From Toxoplasma gondii ME49 (lineage: Eukaryota > Apicomplexa > Conoidasida > Eucoccidiorida > Sarcocystidae), in the NCBI RefSeq assembly GCF_000006565.2, contig NC_031479.1:186001-250000 (forward strand): a DNA stretch of 64,000 bases. Reading direction: 5' to 3'. Positions 1 to 64,000 of the stretch are shown here, in pieces. Numbering within the stretch: position 1 is the stretch's first letter; each line of letters begins with the position of its first letter. The notes beneath the pieces were generated by a model, which did no database searches, was not told where the DNA came from, and worked only from the letters and a program-made list of their open reading frames with translations. The position numbers and the translations under genes were made by a program.

Positions 1-590
1 CTGGCTGCATGCCTGCGTTCCCAACCGCGCTGAAAAACACCCGCTCCATCGAAGCACCACTCCACCCGACCTGTTCCGATCAGTCGTTCATGGCCACCAT
101 CGAACGAGCACGCTGAAGCAGAAATCGACCTCCGCTGGAGGCGCTCGAAAGGCCAGCGCACCAGAAACCAGCTCACGAAGTTCGAACTCTGGTGCTCAAC
201 ACACGAGTGGCACGACTCCCCCCCAATGGCCGGTGTATCTCACAGCTACTTCACTCAAAATACGGATCCCATGCTGGGCTAGTTTGTGGACCGGTGCGTC
301 ACCGGCGCGGACACTGGCAAGCCACGAATTCTTCGAGAACCTCCCACAAGCTATCCGTGGCTCCTTTTGCACGAAGACGGTACGCCGTCTCACATCAGGC
401 AACCTTTCTCAAGACAAGCTCAGGGCCAGTTTGACGCAGACAGGGTAACCCGGCATCACCACTTTCAGCATTCACGCACAAACGCGCAGGTGTTTTCTGC
501 GCCGTGTGGCACGGATTTCGAGGGTGGGGTGGTGCATGGTGAACCGGCTTTGCACACAGAGACTCGCGAAGCTGAAGGAAAGAAACTTAC

Positions 591-1025
591 TTCTCCACCG
601 CCTGCACCTGCCGTGGCAGCCGCCGAGTTCTCCGGCTCCGGCCCATCCGAACTGGGAGCGGCAGGAACTGAAGCAGCCTCGGGAGATGACGACTCCGACG
701 GCTGGGGCGCCCCTACGTTATTCCGGCTTTCCTTTGACGGAGATTCCGCGCGGACCTTTTTGGGATTCTGGTCACTTGGGGTGGGCGAGGAAGAGGCCGG
801 TGTCGCCTGACCATCGCTTCTTCCTGTCGATCGGTCTTTGGCATCTGGAGAATCGGTGTCGGGTGCCGAGGCGGCAGATAGCGTTTGATTATCTTTACTG
901 GTGTCTTTCTCGTCTGTTGCACTAGGTTCCACGGTGCTGTCCACGGACGCGGTCGTTGTGGCCTCTCCACTCCCTCCGGCCTGTGGCGAGTCTCCGGACG
1001 CGCCCTTCTCTGTGGCCTCGAACAT
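591..1025 (-). CDS. First coding exon of an unidentified gene running off the left edge (partial)
   Basis: The ATG at 1025 (minus strand) opens a frame that stays open to 465. A strong splice donor, GTAAGT, begins at 590, so coding exon 1 is probably 591-1025: 145 codons ending in phase 0. The encoded segment is low complexity, rich in Ser, Ala, Thr, Pro, Glu and Asp, with no signal peptide, membrane segment or recognisable domain; it reads as a disordered N-terminal extension. The remaining exons must lie at lower coordinates, and I could not identify another convincing exon between 1 and 590, so the product is unknown. The acidic, biased composition and the good donor are the reasons for calling it coding. 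It could instead be a chance open frame. Confidence 0.5.
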
Positions 1026-4000
1026 TCTGCCTGCATAAACCTATCCGATTAAGAATGTTTGATTAAAGAACACAAAATACCTCCCGGCAAAGCAAGGCGT
1101 TGTCAGCTTATCGTCCGGGAGAGGAACCCCGCCAGTCGGATCCGCCCGCTGACAACGCAGGAACTCGAGTTGGCGGGGCGACAGAGCTCGAAGCAGCCGC
1201 ACCAAGGTAGCTTACCCCGCAGAGATCAGTCCTTCTCCGCCGGCGAATACTCTTGGCCGCGACGAAATAAGACGGGTGAGGAAGACGAAAGGGATGGGGT
1301 ACACGAAGACAATCTTTAACGCACGGATTCTGTATGGTGAGCGAGGCTGCAAAAATTCAGGGAGGCTCGGAGTAACATGATTCCCGAAGATTGGCCTTCA
1401 CCAGAGAACGATCGAGTCGGAAACAGCCACTCCGCCGTTTGGTGGCCTTGCGCGTGGGCAGCAGCCACATAATAACGGCGTGTAAACAACGGGATACGTT
1501 TCGGAAACCAGTTTTATAATCGGCATACGCGACTAGCTGCAGAGTGTGTGAATTTCTAGCAAGCAAGCCCCCGAAAAAACAACGAAAGGACCTCTGTCCG
1601 TCCTGTAGCCGACCTCCTTACGATTGGTGAAGCTTTACTTATCAGAGGTGCAGGACTTCCGGTTGCAAAGGGCCACGAGGGCCTGGATGCAAGAGCACAG
1701 CTCGTTCAATTCCCCCAGTGGCAACGTCGATGCTCAGAAAAAAGCCTAGGAAAGGACTGTTTATGTCAGATTTAGAGATGAGAGAAACTTGACAGTGCGG
1801 ACCTGCTGCTGCCTGGCGCCTGCGCACTGGTGGTGGAGGGACGAACTAGAGAAGCAGTCATATCGGGACAGACGGATACTGAGTTAAGAAGCGGTCTAAA
1901 GAAATCACGAAAGAACGGTCATATGCCGATGTTTGCGAAGGAGAGGGACGGAAAGGGAAACTAAGTAAGGATAGAGGGACGATTAGTCGCGGGTTTGACC
2001 AGGAAACTCGGGAAATTGTCGGCATGATCCCGTGCGCGAGTGAAGCACGGCGAAGACGTCAGTCTTTGAGACGAAACGCAGCAGCTGCAAAAAATGTACA
2101 AATCCGCTGGAATGCCCACTGTGTGACTTAACTGAAAAGAAGACACCTTCGATTTTCCGCCACGGCATCGCTGTGTTTGGAGCTTTTCCCCGTAGCTCGA
2201 TTTCTGGCAATCGAAGGCTGAGCGCGGCAAAGATCTAGCAAATGGCGCGTTCCGCAGCCAAAAAGGGGAGATACACACGACACAAACGGGACAGGACTGA
2301 ACATAAAAAAAGCGTTAGCGAGATCAGAAAAATGCCGGCGAAGAAAATTGTCGAAGAGTATGCACTTCTTCAGGAACTGTGTCGCGAAGGTGAGTCTTGA
2401 CCTCGCGCATGTTGTATCGAGCCAAGCAACGGAAACTCTCATTCGCGCGAGGGGCTTTTACATGCATGGTCAACGGAACTTCCGGGTCTCTATTCGACGG
2501 AGGCGAACTTTCACGTTGGTCGACTAGAGGTCACATTACAGAAAAATCCAAAACGACGGGGCCCTCTACGCGGTTCAAACTCTCCAGGGAATTGTCCGCA
2601 ATACTGGAAAGTGTATAAGTGGGTCGCAGTTGCTGGGCAGGCCCTACTGATAAAAACGCATCTGTCGGTGACGGAGAAACGGCTAGGACTACCTCGAAGC
2701 CGACAGAACGTCTGGAGGTGGCCTTCCAGGACCATGAGGGACCATGTTGCATTCTCCTAGACATTGGTTAAATCTCGTTGATTTTTTCTGTCGTCTGCGT
2801 GTGACGAGTTTTGAAATTGCCAGCTTCCCAACCAAAGCCATTCTCTCACAAATTCATGTCACGGCAAAAATCCTGAGGTATGTGTGTGTGTGTGAAACCA
2901 GAGTGGCTTTTGCAGTCGTTCTGCTTCCAAAGGCCCAGAGTTGGGATAAGATTTGGTTCCACACGCTTGGTTGTTCAGCTCCTTCGCTGGATCGAAAAGG
3001 CCATGTGTTCAGTGAATGCAGCGAGTCGCTCTGTGCGCGTGTCGGCCTATCCAGTCAGTCGCAAGAGGCAGGCGTCTGGATGCAGAGAACAGGCGAATCT
3101 CGCGCAAACAACGTAGTCGACGACCCAAAGGATATTGGCTTTTCAGGGGACTTACACGAGTGAGAGTGGCGACGTGAATAGGAGTACACCAAAAGAATGC
3201 ACAAAGCCCAGGTAGTCTTCCAGGACCTAAGCTTGGCTGATCCTCCTCAGGTTTCGTTCCTAGCTTAGCGGCGCACACTTGACACTTCAGGGATGTAATT
3301 TTGCCCCCTGGGAACCGCCGTTCAGCAACGTACGTGATATCTGTCCTGAATACTGAATGGTCAAGGTCTCAACTCATGGCGGCACAACCCGCCACTAAAA
3401 CGGATGCAGATCTGTTGCCTCCATGCTTTCTTCTGCACCTGCTTGAGTTTGCTAAGCTTGAATCAATCTAAAGAAATCCCCTGATTTATCTCAGAGAGGT
3501 GACTCAGTGGTGACCTGGGGCTGTCACCGACAACGGACTAACGAGCGAGCAGCGCCCCGGTATTTCAGGTCACCCATTAGTTGAAGTTTCCACGGTACGG
3601 TTGTCGAGCATGATTTGTCCTCTATGCGAACGGATCTACTGGAGCAAACCTAGACCAATCACAACGCGATACATGGTGGCTGTCAAAGGCACTGATTGTC
3701 ACTTGAGCGTTTGACCGGCTTACAATGCATACAGGTAGTGTGCTGCTCATCCCTTGGACGGCGGTCCGTTTTTAAGAAGTGCACACATTCAGCACGATTC
3801 CTTCCAGACTACTTCCCATTTGAAATGCGCAAACCGAAACGGTCAGTCCTCTTTAATGACACAACAGCGCAGTGGACCCTTCCCTTTGACGCGGCTGTTG
3901 CTACACATGCACGCAGTGCAGTCAGGGTTTGCAGCGCTGAACGCTGGCGTATCAAAAACTTGTAATTGAGCGCACACACTTTCACGTTCACTTTGCCATT

Positions 4001-4634
4001 GAAACAGCGGGACCGTTGTGATATTTCTCTTCTCCATGCGTTCTCGCTTGTCAAAAGGCAGAGAGAGCCATAATTTTGCGGTTGTTTCCGTCGAAAAATA
4101 GTAACACACAATGACTCTGACCCTTGTTTGGACTTCGTTGAGTGTGCACGGATCGGTGACACATGAATTCCGAAGTCCTTAACACTTTTCCAAGATTCCT
4201 CTGAGTGGTTTCTCGGAAGTCGGAACTTGTACGCAAGCGAAAACTATGTTTTTGCAGTCGTGTTGTTGTTTCTGACCCACAAAATTTTGGCGTTGCAACA
4301 TTGCAAACCAGCTCTGAATGGGGCAATGTCTTTGATTCCCTGCATGCAGCTTTCTCCGTGACAGCGTTACTGTCATTGCTTTCTTCTCGACCCTCTGACA
4401 GAGTCTTGTTTCTTTGACGAGCAGCCTTAGCGCACACATTTGTTGCGGACCATTTTCCCTACTTTCCCCTGTCTCCTTCAGTGGGAGCGCAAATCCGCGC
4501 GAGTTTCTTCCGACCGTGCCTACGAGCAGCTCGTCACAACCGTCTCCGTTGCGCCTCTCCGTTTCTTCTCTCCGTTTCCGTCATTTTCCTCCCTTCCTTC
4601 CTTTTTCGTATTCTTTGTTCCGGCCTTACCCACG
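1026..4634. other. Intergenic gap between divergent genes
   Basis: This 3.6 kb separates the left-edge minus-strand gene from the plus-strand proteasome chaperone gene. It holds only short, compositionally unremarkable frames and a short (TG) run near 2882-2894. It probably contains both promoters and 5' leaders. A plus-strand frame of 139 codons at 2744-3163 has no domain or coding signature. Confidence 0.5.
4341..4347. promoter_or_regulatory. TGCATGC site upstream of the PSMD5-like gene
   Basis: The palindromic core GCATGC lies about 290 bp upstream of the proposed start at 4635. TGCATGC is known as an over-represented promoter motif in Toxoplasma and related coccidia. The core also occurs elsewhere in the window, including inside introns (for example near 7570, 8287 and 14218), so position relative to the gene is the only support. 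Confidence 0.3.
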
Positions 4635-7612
4635 ATGCTCTCTGCGTTCGACCAGTCGTCTCAAGCTGCAGCTCCGCGTGTGGCCTCTCTAGCAGCGCTG
4701 ACAGCGTTTGTCGATTCGCCTCAGACCAGCCAAGCTCTAGAGGAATTTCGACAACACATTTCCCCGGGAGAGCTTGTTCTACAAACTGCTCAGACGGCTG
4801 CACAGACTGCGGGGAGAGTCAAGGCGGAATTGGGGGAGAATGAGGAGAGCGAAGAACTGGTGATCGTTGTCAGAGCCCTTCGAAAATGTCTCGCGTATGA
4901 TGGAGTTCTTGAGAACGTTGTCAGGGAGCCCCAAGTAAGACAGATGGTCGCTATCAGGAGAGAAGAAAAAGGACGGGGGGCCTCTGTTCAGCTGCCAGGC
5001 ACTTCAAAAGGAATCGCATACGATTCCTATGTACGTGATTCACTTTACTCAGATGTTGAGTCACGCACGTCGGGACCGTAACAGGCAGAGGGGAAGCCCC
5101 ACGGTCATACGTTCTTCTCTACTGTGTTTGGTGCGTTTTTTGCGTACGGAAGTCGTGTTCCGTATCCTAGGTACTCCCATGTCTGCTTTTATTGGGTTTG
5201 AACGTCATGCGAATGTTGACGCGCAAGGTCATCGAATGCAGCGGTGTGCACCTTAATGGAGATTTACACACCACAGGCTCGTTGCGGACGTTGCGGTCAC
5301 ACGTCACGTCGCAAACGAGGTGAATGCTCTGCGTTTCCGTTCCGTTTCCAGATTTCTTCTGGTCACCGAATAGATGGTCAAATGGCCCTTTTGCGCACGC
5401 ATCTTTGTTTCCCCAGCTCCGGCGCGTCCTGATCGACGCCGCAGAAAGTGGAAGCACTTTGCTACGGCGTTTGCTGGTGCAGCAACTTGGCAAACTGATT
5501 GGCCAGGGGTCTGCAGGTGAGTGCAGTGCCGTCAGTGGATGGGTCACTCTTTGTGTGTAAAGTCTGATCTTCTGGATTATTATAGGCAGTGCTCCTCCAC
5601 AGGGAGCACAACGTAGCCAACGTGGTAGATTAGCCACTATCGTCTAACCTACTCTCCCATGGATTCTCTGCGTGCTCCAAGAAATTCTCTCTGCTTTTCA
5701 GCCAGTCGTCCTTCAGGACTTTGGTCAATCCTGTCCACGATTTCCCGATTCTCCCGACGATCCAGAAGAGCCACGGTTTCTCTGTCTCATAAAAAGCAGA
5801 ATGCGTAAATGTCCACCCTTTCTCGCGTTGCAGCAGATGCGCTGTTCTCTGATCAAGGCCTCACAGAGATCGAATCCTCCACATTGGCATTTTCCGCAAG
5901 GCTTCTGTTCAGTTGCCTACCTGGGGTTAGCGACTACAGTGCAGGGGTTAAACACCGGACATCCAGCTCCTCGTTTGTTTCCCTCAAATGCTCTTCTCAG
6001 GCGTCGAGCTGGCCATCGAAGCGAAGCTGTACGAGCTGCTTCCTGGTCTCCTGGGAGACCCTGACGTTGGAGTGGCGAGCGATGCAGCGAAGGCCATCGT
6101 GGCCAGCTTAGAGAGTCGTCAGGGTTGCCAGGCGTTCTCTTCTCCTGAATTCTTTCAATCGCTGATGGCTGCAGCCGCTTCGCCGGATGAGGTAAATCAC
6201 GTGTAGGGAAGAATGGAAAGATCCGTTGCGCGACGCGCGTTCTGTCTATGCAAGAATTGTCATCTCACCTGGGCTCTCCCTACACAGTAGAACTTGGATT
6301 CGGTAAACGAAGGTCTCCGTGATGTTCCGAGGAGGCCGTACATAATGGATCACTGCAGTGACTCAAAGTTATACAGTTGCGCGGATGTTTGGGTGGGAAC
6401 CGTCTCTTGCGTCTGAGGAGTTCCAGCCGCGTGACGAGCGCTTTGACTAAGCGGGCTTCGATGGCCAATCTGTGAGTCCAGCCTCGGGTTGCATCTTTGG
6501 CCCAGGATCTCGAGTTTGCGCAAAACCAGTGGTAAATGCCAGTTCAACAGTAGACGTATTGGAACGGACTTTCACTGTCTCTGATTCGGTACCTCAATTC
6601 ACACGGCCTTCGCTGTCCGTCTCGCTGTCAGTCCTGATCCCTTGGCTTACGGATGACACCTGCATGCGCCGAGGGACGGCATTTGTGACTTCTCCCGTTT
6701 TCAGATGGTGAAGGTCCGGACGGTGGCGCTGTTTGTTGAAGCCGGGAGAAAGAACGAGACCGTTTTCAATGAGCTGGCTGACAGAGGCGCCTTCACGGTG
6801 CTGGTGAACTCTTTCGCAACCGACGACTTGCTACTGAAAATATCTCTCGTGGCTCTCATTGAACAGGTGAGCGAGAACGGTTCATCGAACTCGCTCGAAC
6901 ACCAAGCCCCAGAGCATCGTAGAGAAATCTAGGGGTATCCTCCAGGATTCAGGCATAGGTACAGATACATATATATATATATATATACATATATTCATGA
7001 GGTGCGTGCATACGTATATATATATATATATATATATATACTTTCTGACCTAGAGATGAAACTGTGCATCAGGAGCTGTACAGCGAGGATTCGTGTAGAT
7101 GCGTTCGCGCTTCTGTAGCGACGATGAAGGGTGCATGGAGTCCACAAAATGTGTTCACACACCGAAATCTGTTCCCGGGATGTTGATGTTTTATGCCTTC
7201 CGGTTTGTGAAGCTCGCGTCCTACCGCGCTGGAGCAAAGTTCCTTGCTCTCTCGTCCATCCCGCGCCAACTCGTAGGGTACGTCGTTGTCTGATATCGTG
7301 TGCACCCTTGTCTTATTCGTCGTCGTATGGCACAGAGGAATTCGTTTTCTCCCTCCTCTGCCTGTACGAGAGGCGATCCTCCCTCTGAAATCCGAACGCA
7401 TGCTCTTGCATGGCTGTGCACTCCATTTCGGTGCCCACACAACGACTCGTTGCATACGTGGAAGGACATGAGGCGCTCGTCTGACAAAAGGGCGGATATG
7501 CATCAACCTAAGGCTATCCTAGTGCAAAGAAGCGCTAAAACAGCATCTCATTGTCGCTGTGTTTCCTTCTCCAGTTGCCTGCATGCATCCGTCCGTCTCA
7601 GTGATATTCACT

Positions 7613-7653
<41 letters not shown>

Positions 7654-7693
7654 ATGTAAAAGCGTACATACTGAGTGTGTCTGTATCTGCATG

Positions 7694-7724
<31 letters not shown>

Positions 7725-10700
7725 GGACTTTCTGGATACATGAATATAGATAGTTAAGCAATTGTATTCAGATGCTTTTCCTATTTCCTAGCGTCTTTTA
7801 TTCTTTGTTGGACGAGCCTTTCTCAGAGGGAACTGAAGCAAGGGCGAGTAATCAAAATATGTATGCAGGCAGATATGTGCGTAAACGTGGGGTTTAGGAT
7901 AGAGCTGATGCACATATTGGCCCGTGCACATGCAAGAGTAAATGCCAACGTGAAGACCTGCATGGCGTGCCAGGGCATCTGCATCTAATATTTGCCTCTC
8001 TTGCCATCTTTGCGTTTTTCAAGGCGTATCCATGCTCAGAGCGCAGTTGAACCACGGCGCATTCAGCGTTTGTACGCGTTGACGAAGTAGAGATGTTGGA
8101 GAAACCTGTGTTTCCTCTGTTCAGGGAGCTGGCTGAAGACTCCGTTGATGAAACTTCTCGGGTTTCTCTTGTCCACGCTATTGCCGAGTTGATAAAGCAA
8201 GTAAGGCTCTTTGTCAAGAATCTCTGTCCCTCGCCTACTTTCCCCTAACCGGGTCTCTGCATGTGTCTGTTCTTGCCCCGCTGATGTGCATGCAAGAAAC
8301 TCGGTACGCAATCGCCAAGCACTCATCCAAAATGTGATAAACAGATGGCAGCCATCCAACAGGGAACCAGCGAAGACAAGAATCCTTTCTTCAACGCTTG
8401 TGTACTTGTGTCTCTTTGCTTTGGAAAGTACCGTGAGTTTGACATCCTGTTTGCGGGAGAACACAAGAGATGTGCAAGAAGGATTATTCTAAAGAGTTTT
8501 ATTGAATTTTACAAATCAGGGTGATATCTTCCGATGGTCCCTGGTGAAGGAGAAGGTTGACACCTTTTTCTGTTGGCTCTGGATGAGTCCAGAGGCTGTA
8601 GCAGGTCTCAGGGGTTGCTGGAAGCTAGGTTTCCCCACTGTCTTCCGGTGTCAGTTGCTGCAGTCGCACAAGAGACCTACATCTGGAGAATCTGGAGAAT
8701 CGTGTTTGTGTGTTCTCTTACTCTTGTCAGCAACCGGAGATCGGCAACGAGATGTTTCAAGTCCAGGGCGGCAGCTTGGCTAAAACGCTGGTGGTGAGAG
8801 CCTCTCTGGAAATTTGCCTGTTTCTCTGCTGCCTTTGCTCTGTTTGCTTTGCTTTTTGCGTCCCTGGTCGGGCGGTTTCTGCCGGAGAAAGGCCTGCTTG
8901 CGACAGAAAACGAAAGCGCACTTGTACCCCAGACTGGGGTTCTGTTGCAGAGTGAAGCGGAAGCGGGTCCGAAGTATGCTAGGTTTTTGGTTTAGGGAGG
9001 GAAGAAAACAATCTTGAGCTTGATAAGGGTAGAGGAGTTTTTGAGTAGTGAAGTGCGAAGAGTCTCGTTGTGGTTCAGCAGCTCCATGGCGGCTCACGAC
9101 GCCTTTGTTGTTGACAAAGATCCAGGTCGGCACAGGAGCTCGCAAAAAATGCGACCTGGATCAAGAACGTCTGGAGACACTTTGCTCCCGATCTACCATT
9201 TACACTTGTGTAAATGCATACAACACAGCTACAACGTTCACGCTGGCCGTGTCCAGAACTCCCTGGCGCTCAGTTGCGATTTCAGCTTCAGCAACCGTTT
9301 GTGTCTCTTCGTCGGCTGCAGCCACGATCCCAGCAGTCTTCGCGTGTTTTTTGGGGATAGGCCTCCTCAACTCAAATTGAGGAGTCAAGTAAAAGACATG
9401 CCATACAAGGATCATAATGTCCATCGGTACCTCTCAGTTGACCCTCAGTTCGCAATGCTAGACGGTAACTGCCCGGCTGGGAACGTGGAAGGAGTTGATG
9501 TGTTACTACACCTTGAACGTAGCCGATGTGGAGAAGCCTTCGGGGCTCGCAAGGAGAGGCGGAGCAACCACAAGAGTTCTTGTGACTTCTGAAAAGCGTA
9601 CCTTGAGGTGTCTGCTTTCCCCCCTTTGGTAGGAGTTTCAGCACAGCGTTCCGGCAACGCCTCAAGAGAAGAGCGACCTGGTAAGAACAGCACAGGGTAT
9701 GGCAAGAACGTCGTCTGTTTTTGGTTACTTTGCCTCCTCGGATGCTCAGTTTTCTCAGTGAAACCAGACCTGCGTTTTTTTTGCCTTCTTTGTGTGCTCT
9801 CGTTCCGCGTCGAGTTTCTGGCCGTCATCGCCTTTGAAGCCGTTCCGCGCCGAGTTATCACGCGGCGTTTTCTCGATGTCGTCGTTCCTCTTGGCTCCTT
9901 TTGCGGTGCTTCCGCCTCGCCTGGGAGTCCGAGCTGGGGCGCTGTACCTGTGCGGCTTGCCTGGTGCCACACCATTTACCGTTCGTCACCGCAACGTGTG
10001 AGAATCCACTAAGTTCCCTATGCATTGAGCCTGTTTCCCCGCTTTGCCATCCTTCTCGGCATCATCCGTTCTTTCTGCTCTCTGTGCTCTCTCAGTGCTG
10101 CGCGATCGCCGCCTGGGGGAGCATCGCCAGCTCTCCCCTGGGCTATGAGGCGGTCCAGAAGGCCGCGCCGACGGTCGGCGCAAGTGTAAGCTCTCGACGT
10201 TTTTCTTTTTCCACATAGTGAAATGACCCCTGGTGCAGTAGAACTAGAGCCCGGTGAGCACCGTGTATATCAGAGATCATCAGGATTTTAACCGTCGTTA
10301 AGCCTTTTCTCGCGTCTCTCTCTCGGTCGCATTGCTGAGCACGCTTGCATTTCTTCACCACTGGGAGCCCAAGTCTTTGCCTCGAGGTGTGTTACGTTCC
10401 GTACAGTCGTATGTAAAAGGTGTACGATAGAGACCTAGACTGGAAGTGAAGCGCACTTGTTCGTTCGATGGTCCACGCTCAATCTTACCATACACACTAC
10501 TTTTTCCATCTTAGACGGGTTCAGCAAGTCAAAGGTTCGCGGGAAACTGGCATCACATAGAAAATCAAGTCTTAGCATACGGGGTCTTCAATCGAGTGCT
10601 CTGCCTTGAGCATAGAAACTCGCCTACAGTTCACCACGCTCTTATTTAGCTGTCTCCGCGCCAGCTGTTGGCTGTAGAGCTCAGCTCGCCTTTCCCGCCT

Positions 10701-13700
10701 CTGCTTCCAAGTCGATTTCATAGAGCACCTAAAATCGCATAATGACAACGAAAAGGCGTTGAGGAAACGGCGAAACAATCCTGGAAGCACGTTCTCTTTA
10801 CAGTCCTACCGGGATTGATTTCCCGCGCGAAGTGCTCCTTCAACTGTGAGATCGGCCGCTCAGTGTGTGTTTGTCTTCCTGGTGTCCATGCTCCGCATCC
10901 GATGCCGTACTGCACAGCTCACCTCGATGGGGCGGACCGCTTTTGCCCGCTGAGGCACAAATAAAGTTCACATCAAAATCAGGAAGAATGGACTTCTCGG
11001 AGGCAACTGTGGCTGTCGGTTTCGTTTTTGTGCGTGATCGTCCCGTGTGTTGCCGAGACTGTCGCTCAGTTCTCTCTGTGTCTGGGCAAACATTGGACCG
11101 CTCGAGGGGAAGTGTGTCTTCAGAGTAATCAGAAAGAACTTGGTTGTCTGTACCTCCTCACTGGAGTCCTGTTCAGGATCCTACGTGCTAGAGTGTCAGC
11201 AGTCCAAGACGCTGGTTGTATGATTCGAGTTGAGGGTCTCGTGGAAAGAGATGTTCTCTCAACTTCGTCGGATCTGTCTCTTTTTCCTGCAGATCAGCAG
11301 CTACTTCACGGGAGAGACAGAGATTGCGAACCTCGCCATGGATGCTTGGAGCAACGTGTTGAACTCTTTGTAAGATGGACACCGAATACGGCAGGGGTGG
11401 GAGGGGTAAGGCGAGAGCCGAGGAGGGTGAGGCGTCTTGGCATTTGTGGCTTTGAGTCTCTCTTTTGGTCTAACGAAAAGAGACCAAAAGCAAGGACACA
11501 CACGGTGGAAGTGTCATCTTCCGCAGGAGGGAAGAGAGACGCTGAGTTGCACCCGACTCTCGGGTTTCGTCTTTGTGTACACTGCAAACGTTCACCCTAA
11601 ATAGGCTCTTTGGGGTCGTCTCTCATTTCATGCGTCGGGGTATGTTTTCCTGCGGGTTGCTCCGTAGGCCGGATCCTCTAGCGCCGGATGTGGAATCAAA
11701 GTTGAAGTCTCTCGCCGAGTCTGTAAGCGTTTTTCCTCAAAGACGAATCAGTGTGTGCGTGTGTCTCCTCGCCACTGGGCGTATCCCTTGCCCTCCGTGC
11801 TTTTTCCTGCTCGTGTCGGCCTCTCTGTGCCTTCTTCTGCTACCCGTTCTGCTCCGCCAGCTTTTCCGTGGTGTCATCCCCCTTCCGCTCGAAAGAGACT
11901 GCGACGCCACAAACGGCCAGCGGCAGTCAGTCTCCAGTGTGAGAAGGGAGGTCGAGATTTGCGTCTTGTCCAAAAACCTGTGTGTCCTTAGGTCTGCCAT
12001 ACCCATGTGTCTCGACCCTTTGGCGAAAGCAGAGCTCATTCGTATCCTCTTCTCACAGGTAGGTTCGTGCTGAGAGCCTGTTCCATGCTGCGTTATTTGA
12101 GTGTTTTGACGGATACAAAAATGGGGCTCACCCGTGGGCTGTGTGTTTTCCTGTTGGGCCTGCCTCACATTGACGACACCTGGTGGCACCTACTCGACCC
12201 TCCGTGCGCTTTCCTCTCTCAGAGGTTACGACGTCCAGAACGATATTACACTTACCATACTAGCGTCTGAGCACTCGTTGTCTATCGCTGTTAATATGAG
12301 TGGGCACAGGAATCCATGTATGACGCCCAGAACATCACCGTTGTGGAGTGGCACTTATGTCGTAGGATGCTGAAGTCAGCCACAGCAGCAATCTGGTGTG
12401 TATGTTTCCCCTACTGCACGCGTCAGCCGGGATCCGCAAGCCGTCTGACGTTCTCCAGGCATAACAGGCAGCTCTGTTTCTGTTTTGTTTTCTCCCTGCG
12501 CGCCGCTGCAGCTCTCTGCAGGAGCAGGCTGGCTGTCCAAACCATCATGGGGTCTGAGGAAATCCGGCGTTCCCTCGTCGACCCCTTCTCCGATGACTCG
12601 AGTGACGGTAAGAAAGGGGCAGAAACCATAAGAGCTAAGAAACATTAAAAACAGACGCGCACACGTATGTGAAGGCAAGCGGGGAGTTGGGAGTCCTTGC
12701 GAATGGTCTCTCTGAGGGTCGAGGCCGCGGTTCGGAACCGCGACGGTTCAGTCCCATACCTTTGCAAGGCTAAAACAGATTTCGGCATCTCCCAAGAAAA
12801 CCGAAATGCTATTTGTATGTGTTCTAAACTAGGTATACTCTACATGATTCACTATACTGATTGAGCGTGAGATAGTTATGCTTGCCGCTCGCACTATCGA
12901 AACAGGAAGAAGGAAGGGTCCTTGCTCACAGTCAGTTCTTCCGTGTAATGCGCGCATGTTCTTAAGGAAATGCAGCTCTCGATTGCAGGAAGTTACGTCT
13001 GGAAAAAAGAGGCGGGTCGCTGGACGCGCGTGTGACGTCATTGCCTTTACCTCTCTCTCTCACCCTGCATACAAGCGCTCTGCTTGCGGCTCTCCTGTTC
13101 TCCGTATCTTGTTTTGTGTGGAGAAAGGTGTGTGCTTCGTCTTCTGTCATGTCTTGTCTCTTTTTCAAATGCCGAATTGCCACCGTGCAGCGAAGTACGC
13201 GAAAAACACCTTCATCAAGAAGTTGGCTGCTGATCACCTGGACTGGCTAGGCACCGTGATCGGTGAGGAAACGGGACGCTAAAAGAGACACTAGGGAAGG
13301 CTCGAGGGGCCACCGTCGTGGACTTGCACATAGACATCGGACTAGCGTAAAGATCACGTACACCATACCCGGCGCACGCCAGCAACTTCATGAAGAAACA
13401 GCTGTGAAGAATCAGTTACACGTTCGCAGATTCGCAGCCTTGCGTCTGCCGAACCGCAAACATAGAACAGTCGAAAGAAGTTACCACATTACCCTATCCT
13501 CCGTGCAAAGCACGCATTAAGAGCCCGAAGGTAATTCCTAAACCATGCACCTGCACGTGTGTGGACCAACACCAAGTTTCGGTGGAGGGTGCGTTTGTCT
13601 TGATTGAACGCAAGAGCCTCCCGCGATTAATCGTTGCCTCATGCATTTGCGGGAGCTCTAAGTGCATCAAGAAGTGCCATATTTATACAGAAAGATGAGT

Positions 13701-14133
13701 CTGTACGTGCTTTCTGGGTATTCACGTCTGCGTAAGTGCAACTGGGTAGATGTAAATGTACGCAGGTAAAGATTTTCAGTCGGAGGCACAGATACCTAGT
13801 GCCTCCGTCTTCGCGTTTCGCATGCGTGGTGCGGCTTGGATCCGAAGGGTAGTTTTCTGTATGTGTGTGTGTGTATGTGTTTGTTCCCTTTGCAGAAGAG
13901 AGTTACCTTACAAAGCTCAAGACGTTCGCAGACGCGGGGCCTTTCTACATACCGCCTGGCAAGTCTTGACTTATACAATTTGTTTCTGGGTTCTTTTCTG
14001 AGGTGCTCGCAGTTTCTGTTGTTTTCCGTCCCGTCTTCTCCCGATGTCGCGACCTGTTTCACACGCCTTCGTCTCACTCCGCAGTCCATGGTTCCTCGTT
14101 ACCCCGATCTGTCCGCCGCTGTCAAGCTGTTGA
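4635..14133 (+). CDS. PSMD5: PSMD5/S5b-like 26S proteasome base-assembly chaperone, about 17 exons
   Basis: PSMD5 (Hsm3 in yeast) is a helical-repeat chaperone that helps assemble the ATPase ring of the 19S regulatory particle. Proposed exons: 4635-4934, 5417-5516, 5834-5925, 6001-6191, 6705-6866, 8093-8200, 8731-8793, 9633-9680, 10096-10185, 11293-11369, 11668-11722, about 11992-12058, 12310-12395, 12522-12607, 13191-13262, 13896 to about 13960, and a last short exon ending at TGA 14131-14133. Most junctions have GTAAG/GTGAG donors and consistent phase. Exceptions are the exon 3/4 junction, the start of exon 12 and the last junction, which I could not resolve. The product is about 560-570 residues of amphipathic helices, against about 500 in human. 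The strongest family signal is C-terminal: KYAKNTFIKKLA in exon 15 followed by LKTFADAGPFYIPP in exon 16, resembling the conserved end of PSMD5. An upstream in-frame ATG at 4440 would add 65 residues, but 4635 suits the family better. Exons may be missing in the longer introns. Confidence 0.7.
6969..7040. repeat. Two (TA)n microsatellites in intron 5 of the PSMD5-like gene
   Basis: Alternating TA runs occupy 6969-6989 and 7015-7040, separated by about 25 bp. They lie in the 1.2-kb intron between the exons ending at 6866 and starting at 8093. Confidence 0.9.
7615..7724. repeat. Second pair of (TA)n microsatellites in the same intron
   Basis: TA runs occupy 7615-7649 and 7699-7724. With the pair near 7 kb, this makes four long TA tracts in one intron, a likely site of length variation. 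Confidence 0.9.
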
Positions 14134-14838
14134 ACTGTTTCTGGTCATCTCTCCTGTGTCTGGTCGTCTTTGCTGTGATCTACTCTGTGGCTATTCACCT
14201 CGGATCTCCTCGCTACCCGTGCATGCAGCCAACTCGTAATCCGTAGGTCATCGCTGAAGAGGGTCCCCAACAGCAGACAGAAGACACGTGTGCTGTCGCT
14301 TTCTTTTACCACTGCCACTTACCAGGGCTGTGCTAACAAAGAGGGAAGGCAGAGAAAAGGGGAGTTCTCTGAAGATGACTAGTGAGGGATGACGGTGTAA
14401 TCCCGATCCACCTGGAGGGAGACAGAGGGATACATGTCCGAAAAAAAGGTCGGCAAAAGTACACATATGTTGCCTCGTCTCCGTCTCAGTGTGAGACGAC
14501 TCGTGGTTCACATGGGCGAGACTAAGAGGAGTGAATTGTAATGGAAGGTAGCACAGGCGATGATGAAGTAAAGCACGAAATGTCATGTTTGCATGGCAGT
14601 GGGTGACAGCGACTCGGCGTGTTGTCTGCTTTTCTTCAGGTACGGCAGTTCCCACCATCAACAGCACGTGGGTGTAGCTCAAGCGTCTGTCAGAACTGTC
14701 TGTTTTTCGGTGTGTCTGTTCGCACATGCTTACCTGTGTGTGAGGAATTCGTTCTCTCGTCTCTTTCTGCGTATTCTGTGGCGCTTGCCCCGATTGCTCG
14801 TCCCTTCGGCAGGAGGGACGACCTACCGTTCTTCTAGC

Positions 14839-14856
14839 ATATATATATATATATAT
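14839..14856. repeat. (AT)n microsatellite
   Basis: A short alternating AT run in intergenic DNA downstream of the PSMD5-like gene. Confidence 0.9.
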
Positions 14857-17321
14857 CCCGAAGACCAAAAACGGAGAAGAAATCACCCGGTGCTGGAGAG
14901 CACTGTGTGTGGATGAGCCCCAGCAAAGGCAACCGCCCTGCGAAGCTTATGAAAGTCAAAATGCGCCTCTCTATTTCAGGATGAGAAATGCGTTTTAGGT
15001 AGAGCATCGAGCGCATGAAAAGAGACATGGGGGAACATTTTCAAGAAGAGACCAGGGTAAAAGAGACATATGTGGCGGTGGGCCAAGAGAAACTCTCTAG
15101 CTTCCGCGTGCTGATTTCTCACGAAGGAGTCCAGCTTCAACGATATCGGTATGTGCGTATGATTTCTAATTTCTACCGACTGATCGACTGAGCTGAGTGG
15201 CTCGAAGGGCGGGAAATATCACACGGCTACTTATTTCAGTGCCCCGGCGTCCGCCTGTCCGAGAGTTTTGTTTTCGTTCCCATATGAGATCGTTCTGTAT
15301 GTCTGAACGCGAATGACCGCGAACGTGTATTGCTTCTTCGCTGCAGAAGCTACGTAGGGACAGATTTTGTGCCGGAGGGAGATGGGCAGCAGATGGCGTC
15401 TCACAGTGTGTCCTGTGACACATTTTTATGATGGGCCTATAAAGTAGTCTGCTGAAAGACCTGCCACAATTTTGTAGATGTCTAGACACCCCTACACTCG
15501 AGGCGGATTGCTGGTTTTGAAGAAACTGGGATGTGTTTTTGGGAGCGCTTCCCTCCGATCGGGTTAGACTCGCCAAATGATAGAGCACACAGTCGAACTG
15601 TGATAAGGTTAAGAGCCGGTGTAACATGGCTTTTTCTTCGGAGGTGTACGGTAACAGAGCCTCTCCGCAGTACTCTCTTGCTACAGGTGAACTCTGGTCT
15701 CGCTGAAAATGCGTGAAATTGAAGGCGCTGACACTCGCACCCGTAACAGTTTTATTTACGCCTGCCAAGACCAAACTGTCCTTGCAGTCACACGCTGTGG
15801 AGACGAGAAGCTTTCAATTAGCTGGTTGGCATTCGAATTACGAAAGTTGTGGTAGCCGCACAGGCGTTACCGAAAGTGGCGTTGCCTCTTCAGCGGATAA
15901 TGCAAATTGCTGTATTACTCTGCTTGGATCGGTCGAAGTACCACACAGCTTTTTCTACCAGAACGTGTAAATCAGCGCTGACAGGTGGAGAACAGGTGAG
16001 GTATTACAGTCTAGTTGCTGCAGAAGGACTACTTGTGCCGACTGCACAAGAAATCGTGTTACCCAAAAAGGAGTCAGGGGACCCAAGGGATGGAATATGA
16101 ATATTCTTCCGCACCAAAGAACACGCCCGTGCCTGGGAACGGGTGGTTAATTCTTTTCTGATCTCGAACAACCCACCTGCCATTTCCGTACATCTGTAGC
16201 ATAGTGCCAATGTTGTCTTCCCTCTTACTGTGATATTTGTTTCGGTGCCTGAGGAACAGTGTGGCTGCAGTGCTGGTTAATTGCCACAGCAGAAGGCGAC
16301 GACTTGATTACGGACAGCAGCCACTGGTGCACACTTTTGTGAGCTGACAAGTATGTAACTTCAAGCAAGCTGGGATGTACGCTCATCTGACGTGCATCCC
16401 TACAACCACAATCCACTGCACGCAAGAAACAAAACCACCGCGGAACCAGCTGAGACACGTTCCCAACAGGCTTACGGGGTCGTGTCGTTCCTTCCTCTCA
16501 CAGCTGCAGCACCAGGCACTTTGCCGTTCCTGAAGAAAAGAAGTACGTGACACCTGGAGGAAATTTGTGTGCTCCTCTCTCACCTTCACGCACGACAACT
16601 GGCACGGTCACTCGACGTACACATACTGCATACGTCGTTCCACGTGGAGAGCTTCCAAGAGCTGCATGAGTTGTTTCATACGACACAATATGTCGTTAAG
16701 GATCCTTACTGCGGCTGTGAAGACGCGATTACCTGACACAGCAAGAAATACTGAACATTAAGTCGCTCTCTGTGACAGATGAATCCGTGTCGACATGCGT
16801 CTTCCTGATGAACAGCCAGACGTCAGAAAGAGCGACGCGCAATTGGGAAACTAAGGAAAGCAGTTTCTACATCGATGACAGACATTCAGAGAAACTTCAG
16901 AGCAAACTAAGCTGGGCACCGCGGCTGCTGACGCCGTCGAGTACGATCCAAAGGGACGGGCATCTTCCTCATGGCGCTGTCGAGTAAAGTGCCCTAATCA
17001 ATTGTTAGTTTACTAGCACAAAGTGCGGTGTTAATAGTGATATCCTTTGAAACCAGTGGGTGATTTGTTAGTATTTATGTCATTCCTCCCTCGCTTAGTA
17101 CTTTTCGCTTCGTGGCAAATGGCTTCAAAAGTCACGCGAGAAGCGATTACGGGACGTGCCACCCACATATTTTGGATCTGTGACAGTGCATTTGCTTACA
17201 AGGTGGCACCGCGCCATGTTTTCAAAAAGATTTTTTAAGTTGCCAGCAAAACGTTCGACGTAGCAATTATGCACGCGTGGTGGCGATGACTTAGGCTTGC
17301 CGCGACAACTGCACAATCTCT

Positions 17322-17332
17322 TGCATGCATGC
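17322..17332. promoter_or_regulatory. Overlapping TGCATGCATGC sites upstream of the NSUN6-like gene
   Basis: Two overlapping GCATGC cores lie about 260 bp before the start at 17587, a distance similar to that of the site ahead of the PSMD5-like gene. This is a known coccidian promoter motif. Function here is inferred from position only. Confidence 0.35.
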
Positions 17333-17586
17333 GATCCAAGCACACACTATCGGCTACGGAAAGGAGGCTTGCAAATTTTCGAATTTTATGCTACATCATT
17401 CCCGCATCTGTGTCGTCTAAGGTTACATGTCCTGCATACTATCAGCCTTTTCCACCCGGAGGTCCTCAAGGAAGCCGGTTTGGGGTCATCCATGCTTGTA
17501 TAACGCATACAAGGGTAGTGTCAGTGCTAGCTTTGTCAAGTAATGGTGGGTTCAATGTCGCAATCAACTCGAGATGAAAATCCACA

Positions 17587-19720
17587 ATGAGAAACCGCTC
17601 GTCAGCTGCCTTGATTCGACAGGTCCTCGATCCTACAGTGTATTCTCTACTTGAAACGTCTTGGGCAAGCCCTGTACCTCCTGGTCGCTCCATAGAATGG
17701 ATTCTCGACCATCTTTTGGTTCCTCCACCAATCACAACGCTCCGAGTGAATGCAGTGGATGCCGAAAAAGTGGAAGATGTCATTGCTACAGCCACAAAAC
17801 TCTTCTACCCGAGGGACGTGCAGCGCCACTCGCTCCTCGATGACGTCCTGATAGTTAACCACGACACGGTCAGTTCATCTGAGGGGCTACCTTCCAGAAC
17901 CAAACAGAGGGAGGATCCGCGCGCAAAAGAATGTTTTGTAAACAGCGACAGGGGATGCTCTACAAATTGCCATGCTGCTACGTCCATCAGCACGCGTACA
18001 AGAACAGTCGCTGCCGGCCAGGAGTCGCAGTTTCAACGAGATAATAAAGATCACGACGAGGTAGTGTTACGAACTGACCAGAGGAAAGGATTGAAAGAAA
18101 ATGGAGGTGGTCAACTCCCGGTGATTCTTGTGGACAGGCGATGTGGACAGGCCGTTCTACGAGGTGCGCATGTCTTCTCAGGCGGCGTTCTGGCGTCAGA
18201 GCCGCACCTCAGAGTGGGGGAAATGGTCGAGGTGTTTACGTTGCCGGGTCGCCTCCACAAATCGAAGCTTGCAGTGGAATGTGCTAATGTCCAACGTAAC
18301 CAGGAGATGAGCTCGATACATTCTTCTGCCGTCGCCGCTCAGCCTAGCGAGCTACCTCTTCACGGCCAAAAGTCACAGGAGGCGGACGCTCACCACGCAT
18401 CAGAGGATATTCGCGCAGGTGGGGAAGAGCGTTCTACCAGTGCTGACAAATCTGATCCGGAGTCAAATGGAGAGCTAAGAGGAGGTGATTGTGACTGTGG
18501 TCGATCAGAAGCCCAAAATGATGAGACGGAGCAGGAACATCTAGCATCCGTGCTCCGAGGGACTTATCTGAGAGCAGCGCTCCCAGAACGCGTGAGGAAA
18601 ACAGGGATATTTTGTGGAAGAGGCATCATACGTCAAAACCTAGGCCAGGTCTACGCAGGAAAGCCCGGGATCGCCGTTGAGATGGAAAGGTATATGGCAA
18701 GCAGCGTAAAAAACACAAAGCTACTCGACGAGTCTCATCGCCTGCTCACTTCCCCTGGTTAGAAGGCGAGGTTCCAAAGAGCTGTCTTTGAATGCGTTTT
18801 TCTAGTTTTAGAACGAATCCATTGCTACGCACGTATTCAGTTAGGGTAGGCAAAGCGTTGCAGCGTTTCGATATACTTCGGAAGCATCCAATGCATACAG
18901 CAAGCCAATGAGCTGGCGAAATTATAGTTCTGGGTTCGTGAGTACATCTTGACCAGTTTCCCTGTGGTGTGGTGTCTACAGCGCTATCGACCTATCAACG
19001 CTTCCTGCATGCCTCGTCGCGCAGAACCTTCCCTCCATCGTGGTCGGCCATGTGCTGAGTCCGCAACCTGGGGAAAGAGTATTGGATATGTGCGCAGCTC
19101 CGGGAGGAAAGACCCTACATTTGGCAACCCTGATGAAGGGGCATGGGCTGATTGTTGCCGTGGAACGGTCCAAAACGCGGGCTGAAAAGCTTCGCAGTTT
19201 CCTGAGCACATCGTCACATGCATCTATCGTCGAAATTGTGTGCGGCGACAGTGCCAAAGGGACATGGCAAAGCACTCAACTAGGAATGGGCAGCCACGGA
19301 CGAGATTTCATAGGTTATTTTGACCGGGTTCTAGCTGATGTTCCGTGTACTGCCTTGGGCTTGAGGCCCCGCATAGACTTTGAGGGCCTCACTGACCGCG
19401 TGGTCCTTGCAGCGGCCAAATACCAGAGAGAGTTTCTCAAGTCAGGTTGTCAGCTGTTAAAAACGGGTGGCACTCTAGTGTACTCTACGTGTTCAGTTTC
19501 CAGAGCAGAAAATGAGGAAAACGTGGCGTGGGCTCTTCGGCATTTGCCTCTCATGCTGGAACCCGCAGAGCCTTTTGTCGGCACTCACACGTTCGAAAAT
19601 GGTGACAGAGGTGCTCGCCTATTTCCTCCCGGGGAGGCCGAGAAGCTACAGCGGTTCTGCCCGTCAGGAAATACAATTGGATTTTTCATTGCTAAGTTCC
19701 TGAAGACTGGGACGGGGTAA
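17587..19720 (+). CDS. NSUN6: NSUN6-type PUA-domain RNA cytosine-5 methyltransferase
   Basis: The gene has two exons, 17587-18689 and 18982-19720. The GTATAT donor at 18690 and CTACAG acceptor ending at 18981 join in phase 2, giving 613 residues. NSUN6 enzymes transfer a methyl group from S-adenosylmethionine to C5 of cytosine, classically C72 near the 3' end of tRNA-Cys and tRNA-Thr. A PUA domain is visible from about residue 175 (VILVDRRCGQAVLRGA onward) to about 225. It resumes at about 326-360 (GTYLRAALPERVRKTG) after a hydrophilic insert of roughly 90 residues rich in Ser, Glu and Asp that human NSUN6 lacks. The Rossmann methyltransferase follows: SAM-binding VLDMCAAPGGKT from residue 401, motif IV DVPC with Cys 490, and motif VI STCS with catalytic Cys 538. 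Both conserved cysteines are present, so the enzyme should be active. The 3' end faces the minus-strand gene ending at 20592. Confidence 0.9.
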
Positions 19721-20591
19721 GCATTAACAAAAATCGGATAGAGCACGCTCCACTTCACCCCAGTCTTGAGTAACGGGCTTGTTGACTGTCACTTTCACTT
19801 CCCGCATGAAACGAAGTGAGGATCGAGAAGCAATAAAGGGAACTGCTATTTTTGCAAGAAGTCCCCCTGGTGATACCACCCACAGCCACATGGGCTGGAA
19901 CATCAACTGTCAGAGGACCTAAAATAAAGGACCCGTAAACTTTTCCAAGATTGATGCCTGCTCATCTCGGGGACAGGCGCGCAGTCTGCTTCGATGCAGC
20001 GCGAGGAAACGCGGATGAAAAAGTAGCTGCGGCGTCCGCGCCTTCTACAAATTAAGATTACAGGCCTGTATACACATGTATACGTGAGTGGGCACGTGAC
20101 GACGAAGGGCGGGGAGCGGCTTGTCCGTGAAGCCCGCTGGAACTGTTGCGGTATATCCGCGGGGGACGTTACCCCCGTTTCATTGGGCTTTGTGTGAGTG
20201 CTCCCCCTGGGGGAACGCAAACTAATATGGGCAGTTAAAGAGCGACAAGTAAAAGCAAGTGCTCTGTAGCAGCGGAGGAAGCGTTCCTTGGAGCATGACA
20301 CACCATGGCCTCTCGGCAGGCTTGGTACATGCCAGCTCCGCTGCAAATCCCCCTAGTTTCTGGTCCAGACATTGCATAACAACCATAAAAAATTCTCATC
20401 GACCCGGGGCGCGAAAACTGTAAGGTTGTGCTCCCCGTTGACCTCCAGTGCGAATTACCAGGCTGTCTCTCCCATGGTTTCCACAAAGTGGCCTCACATC
20501 ACGATTCGTGATACGCACTTTCCTGAACGGAACCGACTGCGCTCAGCCCTCAGTATATTGCACCGGTTTTGTCTGGCTAGTGGAGGCTCGA
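19721..20591. other. Gap between convergent genes
   Basis: An 871-bp space between the 3' ends of the NSUN6-like gene (plus) and the four-pass membrane protein gene (minus). It probably holds both 3' untranslated regions. No further gene is visible. Confidence 0.5.
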
Positions 20592-21101
20592 TCAGGCGAC
20601 ATCTCCACCGGTGACCTGGTCAATTGTTAAAGGCGTTGTTTCGTCGACCGGTGCCGGTTTGGCAGTGGTCGCAAAACTGCCATATGCAGCCCCGGAGGAC
20701 ATCAGTGAGAGGAAGATGTGCAGTGCCGTGAAGATGATCCAGAAGATTGAGAAGTGGGTGAAGCAAACAACGAAGATGGATATGATAGAGAGGATAAAAT
20801 TGATGGTAAAAGCAAGGATGGTCACGCTGGTCATGGAGCGGGTCTTCCAAGACTCAAAGGACACGAGGCAGCCAAGAGTGCTTCCGACCAGGCCGACGCA
20901 CGAAATCGCCGTCAACCACCTCATTGCTGGTGGCTTCTCACCCTCAACTGTTAGGTCCTTTGAAGTCTGTGTCAATAAATAAACGCACATGATGCCGTAA
21001 ATTATGGAAAAGCCACGCAAACCCAGACGCGACGCTTGCATCCAAGCATTCTTCTTGGCCGAAACGGCTGTGGTGGGTGTTGATTGAGCAGTGTCCTCCA
21101 T
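20592..21101 (-). CDS. Small four-pass membrane protein, unknown function
   Basis: A single exon encodes 169 residues. The first 25 residues are polar with an STPTT stretch. Four hydrophobic segments follow at about 30-47 (FSIIYGIMCVYLL), 62-84 (LTAISCVGLVGSTLGCLV), 92-114 (SVTILAFTINFILSIISIFV) and 115-138 (HFSIFWIIFTALHIFL). A short polar C-terminal tail contains a PVDETTPL sequence. The layout resembles MARVEL- or tetraspan-type proteins, but I see no diagnostic motif and do not assign a family. Both termini are likely cytosolic. The start at 21101 is preceded by GCC on the coding strand and is the only methionine ahead of the first hydrophobic segment apart from M21. The clean helical periodicity and lack of stops make it a convincing gene. 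Confidence 0.7.
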   Translation of the reverse strand: MEDTAQSTPTTAVSAKKNAWMQASRLGLRGFSIIYGIMCVYLLTQTSKDLTVEGEKPPAMRWLTAISCVGLVGSTLGCLVSFESWKTRSMTSVTILAFTINFILSIISIFVVCFTHFSIFWIIFTALHIFLSLMSSGAAYGSFATTAKPAPVDETTPLTIDQVTGGDVA

Positions 21102-24100
21102 GGCTAAGACTCAATTCGGGCGCGGGTCTCCAGGATTTTTTACACTTGCTCCTCTGACAATGTTGTGGATAAAGATAACTCCCACGAGGTACTGACAGTG
21201 CACAGCTAACTCGTTTCCGAGTTCGGAACTGAACAAGAATTCCCAGGAGCTGGCAGGACAGGCGCGCAGTAGAAGCAAATGACTGAATACATCAAATGCC
21301 CCTCACCCAAAGAAAACGAATTACTGAGGAAAAATGTGCGATTACAGTTGAATGAAGGTCACTCTCATCGAATGAAGCCGGACATGATAAGAAGCAACAT
21401 CAAGGCGATGCCAGCTGGCCGAAGTTAACTGCTGAGGACTAGCGACCAGGACCCCGCTACTGTCAACGTAGGTACTGCAGGATTCGTACGCCGAACACTA
21501 AACAGCTTAGTAAACGATAAAAACGGAGTGTACCACGTTAATGATATCCGTCCCTTTGTTTGATATCGATTTTTTGGGAGGGTTGCTCATCCTCGATCTG
21601 GCCCGTTTAGGCCTGCTAGCACAAAGACGATGGCCATGCAGACAAGTTTGCCGGCCGCGCAACTGACTGAGACAAGCATGAGCTGGCTCACGAAATCCAC
21701 TGCAAGACATACGAGGTCGCGAGGGGGCAGCCTCACTTAAGTACCTTCAAAGAAAGCTTGAAAAACTTAAACGGGGCAAAACGGCGACCCATGTATGGAT
21801 CCTCTAGTACTAAGCATTTTAGAGGGGGATTCCTGCGTGTTTTCTGCAAGACAATAGTGCCAGCAAGAACACCCGCCTGTAACACCCACTCCGCGCTGAA
21901 CACGCGCTACGCGGACGCTACCGCCTGCCAAACGTGTTCACCTCTTCTCGCCAGCGCGCCCGACCTGGAACCGTTCAAAAGCTCTGAGATCGATCCGTAA
22001 GCTGGTTTAATTTCCCTGGTGCTGTCTTGTTACATGGGAGGTACGAGAGTGTAGGGGCAGCGCGGAAGAGAGTGGCTCGCAGCGGTAGCGGCACCACTAC
22101 ATTCGCAACCAACAGAAGAGACAAAAGGGATACTTCACTGGTACACTTCCAGTCATTCAGCAACCAGAGACGATGTTGCTACATGCCATAATCCTGGATC
22201 AGTGGATCCCTATTCGATGGTATTCCATTTTCAGCACTGAACTCTTGACTACCACCCTCCTGCGGCTGAGCATGGGGAAGACAAGGGAGCGGTAAAGCAA
22301 CGAGGTCCACCAGTTACGTCTGGAATGTTGAACGATCAAGCACCCGTCTCTGGCGTTACAGCGTATCCCGGAAAACTCACCAGAACACAAAACCTAGTAC
22401 AGTGAGACACAGTGCACAGACAGCAAGTCTATGCGCAACAGTGACTTGGTCGACTGGCTTCTTTCCCCCGGGCAAAAGTAGTCGCTATAGCAACGTACAA
22501 GCATACTGGTCCCACTCAGCTTCTGGCAGAAGACGTGGCTGGTGGTTGTTTCATGTGCTTTGTTGCTTTTCGCTTGCTGACTACTGTCTGAAAGCCCAGG
22601 TTTGGTCCATGGCTTATCATGCCTTCCCAGAAGCAACTACACGACGCTGTGATAAGGTGACATTGGAATCTCGAAAGGTCAACCATACAGTAGCACACAA
22701 GCACATGCAAACTGAAGTGGTATGACCCACTCCACAAATGGATGGGGACGGGGAGGGGGGTAAGGGTGAGGTATCGCCACCACCACACAACGGCCCGACA
22801 TGCACGGATTCACAGCAGACCCCCTCGGCTTAATCAAAGCCGTGGCACCGGGTAGTTCTTCGAAGATTTGGGCCCCTTTGTGAGGGGGCAAGTGTCACTG
22901 TTTCAGATTGTACTGGAAAGTCTTTGAGAAATAATCCTTTGCACTTACGGGACGAACCGCTTCTGGTTTATTAACATTCCGCGGCGGCTTCGTGTCATTC
23001 CATTTCTCGTTTGGCGATTCGTATTCCCGCGCCCATCCGTCTTTCGCCACCAGCAATGCAACAGACTCTGTGTACTACTGGTGTCACGCTCAAAAAATAC
23101 ATAGGTTGCAACATGGGGAATCGCCCTGTTGTGCAACGCAACGGGGTCCTTAAAAACACTTTGTAAGTGTGGGACAGTTCGTCCTTAACTGGTGTAGGTG
23201 TAACACGGCGCAGTTCAATGCACTGGCACTGCCCATCTGTGTTCTGTGTTGCAGCAGTGCCACAGGATACGTGGAGGGCCCGATGCACACGCAAGCTGCT
23301 CGTCTAATCTGCCCCCACAACAAGAAGTACACCATAGTCATAGTGATGAAGTAGTAACTGAATTCACTCTGATAGTTTGGACGCTAAGGGAGAAAACGAC
23401 GGTAGATTAGCCGACGAGGGCTGCTCCAGCCATGCCACCTCAACGAACTCGTTTTCTTGAGGGAAAACCATATCCATTACGAGGCATCAGTAACTCTCTT
23501 CTCAGCTGGTCGCGGTGATTCGTTCGGATGCCCTCAGTAGCGACTGGGATGCGAGTTTTCGAACCGAACCATGCAGTTTTACCAACGGTTTTTCCAGTGT
23601 CAGGGGAAGGGAGAAAGGGACCAGAAATAACTGCGCACACTACGAATGCAAACTGTGTTCCGGTTCAGGATTCAGCTACGTATAGTTCAGAAGCTCACTG
23701 AATGCCGTTTTCTCGGCACTATCGCATTTTTTCGCAGCAACCCTGTTCATGTTATGAGGGATGGACCGGAAAGTCTTTATCCCCAGCCGGGGTGTCAGGG
23801 ACAAACACCGAGGAACAAACTAAAGTAGTGCGCGTTGTCGCTCCGCTATTGAAGAAGGCTTGTGAAATCTCCCGTCTCGTCAACTTTCCTCTTACATCAT
23901 GAATAGAGTATGTGCAGAGCGTTCCCGGCTACAACTATTTCGACGTGATAGTGGCATGGAGGAAAAATCCACGAGGTTGCTCCGCCTAGTCGTTTGCTGC
24001 GAGTCACATATTGAGTGTGTCCAATGGAAAGTTCTTCAGAATTTCAGCGAAGATCGTACAACTGCCGGCCAACATGCCCTGTTTGTCTCGCGTCTCTACC

Positions 24101-25428
24101 ATCCATTAAATCATCGTCCGATTGCTGTTCGATGTATGCCCGCGTTTGCCTCTGAAGTCTTCTGATGCACGGACGGCTTGTTCGCACTTTCTTCAGACGC
24201 CCTTGCCACATCGTGTATCACCAAGTGACTAGTGATCCTCCTAACTGCTATTACCGTGCTGTAGGATGCGACATCACAAAGAGATCTTCTTTTCAGGCAT
24301 TTGTCGGTCATCGAGGCGCCGTATTTTTGTTTCGTGTTGGTCCAATATCTTCAGCAGCGGGCCCTCCACATGACTACTCACTCACGCGATTTTGACTCGA
24401 CAGCAGACAGAAAAAGCAAATTTGCTGTTTCCTCTTCTCCAGGCTGCCGACTGACCCGTTCCTTGTCCTGGCTTATCCGAATCTCTGTCATGTCTCGGTG
24501 GGTGGGGCAGCAGTGTTCTGCCCATGTCGAGCATCGGCCGCCCTCGAGACTACCGGGAAGCTTTACTCCAGGGATAGAGAACCCGACTTGCTTTGACCTA
24601 AAACAAGCATGCATCCGATCTCACACGTCCTCAACCACTGTGAATGCGCCTTTTCCTGCTGAAAGCTGTTACGAGTGGCCCTAGTCATGGCGCGACTCTG
24701 GGGCACGGGAGACTGTACCACGCTTGCGGATGCTGCCAGCGTCGAGAAAGGTAGGTGGGAAGTAGAAGCATCGAGGCACCTGCTGACATCAGCGGGCGGG
24801 GGCCCGTAGTTCGCGAGCGCACGATTGTTCGGGAATTCTGTTCCTGGAAGTAAGACAGGACAGCAACTTTCTGCTGCTTATTCTGAGGAACAGCGGGAGC
24901 TGTGGTGCTCGGATACACCCTTTTTCGCTTTTTTTCGCCGAGCACGAACGCCGAGTACGGAAACTCAGCAGAAGCGAGGATGTTCCTAGCCCCTTCTGGA
25001 ATCTACGTCGTCCAGGATAGATCAGGTTGCTCCGCCTACCGGCGGCGGCAGCCTGTGTGTGGAGCGGGCGTTTTGCTCTTCGCTTTCAGCACGGTGGCAG
25101 CGTAATTTTCTCGCATCCTTCTGAAATCATCTCGACAGTCCTCCACGCCGCTACGCATGCCCTATGTTACATTGCCATCTTGGTTTTCTCTCTTTGTGAG
25201 CGCGATGTCGCGCGAGAGTCGTGGTAGGGCCCCCGCCTAGCGTCACGCGGTCGAACTTCCCGGTTGTTTTTGTCATCTGTCACTCAAGAACTCCCTCGTG
25301 GTCGCCTCCCCCTTGAAGAGGCACTTTAGTACGTATTTCTGTCCACCTGCGGGACGGAATTTTTTTTCTACGAATTCCGCCGACGGACTTGGCCTTCACC
25401 CCGGCGGCGTCCGGGACGCTTCGGCGCC
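21102..25428. other. Long intergenic region between divergent genes
   Basis: About 4.3 kb lies between the 5' ends of the minus-strand membrane protein gene and the plus-strand secreted protein gene. Open frames here are all under 130 codons, overlap one another and show no domain. A plus-strand frame at 23899-24165 (88 codons) was inspected and not accepted. A GCATGC site is at 25155-25160. Confidence 0.45.
25155..25160. promoter_or_regulatory. GCATGC site upstream of the large secreted protein gene
   Basis: The core motif lies about 270 bp before the start at 25429, close to the distances seen for the two housekeeping genes. Chance occurrence cannot be excluded. Confidence 0.3.
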
Positions 25429-28400
25429 ATGGCGGGGGGGAGACGCCCGGAAACAGAAACAGTCTCACTGTCTTCACTAGACCGCCTTCTCTCGTCGTGT
25501 TTACCTTCCCCACTGCGTAAAACTGCTGTTTTCCTCCTCCTCGTCGCCGCTGTGTGCAAGAACATCCCTCAAACGGCGGCTGCGGGGCCGATCGAAATTC
25601 CAGCCCCCGCGCCACACGTTATCAGAAAGCAGAGTTCGCGTGGAGTGTCGAACCAGCAGCACCTACCTTCCGATGCTTTTTCTAATCCCTCTTCTTTCAC
25701 AGCAGTTGGGTTAGACGATTTGTTACCTGCCCCCTCCACTGACGAACAAGTTCCAGGTTCTGACCGAGGGACGCAACAAAGTGGCCAGTCACGGAGACCA
25801 TTTGGAAATGATGTGGCGACCAGCGCGACAGGAAATGAGGAGGCTGCACAGACGAAAATTTTTCGCCAAGGCAGTGTTCGGAAGTCAAGGAAGCCCTCGC
25901 ATGCTCCTATAGGCGCTGAGGATGACGCGTCTACAGTGACAAGGTTCACCGACCCAACAGGAAGTCCTAACGCTGAACTTCCATTCCTGGAGAAAGTTGT
26001 TGAGAGTAAGAGGGGCAGCACCGCCGGTGGACCTCGAGGTTCGCGATCAATCGCAAAGCGGAGAAGTCCTTTCATTGCTGAAGTGATGTGGCAGCAACCT
26101 TTCCAAATTCCCCAGGACTTGCTGGAAACACAAGGGACGGTTGGAGCTGACCCGCAGAAGGCTGAGTGGGAAGACAAGAAGCCAGGGGATCTGCTCGTTG
26201 ATTCTGTTCTCCCGAGCATCGCGCCGGAACCACCCCACTTCGCGCTGGAAAACCCTGTAAAAAAACAGGGATCGTCTGCTTCGCTGGGGTTGACCGACGG
26301 CGACACCAAGACGGGAGACAGCGCCGTCATTGCGGAACAGGCTCCACAGGAAGTAGAACAGAAAGAAAGATCAACCGGATCTATCCGACAGCCGTTGATA
26401 GATGCAATGGCGTCTGTGGATGCGTTGCCGAATGCACCTGTCACAGCCGAGACCGAGATTCCCATGCTTCTGGGCTCAGCTGCGCCCGGTCGTGATTTTG
26501 CCTCAGGCCCCGCAAGTTTTGAATCCCCCCCCCCTCTGCCTCTTCCTCAACGAGAGTCCGACGTATACTTGTGGGGAGGAAGCTTCTTTCCAGGCTTGCA
26601 AGGCACCACTGATGGCATGCTGGCGCAGCACCGAGGCGATTCCACTAGTGCTCTTTTGTCTCTGCTCGCAGGTGACAATACTAGTTTGGAGTCGCAGCAA
26701 AGCGACCCTCTCAAACTTTTACAGTGGGTTCAAAAGCCCCATACAGTGACAGAAACCGACGCGCATGGACTTTTGAACATAGGCGGCAGCAACGCGCCCT
26801 TTCACGACTTCGGTGGACCCCTACAACTGCCACTGGTGGGCCTGCAGCCGACGCCTGCGTTCTCCTTTTCACGCACAACAGGAGAAAGTGGAGGCGAACA
26901 CCAGCTGCCCGCGAGTATTGATCACTTTCTGAAGGGCCCTCCGCCTCTCATGAAGCAAGCTTCGCCGTCTGTAGGAATTGCATCCGTGCTCAGAGAACGC
27001 GCTGATCAGCCTGGGATTTCCCCTTTCCGTGGAGAGGCGGCACCAGCACACAACGGGAGCACTCCTTCGACAGTAAAATACAGTTCTATGGACGCATATC
27101 ATGGGCTGAGCTCAGAGACGTCTCGTCCGCCTTCAGAGGTTCAGAACAGAGAGCTCACCCCTGCCACAGGCACTCCACCTTATGGCGGGAACTACTCAGC
27201 TTCGTCGTCTGAGATTCCTCCCCGACCCCTCTCTCTGAGCGAACAAGCTGAAAAAGCGGCAAAACTGGTGCGAGGTTTATCCTCTGCCAACCCCCTTCCG
27301 CCGGAACTTCAAATGGAGGAGCCTCAAAGGGACATTCGATTTCAGCGAACAGACCGTACTCAGCCGGGGGCGAGTGAACATTCGGCGAATGCACTTGAAG
27401 CTGAGGGGCGTCACGCTTTGGAGTCTATTCCACCAAAGGATACATCCGGTCCTAGAACGATCACGAGCCAGCGCAGTGGAGACAAAGGTGAAGGCAGTTC
27501 GAGCTACAACGCAGCTAGTGGAGTGACGCCCTCTGAAGATGACCGCCTGAAGAGACCAATGTCTGGAGCAGTCCACGCTCAGACACCTGAGTCCAAACAA
27601 AAGCGCGGAGTTCCCAGATTCAATATGGGTGCACTTAGACGTACAGCCACTCCAGGCATTCAGTGTTTTGCGACCTTCCTTTCTGCGATTCCGGACGAAG
27701 ATCTGAAGCAGAATTTGCTTGTAGTTGTTGATCAAGACGCAGAACTCACTGAGACTTTTGCTGCGGTGTCGGATTCAGACGATGGCCGGCCCGTATCGAG
27801 CATTGTCTCGGCCCTTGACAATATTGGCTTCGCGTTGAGACGTTTGGGTATTCCTAAGAGTGGAGAGGCCGTGTTCAAAGCCGGGATTCTGGTACGCAAA
27901 TTTCGATACTTGCTCGCGATGTTTGCAGAGCGGCTTTCATCTGGAATATATCAGAGAGACACAGAAACAGTGCAGGAATGCCTGAGCCAAGAAGTTTCAA
28001 GTGCACTACATCGTATTGTGGGATATTTCGAAACGCACAAGCGCGTGCTCGAACAGGCTGGGGTCCCGAGCATCGATAAGTTGTCTTCGGACATTACGTT
28101 TTACAGGCGAATTGATAGACTTCTTGAATTGTACTGCCCGCCATACGTGGAATTGGTTCAGCATGAGGACGGCTCAAACGACCTCGATTTCAGTCTCCTT
28201 CGCTCAATTGAAACGGATCCATCGGCAAGAGAACTGAAGAGACAGGGACTCCTTGGTGAATCTAGCGCGTCTGTGGAAAGCCATACGGAGCCAGACAAGT
28301 CTCAGGCAAAGCAATATAGTTCCGGCGCTAAGAGCAGCATGCCAAGGGAAGGACAGGAAGTCGGCGTAAGGAGGGATCTGCACAGTGAAAGCCAGGAAGG

Positions 28401-29580
28401 TAACGGCAGCACCCGCCTGGCTGGAAAAGGACATCAAGAACTTACCTTTGAACGGGAAGAAACGCCTGGAGGAGCTCACTTGCCCAGTAAGGAAGGACAC
28501 CCGAAGGCAGAAGAAGCTGAACGAGAAGCGCCTTTTTCGGAAGAGAGTGCTCGAGAGAACAAGCTGCTCGCTGCCATCAAAGAGCTACTCAGTGCCAACC
28601 GCCCGAGTTCAAGATCACCTTCTGCACATGAGCAAGCTCGACAGAGTGGCAGCTCTCGAAACAATCCCGTGTCACCTACTGTCGTCTTGCAGTCAGTCAC
28701 TGAAGGAAAAGAAAAAGGTCAACTTCCGGGTGAACCGCTTGCCACACCAATGGCAAACGTAACCAAGAGTTTGCCTGTAAGTTCTTCTGCACGTACGGCT
28801 CACAAAACTAATGATGGGGACAAGTCAAGTGAGGTCACGCATCTCGAGTCGGAGCAAAAACGCCAGGTGAAACAGAGACGGAATGATAAAAAAACAGAAC
28901 AGACAACGTCGCACAGCAAGGGTCAGCCCGATGTCTCTTCAGTTGCCGAGGTCACCTTGACGTTCCAGTTGAAAACTAAGACCAAAGATGGCGACGCCAA
29001 CAATGAGACTTCTGCATCTGGAGACGCTGAGGGCGGCAGACACCCAGACGAAGGCGTGGTAGCCGGCCCACGAGAAGGCAACGAGGACCTCCGCCAAAAG
29101 CCGAGCAAGAAGCTGGACGACGAGGGCGAGCAGAAAAGTAGCCGATCCCAAATCGGCGGTTCAAGCAGTTCTTCCGTCAGAGAGGGCATTGCAGCCCTGA
29201 GAGAGGAGAACAGCGGCACATCCGGGCCCGAGCTGCCATCAGGGTCTCATACGCAGGCATCTGAAACAGCTTCGAATAGTGCTGCTACAAGAAAGACAAG
29301 ATCGAGGAGTCAAGACGACGACGTCAACATCCAGGCGAAACCAAGCATCATCCTGTCTTCGACGAAGGATACAGGCGTCGGGAAATCTGAATCGTTGGTG
29401 ACGCCACAAGTGCTCCGATCTCGTGCAGTGGTCCTGACAGCTGAAGCGCTCGCATTCCCTCAAGCCACCGAGACTGTCGTGATGCCTGGACAGCAAGCAG
29501 TTGTGGCCGCACAACATCGAGCAACTGCATGGACTGGGACGGATGGTTCACACGAACAAGCTGCGCCACGACGCCCTTAA
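25429..29580 (+). CDS. Large secreted, mostly disordered protein with one folded central domain (coccidian-type hypothetical)
   Basis: A single exon encodes 1383 residues. A hydrophobic stretch at about residues 25-42 (LRKTAVFLLLVAAVCK) followed by small residues looks like a signal peptide with a polar N-terminal extension, and there is no other membrane segment. Residues about 50-730 are low complexity (Pro, Ser, Gly, Gln). Residues about 733-930 form the only region of mixed hydrophobic pattern, apparently all helical, starting near GIQCFATFLSAIPDEDLKQ and ending near FSLLRSIETDPSARELK; it contains cysteines in FATF- and LYCPPY-like contexts. Residues 935-1383 are highly charged and disordered. 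The architecture fits a dense-granule, rhoptry or cyst-matrix protein, but I do not recognise the family. An RRLGI sequence near residue 803 lies inside the helical domain and is probably not a TEXEL site. The start is the first ATG, in a GGCGCC context. Confidence 0.8.
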   Translation: MAGGRRPETETVSLSSLDRLLSSCLPSPLRKTAVFLLLVAAVCKNIPQTAAAGPIEIPAPAPHVIRKQSSRGVSNQQHLPSDAFSNPSSFTAVGLDDLLPAPSTDEQVPGSDRGTQQSGQSRRPFGNDVATSATGNEEAAQTKIFRQGSVRKSRKPSHAPIGAEDDASTVTRFTDPTGSPNAELPFLEKVVESKRGSTAGGPRGSRSIAKRRSPFIAEVMWQQPFQIPQDLLETQGTVGADPQKAEWEDKKPGDLLVDSVLPSIAPEPPHFALENPVKKQGSSASLGLTDGDTKTGDSAVIAEQAPQEVEQKERSTGSIRQPLIDAMASVDALPNAPVTAETEIPMLLGSAAPGRDFASGPASFESPPPLPLPQRESDVYLWGGSFFPGLQGTTDGMLAQHRGDSTSALLSLLAGDNTSLESQQSDPLKLLQWVQKPHTVTETDAHGLLNIGGSNAPFHDFGGPLQLPLVGLQPTPAFSFSRTTGESGGEHQLPASIDHFLKGPPPLMKQASPSVGIASVLRERADQPGISPFRGEAAPAHNGSTPSTVKYSSMDAYHGLSSETSRPPSEVQNRELTPATGTPPYGGNYSASSSEIPPRPLSLSEQAEKAAKLVRGLSSANPLPPELQMEEPQRDIRFQRTDRTQPGASEHSANALEAEGRHALESIPPKDTSGPRTITSQRSGDKGEGSSSYNAASGVTPSEDDRLKRPMSGAVHAQTPESKQKRGVPRFNMGALRRTATPGIQCFATFLSAIPDEDLKQNLLVVVDQDAELTETFAAVSDSDDGRPVSSIVSALDNIGFALRRLGIPKSGEAVFKAGILVRKFRYLLAMFAERLSSGIYQRDTETVQECLSQEVSSALHRIVGYFETHKRVLEQAGVPSIDKLSSDITFYRRIDRLLELYCPPYVELVQHEDGSNDLDFSLLRSIETDPSARELKRQGLLGESSASVESHTEPDKSQAKQYSSGAKSSMPREGQEVGVRRDLHSESQEGNGSTRLAGKGHQELTFEREETPGGAHLPSKEGHPKAEEAEREAPFSEESARENKLLAAIKELLSANRPSSRSPSAHEQARQSGSSRNNPVSPTVVLQSVTEGKEKGQLPGEPLATPMANVTKSLPVSSSARTAHKTNDGDKSSEVTHLESEQKRQVKQRRNDKKTEQTTSHSKGQPDVSSVAEVTLTFQLKTKTKDGDANNETSASGDAEGGRHPDEGVVAGPREGNEDLRQKPSKKLDDEGEQKSSRSQIGGSSSSSVREGIAALREENSGTSGPELPSGSHTQASETASNSAATRKTRSRSQDDDVNIQAKPSIILSSTKDTGVGKSESLVTPQVLRSRAVVLTAEALAFPQATETVVMPGQQAVVAAQHRATAWTGTDGSHEQAAPRRP

Positions 29581-32500
29581 GCGGCTAGCCTTACGGTCCG
29601 TGCAGTGTCACCACTTCCAGAGTCGCCTGGGGTTCCGCTACGCGAGTCAACGAGGCGACGATTTTTAACTGGTGCTTCAGCTGAATCCTGCCCGTAACCA
29701 AAGAGCCCACTGTTGAAGCAGTCCCGTGGACAAAAGTTGGGCACTTCAAGCGGAGAAAGTGGTACGAAAAGGTGACCTGGAGGGGGGCCAGGGGTGTTGA
29801 AAGAGGGACCGGAACTAGTAGAAGGAGACGTTTCGTCAGGGAAGACAGATGATGTGAAAGACTCGAAGAAGTGGATATACAATAAAAGCCAAGGACGTAG
29901 CGAAATCGAAAGGCTGTAGGCGGAGTGTGCGGGTAAAACGCATCAGAAACATCGTGAAGGAAGTCATTGGCAGTAATGGTAGCAGCTTACGGAGACGAGC
30001 GGCGAGTGTGGCATTCTGGGAGAGCTGAATAGGTCAAATAGGGTAGTTCACACGTTGACTGGGTTACCACAGGAACCATGCCACAAATGACAACCATAGG
30101 ATGATTCTTACCTTTTATGTTTTTGTTGCACGGTCACTGCCCGCAAATGCCGCTTGATTGTACATAAGCTTCGGAGAGCTCGCCATTCACTCTGTGGAGA
30201 AACACAGGAAATGGAATGTGTATCAAATGAATATCGCATGCGAAGATATATCTGTCTCTTTAATTGGGTCATGTCCGTCATGTGCGTCCACGCCTTGCGT
30301 GGAGCTAGCACCTCACGACCATGAGACGCTCTTTGCAAGAAGCAGCGGCACATGGTGAACCACGACAAAAAGAGATGCGACTGAAGGGTGCGAATATGGG
30401 TATTCTGTTGCCTTGTGACCCTAGAGATGTTCGAACAGAGCATGCTTTTCTGCTTGCTCGTGCGGGTGGTGGAACGCGGTTCACTCGAGTGCCTCCTCCT
30501 TCGCGGATGATACAGAAAAGCTTCAGTCGGACTACAGAGGTTCCTTTTAACAAACGCAGGCGCGTGTCCCCTGCGTAATTATGTCACCAACACGGCGCCA
30601 CTCAGAAGAATTAAGTGCCCCAAAGGCACTCAGGCCCATCGTAAAGAGCTGATTTTCGAAATGTTATGCTCGTAACTTTCGCCGTTAATGGTTGATTTTT
30701 GATTATGAAGTGATATCCCATTTGGACCATGTCAAGTGCAGGCGCTCAGTTCACTGCCTGTTTTTTCTTACATGCGTCATTTGCTTGTTGCCTCGTGCTC
30801 GGCAGCTGTCCCTGCGATGTGGGCACACCGCCATCCCTCAATTTCCGTATCAGTAGACGCGGAGTAGCGAGGGTAGATGTGCCCGTGCACTGCATCTCCC
30901 TTTCTTGTCAGGCCGCTTCAATAGACGTATCATTCTCTGATCGGCAGGAAAGGCCGGACATCAGCGATTGACTTGCAGCAGAGGAGAAGGAATGCGTACG
31001 TATGGGTGACTCAAAAACTACAACTGCGTCGTCAGAGGGCACCTAAAGTGCGGCCAAGGATGGTTGGAATTTGTACAGTTGGATGTTTCATAATTGTTCG
31101 TGAAGAGTGAAACATGCAGCAGAGGTGGCTGACAGAATTGGTATTTTACGTTCAGTGTCATTCAGCTGCTCCCTCGACTTCGTCTCATGCGCTCGGGTTC
31201 AGCTGCGTGTCAAAAGTTGAAAGACTACTCTTCCTTGCAACACTACGTTGTCCATTTCCTTTGTGGACTGCTTCTTTCCACTGTAGACTCCGCAAGTCCG
31301 TTTCGCTGTGGGGAACTCAGTCCCGCGACATCCAGCGTCAACTGAGACAGCCATGCCTACAGGATGGCTCCACTCGAGTTTCGGCAGAGATTGAAACTTC
31401 TCCCGATCCGGCGGGCCAAACGGAGAAAGAAAACAACTTTTGGATCTTCCGGTTTTGGTGAATACGGAAGGGCTTCATGTATAGAGTGCATAGTCACATG
31501 CGAGCGGAGAGGAGTAATTCCTGCGGCCCGCGACTTTCCGCCGGACAAGCGAATACTGCATCTGCACACCGCGTGTTTGTGTAACTGTGTAACTGATCGT
31601 TGAGTCGGCAGCCGTCCTATGGCAGAGCCTTTTCAAAGATAAGACACGCGCAAGTGGTGCGGAAAAGATGTTCGAAATACTGAAGTTGAGATAACAGAGG
31701 AAACTGGAGAGTACCACCGAGACTCACAGAAGCATTTCTAGGCCTTTTTCGTTTCTGGCAACGACGCTGGAAGACATCGCATCCAACAGGAATTCAAGAT
31801 TGAGCAATTTAAGCTATTCATGAAGGCGCATGAGTTGCACTGCCCTGAAGGGCACCGATACCCATTGGGGGCGAGCTTAAGATGCGTAAAAAAGCAAATC
31901 ACTACAGACAGTCGCGTTCTGATTCATGATTATTTAGAATAGTGCCGTTCTGTTCCCTATTCTCAGCGCACGCATTCGTAGTGTGCTTAGCTACGAAAAC
32001 ACGATACATTTTTGGGGTGCACGGAATTCCGTGTGGCAACGTCAAGAATGAGAAGTGAGATGCGTAAACTTGTGAGGTGTTAGGAAAATCACGCTCGACT
32101 GCCTAGCATCCGATGAACGCGTGGGGAGAATCGCTGAGCAAGGAATGCGACTCCAATGAAACAGGCAAAAGCGGACACGGAATCCTGGACTCTGCTCTAT
32201 GCTGATGTGACTAAGTCGTCTCACTTTTGGATTTTTCTTCGACTTGCCAGCGAAAAAAGCATTCGACCTTATTTTGTCTTTCAGAGGACTCGCGCGTGAG
32301 CCACGACGCATGGTCTGTCGTATACCGTCCTCAAACTCGTCACCACCTGACATAGCCGAGACCCAGTCAAAGCGCGTTTCCGATATTTGATGCACGGGAC
32401 CAGCCTACCTACCACTGCAACAAGTTCTCTCGTTGCTGGCTTCCTTTGCCAGTATTTTTCTTCATTCCGTTTTTTTCTGTGCCTCATTTTACTGCTTCTG

Positions 32501-33847
32501 CGGTGAGGAAAACAATCTAGCCGCAAACACGTGTTTTACTCCGAACATCGACACTCATCGTTGCACCATTTACACTTCCAGCTAACAATGATTTGGGATG
32601 CGGAGACGATATGGGTAAACTGTGACCTAATTCTCAGGTCCCGTAAAACATTAAACACTGGAAAGACACCGGAAACCTTAAGGAACATAATGATGATGGA
32701 CCTGGAGGGGAAAGTGAGTGTTATCAGATGCCCCGTATTTACACGGAACTTGTACTACGATAACTTGCTGCAGTTCAAGCTCCATACGGACGATGACTGC
32801 GTTTCTATTGGTGCGAAGATGCAAAGGGAGAAAAACCAAAAAGAAACGTGCACCTCGCTTAGGACATTGAGTATACCCTGCAGACTCACGCTAATCTAAA
32901 TACGTACTATACATAGTTCAGTAGGTCCATCTGCACACACGCGTGATCATACCTCTATCGACGTGTCAATGTAGTTCAGACTGAATGATTGACAGATGCA
33001 GACAACGGTTTCGAGGTTGGGATAGATGAACCCAGAAAGACTGGCATAAAACAGTTTCGGTTTTGTCATCGTGAAAACCTGTTGTATCTTGCTGACTGTT
33101 GCCAGCCGGGCGTATGAGGAAAGAGGCCCAGCTCTCCGACACACAGAAGTCTGAAGAAAGGTAAGGCAAAACGGGAAGCCTCTCTGACATGCCAGGATAC
33201 TATCTGCTGTAAACTAATTTCAGAGGAAAGGGTTGTTTCTGTGGTGCCTTAGAGTGCAGCTTTGCTTCGCAGTGCATTTGAAAACTACCATGGTAGGTTT
33301 TTATAAGCTGTGCGTAGTTCGATGAAGTGCTTACTATCGATGACGCACGGAAAAATGCTCCTCGAAACAATTCCGTAGACATTTCTTGGTTTTCTCCAAC
33401 TCGTTCTCTGTTGTTCGATATCGTTTCACCCGATTCTATCCCTCATTGATTCAAATTCTGTGTATTTATGCGTCGGGCCCCCCACTACCTTTTTCTTTTC
33501 ATATCACTACTGCTTTCTTTTCCCTGTATCGTTGCTTCTGCAGGCACGAGATTTCCTTCCTCCATGAATGTCTTGGAGTGTCTGGCTGCACCCAACATGC
33601 CACCAAATTCGGGCGAGAACCGGCGTTGAGCCCGGCGTGGGGCCGTCCCTCGGGCGGGCATCACCGCGCTATGTCCGCGTCGATTTCGGCAGCAGAATCG
33701 ACGAGCGAGGAGACACAAAACCATGAGGCTGGCAGTCGATGCACCAGGATTAGTTAAATTTGCATTTTCAGACATTTCCAAGCTTCACTTCCCCATCCGT
33801 GTCTCCGCTTCATCTTTTAGATATCTGAGAAGTGGATTTGCCGCAAG
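29581..33847. other. Intergenic region between the two secreted-protein genes
   Basis: About 4.3 kb, more AT-rich than the flanking genes from roughly 30.6 to 33.4 kb. The best open frames are a plus-strand 80-codon frame at 30729-30971 with a hydrophobic N-terminus and a 122-codon frame at 32531-32899. Neither has supporting features, and both are left unannotated. Confidence 0.4.
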
Positions 33848-34590
33848 ATGAATATCTGTACTGCATTTACCATTTCCGCGGTTATCCTAATTTCCGCGCT
33901 GACGGACACGTTCCAGTGTTACGTGGAGGGAATTGGCAGTGTGAATAACACAGTGACAACAACGGTTAATTCCGTCGGTGCCGCGGCGATGAATTCCAAT
34001 GCGACATTGGATTTACAAAGCCTTGAGAAGAACGCCGAGGATCAGCGTCTAGTCCTCGATGGCCCGAAAAACCCGAGCCAGTACGGCAAGCACCTGTCTA
34101 CAGCAACCACCTCATTCGAAAGCAGACCTTGTCTTGCACTGCGTCCAGGTCTTTTGTTACGGAAGAGCGTTTTGTTTAAGCCTCGACGTCTGAAGATGTG
34201 TGTTTAGCACTTCACCGCCTGCACCGGCGTTTTGAGCTGGCGATTCGGCGTGCAGTTGAATCGTGGCTTTCACCGGTTGTGCTCTCCTGCTTCTTGTGTG
34301 GTCTTATGTCGTTTTACAGAGCCCTTAGCACCAGGAGACCACGGAAGGTGCTCAGCAGGTTGGCCAAGTCGAGAACTACGAAGGCGGCTGCTTTAGTCGC
34401 CAGTTTCGCTGGGCTAGTTATAGTCGCGATCAAGGTCTGGAAGTGCAGAAAACTGTGGCTAAAGGGCGGCAGTGGCACAAAAACTGAGGGAAACACTCGA
34501 CGAAGACTGGCGGAAGAAGAGCCAACTGACGAGGAGTGTGTACGTCGGCTGTGCTCTGACCCGTTTAGCACCCTCGTACTACGCAGATAG
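33848..34590 (+). CDS. Small secreted membrane protein with a TEXEL (RRLAE) motif, putative dense-granule protein
   Basis: Two overlapping open frames (33848-34207 and 34198-34590) are best explained as two exons. A CAG|GTCTTT donor at 34149 and a GTGTTTAG acceptor ending at 34207 define a 59-nt intron whose phase joins the frames without a stop. A donor at 34131 is also phase-compatible. The product would be 227 residues: a signal peptide (about 1-23, ISAVILISALTDTFQC), a polar segment with possible N-glycosylation sites, hydrophobic segments at about 121-138 and 159-178, then RRLAE at residues 199-203 (bases 34501-34515). RRLxE is the Toxoplasma export element cleaved by the Golgi aspartyl protease ASP5 in many dense-granule proteins. 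Cleavage here would leave an acidic 25-residue tail containing two cysteines. Specific function is unknown. It is the last convincing gene before the repeat region. Confidence 0.65.
34149..34207 (+). other. Proposed 59-nt intron in the TEXEL-protein gene
   Basis: The intron begins GTCTTTTG after CCAG and ends GTGTTTAG. Its length (2 modulo 3) converts the reading frame of the upstream ORF into that of the downstream ORF. It is short for coccidian introns, so the exact donor is uncertain. Confidence 0.45.
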
Positions 34591-34640
34591 CTTCCTTATA
34601 TGTGGCACGAGCTTGTGTCGAGGATTAAAATGCGTATCGG

Positions 34641-35558
34641 TTATGTTCTGATACCTAGCTGAGCCACTGCGTGGCCGAGATGTTGGAAAGAGGGAGACAG
34701 AGTCGGAGACGTCTGCTGTGGGTTCATGACATGTGGTGACGTTGCAGCAAAGAGCTGATAGACATTGGAGCACGCGTCAGAGGTCACCCGAAGCGCGACG
34801 TTGACCCTTCGCGTAGCAGAAATGATTTGCAGCGACGCGTCTGGGATACCTGGTGGATACATAAATACGATTGCGGATGGTGCAGGTGGGTGAAGAGTTG
34901 ACATGCACGCTGCCAGCCCGAAAAACAAAGAGGCCATCCACTCTGGGAGCAAGTCAAGGAAACAGAAGCAGACGAAGACAAGAGACGTGGCTCCGCGTAC
35001 CCAGGCGAGCTGGAATTGCATGCCGGGTGTCCTAGAGATGGTTCGAAACTTCAGCCTGCACCGACCAGGGGGTACTACATAGGTTACATGGCAGAAATCT
35101 GTTTTCTGCCCAAGAGATATTCGCGTGCTCGCTTTACTGTTTTGACTCCTGATGGTCTCTGCCACTGCAGGCAGGCGGAGAGGCAAAAAACAATCGTGTT
35201 CATTCCGAAACAGCATCGCGGTGACCAGTGCTGCGCGCAAGGAGGGTGACGTGGCTGTGGAGCAATGCATGTTCACTACATATATCACAGCATGCTTTGT
35301 TCGGCATGACAACCCGTTTGGGGCACAAATGGGGGAAAAGGCTGTTGCTGGTGGCATGAACGCATGCGGTGGAGGGGCGTCGATTCTGACGGTGTCTACA
35401 GACAGCACTTGTAAGGAGCCTTGATAGCTGGAAAGCAAAGGGGAATATAGAGAACTCGTTGATTGCATATCATTGAGTGGTCGACATGAGAGAGGAAAAT
35501 ATGCGACGGAGAGAACCAAGGCAGCCGTCAGACATCTGCGAACTGGAAGGGCAGACAT
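34641..35558 (-). CDS. Doubtful 305-residue open frame with hydrophobic N-terminus
   Basis: The frame runs unbroken for 305 codons. It begins with a possible signal sequence (LTAALVLSVAYFPLSC) and has a second hydrophobic stretch near residues 190-215 (LVFVCFCFLDLLPEWMASLF). Composition is rich in Ser, Thr, Pro, Cys and Ala, with no recognised domain. It is longer than expected by chance in unbiased DNA, but it sits at the edge of a region whose minus strand is poor in stop codons, and 51 bases separate it from the TEXEL gene in a tail-to-tail arrangement. Treat it as hypothetical. A chance frame is at least as likely. Confidence 0.2.
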   Translation of the reverse strand: MSALPVRRCLTAALVLSVAYFPLSCRPLNDMQSTSSLYSPLLSSYQGSLQVLSVDTVRIDAPPPHAFMPPATAFSPICAPNGLSCRTKHAVIYVVNMHCSTATSPSLRAALVTAMLFRNEHDCFLPLRLPAVAETIRSQNSKASTRISLGQKTDFCHVTYVVPPGRCRLKFRTISRTPGMQFQLAWVRGATSLVFVCFCFLDLLPEWMASLFFGLAACMSTLHPPAPSAIVFMYPPGIPDASLQIISATRRVNVALRVTSDACSNVYQLFAATSPHVMNPQQTSPTLSPSFQHLGHAVAQLGIRT

Positions 35559-37418
35559 TTGCGGATGCTTTGCTTCTGACTGCGTATCTTCTTACAGCGT
35601 CTCACATCTGGAGAGAGGACGGGGCCATACACGGCGTAGGAGGCTGTCGCTCCGCCAACCACTTATCGCATGATGTGGGCGAGCGGTTCGTCTGCTCTCA
35701 CCAGTTGCAGTCTGTATGCGTGATCTAGAGGCTGATCAAAAGAAAGGCTCACGTGCAAGAGCTGAACCCCCCATAGGGGCGTGACTGCGGGACGTTTTTA
35801 GCGCGTCTACTCTGCGAAGATGCAAGCAGAGATTTAGTCAGTTTTCCCTACAGTCCATGGCTACAGAGGAGCGCATCAGAGGTCCTCGTTCCACACCTCT
35901 GCTGGCACGTGATGGCCACGCCGAAGCGGAATACCTGACGCACTCATGCCGAACTGAAGGCATCCTACTTTATCGACGCCTGCCTGTTGCGCAGGTGGTG
36001 AGGCGCCTACATTTTCGGGGTCCACTTCAATGACGGAAGTTGATGCGCGTCATGCATCTTCCATTGGTGGGCCTCACCTGTTTGCTGGATGTCACGGCTG
36101 TGTGGTCTGTTGCTGGCTTTTTTACATGGCGTCTACCACAATGGAAGGGTTCGAAGTCTATCTTTTGTTTTGGACATGCCACAACAACGGCTGCGTTGCA
36201 CATGCGACGATAGAAAGAGTGCGAAGAGGTAAGGGTTCATCGCTGGTATGGGATGAAACGCTGTCGGGTAGAGAGGCGGCGTCGGTGTGCCCGAAGACTG
36301 GAGATCAGTCGATGGTGCTGTGAATGGGGACAGGACGGGTCTGTGATTGTGCCTTCCAGAATGGTGATGTACGCAGTTTGCCACTTGGAAGGGGACGGAT
36401 GCTGCCAAAAATCTGACTTGGGTCACAGTTTCGAGGGGACCGCCGGCGAAAGACACCAGTACACGACAGAGAGCGTCGTGGCAGGTGAAAGACGCCAGCT
36501 GCAGTGTGAGAGGGTGGATCAGTACAGCACCACGATTGTCTCCCAGAAGCAAATAATGGACAACGTTGCACAGGGTAGACGACAGTCTTGAACCACCCTC
36601 CATTCGCACTGCGTTTGAACCTGTGACACATTAGTTCACTATGTCCGCAGATGGGCGGAAACGATGAACGTTGTGAGAGAAGCTGGTACTGATCATGGCC
36701 TGGACAACCTCGATTGGCCTAGTCACGGAATCTATCTGGTGCCGGTTTGAATGACTTTAGCGGCGCCGTCACTTCGCCAGAGCATTTGCGCCTTTTGTTT
36801 CAACCTAAGATAGTGTCTGCCTATTGATAGTGGTGGTGAATGGTGACAAGATGATGTGTGTGTCTAGGCGGCAGCGGGAGGTCGGAAGAACCGAACGACA
36901 CACAATGTGCTTTCAATGCGTTTCTATGTAGAGCATAGGGATTTGTGTCGGCAACACACATCTGACTATGCAGTGGTTGTCGTCAAGTGAACAAAACGGG
37001 CATCTTTTGTATGGAGCTACAGGCACAACAAGTAAAGAACCAGTGAAGTTAGGCATTCGAAGTGACAGGGAGAGTGAATAGGACAACACTTGCTGCGAGA
37101 ACTGGAGAAGGAACCAAAATGCACGTGCCTTCAGTGGGTGGAAGGAGATAAGGCGCAACAATGCGTAGACCGCCAGTTGTGGGGCGACAGGTGAGTGGTC
37201 GGAGGCGGTGTCTCGCTCCAGTTGCTTGCAGTCGGTCGAAGACTTCTATCAAGAGCGAACTTAGCCAGTCAACTAGAACAGTACAGGGCGAAGTTGCGCA
37301 TGACAACCGCTACGTGGCAGCGATCTCTCTGTTATCTTTTCCGAGGTGGAGGGGCGCTGACTACTCCGTCAATGGACGAACTACATGCTTGGAGGGAGGT
37401 GTGGGTTATGCTTGCGCT

Positions 37419-37450
<32 letters not shown>

Positions 37451-37460
37451 TGTATATATG
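37419..37460. repeat. (TA)n microsatellite
   Basis: A TA run with two interruptions near the start of the repeat region. Confidence 0.9.
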
Positions 37461-37968
37461 CGTATAGCCGTGAGAGGAGGGACTGGCGAGGAGAGGGAAA
37501 TGGTCTGTCGTTACTATGGATGGTGATATTGGAAACGGCATCGAATTGCGAAGCAGATGGTGAACGGTAGTCAACCGAAGGACAGTGTCTTGCAAGTGGA
37601 AGCGACGATATATGTCGATGCGTTCTCCAACAAAAGGTGCGAAAGGGGCGGGGGGGGAGAGCGAATGTGACACATTCTACGCAGCTGTGCGAAAAATAAA
37701 AGGGTTGGTGATTAAATAAGGAAGCAGACACAAGACGGTGGACCGAAATGCGGTGAACGGGTGACCGGGACGTCAGTAATGTCTATCTTTTGGATAATCA
37801 GGGCAACGATGTACGGAGCATCTGAAGATAGTTGTGCGGACGACACGGGAGTCGTCCAGCAGCAATTGTGACTCGGAAGCGAATGATGCGGGTTGTATTG
37901 AGTGCGTGCTGAAGGGAGCAAAGCACCAGTTGGGAGACGACCGGAGCGACGTGGAAGCGGGTCCGAAC

Positions 37969-38947
37969 TCGACATGTTTGCGCTTGCCATCGCGAAGACG
38001 CCAGGTCTTCCGCCTCTGCAGGAGAATACCAGCGGACGACAGTGAAGGACAGAGGCATCCGAAATCAAGTTGTCACTTCCGGTGGGTTCGAGTCTCTGGT
38101 GCGGTGGTTCAGCAGGAAACTCTGGTACGCTACCCGTGGAGGGACAGACGCGAGGAGGGTCGTACTGAGATTGGCGGCGTGCGGCGGACGAGCAGAGTCA
38201 GGAAATAACTTTGTAATTGGCCTCTGGTGTGGCGGTGGAACTGCTGCGGAATCGTGAAGCATCCACGATGGGCGTGAGACTGCATGAATAGCGTGACGTG
38301 TGAATGACAGTCGTGGGGAATGGCGAGGCAGATCAACTCTGCACGGGGGACAGCGGCTTTGTCGCTATGTAGGGAAACAGGCGCGGAATGAGTCAGGCCC
38401 GTTAAGGACGAAGCCATAAAGACGGGACGAATGCGAGGATGATGAGGACGAGGTAATGCAGTACCTGTCATCGAACGGGAGCGACGACGTGGAGGGGGCA
38501 CTGCGCGCGACACTAGCCACAGCAGCGCCACTGTGTGGCATGGGTCTGAACGGCGGCGAGGGTGGACTATGAGAGTATATGGGGAGCATGCGCATCTCGT
38601 GAATCCACATGATGTGAAGGTCTCGCAGGTGGCAGTGGCTGTAAATGACGACACGAGCTCGTGTACAACTGCGTATGTTGCTGGGGCGGAGAGCGAAGGT
38701 GCCGCACGCTGCTGGGTGGTGTGCAGGTGAGAGGCGTTGACAATTAGACAGGAAGGTGGACCTGCGGCAGTGGACGGCACTGTTGTTCACGCCGTGGGCC
38801 GCATTCGTCATTACTGGCGTTTGGCAAAGTGGACGGTGGTGGTGTCTGTGCCACCGGTGATCAGGGCGGCGAGGTACGGAATGCTTAGAGCTGCCATAAG
38901 CGATTTGCAAGAGAGGTGGAACGCATTCGAGTCTTAGTCAGGAATGG
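37969..38947 (+). repeat. Segmental duplication, copy 1 (979 bp)
   Basis: Nearly identical and collinear with 45699-46677, offset exactly 7,730 bp with no net indel. Substitutions are few (for example AATCC versus GGTCC near 38602). It contains landmarks A, C, V and B of the old array, so a piece of the array was copied recently. At both ends the two copies pass into diverged but still related sequence. Confidence 0.9.
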
Positions 38948-39047
38948 TGTTAGGGGTGATGAGAGCGAGACAGTGGTAGACCGAGCGAAGCGCATAGTTG
39001 CGACGCGGCAGTCGTGACATGATAACAGGGCCGTGATCAACACATTT

Positions 39048-40960
39048 GCGCTTGGCTTCACGATGTCACCACGGCTACAGTCTCTGTCGTTGAATACTAG
39101 CAGACGTGGCGCAGAGGCCAGAGGGGTGCAACATACATTTGCCACCAGTGCTGTGTGCGAATCGATGGATCGATGCTTATGCAGGATCTGCTAGTACGAA
39201 AGCACCCGATCGATTGGCTGGAGGCCAGCATTGATAGTTGCGAGGGGGGGACCGAGCAGCAGAGCGGAGGGATACTCTCTTCACGGATTGCAACGGTGAC
39301 GGGGGAGACGATGCGGGAGTATGAAGCCACGAGAGATGACTGGCGAGTGAGAATCACGGTAAACGGTGAGTAGGGTAGACTCTGTGCAGAGGTTGGGACA
39401 GGCTAGGTGACCAGTATACAAACCACGATGCATTGAAGAGAAGGACAATGTTCTGCACGCTGAGGTAAACGAGTTGTGCTTTTGTTGAAACATTCAGCCT
39501 CAAATGACGCGGTGCTACTAACGTAGAGAAAAGCTGATGAGTACATAGGAAGGTAGGCACATGATGGAGGACGCGATCGAGGACTGCAATGTTGTGAACG
39601 GGTCCACGGGCCGGGTTGCTGTATGTATAAGTATTCAGACGGATGAATGATGAAGCAGGCGGAGGTGGCTTTTGCGGCAAGTGGGGAGATCTGAGGGCAT
39701 TCATTTCTTCATAGAAGCAGCTAAGGATGGCGATAACGGATCTAGGGCGGAAGGGGCGAAGTAACAGTTTCGAGACAGTCGGCACGACTTGGAAGCGGGT
39801 TTGCGGTCGCCACTATTGCGCTTGCCTTCTCGATGTCACCACGGCTACAGTCTCTGTAGTGGAATACTAGCAGACGTGGCGCAGAGGCCAGAGGGGTGCA
39901 ACATACATTTGCCACCAGTGCTGTGTGCGAATCGATGGATCGATGCTTATGCAGGATCTGCTAGTACGAAAGCAACCGATCGATTGGCTGGCGGCCAGCA
40001 TTGATAGTTGCGAGGGGGGGACCGAGCAGCAGAGCGGAGGGATACTCTCTTCACGGATTGCTATGGTGACGGGGGAGACGATGCGGGAGTACGAAGCCAC
40101 GAGAGATGACTGGCGAATGAGAATCACGGTAAACGGTGAGTAGGGTAGACTCTGTGCAGAGGTTGGGACAGGCTAGGTGACCAGTATACAAACCACGATG
40201 CATTGAAGAGAAGGACAATGTTCTGCACGCTGAGGTAAACGAGTTGTGCTTTTGTTGAAACATTCAGCCTCAAATGACGCGGTGCTACTAACGTAGAGAA
40301 AAGCTGATGAGTACATAGGAAGGTAGGCACATGATGGAGGACGCGATCGAGGACTGCAATGTTGTGAACGGGTCCACGGGCCGGGTTGCTGTATGTATAA
40401 GTATTCAGACGGATGAATGATGAAGCAGGCGGAGGTGGCTTTTGCGGCAAGTGGGGAGATCTGAGGGCATTCATTTCTTCATAGAAGCAGCTAAGGATGG
40501 CGATAACGGATCTAGGGCGGAAGGGGCGAAGTAACAGTTTCGAGACAGTCGGCACGACTTGGAAGCGGGTTTGCGGTCGCCACTATTGCGCTTGCCTTCT
40601 CGATGTCACCACGGCTACAGTCTCTGTAGTGGAATACTAGCAGACGTGGCGCAGAGGCCAGAGGGGTGCAACATACATTTGCCACCAGTGCTGTGTGCGA
40701 ATCGATGGATCGATGCTTGTGCAGGAGCTGCTAGTACGAAAGCAACCGATCGATTGGCTGGAGGCCAGCATTGATAGTTGCGAGGGGGGGACCGAGCAGC
40801 AGAGCGGAGGGATACTCTCTTCACGGATTGCAACGGTGACGGGGGAGAAGATGCGGGAGTATGAAGCCACGAGAGATGACTGGCGAGTGAGAATCACGGT
40901 AAACGGTGAGTAGGGTAGACTCTGTGCAGAGGTTGGGACAGGCTAGGTGACCAGTATACA
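39048..40960 (+). repeat. 770-bp tandem repeat, about 2.5 copies
   Basis: Units start at 39048, 39818 and 40588. The third is truncated near 40960, after CCAGTATACAA, where it passes into a diverged relative of the same sequence. The units are almost identical, with a handful of substitutions and no indel. Each carries landmarks A, C, V and B. Because 770 is not a multiple of three, the array does not encode a continuous repeat protein. Confidence 0.92.
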
Positions 40961-42265
40961 AGACGCGACGCATGAGTGAATCCAGTGTTCTGCACGCTGA
41001 GGTAAGCGGGCGTTCCTTTTCGTCGGTACATTCAGGGATCCGACGTAGGGAGCCAGCGAAGTTGAGCATGAGGAGAGAAGGAGAAAGAGTGGGTAGCCTG
41101 GAGAATGATTTGTGAAAGAAAGCTGTCATCACGATTTCAGCGTGTCAGCTGAAACATCAGTAAACGATGCCATAAAGCATAGATGCGTCGCATTGGCGGC
41201 CTCACGCTCGTAGTTTGTCCGAGTTGACGTGATCTTGTGTATTTGGTTTCTGAGATGGATAGAGTAGGGGCTAGGATGAACGTTAGGGCAGCTCGTGAAC
41301 GGCGACGCTTATGCATAGCCATGGATATATAGCCTTCGGAGGATGGAAGCGTCAGGTTAGCAGTACTATTTGCCGCGCGCCCGTCTCTATGTGACGATGT
41401 CCCCAAGACCGAACGGGTCACCATGAGGGGCGGCGTGAGGAATGTTACAGACATGGTGAACGGTGAGTCAGGTCGAGTTTGTACTAGGACCGGGAGCAGG
41501 GAAGGCGGCGGTGTGCATGTTGGATACATTTGGATGGAGACTCCTCTTGTGGACTCATGGGGTTGGCTTGGTTTACTGTTCGTTTGGATATTCAGGGCTC
41601 TGATGTACAACGGGAATGGTCTCAGGCATATGGGGAGGGAGGTAGAGCAGAGGGAACGGTGCTGGTGGCTGTGTAATGCAGAAGCAGGCGAAAGAGATCG
41701 TGTTTTAGGCGGAACAAGCCTGCTTCCCGTTTGAGGGGACATGAATGTGTTAGACCTGTGTTAAAACGGCGCCGCTAGAATATCGAGGGACAAGACTGCA
41801 AGGCAAAAATGCTTCGCAATAGCGAAAACCCGGTCATAGTCTGCCCGACGAGTTGGTGACGTGCTTTTCCAGTCTGTCGGTAGATATACTATGAAACAGA
41901 ATGGAGGTCAAGGTTCGGCATGGAGACATATCGTTGTAGACATACCCATATGTATAGTTATGCGATGGTGGAATCGCCGGGTGAAGACCACCGTTTGTCT
42001 TGCGCCAATTTCTCCGCACTGGTGCACCAGCCTTGAGAGCATCGGCAGTCAGTGGTGATTTACTCAGCGTGGTGCGGATTTCGGAAGAATGATGGATGGT
42101 GAGGGGCGACGAGTGTGTAGAAGAATCGGAAGCAGGGAAGGCGAGTGTCCACAAGGCAGGCATGATACATGAGAGTGGAAACCAGTGTTGTGAACACATG
42201 CACGGGGCGTGAATGGCTGTCACCGGGATGTTCAGGAAGAGTTGGTAGGGATACGGGGAAGCTTG

Positions 42266-42296
<31 letters not shown>

Positions 42297-42312
42297 TGTG
42301 GGGGGGGGGGGG
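42266..42312 (+). repeat. (GT)n tract followed by a G13 run
   Basis: An alternating GT tract (42266-42294) is followed after a short CTT(G)T spacer by 13 consecutive G (42300-42312). The pair is likely to vary in length and can adopt non-B structures. Confidence 0.9.
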
Positions 42313-42623
42313 AGAAGGATGAGCGAACAAGATAGTGACTGTTTTTTTGAAGGATGGACGGAACATAGGGAGCCGGGCCTCCAGTTGTGAGATGCCATGT
42401 GTTTGTTCGGCTGTAGTGTCTGGAGCCACACGGTTACATATAAGGGGAGGGGGGCAGCCCGGTTTCCATTCAGGTGATTAGAATAGCGAAGGGCGCTTCC
42501 GTGCATGACGGAATCGGCGCTCTGAAAAGACATGCTGATACTTTCGGCGCCGTGGCGAGACGTTGCATCACTTGGAGAATTGGCAGACGAGGGACTAGGT
42601 TGGCACTCGGCGCTGCGTATCAA

Positions 42624-42642
42624 CATATATATATATATATAT
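42624..42642. repeat. (AT)n microsatellite
   Basis: A short alternating AT run within the repeat region. Confidence 0.85.
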
Positions 42643-45600
42643 GGTAGAGCGGACTGGTCAGGTGGATGGCACTGTTTATCTCGCGTGGTTGTAGCTGTGA
42701 CAGCCATCAACATAAGAAGCAGCCGCAAATGGCCTTATTTGTGTCGATGCCACGGCGTGTCTACTGATTCACGGGCATTGAATTGTAAAGCATATCAATT
42801 GTGCACCGGAGCCAAGTCTAGGCATGGCGATCTCACGATGAACACACCACCAGTGAGTGGGGGACACTGGTGTGGACTTATGACTTCGACGAGGTTTCGT
42901 GTGCTTCGAAATATGCAGGAGCCGCCTGTAGGGACTTAGTGGAGGGGATGGAGTCGAGTGAATGGGGGCGTGGAAAGAACTCGATTCCATAGTAACCGAT
43001 ACAAGGAGAAGGCATGGGCTGCCGGTCTAACAGACGGAGTGCACGAGTTATGAGAGACATGGGCGAATTGGAGACGGGGCCACAAGTACCACGTTTGCTT
43101 TTACCAAACGACGACATCACGGATTCCTCCTGCGATCTGGAATAACAAGGGGCGACGATGAACAAGCATGACAAGTGGGTTTAGAATGCGCTCTCTGGCA
43201 TCCTGCCAGGGCTGGTAAGACCTAGTTTATTTTTTTCATTGGTGGATGTAGTAGGGGCTTCGATTGGGGGACGGTTTGGCATCGATACTATCCGTGGGAG
43301 GCGGGACAGGTCGAGTGGAGGACTCGAGATTGTTCGCTTGCCTGAATGGGGGGCATTGAAAAATGTGCCCAATTACGGACGATGCGCAGCTGGTAAGTCT
43401 GCAAGTGCAGGGGGTTTCGAAGGTGACAGTGATGGCGAACGATAAGGCGGGTAGAAATTGTACGGAAGCAAGGAGTAGAGCAGGTGACCGCACGCAAAGC
43501 GTGGGACACTCGAATGCAAGCTCATGATGTGAACGCGTGACGTGGACCGGGGCTGCTGTCCGTCCCGACATACAGGAAGTGCCTGTAGGAGTTCAATGGC
43601 GAATGCGGGGTAGAAAAGAGACACGGGATGAATAAGATTATCCATCAACGGAGACTCTGCGAAGAACTGACCAACTGATGCGGAGCGGGTAAATCGATAG
43701 TTATGTGACGGCGTGGGCGATTTGGTGGCAGTGCCGTTTGCGACAGGCTCGCTGTCGCCTAATGGTGCTGCCATCTTCCAACCGCCCCATTAGAATGACA
43801 GCGGGTGACAGCAGAGATGACAGAAGTGGCGCGTCATGCAGCTTTCGCGTGCGTTATGTTCGAGTGGTTGGTACGGTATGTCTACAGGAACACTTGGTAC
43901 GAAAACGTTCGAGCGAAAGCTGCGAGGCTAGATCCGCTAGTGGAGCTGGGAGGATTGCCTTGCGTGGTCAGTGGAAGATCATCGTGTTCGATAATGTCCT
44001 AAGCGATATGTTAAATTATTGGAATCATGCAGGCCGTGAGTTTTAAAGATCGGGAATGGTGCAGACAATGATGATAAAAGACCATTCAGGAAGTTTCCCA
44101 GATGAGAAGGGATCTTGCGAGGAGCATGAAGGATCCACACTCTAAGGGTTGTTGCAGCTACCGGGATGGTTGTAACCAGACAGGCAGGCAGACATGCAAC
44201 GGTGGACGGCCACGCTGCAAGCGGGCCATCTGTACAGGGTTTGCCATTTCCATGGATACGAAATCTGACGATAGCCTGGCGCGCGAAACTTGGACAGGTG
44301 GGAGGAACTGGGGGGAGAGGAGAGAAGGGAGATCCGTGAGTCGTAAAGAACAGAAGGAGGGCAGAACGAGTGGGTTAAGCAGCGGGTGAGACATCATTTG
44401 TGATGGAGCAAACACGACTTGGAAGCGGTGCCACGTTTGTTTTTGGCTTTTGCCGAAACGGTGCTGCCGCGTTTTGAGCTGGTTAGTTGGCAAAGGTGGC
44501 GATGACCGTTCAACAGACGGGGAGGGGTGCGCTGGCCTGCATTCATACATATTGTGGTCGATGGCTCCGCAGGACTGGACAGTATGTAGACGGCGGAGCG
44601 AGAGCCGAGAGGCTCGTGCCGATAGCGGCACTGGCAGGCTGGACTAGGACACTGCCATGGGCCTGGAATCTGGAGACAACAACTTTGCGGGGTGATGAGG
44701 CGTCTGCAGGGGATATTTCAGTGGGTATGACGAAGGTGTGTCGCAATTGACGATGGAGGTAAATGACAATGAACTTTCAACACACAGCTCTGGAAGAGGC
44801 TGGTGAGGATAACGAAGGTACTACACACTGCGCGCGGGCACGAAAAACGGGCTGGCTGTTATTAGACATCAAGGGAGACTCACCACGCTGGACGCTGTGT
44901 CACGGGTGAACAGGATGATGCTGTACGGAATCTGTGGGTTGGCAATTGTGGGTGGTGATCACAAAAGAGCGGTGCGAGACGTCGGGCACGGCTTGGACGT
45001 GGGACCGCTCCCGAAACGTTTGCTTTTGTGAAAGGGGTTCCGCCACAGTTGGATAGTTCCTTGAGCATAGAGAGCGAGGGCCGCCCAGTGGGAACAATGA
45101 GCGTGTCAGCCAAGACTCACCTGTTCTGGGTTCGAGTGATTGATTCGGTGATTGCGAGGGACTGGGAACTACAGCATGGTTGAGTGATACGCCGTAGACT
45201 CATAGCAATAGTAGCGATGCTGGTCCGACCAGCAACGACAAGGACACTTTGTCGCGGGTCTTGATGGAACCAGTGGAAACGAGAATGGTGATGAAACATT
45301 CGCGGTGACTGTGCGTCGAGAGGCCGAGGGTGCCGCTCAAATCCACGGGGAGGTAAATTGTGATGGAGATTCAACGCAGATGTGAACGGCGCCAGTGGGG
45401 AGAATGGATGTCCTGCACATTACGCACAGACTGGGTTTCGTTAGACACAACATTGGACGCATGTCGGTTCGATGGCAATGCTGTGACCGCTTGAATTGGA
45501 CGGGGACGCTGTGTGTCATGGGCGATCAGGAAGACCACGTACGGAACCTCAGGCAAATGCTGTGTCGATAACAGCGAATGCGCAGAACAGTGGATTGTTA

Positions 45601-45698
45601 ATCGAAGTAGCGAATTACAGGACGAGCCAAGGAAGTGGTAGATTGTGCGAAGCATACAGTTGCTAGACGTGCGCCGCGATTTTGTAGCAGGTGCGTGC

Positions 45699-46677
45699 TC
45701 GACATGTTTGCGCTTGCCATCGCGAAGACGCCAGGTCTTCCGCCTCTGCAGGAGAATACCAGCGGACGACGGTGAAGGACAGAGGCATCCGAAATCAAGT
45801 TGTCACTTCCGGTGGGTTCGAGTCTCTGGTGCGGTGGTTCAGCAGGAAACTCTGGTACGCTACCCGTGGAGGGACAGACGTGAGGAGGGTCGTACTGAGA
45901 TTGGCGGCGTGCGGCGGACGAGCAGAGTTAGGAAATAACTTTGTAATTGGCCTCTGGTGTGGCGGTGGAACTGCTGCGGAATCGTGAAGCATCCACGATG
46001 GGCGTGAGACTGCATGAATAGCGTGACGTGTGAATGACAGTCGTGGGGAACGGCGAGGCAGATCAAGTCTGCACGGGGGACAGTGGCTTTGTCGCTATGT
46101 AGGGAAACAGGCGCGGAATGAGTCAGGCCCGTTAAGGACGAAGCCATAAAGACAGGACGAATGCGAGGGTGATGAGGACGAGGTAATGCAGTACCTGTCA
46201 TCGAACGGGAGCGACGACGTGGAGGGGGCACTGCGCGCGACACTAGCCACAGCAGCGCCACTGTGTGGCATGGGTCTGAACGGCGGCGAGGGTGGACTAT
46301 GAGAGTATATGGGGAGCATGCGCATCTCGTGGGTCCACATGATGTGAAGGTCTCGCAGGTGGCAGTGGCTGTAAATGACGACACGAGCTCGTGTACAACT
46401 GCGTATGTTGCTGGGGCGGAGAGCGAAGGTGCCGCACGCTGCTGGGTGGTGTGCAGGTGAGAGGCGTTGACAATTAGACAGGAAGGTGGACCTGCGGCAG
46501 TGGACGGCACTGTTGTTCACGCCGTGGGCCGCATTCGTCATTTCTACCGTCTGGCAAAGTGGACGGTGGTGGTGTCTGTGCCACATGTGATCAGGGCGGC
46601 GAGGTACGGAATGCTTAGAGCTGCCATAAACGATTTGCAAGAGAGGTGGAACGCATTCGAGTCTTAGTCAGGAATGG
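45699..46677 (+). repeat. Segmental duplication, copy 2 (979 bp)
   Basis: Partner of 37969-38947. Its right half (from 46255) is also shared with 48057-48980 and 52650-53370, so this copy is a mosaic: its left half matches only copy 1, and its right half is common to four places. Confidence 0.9.
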
Positions 46678-47178
46678 CCATAGAGGTGATGAGAGAGAGG
46701 GAGAGAGAGTGGTAGCATGCGATAGCACACAAATGGGAGACGGCAGTCACGACTTGGAGACCGGTCCGCGCTCGACACACTTGCACTGGGGTGCGATCAC
46801 GACGTCGCCACGAGTTCATGCGCTGTACTACGCTGCCGGCGGACGTTGGGGCAAGAGGCAGATTTGATGCCCCGAGCGGCACTCCTCATTTTCACTTTCG
46901 AGTCGGGGCAGGACGCTTTTGAAGCCGTGGTGGAATACACAAAAACGATCACCCAGTGAGCGAGATGCTACCATGACTGTTGTAATGCAAGGGCGGAGCA
47001 GCGTGGTCAGAACACCAGTTGCGCCACGTGGCTGGACGGTATCCGTAGAGAGTGTCGCCGCCTGCTGTACATACTCAGGACGTGAGTGGACACGGGTGTG
47101 TCTCGAGTGTAGTATTGAGGGTGACCAATGAGGCGAGAGGCTATGGCTGTTTGTGACAATGCAGGGAGCAGCTCACGC
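46255..47178 (+). repeat. 924-bp duplicated block, copy b
   Basis: Collinear with 48057-48980 at a constant offset of 1,802 bp, nearly identical, no indels. Beyond 47178 the two remain related but diverge (GCGCCCTCG versus GCACCCACG and onward). Confidence 0.9.
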
Positions 47179-47997
47179 GCCCTCGTACCAACATGACAGG
47201 TGTGAATGTGGGACAGCATTGCGACTGAGTGAAGTAGACGGCGTCGCGTCCGGCCCGAAAACACAAGTGATCGCGGTCAAGAAACGGTGGAGTATGTGTT
47301 GCGGGGCGGCGCGACGAGAGCTCGAGAGATGGCGACCAGTTTGTGGAGGAGTGATGGAACTAACGGAAAGGAGCCTTCCTTGATGCAGCGACACCTATGT
47401 GTGTACCGAGAGTCGGTGTCTGTCGCAACAGGCGATGGTTTTGGAAGGAGCATTGGCGCGTCGTTTTCGTCTGTTCAGAATGACGTAGCGAAGAGGGAGA
47501 CGCCAGAGCGAAATGCATCGCGCCACCGTGCACTCCCTGGTACTGTGGTGGACCAGATGGGTCATATGGTCGACGCTGCTAATCCAGTCCGAGGATGGTT
47601 GGAGCAAGGACTGGAGCTTGCGTGTTTGCGTTCCGTTGGACTATTCAACAACAGTTTGTAGGGATGCGTTGGGGCGTGGCATGTGGGGGGACGGGACAAG
47701 AGACGGGGGAAGAACGGATGTGAGAGCGACTGATGCGTGGAGGAAAGAAGGAACCAAGAGACAGGAGACTCTATCGGTTAGCTGGAAACACGGTCGGGCG
47801 CGGATGTGTGTCCGGAAGGTGGCGTTTTACCGTACTAATGGGGCCGCGGTTGGACGTGATAAATTGTTACACAAAGCAACGAGCGCGCAACGGACTGCGG
47901 CGGTGCGCGGTACCGTGCAGCTTTCTCATGCGTGGTAGGGTGCTTTCGAATGGGTGGAACGCCAGCGCTGCAGGACTGAATGCGACGAACACGGTCG

Positions 47998-49131
47998 AGG
48001 AATGGAGGAGAGCCGTGCAGCGGTAGTGGCGCTGGGAGGAGTGACCTGCCACAGCTGCGCCACTGTGTGGCATGGGTCTGAACGGCGGCGAGGGTGGACT
48101 ATGAGAGTATATGGGGAGCATGCGCATCTCGTGGGTCCACATGATGTGAAGGTCTCGCAGGTGGCAGTGGCTGTAAATGACGACACGAGCTCGTGTACAA
48201 CTGCGTATGTTGCTGGGGCGGAGAGCGAAGGTGCCGCACGCTGCTGGGTGGTGTGCAGGTGAGAGGCGTTGACAATTAGACAGGAAGGTGGACCTGCGGC
48301 AGTGGACGGCACTGTTGTTCACGCCGTGGGCCGCATTCGTCATTTCTACCGTCTGGCAAAGTGGACGGTGGTGGTGTCTGTGCCACCGGTGATCAGGGCG
48401 GCGAGGTACGGAATGCTTAGAGCTGCCATAAACGATTTGCAAGAGAGGTGGAACGCATTCGAGTCTTAGTCAGGAATGGCCATAGAGGTGATGAGAGAGA
48501 GGGAGAGAGAGTGGTAGCATGCGATAGCACACAAATGGGAGACGGCAGTCACGACTTGGAGACCGGTCCGCGCTCGACACACTTGCACTGGGGTGCGATC
48601 ACGACGTCGCCACGAGTTCATGCGCTGTACTACGCTGCCGGCGGACGTTGGGGCAAAAGGCAGATTTGATGCCCCGAGCGGCACTCCTCATTTTCACTTT
48701 CGAGTCGGGGCAGGACGCTTTTGAAGCCGTGGTGGAATACACAAAAACGATCACCCAGTGAGCGAGATGCTACCATGACTGTTGTAATGCAAGGGCGGAG
48801 CAGCGTGGTCAGAACACCAGTTGCGCCACGTGGCTGGACGGTATCCGTAGAGAGTGTCGCCGCCTGCTGTACATGCTCAGGACGTGAGTGGACACGGGTG
48901 TGTCTCGAGTGTAGTATTGAGGGTGACCAATGAGGCGAGAGGCTATGGCTGTTTGTGACAATGCAGGGAGCAGCTCACGCACCCACGTACCAAACATGAC
49001 TGGTGCAAATGTGGGTCGTCACTGCGACGGCGGGAAATAGCTGGTGTCGCCGTTGGCCCAGAAGCGCAGGTGGCCGTGGTGAAGAGACTGTGGTGTCTGT
49101 GTTGTGGTGCGGCGCGGCGAGAGCTGAGTAG
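47998..49131 (+). repeat. Duplicated block, copy c
   Basis: Shares 48057-48980 with 46255-47178. It also shares 47998-48777 with 52591-53370 and 48964 to about 49131 with 53371 to about 53536. It is the complete version of the block. Copy d lacks 186 bp of it. Confidence 0.88.
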
Positions 49132-50010
49132 GGGGCGTCCGGTTGATGGAGCACCGACGAAACAGAAGGAAGTGAAGGAGTAGTAGTCAGCCAGTAAGGC
49201 GTGTGAGATGCGGCGGGGTGTGTGACGCTCGACATGTTGCCGTAAGGACGCCGCCGCGATTGGAGGCGTCGATTTGGAATAGCAGAGAAGGAGAGCACAA
49301 AGTACCGCAGTGAGGCGACATGCATCTTTCGCACGTACTGTGTTCGAATCAATGACACAATGCGTCCGCAGGAGTGGATGGTACGACGGCGGTCGAGGAG
49401 TAGACTTCGGGCTGGTACATATAGTGACGCTGGGGGTCTTTTTATCGATCATTGGGGGCAGCGTCAGTGTGTGGCATGGGTTTGAATGCTGACAAGCGAA
49501 CATATGTGCAATTGTGGAGCATCTGTAAGGTGCAGGGCAACCAGAGCTAGACGTATTGCATATGGCAGTCATGGAGAGGACAAGGATCGTTCATGTACTA
49601 ATGTGGAAGAGGCTTACAGGGTAACGGATGCGCCTCAAAATATGGTTGTGAGAACAGGGGACGGGTGGTGACTACACAAAAAGGACGAAGCACATGACGA
49701 TGGAGGTCAATGTTGTGAACGGGTGAACTAGACGGGGTGCTGGTTGTATCATGGATAATCAGGACGACGATGTACGGAATCTGACCATGGGGTTGTTTGG
49801 AGAAGCGCGGAATCGGAAGGCAGCAATTGTTAGTCGAGAAAGCGAATTAGAGAGGTGGAAACGCAGGAATAGAATGATGCCGCCAAAACCTCCGTCGCTT
49901 CACAAGAGTACACGCCCATGGCGGCGGAAAGATCATAATATTGCGACATCCACCTTTCACTTGCGCTGTTTTCTAGTTGATGAAACGGTTTTTCCACAGC
50001 TATGGGAAGT

Positions 50011-50400
50011 ACGGTACCTGCGGAGGGACAGACGAGGGGAGGGTCGTACTGAGAGAGGCAGTGTGCAGAGGACGAGCACAGTGAAGCAATAAATTTGTAA
50101 ATGATCTCGGGTATGGCAGTGGAACTGCTGCGGAATCATGAAGCATCCACGATGGGCGTGAGACTTCATGAATACCGTGACGTGTGAATGACAGTCGTGG
50201 GGAATGGCGAGGCGGATCGAGTTTGGACGGGGGACAGTGTCGTTGTCGCTATGTAGAGAAGCATGCGCGAAATGAATTCGGCTAGTTAAAGACGAAGACA
50301 TAAAGACGGGGTGAATGCGTGGATGGTGAGGACGAGGTAATGAAGTACCTATCATCGAACGGGAGCGACAACATGGAGGCGGAACTGCGCGCGACACTCT
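50011..50400 (+). repeat. Diverged copy of the left half of the 979-bp duplication
   Basis: Matches 38130-38515 and 45862-46245 with scattered substitutions and small indels: GGAGGGACAGACG near its start, TCATGAAGCATCCACGATGG in the middle and CTGCGCGCGACACT at its end. It is clearly older than the 979-bp pair. Confidence 0.8.
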
Positions 50401-51385
50401 CAGCGTTGCCAAACGTATGCCTCCCCGCATTCTTCGGCAACGTGATGTAAGAAACAGCGAGACCACAGATGCACCGTGAGGCTTGTTCGTGTGCGCACAT
50501 CGGTGGATTGCCAAGGCTCGGGAGACGCGTATTCAGTTCGTAGATGAGAAAAATATGAGTTTCGGTGAGAGACGGTGTTGCACCGACGCTCAGCGTGGGA
50601 GACAGGACAGGGTGGATGAGGGACTTGGGAATGTCATGCCTGATCGGTGGATGTAGACAACGCGTCGCTTCATGATCTGTGCATAAGGTGAGCCGCCAAA
50701 AGGTGGGTGTCTCTGTAGTGAGAGTCAGCGTGGTCGGCGAGGCTGGAAGCGTCTGTGTACGGGAGAGGATGCGATCCGAGCATCTCGCGCAAAGCACGAC
50801 AGTCGAGAAGGGCGGGCGTGCTCCGCGTTCGTTGGAATATTCATGAACATACTGTAGGGACTTGGGGCTTTGCATGTGGATGACGAAGAGAGAGCGGATA
50901 GGGACGACTCGTTTGTGAAGTAGAGACGGACTGAAATGGCAGGAGCCACCCGTTGTGAGGATACGCGTGCGTGCCGGGAGTGGGTGTCTCTAGGGACACC
51001 CTTCCTGCCCAAATGACGATGGTGATACGTTTCTAGCATGTTAGTCAGAACAGCACAAGCTGACAGGCCGATGGACAGAGTCGATGTGTCATGCTACCGT
51101 TACCTGCATTCTTTAGTATTTGAATCGAAGGATCCTTGTTCACGCTGCCGTTGTTGGTACGGGGCCGGGCAAACGATGACCAAGATGCCAGTACTGAGTG
51201 CTGCTTGTGGAGAGTGTAACGCTGTCAAGCCGCTTTCGAGTCACATAGCTGAGTTGCGCTTGTGGACATTGCTTCCAATTGTGGACAATGTGCGGAGTAT
51301 GACTGGAAGACAGGCGAGTGTTTCGGGAGTGGCAGTCGCAGTGAACGATTAAATGGGCAGAGTTGGTCACTTGTGGTGGGTTCGA

Positions 51386-51650
51386 GTCGCTGGTGCGGTG
51401 ATTCAGCAGGGACAGCTGGTACGCTACCCGTGGAGGGACAGACGAGAGGAGGGTCGTACGGAGAGTGGCAGTGTGCACAGGGCGAGCACAGTGAAGCAAT
51501 AAATTTGTAAATGATCTCGGGTATGGCAGTGGAATTGCTGCGGAGTCATGAAGCATCCACGATGGGCGTGAGACTTCATGAATACCGTGACGTGTGAATG
51601 ACAGTCGTGGGGAATGGCGAGGCGGATCGAGTCTCCACGGAGGACAGTGG
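51386..51650 (+). repeat. Second diverged copy of the same segment
   Basis: Begins at GGTGGGTTCGAGTCGCTGG and is closely similar to the 50.0-50.2 kb copy through GGCGAGGCGGATCGAGT. It is then replaced by unrelated or highly diverged sequence. It includes landmark C. Confidence 0.8.
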
Positions 51651-52590
51651 CGTTGGTGGTGTGGAGAGAAAGAGGAGCGGTGAGAGCTTGGTCACTCGAT
51701 GAGGGAGACACGAAGAAGGAACGTTCGCGAGGGTTGGACGAGGTTGTGAAGCACTCACTGTAAGACAGCAGGAACGAAGTGGAGGCGGCGCCGCCTGCAA
51801 CACACTTTTTTTCAAAGCGAACATAGCCTCGCATTCGTCGGGCACCTCAAGAAAAGGCAAGAGGCCACATATGAACCCTGACGCTTGAAAGGCTGTTCGC
51901 GTGTGTGCACTGCGGCGCTGTCTGGGCTGGCGAGACACTTATCTAGTACGACGATGGAAGCAATAGATGCTTCGTTGGGAGAAGGGTTTGCATCGGTATT
52001 CTCCGGGGGAAGGAGGACAGGGCGGATGAGGCAGGCACCGTTTTCACATGCCTGATTGGTAGATTTGGACAACGTGTCTGCACATGGGGCTTGGGCAACC
52101 AGTGACTCGCCAAGGTGTGGGTGTCTCTACAGAAATAGGCAGGATGAGTCTGTACAGGAGTTAGAATGAGGGATGGGAACCGCAGGCAAACTCCCGACAC
52201 ACGGGAACGGAGGCCCGTGTGAATGCGTGAGCTATATGTGATTCGCTGCGCGTTGGAATATTCAGCGAAACGCTGTAGGGCGTCGGTGGAGGTTGGAGAG
52301 TGCGGTAATGCGGGGAGCGCGGATAGGCCGGCAACCGTTTTGTGGAAACGAGGTGACACTGACGGGCATGATCCAGTGGCTGGCAGCCGGTCGCGCGGTC
52401 TGGTGCGTATGTCTGTGCGACCGGTGACGTTTTGCCATACCAATGCAGTCGCGGATCGATATGATGAATTGGGGAAGAAGGCAACGAGAGCGCAACGGAC
52501 TGAGCCGGTGTAAGATCCAGCCTTCCCACGCGTTGCAGTCAGATGGGTAGAACGTCCGTGATCCAGGAATGAATGCTACGAAAATTGTCA

Positions 52591-53536
52591 AGGAATGGAG
52601 GAGAGCCGTGCAGCGGTAGTGGCGCTGGGAGGAGTGACCTGCCACAGCTGCGCCACTGTGTGGCATGGGTCTGAACGGCGGCGAGGGTGGACTATGAGAG
52701 TATATGGGGAGCATGCGCATCTCGTGGGTCCACATGATGTGAAGGTCTCGCAGGTGGAAGTGGCTGTAAATGACGACACGAGCTCGTGTACAACTGCGTA
52801 TGTTGCTGGGGCGGAGAGCGAAGGTGCCGCACGCTGCTGGGTGGTGTGCAGGTGAGAGGCGTTGACAATTAGACAGGAAGGTGGACCTGCGGCAGTGGAC
52901 GGCACTGTTGTTCACGCCGTGGGCCGCATTCGTCATTTCTACCGTCTGGCAAAGTGGACGGTGGTGGTGTCTGTGCCACCGGTGATCAGGGCGGCGAGGT
53001 ACGGAATGCTTAGAGCTGCCATAAACGATTTGCAAGAGAGGTGGAACAAATTCGAGTCTTAGTCAGGAATGGCCATAGAGGTGATGAAAGAGAGGGAGAG
53101 AGAGTGGTAGCATGCGATAGCACACAAATGGGAGACGGCAGTCACGACTTGGAAACGGGTCCGCGCTCGACACACTTGCACTGGGGTGCGATCACGACGT
53201 CGCCACGAGTTCATGCGCTGTACTACGCTGCCGGCGGACGTTGGGGCAAAAGGCAGATTTGATGCCCCGAGCGGCACTCCTCATTTTCACTTTCGAGTCG
53301 GGGCAGGACGCTTTTGAAGCCGTGGTGGAATACACAAAAACGATCACCCAGTGAGCGAGATGCTACCATGCAGGGAGCAGCTCACGCACCCACGTACCAA
53401 ACATGACTGGTGCAAATGTGGGTCGTCACTGCGACGGCGGGAAGTAGCTGGTGTCGCCGTTGGCCCAGAAGCGCAGGTGGCCGTGGTGAAGAGACGGTGG
53501 TGTCTGTTGTGGGGCGGCGCGACGAGAGCTGAGTAG
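52591..53536 (+). repeat. Duplicated block, copy d, with an internal 186-bp deletion
   Basis: Matches copy c at an offset of 4,593 bp up to the ATG at 53368-53370, then jumps to an offset of 4,407 bp. The sequence between two ATG triplets of copy c (48775 and 48961) is missing. Confidence 0.88.
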
Positions 53537-56500
53537 GCGGCGACGGGTGTCCCGAGGAGGGAAGGAGGAAATGGAGTCACAGGGGCCTCTGGCTGTGCGT
53601 GACACGTGTGCGCGGGGTGGTGGTGCTTGTAGCGAGTGGATGCCTTGGGGAAAAGAGGTGCCACCATGTGTCCGTGTGTTTTAACGGCCTAGGCTGGTTG
53701 TCAGAGTTGCGCATGCGCGTGTAATTGTAGGCGACTCGTGGCTTTTGTGGTCCGCCGTTTCCGCTGCGACGACATGACAAACAAAGAAGAATGGGGCATT
53801 CGCAGTCGTCACCGTAACTGACGGATGAGGAGAGCGAGGAGTGTGCGTCGTGAACGATTAAAAGGGTCGAGCGTGTGTGGGGGTCAGGTAGAGGGAAAGG
53901 GACGGCCCGCGAATCGGCAAGCAGGGGAATGAAGCGGAGTGTGTCCCACATTTCAACTCGACGTGACTCGGTATCCGTTGGAATATTCAGGATGGTGCCG
54001 TAGGAAACAGGTGGAGGTTAGAGGGGGCGGCGACGGGAGGGGACAGGACAGGAGGGCGCTTTCCTTGTGGAAGTGAGACGAAAGGGAGGCACGGGGCCCT
54101 TCCAATGCGATTTGACAGGTGTGTTCTGGAAATCTGTGTGTGTTGCCGCACATTGCTGCGGAATGATCGACGGTGCCACTTTTCCCGCTTGGCAATCAAG
54201 ACAGCCCGTAACGGCGAGTGATGGGTCAACCACCATCCACCTGTGGTGTATACGAATCGATGGAATGGTGGGACATGCAAATTTGGTTGGTACTCAAAGG
54301 GTTGAGCAAGAGGAGAGAGTCTGGCACTGAGAAGGGTCCTGCGCGTATCGACTGGTAACGTCAAGGAATCTTCCTGTCACGGGTCTTAGTGAAGGCGGTG
54401 GGAACGTCGTGCAGTCATGGGGTATCGGCGTAAGTCGTCACGCGGCCAACGGGGAATAGAGGCGGCGGTTAGAGTCAAATATACAGAGACGGGAGGTAAC
54501 TGTAGGGACAACACCAGCGGCATGTACCATGCGGTGTTGCGGAAAACAGACGATTGGTGGCAAAAATACAGCAGACACATACAGCATGGTAGACGGCCAT
54601 GTTGTGCACGAGTTAGCTGGACCAGGATTGTCTTTCTTCGTGTGCAGTCTGATGATGCATATGTATGGAGCTTGTGGCGACGGGGGTGATGAACGGTGAA
54701 GGAGCGGAAGGAAGTTGCCATTCGGGTGAGCGACAGAGGCAGCATGGATGAACTGGCAACTCCATCTGAAAGACTGACTCGTGCGAGGCACCCGCAGGGT
54801 GACAGGACGGCACGCCGCTCGCGTCACGCTTCAAAAGACACGGTCTTGTCACGTTTTCAGGCGTCCGATAAGAAGAGCAACGGACATCGAAGCGGAGAAG
54901 AGATGCAGAGCATTGGGCGCCTTTCACCTGTGTTCGAATCGTTGAAACTGTGTTGATGCAGATCTCGACGGTAGGAGCACGCTCTTTCGGATACGCCGGA
55001 GGCCAGTACCATCAGCGGTGATAGAACGATCGACACGCCACGACAGGGGATATGCAACTCATCTGTCTGAATGGTACCAGGGAAGAAGGAATGAAGATAT
55101 GGGGCATACAAATTGGTCATGTGTCAACGTGTTGATGAGGCTGGAGAGTGACATACTATGAAGGATGAAGTGGTCGCCTTCGTAAGGGGGCAAGAAGCAA
55201 GTCAGGCGACCGCCCGAAAGACACGACACATTCGAGTGGATGATGTTGTTGTGATCTCATGAGCCGCATGTGGTTTGCTGTGTGTCGGGCATGCTGGAAT
55301 ATTCTGTACGGAACCAGAGGATTCTTTTCCGTCATGCGGGGACAAGGCACTGCAGCGCATAGTCGAGTGCTTGTCTTGTAATGTAGAGCCGGAGGGACAG
55401 GCAGAGTATGTGATGGGAACAGGAAATTAACCGGCATGAGAGGACACTCGTGAATTTGGAGAAGACGCGATTCACCACCGGGTGGCGTCTGAAAACCCGG
55501 TGCCGCCACGGTTTCAGCTTTCCAGGTCAGGTAGCTATGGACGACGGCGCAAACTCCAGATGTGATGAGTCAGCGAGCGCACACGTCGAGCGTGCCAGAA
55601 TTGTCGGGGAAGTGTTTCATTTAGCCCGACTATGAAAGGCGTAAGGGATATCATAGATGTCAGTTGGACACATGCACAACATCTTACATGATGTCATCTA
55701 GGAGACCGGTCCGCGCGCGACAGGTTCGCTCTCGCCACATCGGGCCAAGTCATTCTCAACCGTTCTATAGATAGACTGACACGAAATGTCAGATGAATGT
55801 GCATTTCATCCGTCTGAATAGTGGCGTGGTAGATGGGGGTGAAGATATGGGGTATACAAAGTGGTGGTGACTTAACGAGGTGAGGGGGTTGGAGAGTGAC
55901 AGTCGTAGTAAGCGATGTCGTATGTCGCGTCTGTACAGAAAAAAGTAGCAGGCAAGGCGATGCGCGCCACGAACGACGCATGTGAGTGGATGACACTGTC
56001 GTTAAGACGTAAACTAAACGTGTTTTTTTTTCTCGACGGCGTATTCAGAGTTCGAGTGTAGGGATGCTATCGGATGGGCTGTATAAACGGTTTGGGGGGT
56101 GTAGGATCGTGGATAGGTAAGTCTCTAGCTGACACGGAGGAGGGGTAACAGCGATCATCAGGAGGATGGAACGAAGTTCATGTTACGCGACGGTTTGGGA
56201 GACCCGGATCCCGGGTCGCATAGGACACCTTTGCGTTTATCATTGCCATGCCAGCAGGGCATCCGGCGGTCAATTTTTTAAGCACGAAAAGACTGTGTAC
56301 AGCCGCTGTCAAGCGTTTCATGCAGTGCTCACTAACACGTTTGCATAACTGTCGAGAGGTGGCAATTCCAGTACGAGGATGGACGGAATAGATCCTTCAT
56401 TGTGTGAAGCGAACGCATCGACAGTCTTCATCGGAAACTGCCCACGGCGGGTCAAACAGTCGAGATTGCCGTGAAGCTGAACAACAACACTGGAAAATGC

Positions 56501-58914
56501 GTCCAATGGACAATGTGAAAGTTGCGAATCCAGAAGAAACGGTGTCTCAAGAGCGGTAGTCACTGCGGGCAAGGATGCGGGTACAGCCAGTGGCGGAATA
56601 CTGAGAAGCCCGGGCAATCGAGAGACAGGCCGACACATGCGAGTGGGTGACACTGTTGTAAATGTTGTGGGTGTACAAGGTTTGCTGGTTTTCCGGAAAC
56701 ACAGCCATTGAAGTTATGGACACGGTGAAGTTTAACATGTGGAGGGAAAGGCAGATACTCGATATGAGCGCAACTGTTTTATGAAGAAGAGGCGTGACCC
56801 TGCAGCTGGATCTACCAGTTGTTAGCCGACAGAGATGGACCAGATGCGGCGGTGTGTGTGGTCTGTTAAGTGTCGACATGGGGATGTCGCCGGCGGATGG
56901 GGTGCTACGTTGAAATACCTTAGAACGAGAGCACAGGGAACAGAGGTGGTGCGTCAGCTGCCCCTTCACACGTGTTTCAATCGAATCACCGGAACACTTC
57001 TGCTTCAGGACTGGAGAGCAAGAAGCCGGTCGAGTGCTGGGAGATGGTCTAGAACCGATACGTGCGGTGAGTGGGTCGACGGGACTAGGTATGGAACCAG
57101 AGTGGCCAGGGCATGAACGGCACCACCAGACATGCGCGCGATTGTGGACCATGCGCAGGATGTGAGTCGACAGGCCAGGGTTGTCTAGCCTGTGACACCG
57201 GTAGTATGTAGTGGTGCATGCAAACTGTGCGTGTGTGACAGGAGCTGGTGAGGAGGAGAAAAGCGTGTTGTGCAATATGCGGGAGTGCGACGGGCAGTGG
57301 GTTGGTGGTGAGACAGGTTTGTAGACACACGAGGGTAATCATCAGTGCTGTAAAGCTGTGCTAAGGAAGGGGGTATTGTGTTTTTGAGTGTTCGGGAACA
57401 CCAAATATGGAACCTGTGACGGTGGTTGGACGGGGAGCACAAAAGGTTTAAAGTTGAGGCGATTAAGTGATTGATGCCACTGAGAATGAAGAATTTGTGG
57501 AGCGAGCGAAGCACCAGTTGCGAGAGGGCACCGGTGGCTTGGAAACGGGTCGGCACGCGCCATGTGTGATTTGGCTTAGAAATGCCGCCACGTTTTGAGG
57601 ATTCAGACTTAAATGTTGGCGGACCGACGGCGCACGGAATCGGAGGTGGCACATTATGGGTAGTTTAGATATGGTGTTTTGAAACGATATTATGATGGTT
57701 CTGTACTTGTGGTCGATTCGTACGCGGCGATGCGATAAGGGAGAGGCTAGTATTGAATGTTGCACTGGGCGAATCAACACTCACGGTCAAGGCATGCATT
57801 AGGGGTCTGAACGGTTGCAGTAAAGACCGTATCCATCCTCTGATGCAGGACGCGTGCCAACGAGACAACTGTGTGTCACGAGACAGTGACGGCAATAAGC
57901 AGTGCATGCTCATGACAAGATGTGACAGGAGCCTGTCAGGAGAACAAAGATGCTACACGCTATTCGTTGATACGGAGGACAGATGTGTCGGTGACTGGAA
58001 AGGAAGCCAGACGCTCAAGGAAAGTCAATCACATTGATGTTCTTCATTGAGAATAGCTCGCGGTGACCCACCAGCGGGCACTGTGGGGGTATTCGCCAGG
58101 GCTCAGCCGCACGCTGTTTCCGCAAGACTGGATGCGACGAAGATGGCTGAGTGAGAGGCGAGAGAAGGCTAGCATCAGTAATGGAGATGGGACGATCAAG
58201 TACTACTCAAGCATTCTATATGTCACAGATCTCCAACGTGGCAGTCACAAACACTAGAATCATGAAGCATGCGCGGTGGGAGTGTATCAATACAAATCGG
58301 GCGACGTACGAATGCCTGGCATGGTAAATGTTGCTCAGACAGTGTACGTGCAGGGGTGAAGAACAGGCCAAGCAACCGCGCGCCAAGCGCGACACGCGCA
58401 TGTGGAGACAGTGCTTTGAGCGCGTGAAATGTCCGCGTGTCATGAGTATTTGGATATTCAACAACAGGATGTAAGGAGACCCTGGAGCTGGGCATGCGTC
58501 ATGAAGAAGGAAGGCCAGCGGATAGGAGGGCAAGTGCCGTGAAATGTGGGGCTAGCCGAGAGCTTTCCTGTTAACGACTCGGAGATGATAGAAGTGATTT
58601 GGGATACACAGATGGCCGCCGCATGGTTCCATATGAAAACCATGTGCTGCATATTCGACTAGCCAGAAACGAGGCACTAAGGTCACGCACGACGCACTAT
58701 CGGTTGGTGGACGGCGCGCTGGAGCCGATGGGACGATGTGCATTCACTGCGGCGACGGCCCACGTACTCTTGGATGGACGCTGCTACCATGCGCGTACAT
58801 CCAAGCGTATACATACATATATATACATACTTACGTATGTGCTGAATTCATTCCCTTGCTACAATAATTGTATCAGCTTAACTGTACTCTGACTTTATGC
58901 CTGGAAAAGAAAAA

Positions 58915-59489
58915 ACTGGATGCGCCGCCGGGAGCATGAGCAGCAGCCGGTATCGTGCCAGGCAATTCGGGCCTGCAGCCCGGGGCGGAACAGAACGATA
59001 AGACGATGCGCGCCCTCCGCTTAAGGGGTGGCGGCGGATACCGACACTGGGAGGAGGGGGGGCATACCAAATCAGTGGGGTGCGTCCATGTAGAGGGTCA
59101 TGATCGAGGCGCAAGGGTGGTAGGAAAGCGTCGGTGATTCCTGCATGCGATAGCGTGCGATATTGGAACGAATCGCATTCGACGTCCGGGTTGGTCGTGC
59201 TCATCTGAACGTATGAGCAGGGAGATGCATATTGCCGTACATCAGTTCATATATATATATATATATATATATGTGTCTATGTGTATACGCAGTTTTGTGC
59301 TTGTCTGTGGCACCATTGTTGAGTTTGCCTGTGTCGCTCTGTAACCGTGCGTACCGAGATGTGAGATACTGAAGTGATCACGTGGAGAGATTTGTCGGTC
59401 CAGCGCCGGTGATAATATGACACCGGCCAGGGGCAATCGCTCCTCCCTAGCCGTCGCACGCCTGATACGTCCTAGGAAAGAGCAGCCGG
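58915..59489 (+). repeat. Diverged older copy of the 598/613-bp unit
   Basis: Collinear with the tandem units that follow. It shares GAGGCGCAAGGGTGG, then TTGCCGTACA before a TA tract, then a GACGCCGGCC-like stretch (GACACCGGCC here), with many substitutions between. It shows that the unit existed before the recent amplification. Confidence 0.7.
59249..59272. repeat. (AT)n microsatellite
   Basis: It lies at the position equivalent to the central TA-rich block of the tandem units to its right. Confidence 0.9.
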
Positions 59490-61386
59490 CCCGCTAGTGA
59501 CGTAGACACCCAAGCACGATGCGTCGTGTCGTTCGCCAGGAGCCTGCGGAACAGCCTGTACGGAGCCATGGGATTGGCGCCTGCGAGGCGAGAGCCGGGG
59601 AAAACGATAGGAGGATGGTTAGTGTCGTCGGGTCGAGGGGAGGCGTCAGGGATCGAGAGCTGGAGGAGGGAGGCGCGAAAGGACGGATGGAGTGCGTTCA
59701 TGGGTCGGGTCGGGGTCGAGGCGCAAGGGTGGCAGGAGGGCGTGCGCGATTGCTTCGAGCGACGGTTGGCGTTACGAAAGCGAATCCCATTCGGTGTCTG
59801 AGGCGGCGGTCGAGCCCGTGGCGACGTATCAGTGGGACGACGCACTTGCCGTACAGTGGCCCGCATATATATACATATAGGAATATGTATGTATATATGT
59901 ATATATATATTCGCATGTGTGCATATCTGTATATCCGTCGCTGGATTGCTCTGGACCTGCACGTACTGAGACATGAGGTAGTCTCGTTGTTAGGGGGAGA
60001 GACGTGTCGCTCTCGCGCCGATGATGGTGTGACGCCGGCCTGCCGCAGTCGGTGGTCGTCTAGCCGCGGTGATCGAGCCGCGTCGTAGAGGCGACGAGGG
60101 TGGACGATCGTGATGTAGAGACGCAAGCACGATGCGGCGTGTTGTTCGCCAGGAGCCTGCGGAACAGCCTGTACGGAGCCAGGGGATTGGCGCCTGCGGG
60201 GCGAGAGCCGGGGAAAACGATAGGAGGATGGTGAGTGTCGTCGGGTCGAGGGGAGGCGTCAGGGATCGAGAGCTGGAGGAGGGAGGCGCGAAAGGACGGA
60301 TGGAGTGCGTTCATGGGTCGGGTCGGGGTCGAGGCGCAAGGGTGGCAGGAGGGCGTCCGCGATTGTTTCGAGCGACGGTTGGCGTTACGAAAGCGAATCC
60401 CATTCGGTGTCTGAGGCGGCGGTCGAGCCCGTGGCGACGTATCAGTGGGACGACGCACTTGCCGTACAGTGGCCCGCATATATATACATATAGGAATATG
60501 TATGTATATATGTATATTCATGGTCATATCTTCCGTCGCTGGATTGCTCTGGACCTGCACGTACTGAGACATGAGGTAGTCTCGTTGTTAGGGGGAGAGA
60601 CGTGTCGCTCTCGCGCCGATGTTGGTGTGACGCCGGCCTGCCGCAGTCGGTGGTCGTCTAGCCGCGGTGATCGAGCCGCGTCGTAGAGGCGACGAGGGTG
60701 GACGATCGTGATGTAGAGACGCAAGCACGATGCGGCGTGTTGTTCGCCAGGAGCCTGCGGAACAGCCTGTACGGAGCCAGGGGATTGGCGCCTGCGGGGC
60801 GAGAGCCGGGGAAAACGATAGGAGGATGGTGAGTGTCGTCGGGTCGAGGGGAGGCGTCAGGGATCGAGAGCTGGAGGAGGGAGGCGCGAAAGGACGGATG
60901 GAGTGCGTTCATGGGTCGGGTCGGGGTCGAGGCGCAAGGGTGGCAGGAGGGCGTCCGCGATTGTTTCGAGCGACGGTTGGCGTTACGAAAGCGAATCCCA
61001 TTCGGTGTCTGAGGCGGCGGTCGAGCCCGTGGCGACGTATCAGTGGGACGACGCACTTGCCGTACAGTGGCCCGCATATATATACATATAGGAATATGTA
61101 TGTATATATGTATATATATATTCGCATGTGTGCATATCTGTATATCCGTCGCTGGATTGCTCTGGACCTGCACGTACTGAGACATGAGGTAGTCTCGTTG
61201 TTAGGCGGAGAGACGTGTCGCTCTCGCGCCGATGTTGGTGTGACGCCGGCCTGCCGCAGTCGGTGGTCGTCTAGCCGCGGTGATCGAGCCGCGTCGTAGA
61301 GGCGACGAGGGTGGACGATCGTGATGTAGAGACGCAAGCACGATGCGGCGTGTTGTTCGCCAGGAGCCTGCGGAACAGCCTGTAGG
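59490..61386 (+). repeat. 598/613-bp tandem repeat, three full units and a partial fourth
   Basis: Equivalent ATG positions are 59519, 60132, 60730 and 61343, giving spacings of 613, 598 and 613 bp. Units are nearly identical. The 15-bp length difference lies in the TATATGTATATA block: the second unit (around 60510-60530) has a shorter version. The fourth copy stops at AACAGCCTGTAGGGAGA near 61386. Long open frames exist on both strands in each unit but are closed within the unit and change between the older and newer copies. Confidence 0.93.
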
Positions 61387-64000
61387 GAGAAAAGCGATTG
61401 CATCATGAGGGGGAAACGCAGAACAGGACGATTGAGTGGTGTGTGTGTTTGCGACGAAGTGAGGGCTGCGGAAAACCAGAGGTGCGAAGGGCGGGGGTAT
61501 AACGGTCGGGTGCTGTCGCTGTAGCGGCGGGTCGCTGTAGAGAAGAAGAGGCGCCGGTGGGCGATGTAGGAGCTATCAGTGTCGGACATGTCGGGTGGCT
61601 TATCACAAAGGCATTTATAAGTAGATATGTGAATGATGCCTCGTTTTCTTATAGATGCATGCATTTACACATATGTATGCCTATCGTTATTGAGATGCGG
61701 GAGGACATGGGAGGCTTGCAGCGTCTGGATGCGCGAAATGAGGATGCATCTGCAGTCGGTTTTGGTTTGGTCGACGTGACGAGGGCATCTTGCGAGTCAC
61801 AGTCCTGGTGAAGGTTGAGGCGGTGACAGGACGTTGGAGCGTCATGCGGAGGTCAGTCAACCCGGCCCAAATGGCGGCTCGTGTGTGTGGCAGGCAATGT
61901 TGTGAACTTGTTAAAGGTATGATGCTTGTCATTAGTCGGCCTCTTAACTACGCCGCCACTGTAGGGATGCCGTGATCTTGGGCTTGTGGCAAAAATGAGG
62001 GATCGCAGTTAAGAGGTCGCATTCGCCTCCTGTTGTGATCTGACATTCGTGGTCGGAGGCAATGTGGTGCGCCATACGCTTGCTGCGAAAAGAAACAGCG
62101 TAGCCACGTTAGGAGTAGTCCACTCAAAATGAAACACAGCTGCGACCTCATAGAACACGTGACGGTGTCAGTGCTTCCGGATAATCTGCATTACTGGCGG
62201 GACGTGGTGTGTCCGTTTAGTGCATGGACAGCCCAGGAAGTAGATTTGTCGTGGGCAGCTGAACTGGCTAGCGCAAGGCATCTGTTGTTCGCGGGTCTCG
62301 ATGGTTGCAATGGAGCGTGTGTGCAGTTGTGGAACATGTGCATGCCGCGAGTCGACAGGCGGCGGATGTCTCGTGAGGGTCCATGGTGAGATATGGTGAT
62401 TCGAGTAGAAGGTGGCCAGGCTGACGATGTTGGAGGCGAACAGCAGTGCTACGGACTGCGTTTCTATTGCAGACGGCATGGACCACAACGGCGGGCGACA
62501 ATGTGTTGCATGCATATGCTGCCCAAACGTGTGTTTCTTTACGGATTTTCAGGAGGCTGTAAGGCCGCGATCGACGCGGGTACCATGGGGGAAGGGGTGT
62601 GAGCGGTGGCGGTTACGAGGACGCTTGCGAAATGGAAAACTAAAGGAGAGCTAACAGCGAGGGTGGGGAAGGGGTAGTGAAGTAATGATTGGAGGTGGCG
62701 AGCAGGTGCCACACACTTGGAGGCCAGGCCGTGCACGACCGTCTGCTTCTACAAAAACGGTGCCACACCCCCCGTTTTCAGTGTGTCAATGGGAATGTCA
62801 GCGAGCGAGGCCTCAGACGAGACATATGGCAAGGCGATTCACGGCTCGCTGGTAGCCCGTTCCACAAGGATGCCCTTCGTGATCGTGGACAGTCGTTTTA
62901 AGGCGCATGAATCGCAGATGTGGGCAGCAGCCGACTGAACCACGGCTACTTCTGCTGATGATGCCGAAGGAGCTGCCTTGTTGCACACGGTGCTACATGG
63001 TTCAAGTACAGACTAACTTTAGGTAAAAGGGTACCAGAGGAAAAATCACCATATCTGTACAGCTTGTCATAAAGAATGTGGAGTTCCATGGTGTGTAGCG
63101 CTTCCAGGGTTATCTTTTCAGGAAGGCGATTATGTGCAGGCCTTAGGAGTGGACCTGCTCAGCAACAGGGTGTCACACGCGGCCGTGATGTGTTGCGGCG
63201 GCCAGCCGGTTCGATGTTCTCATTGAAGACGGCTGGCTGGTATCGTGAACGTTCGCGTCGGAAAGGCCTAAATTTGCGCGTCTGGGTAGGCTCAGGAAGT
63301 ACGGAAACCGTGACGTGTGGGGCGGGGCCGCGGAACGGGAAGGCACTGGCGACACCTCTTCCAGCGGACGAGTCCACACGAGGGTGGGGCCTTCCAACCG
63401 CAAGGCGGCAGTTGCAGGCAGGGCCCTGAGACGATCTAGAACATGTTCCGTTTGAGAAGGGTGTGTCAGCAAATATCCAGCCTGACTATTAGGACGGCCT
63501 TGGACGAGTCCGTGAAGAACAGCTGCGGCGCGTCACCGAGCCTTGGCTGATAATTTGCGCGGTCTGGTAGGACGTTGCTTCTTGGGTCCCCTGGGGGATC
63601 TTGCTGTGGCTAGGTGGGACGTCAGGGTCTTGCATGTGATCATACGCTTTTGTGGCAGTGGGAGTGAAGCGTGGTCACGCCACCAGCACTGTCGGTTGCC
63701 GCCGGTCTGGGTGTGATGATAATATAAAGAGGCAGCACCCGACGTTGGCTTGAGCCAACGTGTGTGGAGAATCTCGAGGGCGCAAGAAGGCATCGTGAAC
63801 GGTGAAGAGGGCAGAGCCTGTACAGATGTCAGACACAGTGCAGCAGCTTTGCGCACAGCAGGGCATAAATGAGAGGAGGACGGTGGTCTGAATTAGTGGC
63901 GACGACTGACTCTGCTGTCCGTCTTAACAGGAGCAAACTGTAGGGCCACAGTGGAGTCGGCAATGGAGGGGAAGGCGGGAGCGGGAAAGAGTGTCTGGTG
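61387..64000. other. Right-hand end of the repeat region, no supported gene
   Basis: Single-copy-looking sequence that still carries old landmarks: V near 61794 and 62156, B near 62541 and A near 62717. Open frames reach 117 codons (63076-63429) but lack domains or splice support. No telomere-type repeat is present by 64000. Confidence 0.5.

Follow-up and report, generated by a model that had tools for sequence, protein, structure and literature searches.

A worn direct satellite array in the interior of a Toxoplasma gondii chromosome carries a bipartite box shared with subtelomeric DNA

Introduction

What kind of DNA is a 27-kb repeat region in the interior of a Toxoplasma gondii chromosome? 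The region lies in the right part of the window, by which we mean the whole 64-kb stretch of DNA analyzed. Coordinates refer to this window unless marked C13, the contig that carries it and presumably represents T. gondii chromosome XI. According to the available part of PMC9498087, the left subtelomere of this chromosome (XI-L) spans 88.2 kb (Table 1 therein), sat350 and sat240 blocks are restricted to subtelomeres except for one near the centromeric region of chromosome IV, and subtelomeric repeats mostly lack high identities. The published subtelomeric satellites bear heterochromatin marks, as stated in the accessible sections of PMC4008256 and PMC9498087.

Results

The region is a direct tandem array on a single strand, which is old and worn almost beyond recognition. 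Sensitive self-BLASTN over 35-64 kb at a cutoff of E≤0.01 returned 155 pairs on the plus strand, 2 on the minus strand, and 5 against the reversed sequence, and plus-strand self-hits covered 24,834 of the 27,018 array bases. At E≤1e-3, the counts of plus, minus, and reversed pairs were 133/0/5 for C13 222.0-250.0 kb; for four 28-kb non-array controls they were 1/2/0, 1/0/1, 0/1/1, and 17/2/35, with the fourth control being noisy. An iterated profile HMM (661 positions, 5 seed units) searched back over the window produced 40 plus-strand and 0 minus-strand matches, all within 36,951-63,968, which covered 16,710/27,018 bases. This result and the strand bias of the self-BLASTN bear out the single diverged direct array claimed in the initial annotation of this DNA. 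Further iteration over C13 1-300 kb found no match beyond the array at E≤0.01. The outcome set beforehand as a refutation was the failure of an HMM trained on one half to find the other; the left-half HMM (36.9-45.4 kb) found 20 matches in 46.95-64 kb (E≤1e-3), all on the plus strand, and none in 21 controls (20 dinucleotide shuffles and the reverse) at the same threshold. Four of these matches overlapped recent copies (84-91%) of left-half sequence and 16 were clear of them. The mean pairwise identity of non-redundant copies was 46%. Judged by skew, the array slightly overruns the window end, to approximately 64.4 kb, and spans C13:222.9-250.4 kb overall. The gene to the left of the array shows 73% identity to Hammondia HHA_306890.

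Weight matrices for the landmarks V, B, A, and C, derived from the array itself, matched 23, 40, 24, and 28 times on the plus strand and 0, 0, 2, and 0 times on the minus strand, in agreement with their proposed placement on one strand. B-box spacings at 41.0-45.5 kb were 560, 640, 683, 657, 1338, and 616 bp, close to those from which an ancestral unit near 0.65 kb had been deduced. Beyond that deduction, self-comparison of the profile peaked at offset 331 (score 15.26 vs. at most 12.58 when the columns were permuted 40 times), and the unit of approximately 660 bp is thus a dimer of half-units of approximately 331 bp. The main features are as follows.

36951..64000, plus strand: diverged direct satellite array, approximately 660-bp dimers of approximately 331-bp half-units (HMM, self-hits, skew edges)
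37918..39073, plus strand: recent block duplication, partner 45647-46812, 93% identity
39046..41035, plus strand: recent tandem duplication, period 770 bp, approximately 2.6 copies, 93-97% identity
41033..45543, plus strand: least disturbed stretch (B-box spacings)
46246..47348, plus strand: recent block duplication, partners 48048-49151 (95%) and 52641-53370 (99%)
58926..61563, plus strand: younger tandem, period approximately 608-613 bp, 3-4 copies

The younger tandem matched the unit HMM weakly and only in the hmm 96-186 region (E 0.0018 to 0.02).

Stop-to-stop frames of at least 150 aa numbered 3 on the plus strand and 26 on the minus strand of the array, and five mononucleotide shuffles gave 0-2 and 5-11, respectively. 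Since trinucleotide-preserving simulations yielded similar counts (minus-strand mean 20.2, maximum 26 in 40 runs; plus-strand mean 3.1), composition nearly explains the minus-strand surplus. A Pfam scan of 4 of the 11 array frames of at least 200 aa found no match. We rejected a protein-coding array on these grounds, which leave a coding relic on the minus strand barely conceivable. TTTAGGG and CCCTAAA each occur once in the window, both outside the array.

The G skew of the array is approximately 0.26 (0.257), and that of the left subtelomere has the opposite sign. The right edge of the array is sharp by skew; the left edge is gradual, with values of 0.11-0.18 per kb already from 34 to 37 kb. 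Strand-biased mutation accompanying unidirectional replication or transcription would produce such opposite skews. However, deviations at A/T-majority columns were balanced (G 318 vs. C 333), per-site substitutions between copies were similar (G>A 0.124, C>T 0.136), and the skew was 0.42 at conserved columns vs. 0.06 at variable columns. This substitution pattern rules out a current mutational origin; because it lacks a G bias and the skew sits at conserved columns, the skew is ancestral or selected, and we regard strand-biased mutation as a very improbable source of the character of the array.

Landmarks B and C are one bipartite box, CAGG-N8-GTA[C/G]G (17 bp), the definition of which was learned from the chromosome XI array itself. 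The box is better conserved than the rest of the unit. Majority frequency averaged 0.891 in ten B-box columns chosen for their conserved appearance, compared with 0.618 for a total of 582 columns and 0.471 for the 8 columns within the box. In terms of column conservation, the B box ranked first among 511 registers of equal spacing; the C-box copy was weaker (0.761 over nine columns). The array, from which the box was defined, contains 22 exact copies on the plus, G-rich strand and 0 on the minus strand. The number of CAGG-Nk-GTA occurrences peaked at k=8 (27; next highest 7), and dinucleotide shuffling gave means of 0.36 (array) and 0.51 (subtelomere) full boxes, with a maximum of 2 in 100. 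The individual boxes are listed below.

37799..37815, plus strand: box, exact
38113..38129, plus strand: box, C-landmark type, exact
38862..38878, plus strand: box, exact
39182..39198, plus strand: box, C-landmark type, exact
39952..39968, plus strand: box, C-landmark type, exact
40722..40738, plus strand: box, C-landmark type, exact
41033..41049, plus strand: box, exact
41593..41609, plus strand: box, one mismatch
42233..42249, plus strand: box, exact
42916..42932, plus strand: box, exact
43573..43589, plus strand: box, exact
43885..43901, plus strand: box, C-landmark type, exact
44911..44927, plus strand: box, exact
45527..45543, plus strand: box, exact
45843..45859, plus strand: box, C-landmark type, exact
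46592..46608, plus strand: box, exact
48394..48410, plus strand: box, exact
49369..49385, plus strand: box, C-landmark type, exact
49760..49776, plus strand: box, exact
51407..51423, plus strand: box, C-landmark type, exact
52987..53003, plus strand: box, exact
53988..54004, plus strand: box, exact
63928..63944, plus strand: box, exact

The same box is present at the left end of the chromosome. The first 1.1 kb of C13 consists of CCCTAAA, and a 679-bp tandem comes next (C13:1106-2765). Exact boxes numbered 14 on the minus strand and 0 on the plus strand at C13 30-92 kb, and 3 and 0 at C13 1.1-30 kb, where they are few near the telomere and two lie within the 679-bp tandem. In total, the G-rich strand of the left-end satellites holds 17 exact boxes and the opposite strand 0; flanking DNA holds 1 per 362 kb strand-summed (1 plus and 0 minus at C13 92-222.9 kb, 0 and 0 at 250-300 kb). 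Twelve subtelomeric boxes were left after near copies were dropped. On the minus strand of the subtelomere, CAGG-Nk-GTA again peaked at k=8 (18; next highest 14); we take the second peak, at k=2 (14), to be copies of an approximately 288-bp tandem. CAGG.GTA ranked 6th of 14,441 N8-spaced 4-mer/3-mer pairs in the subtelomere, and an early PWM scan, in which the C landmark seemed enriched there (20 vs. 4), agrees with the box found later. Array and subtelomere boxes have sequence in common over 20 bp on the upstream side (z 6.2), but neither in the 8-bp interior (z -3.1) nor over the downstream 20 bp (z 0.6). With sharing confined to the upstream side, inheritance of the box from a common ancestor is indistinguishable from its separate recruitment. 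The trinucleotide signatures of the array, subtelomere, and TASL co-vary relative to left flanking DNA (r 0.81-0.85), to which we give little weight because one common reference was used.

A kinship with Toxoplasma satellites, also suggested in the initial annotation, holds through the box and not through overall similarity. BLAST of the array against C13:1-92,000, which includes TgTASL_XI, gave no match, and the array HMM did no better than E 0.18 over the same stretch, the best-scoring of five shuffles reaching 0.62. Separately, gene-bearing DNA gave 7 weak BLAST matches to the array (best E 1.7e-05), and the subtelomere gave none. Clemente 2004 is said to describe two 350-bp-like repeats per 680-bp Sat680 monomer, and reportedly also conserved regions within Sat350, which may include part of the box. 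Based on its period and place, the telomere-adjacent 679-bp tandem is presumably Sat680. It carries the box in both copies (C13:1381 and 2060, minus strand, left end), and the 331-bp offset in the 660-position profile of the array is similar, in scale only, to the unit of approximately 350 or 680 bp given for Sat350/Sat680 (TgTARE1) in the available part of PMC4008256. However, the array shows no detectable overall similarity to the tandem and is interstitial (223-250 kb). With the tandem as a proxy, the HMM gave only noise at its two copies (E 3.8 and 9.9) and there were 0 BLAST matches; accordingly, we rejected direct Sat680 membership, and consider it extremely improbable that the array belongs to the published Sat350/Sat680 or TgTARE1, despite the similar dimer architecture.

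Close-copy DNA searches, the initial stage of which may overlook diverged copies, were performed with 39820-40500, 43400-46000, 61600-64000, and the 660-bp consensus; besides the array on chromosome XI, they found only the unplaced contig C1591. Two unplaced contigs match the array at 98-99.9%. Only the B pattern revealed a diverged relative on C14, which an HMM then verified (E 9e-20); a C14 piece used as a DNA query matched only itself.

Genome-wide, the plain 9-letter box was not in excess (967 vs. 1,134 for the backward control). An excess appeared only with two extra upstream letters: TTCAGG-N8-GTASG occurred 123 times vs. 60, and TGCAGG-N8-GTASG 149 times vs. 65. Positions and polarity were obtained from 100 of the 123 TTCAGG and 100 of the 149 TGCAGG sites. 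Among these listed sites, 38/38 in left subtelomeres (7 ends) were on the minus strand and 54/56 in right subtelomeres (10 ends) on the plus strand, with tandem copies counted separately (one C4 array contributes 22 of the 54) and right ends assigned from assumed chromosome lengths, except for C13 and C14. Of the 26 published subtelomeres, 17 held the box, pointing to the telomere, at one or more of the sites listed. The two right-end sites of wrong polarity belong to two ends with one site per strand; one left-end site, C1:2494 on the plus strand, also of wrong polarity, was noted among the plain-box sites listed. Box periods among the listed sites were approximately 655 on C11, 708 on C12, and 724 on C4. 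Interior clusters among these sites occurred only at C8 1.095-1.164 Mb and C5 2.19-2.23 Mb, the latter with inverted boxes. Because most other chromosomes had no interior cluster among the sites listed, the box does not mark centromeres in general.

Discussion

The array is most likely a new chromosome-XI satellite subfamily. It lies 222.95-250 kb from the left telomere, outside the published XI-L, and its boxes, on the plus strand in the left part of a 6.62-Mb chromosome, have the polarity opposite to that of their arm and do not point toward the nearest telomere. We favor, with a probability of roughly 0.6, the interpretation that satellite heterochromatin of subtelomere type forms an interstitial island here, in which the box has been kept as a protein-binding site. 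A half-unit of approximately 331 bp doubled to approximately 660 bp and was amplified head to tail; the units have drifted to their present identity, with a few recent block duplications. The box may be bound by a sequence-specific nuclear protein, for instance one of the ApiAP2 family, which would establish or sustain silent chromatin on satellites whose remaining sequence drifts freely. Because the box is read as the site of a silencing protein, the array is predicted from its sequence to be silent chromatin and may be the pericentromere of XI.

We know of no protein that binds CAGG-N8-GTASG. The mammalian CENP-B box is a single conserved spaced motif within drifting satellite monomers. The T. 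gondii box may be analogous in this respect; however, it differs in sequence and is mainly subtelomeric. A further possible analogy is provided by the Plasmodium SPE2 sites of the ApiAP2 factor PfSIP2, which are short, specific, arranged in subtelomeric tandem arrays, and associated with heterochromatin and chromosome-end biology; their motif differs, with GGTGCAC being listed for SIP2 in the available part of PMC6631176. TAS-like regions are characterized by a conserved TARE1/A/TARE2/B/TARE3/C order ending in a TSF gene. These regions and gene-poor subtelomeres resemble the array in having few or no recognized genes and diverged one-strand repeats, and the accessible text of PMC9131526 attributes high GC skew to a gene-poor, mostly terminal cluster. 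In contrast to the array, which is interstitial and of opposite polarity, TAS-like regions obey strand parity according to the part of PMC4008256 consulted (skew 0.257 in the array vs. -0.067 for the TgTASL_XI stretch).

The closest competitor overlaps with our interpretation: the array may tentatively be regarded as the chromosome XI centromere or the heterochromatin adjoining it, a possibility to which we give somewhat less than even odds. According to the available part of PMC3302879, the TgChromo1/H3K9me3 regions around the centromeres of II, V, IX, XI, and XII harbor approximately 1000-bp repeats occurring 2-5 times. The near-identical blocks of the array (1168, 1223, 1105, and 987 bp), together with the approximately 608-613-bp tandem, in 2-4 copies, fit this description, as does a 27-kb island with no gene recognized well beyond XI-L. 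However, the literature searched gave no coordinates for centromere XI, and the scarcity of interior box clusters among the sites listed argues against this proposal. A chromosome end displaced by an inversion with one breakpoint in XI-L, or by a fusion, with the block now reversed at 223-250 kb, would account for polarity and skew being plus in the array and minus in XI-L and for the sharp right edge. There are parallels in the inverted boxes on C5 (among the sites listed) and in one TAS-like region, on IV, reported in inverted orientation in the accessible part of PMC4008256. We nevertheless consider a displaced end unlikely: homology between the array and XI-L is absent beyond the box region, the array contains no telomere repeat, and its left edge is not sharp.

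The box and unit may also be the functionless remnant of one ancestral monomer, of which the box is the last readable part. The common monomer scale (331/660, the 679-bp tandem, and box periods on C11, C12, and C4) and the shared upstream 20 bp are consistent with this explanation. However, conservation of approximately 0.9 at ten positions flanking an unconstrained 8-bp core, in copies that average 46% identity, disfavors a neutral remnant and makes it, in our estimation, rather doubtful. A transcribed and spliced non-coding RNA locus, in which a T-rich tract with CAG/G would resemble a 3' splice site and GTASG its 5' counterpart, is improbable. Positions upstream of subtelomeric boxes are T-rich, and by eye, landmark B resembles an acceptor and landmark V a donor; however, donor position +4 would be C or G, searches of the whole window for Rfam families at gathering score and for tRNAs found no match, and transcript data are lacking over TAS-like regions in the part of PMC4008256 available.

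A literature search, the scope of which did not extend to Clemente 2004 and Brooks 2011, met no description of such a box. Pericentromeric repeats of T. gondii are described as having no mutual similarity, with these regions probably being set by epigenetic context, in the available part of PMC3302879. A box of fixed spacing and direction in satellites otherwise without detectable similarity provides a concrete DNA target for a reader protein, and as a polarity marker, it could expose chromosome ends that have moved or been inverted. We speculate, with distinctly less confidence than in the interstitial island, that all T. gondii satellites, whether subtelomeric or interstitial, share a universal strand-polar box through which a dedicated protein seeds heterochromatin and directs chromosome ends, and that the XI array is an ancient end or centromere that has kept its boxes as the rest wore down to 46% identity. 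If true, a universal box would be a hidden sequence rule beneath chromatin that is considered to be epigenetically defined.

Results

The iterated profile HMM of the repeat unit, which started from five seed units and grew to 661 positions, gave 40 plus-strand and no minus-strand matches, all within 36,951-63,968. This bears out the initial annotation of the region as a single diverged direct array. An HMM trained on half of the array found 20 matches (E<=1e-3) in the unseen half, while the background set, the reversed sequence plus 20 dinucleotide shuffles, gave none at this threshold. The annotation thus passed the half-against-half test named as its refuter; 16 of the 20 were free of recent block copies from the left half and four overlapped such copies. 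The prediction that one HMM would tile most of the region held, with an incomplete tiling: the HMM alone covered 16,710 of the 27,018 bases, and plus-strand self-hits covered 24,834. When copies that were at least 75% identical were merged, 33 of 41 remained, with a mean pairwise identity of 0.462 (474 pairs). The unplaced contigs C1591 (L003, 968 bp, 98%) and C1203 (L041, 708 bp, 99.9%) match parts of the array, so the assembly may lack some of its copies. The array and its surroundings are as follows.

17581-19720 (+): reading frames that encode PUA and RsmB/F-type RNA methyltransferase domains (Pfam), probably exons of a single NOL1/NSUN-like gene
25.3-29.6 kb: 1,415-aa frame, 73% identity to Hammondia hammondi HHA_306890
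36.95-63.97 kb (+): diverged direct array
58.9-61.6 kb: younger tandem with a weak trace of the array unit (E 0.0018 to 0.02)
L005:8667-9578 (+), in the stretch to the right of the array: weak match to LON substrate-binding in one frame (E 5.8e-05, short of the Pfam cut-off); the scan of four more frames in this stretch gave no Pfam match

The GC skew of the array was 0.13-0.32 per kb across 37-64 kb. The left edge was gradual (0.18, 0.11, and 0.12 from 36 to 34 kb, then near zero), and on the right the array skew ended at ~64.4 kb. In the array, eleven stop-to-stop frames reach 200 aa or more, all on the minus strand, and the four scanned against Pfam had no match. The number of minus-strand frames of 150 aa or more (26; mean 20.2 and maximum 26 in 40 simulations keeping trinucleotide content) was close to that expected from trinucleotide content.

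The array unit is a dimer: its profile aligned best with itself at offset 331 of 660 (score 15.26; maximum 12.58 in 40 column permutations). This alignment pairs landmark B of the unit with the end of landmark C, and both contain CAGG, eight free bases, GTA, and then mostly C or G followed by G (CAGG-N8-GTASG, hereafter the box). In the B copy, the ten box columns, selected for looking conserved, had a mean majority frequency of 0.891; the mean across all columns was 0.618, and that of the eight inner columns 0.471. This box ranked first among 511 registers of equal spacing. The C copy was weaker (0.761).

The box is not private to the array. Derived from the array and counted in other DNA afterwards, the exact box occurred 22 times on the plus strand and never on the minus strand of the array, 14 times on the minus strand only in the subtelomere at C13 30-92 kb, and three times on the minus strand only at C13 1.1-30 kb (two inside a 679-bp tandem). 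Reading both strands of ~181 kb of flanking DNA gave a single occurrence. Shuffles (n=100) gave means of 0.36 for the array and 0.51 for the subtelomere, with a maximum of 2. When CAGG/GTA spacings of 0-24 were scanned, the count peaked at 8 in the array (27, next 7) and on the subtelomere minus strand (18, next 14), and was flat in flanking DNA (12 at spacing 8, range 8-22). The ~288-bp tandem of that region is the probable source of the second subtelomere peak (14, at spacing 2), which counts against specificity for spacing 8. Among N8 pairs, CAGG.GTA ranked 1st of 10,405 in the array and 6th of 14,441 in the subtelomere, the latter also counting against the box. The 20 bases upstream of the box, which are T-rich in the subtelomere, were common to both regions (z 6.2); such sharing was not seen for the inner eight bases (z -3.1) or the 20 bases downstream (z 0.6).

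The left subtelomere, XI-L (C13:30,000-92,000; L018-L024), contains separate direct arrays, likewise diverged and confined to one strand, whose C skew is -0.15 to -0.19; the ~288-bp tandem occupies 38.8-51.6 kb. Similarity between this subtelomere and the array was detected at the box region only.

We take contigs C1-C14 to be chromosomes Ia to XII in order; by size, C13 (6,623,461 bp), which holds the window at 186,001-250,000, is presumably T. gondii ME49 chromosome XI and C14 (7,094,428 bp) chromosome XII. The first 1.1 kb of C13 consists of CCCTAAA, with 2.4 copies of the 679-bp tandem next to it, and the contig ends in TTTAGGG repeats. Judged by period and place, this tandem is taken as Sat680. 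The subtelomeric region TgTASL_XI is placed at XI 634-27,485, with Sat350/Sat680 as its first block, in PMC4008256.

The plain box showed no excess across the 65.28-Mb genome (967, compared with 1,134 for the backward control) because the pattern is short. TTCAGG-N8-GTASG occurred 123 times (control 60) and TGCAGG-N8-GTASG 149 times (control 65). Polarity was read from the positions and strands of the first 100 of 123 and the first 100 of 149, respectively, of which 96 and 100 on C1-C14 were used; the TGCAGG matches used extend over C1-C13. Matches were assigned to ends by the subtelomere lengths in Table 1 of PMC9498087, and right-end borders were set from assumed chromosome lengths, save for C13 and C14. 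Among the matches listed, all 38 sites in left subtelomeres (7 ends) were on the minus strand and 54 of 56 in right subtelomeres (10 ends) on the plus strand, the right ends of C6 and C12 having one site of each strand apiece; interior sites were mixed (22+/24- and 33+/19- for the two patterns). One wrong-strand left-end site, C1:2494 (+), was among the plain-box matches listed. Besides the present array, the matches listed formed interior same-strand clusters at C8 1.095-1.164 Mb (+) and at C5 2.19-2.23 Mb (-). The C5 cluster lies where PMC4008256 puts TgTASL_IV, the one TAS-like region that it describes as inverted (2,179,605-2,207,233, older assembly coordinates). Two stretches stood out:

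C4:2,478,771-2,497,222 (+), near the right end: at least 22 box sites, mostly at a ~724-bp period, contributing 22 of the 54 right-end plus sites; probably a young homogeneous box-bearing satellite
C8:1,095,000-1,163,543 (+): at least nine box sites over 70 kb of the chromosome interior; a candidate second interstitial array of this kind

The landmark B pattern also pointed to C14:694.8 kb. The 3-kb locus there (L037) matched the array HMM on the minus strand (E 9e-20), has local C skew, and carries the box; alignments extend over ~694.0-695.0 kb, a short island homologous to the array unit. Genome DNA searches with four queries (array pieces or consensus) matched only C13 and the unplaced C1591, and a search with the island matched only itself.

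Discussion

Substitution between copies was rejected as the source of the array skew: deviating letters at A/T-majority columns were G 318 and C 333, and the rates of G>A (0.124) and C>T (0.136) were similar. Since these substitutions do not make skew, and skew is 0.42 in conserved vs 0.06 in variable columns of the unit, we consider it to be inherited or kept.

Membership of the array in Sat350/Sat680 was rejected on both sequence, with the 679-bp tandem as proxy, and location, and membership in the TAS-like regions on strand parity. The array nevertheless has Sat350/Sat680-like architecture and box features. We therefore place it with presumptive T. gondii satellite heterochromatin, as a variant that is new and specific to chromosome XI.

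The proposed mechanism starts from the array, its dimeric unit, the conserved spaced box, the polar box shared with subtelomeres, and the non-substitutional skew. A sequence-specific protein probably reads the box, and this protein would seed or keep silent chromatin. Of known systems, PfSIP2 acting at the SPE2 sites of P. falciparum would work most like this (PMC6631176); we draw an analogy and claim no membership. In published work, T. gondii satellites and TAS-like regions carry heterochromatin marks and few transcripts (PMC4008256, PMC9498087), Sat350 and Sat529a are matched by small RNAs (PMC2877743), and the XI pericentromere holds ~1-kb repeats in 2-5 copies (PMC3302879). With the proposed mechanism, the array would be an interstitial silent domain and is a candidate pericentromere of chromosome XI.
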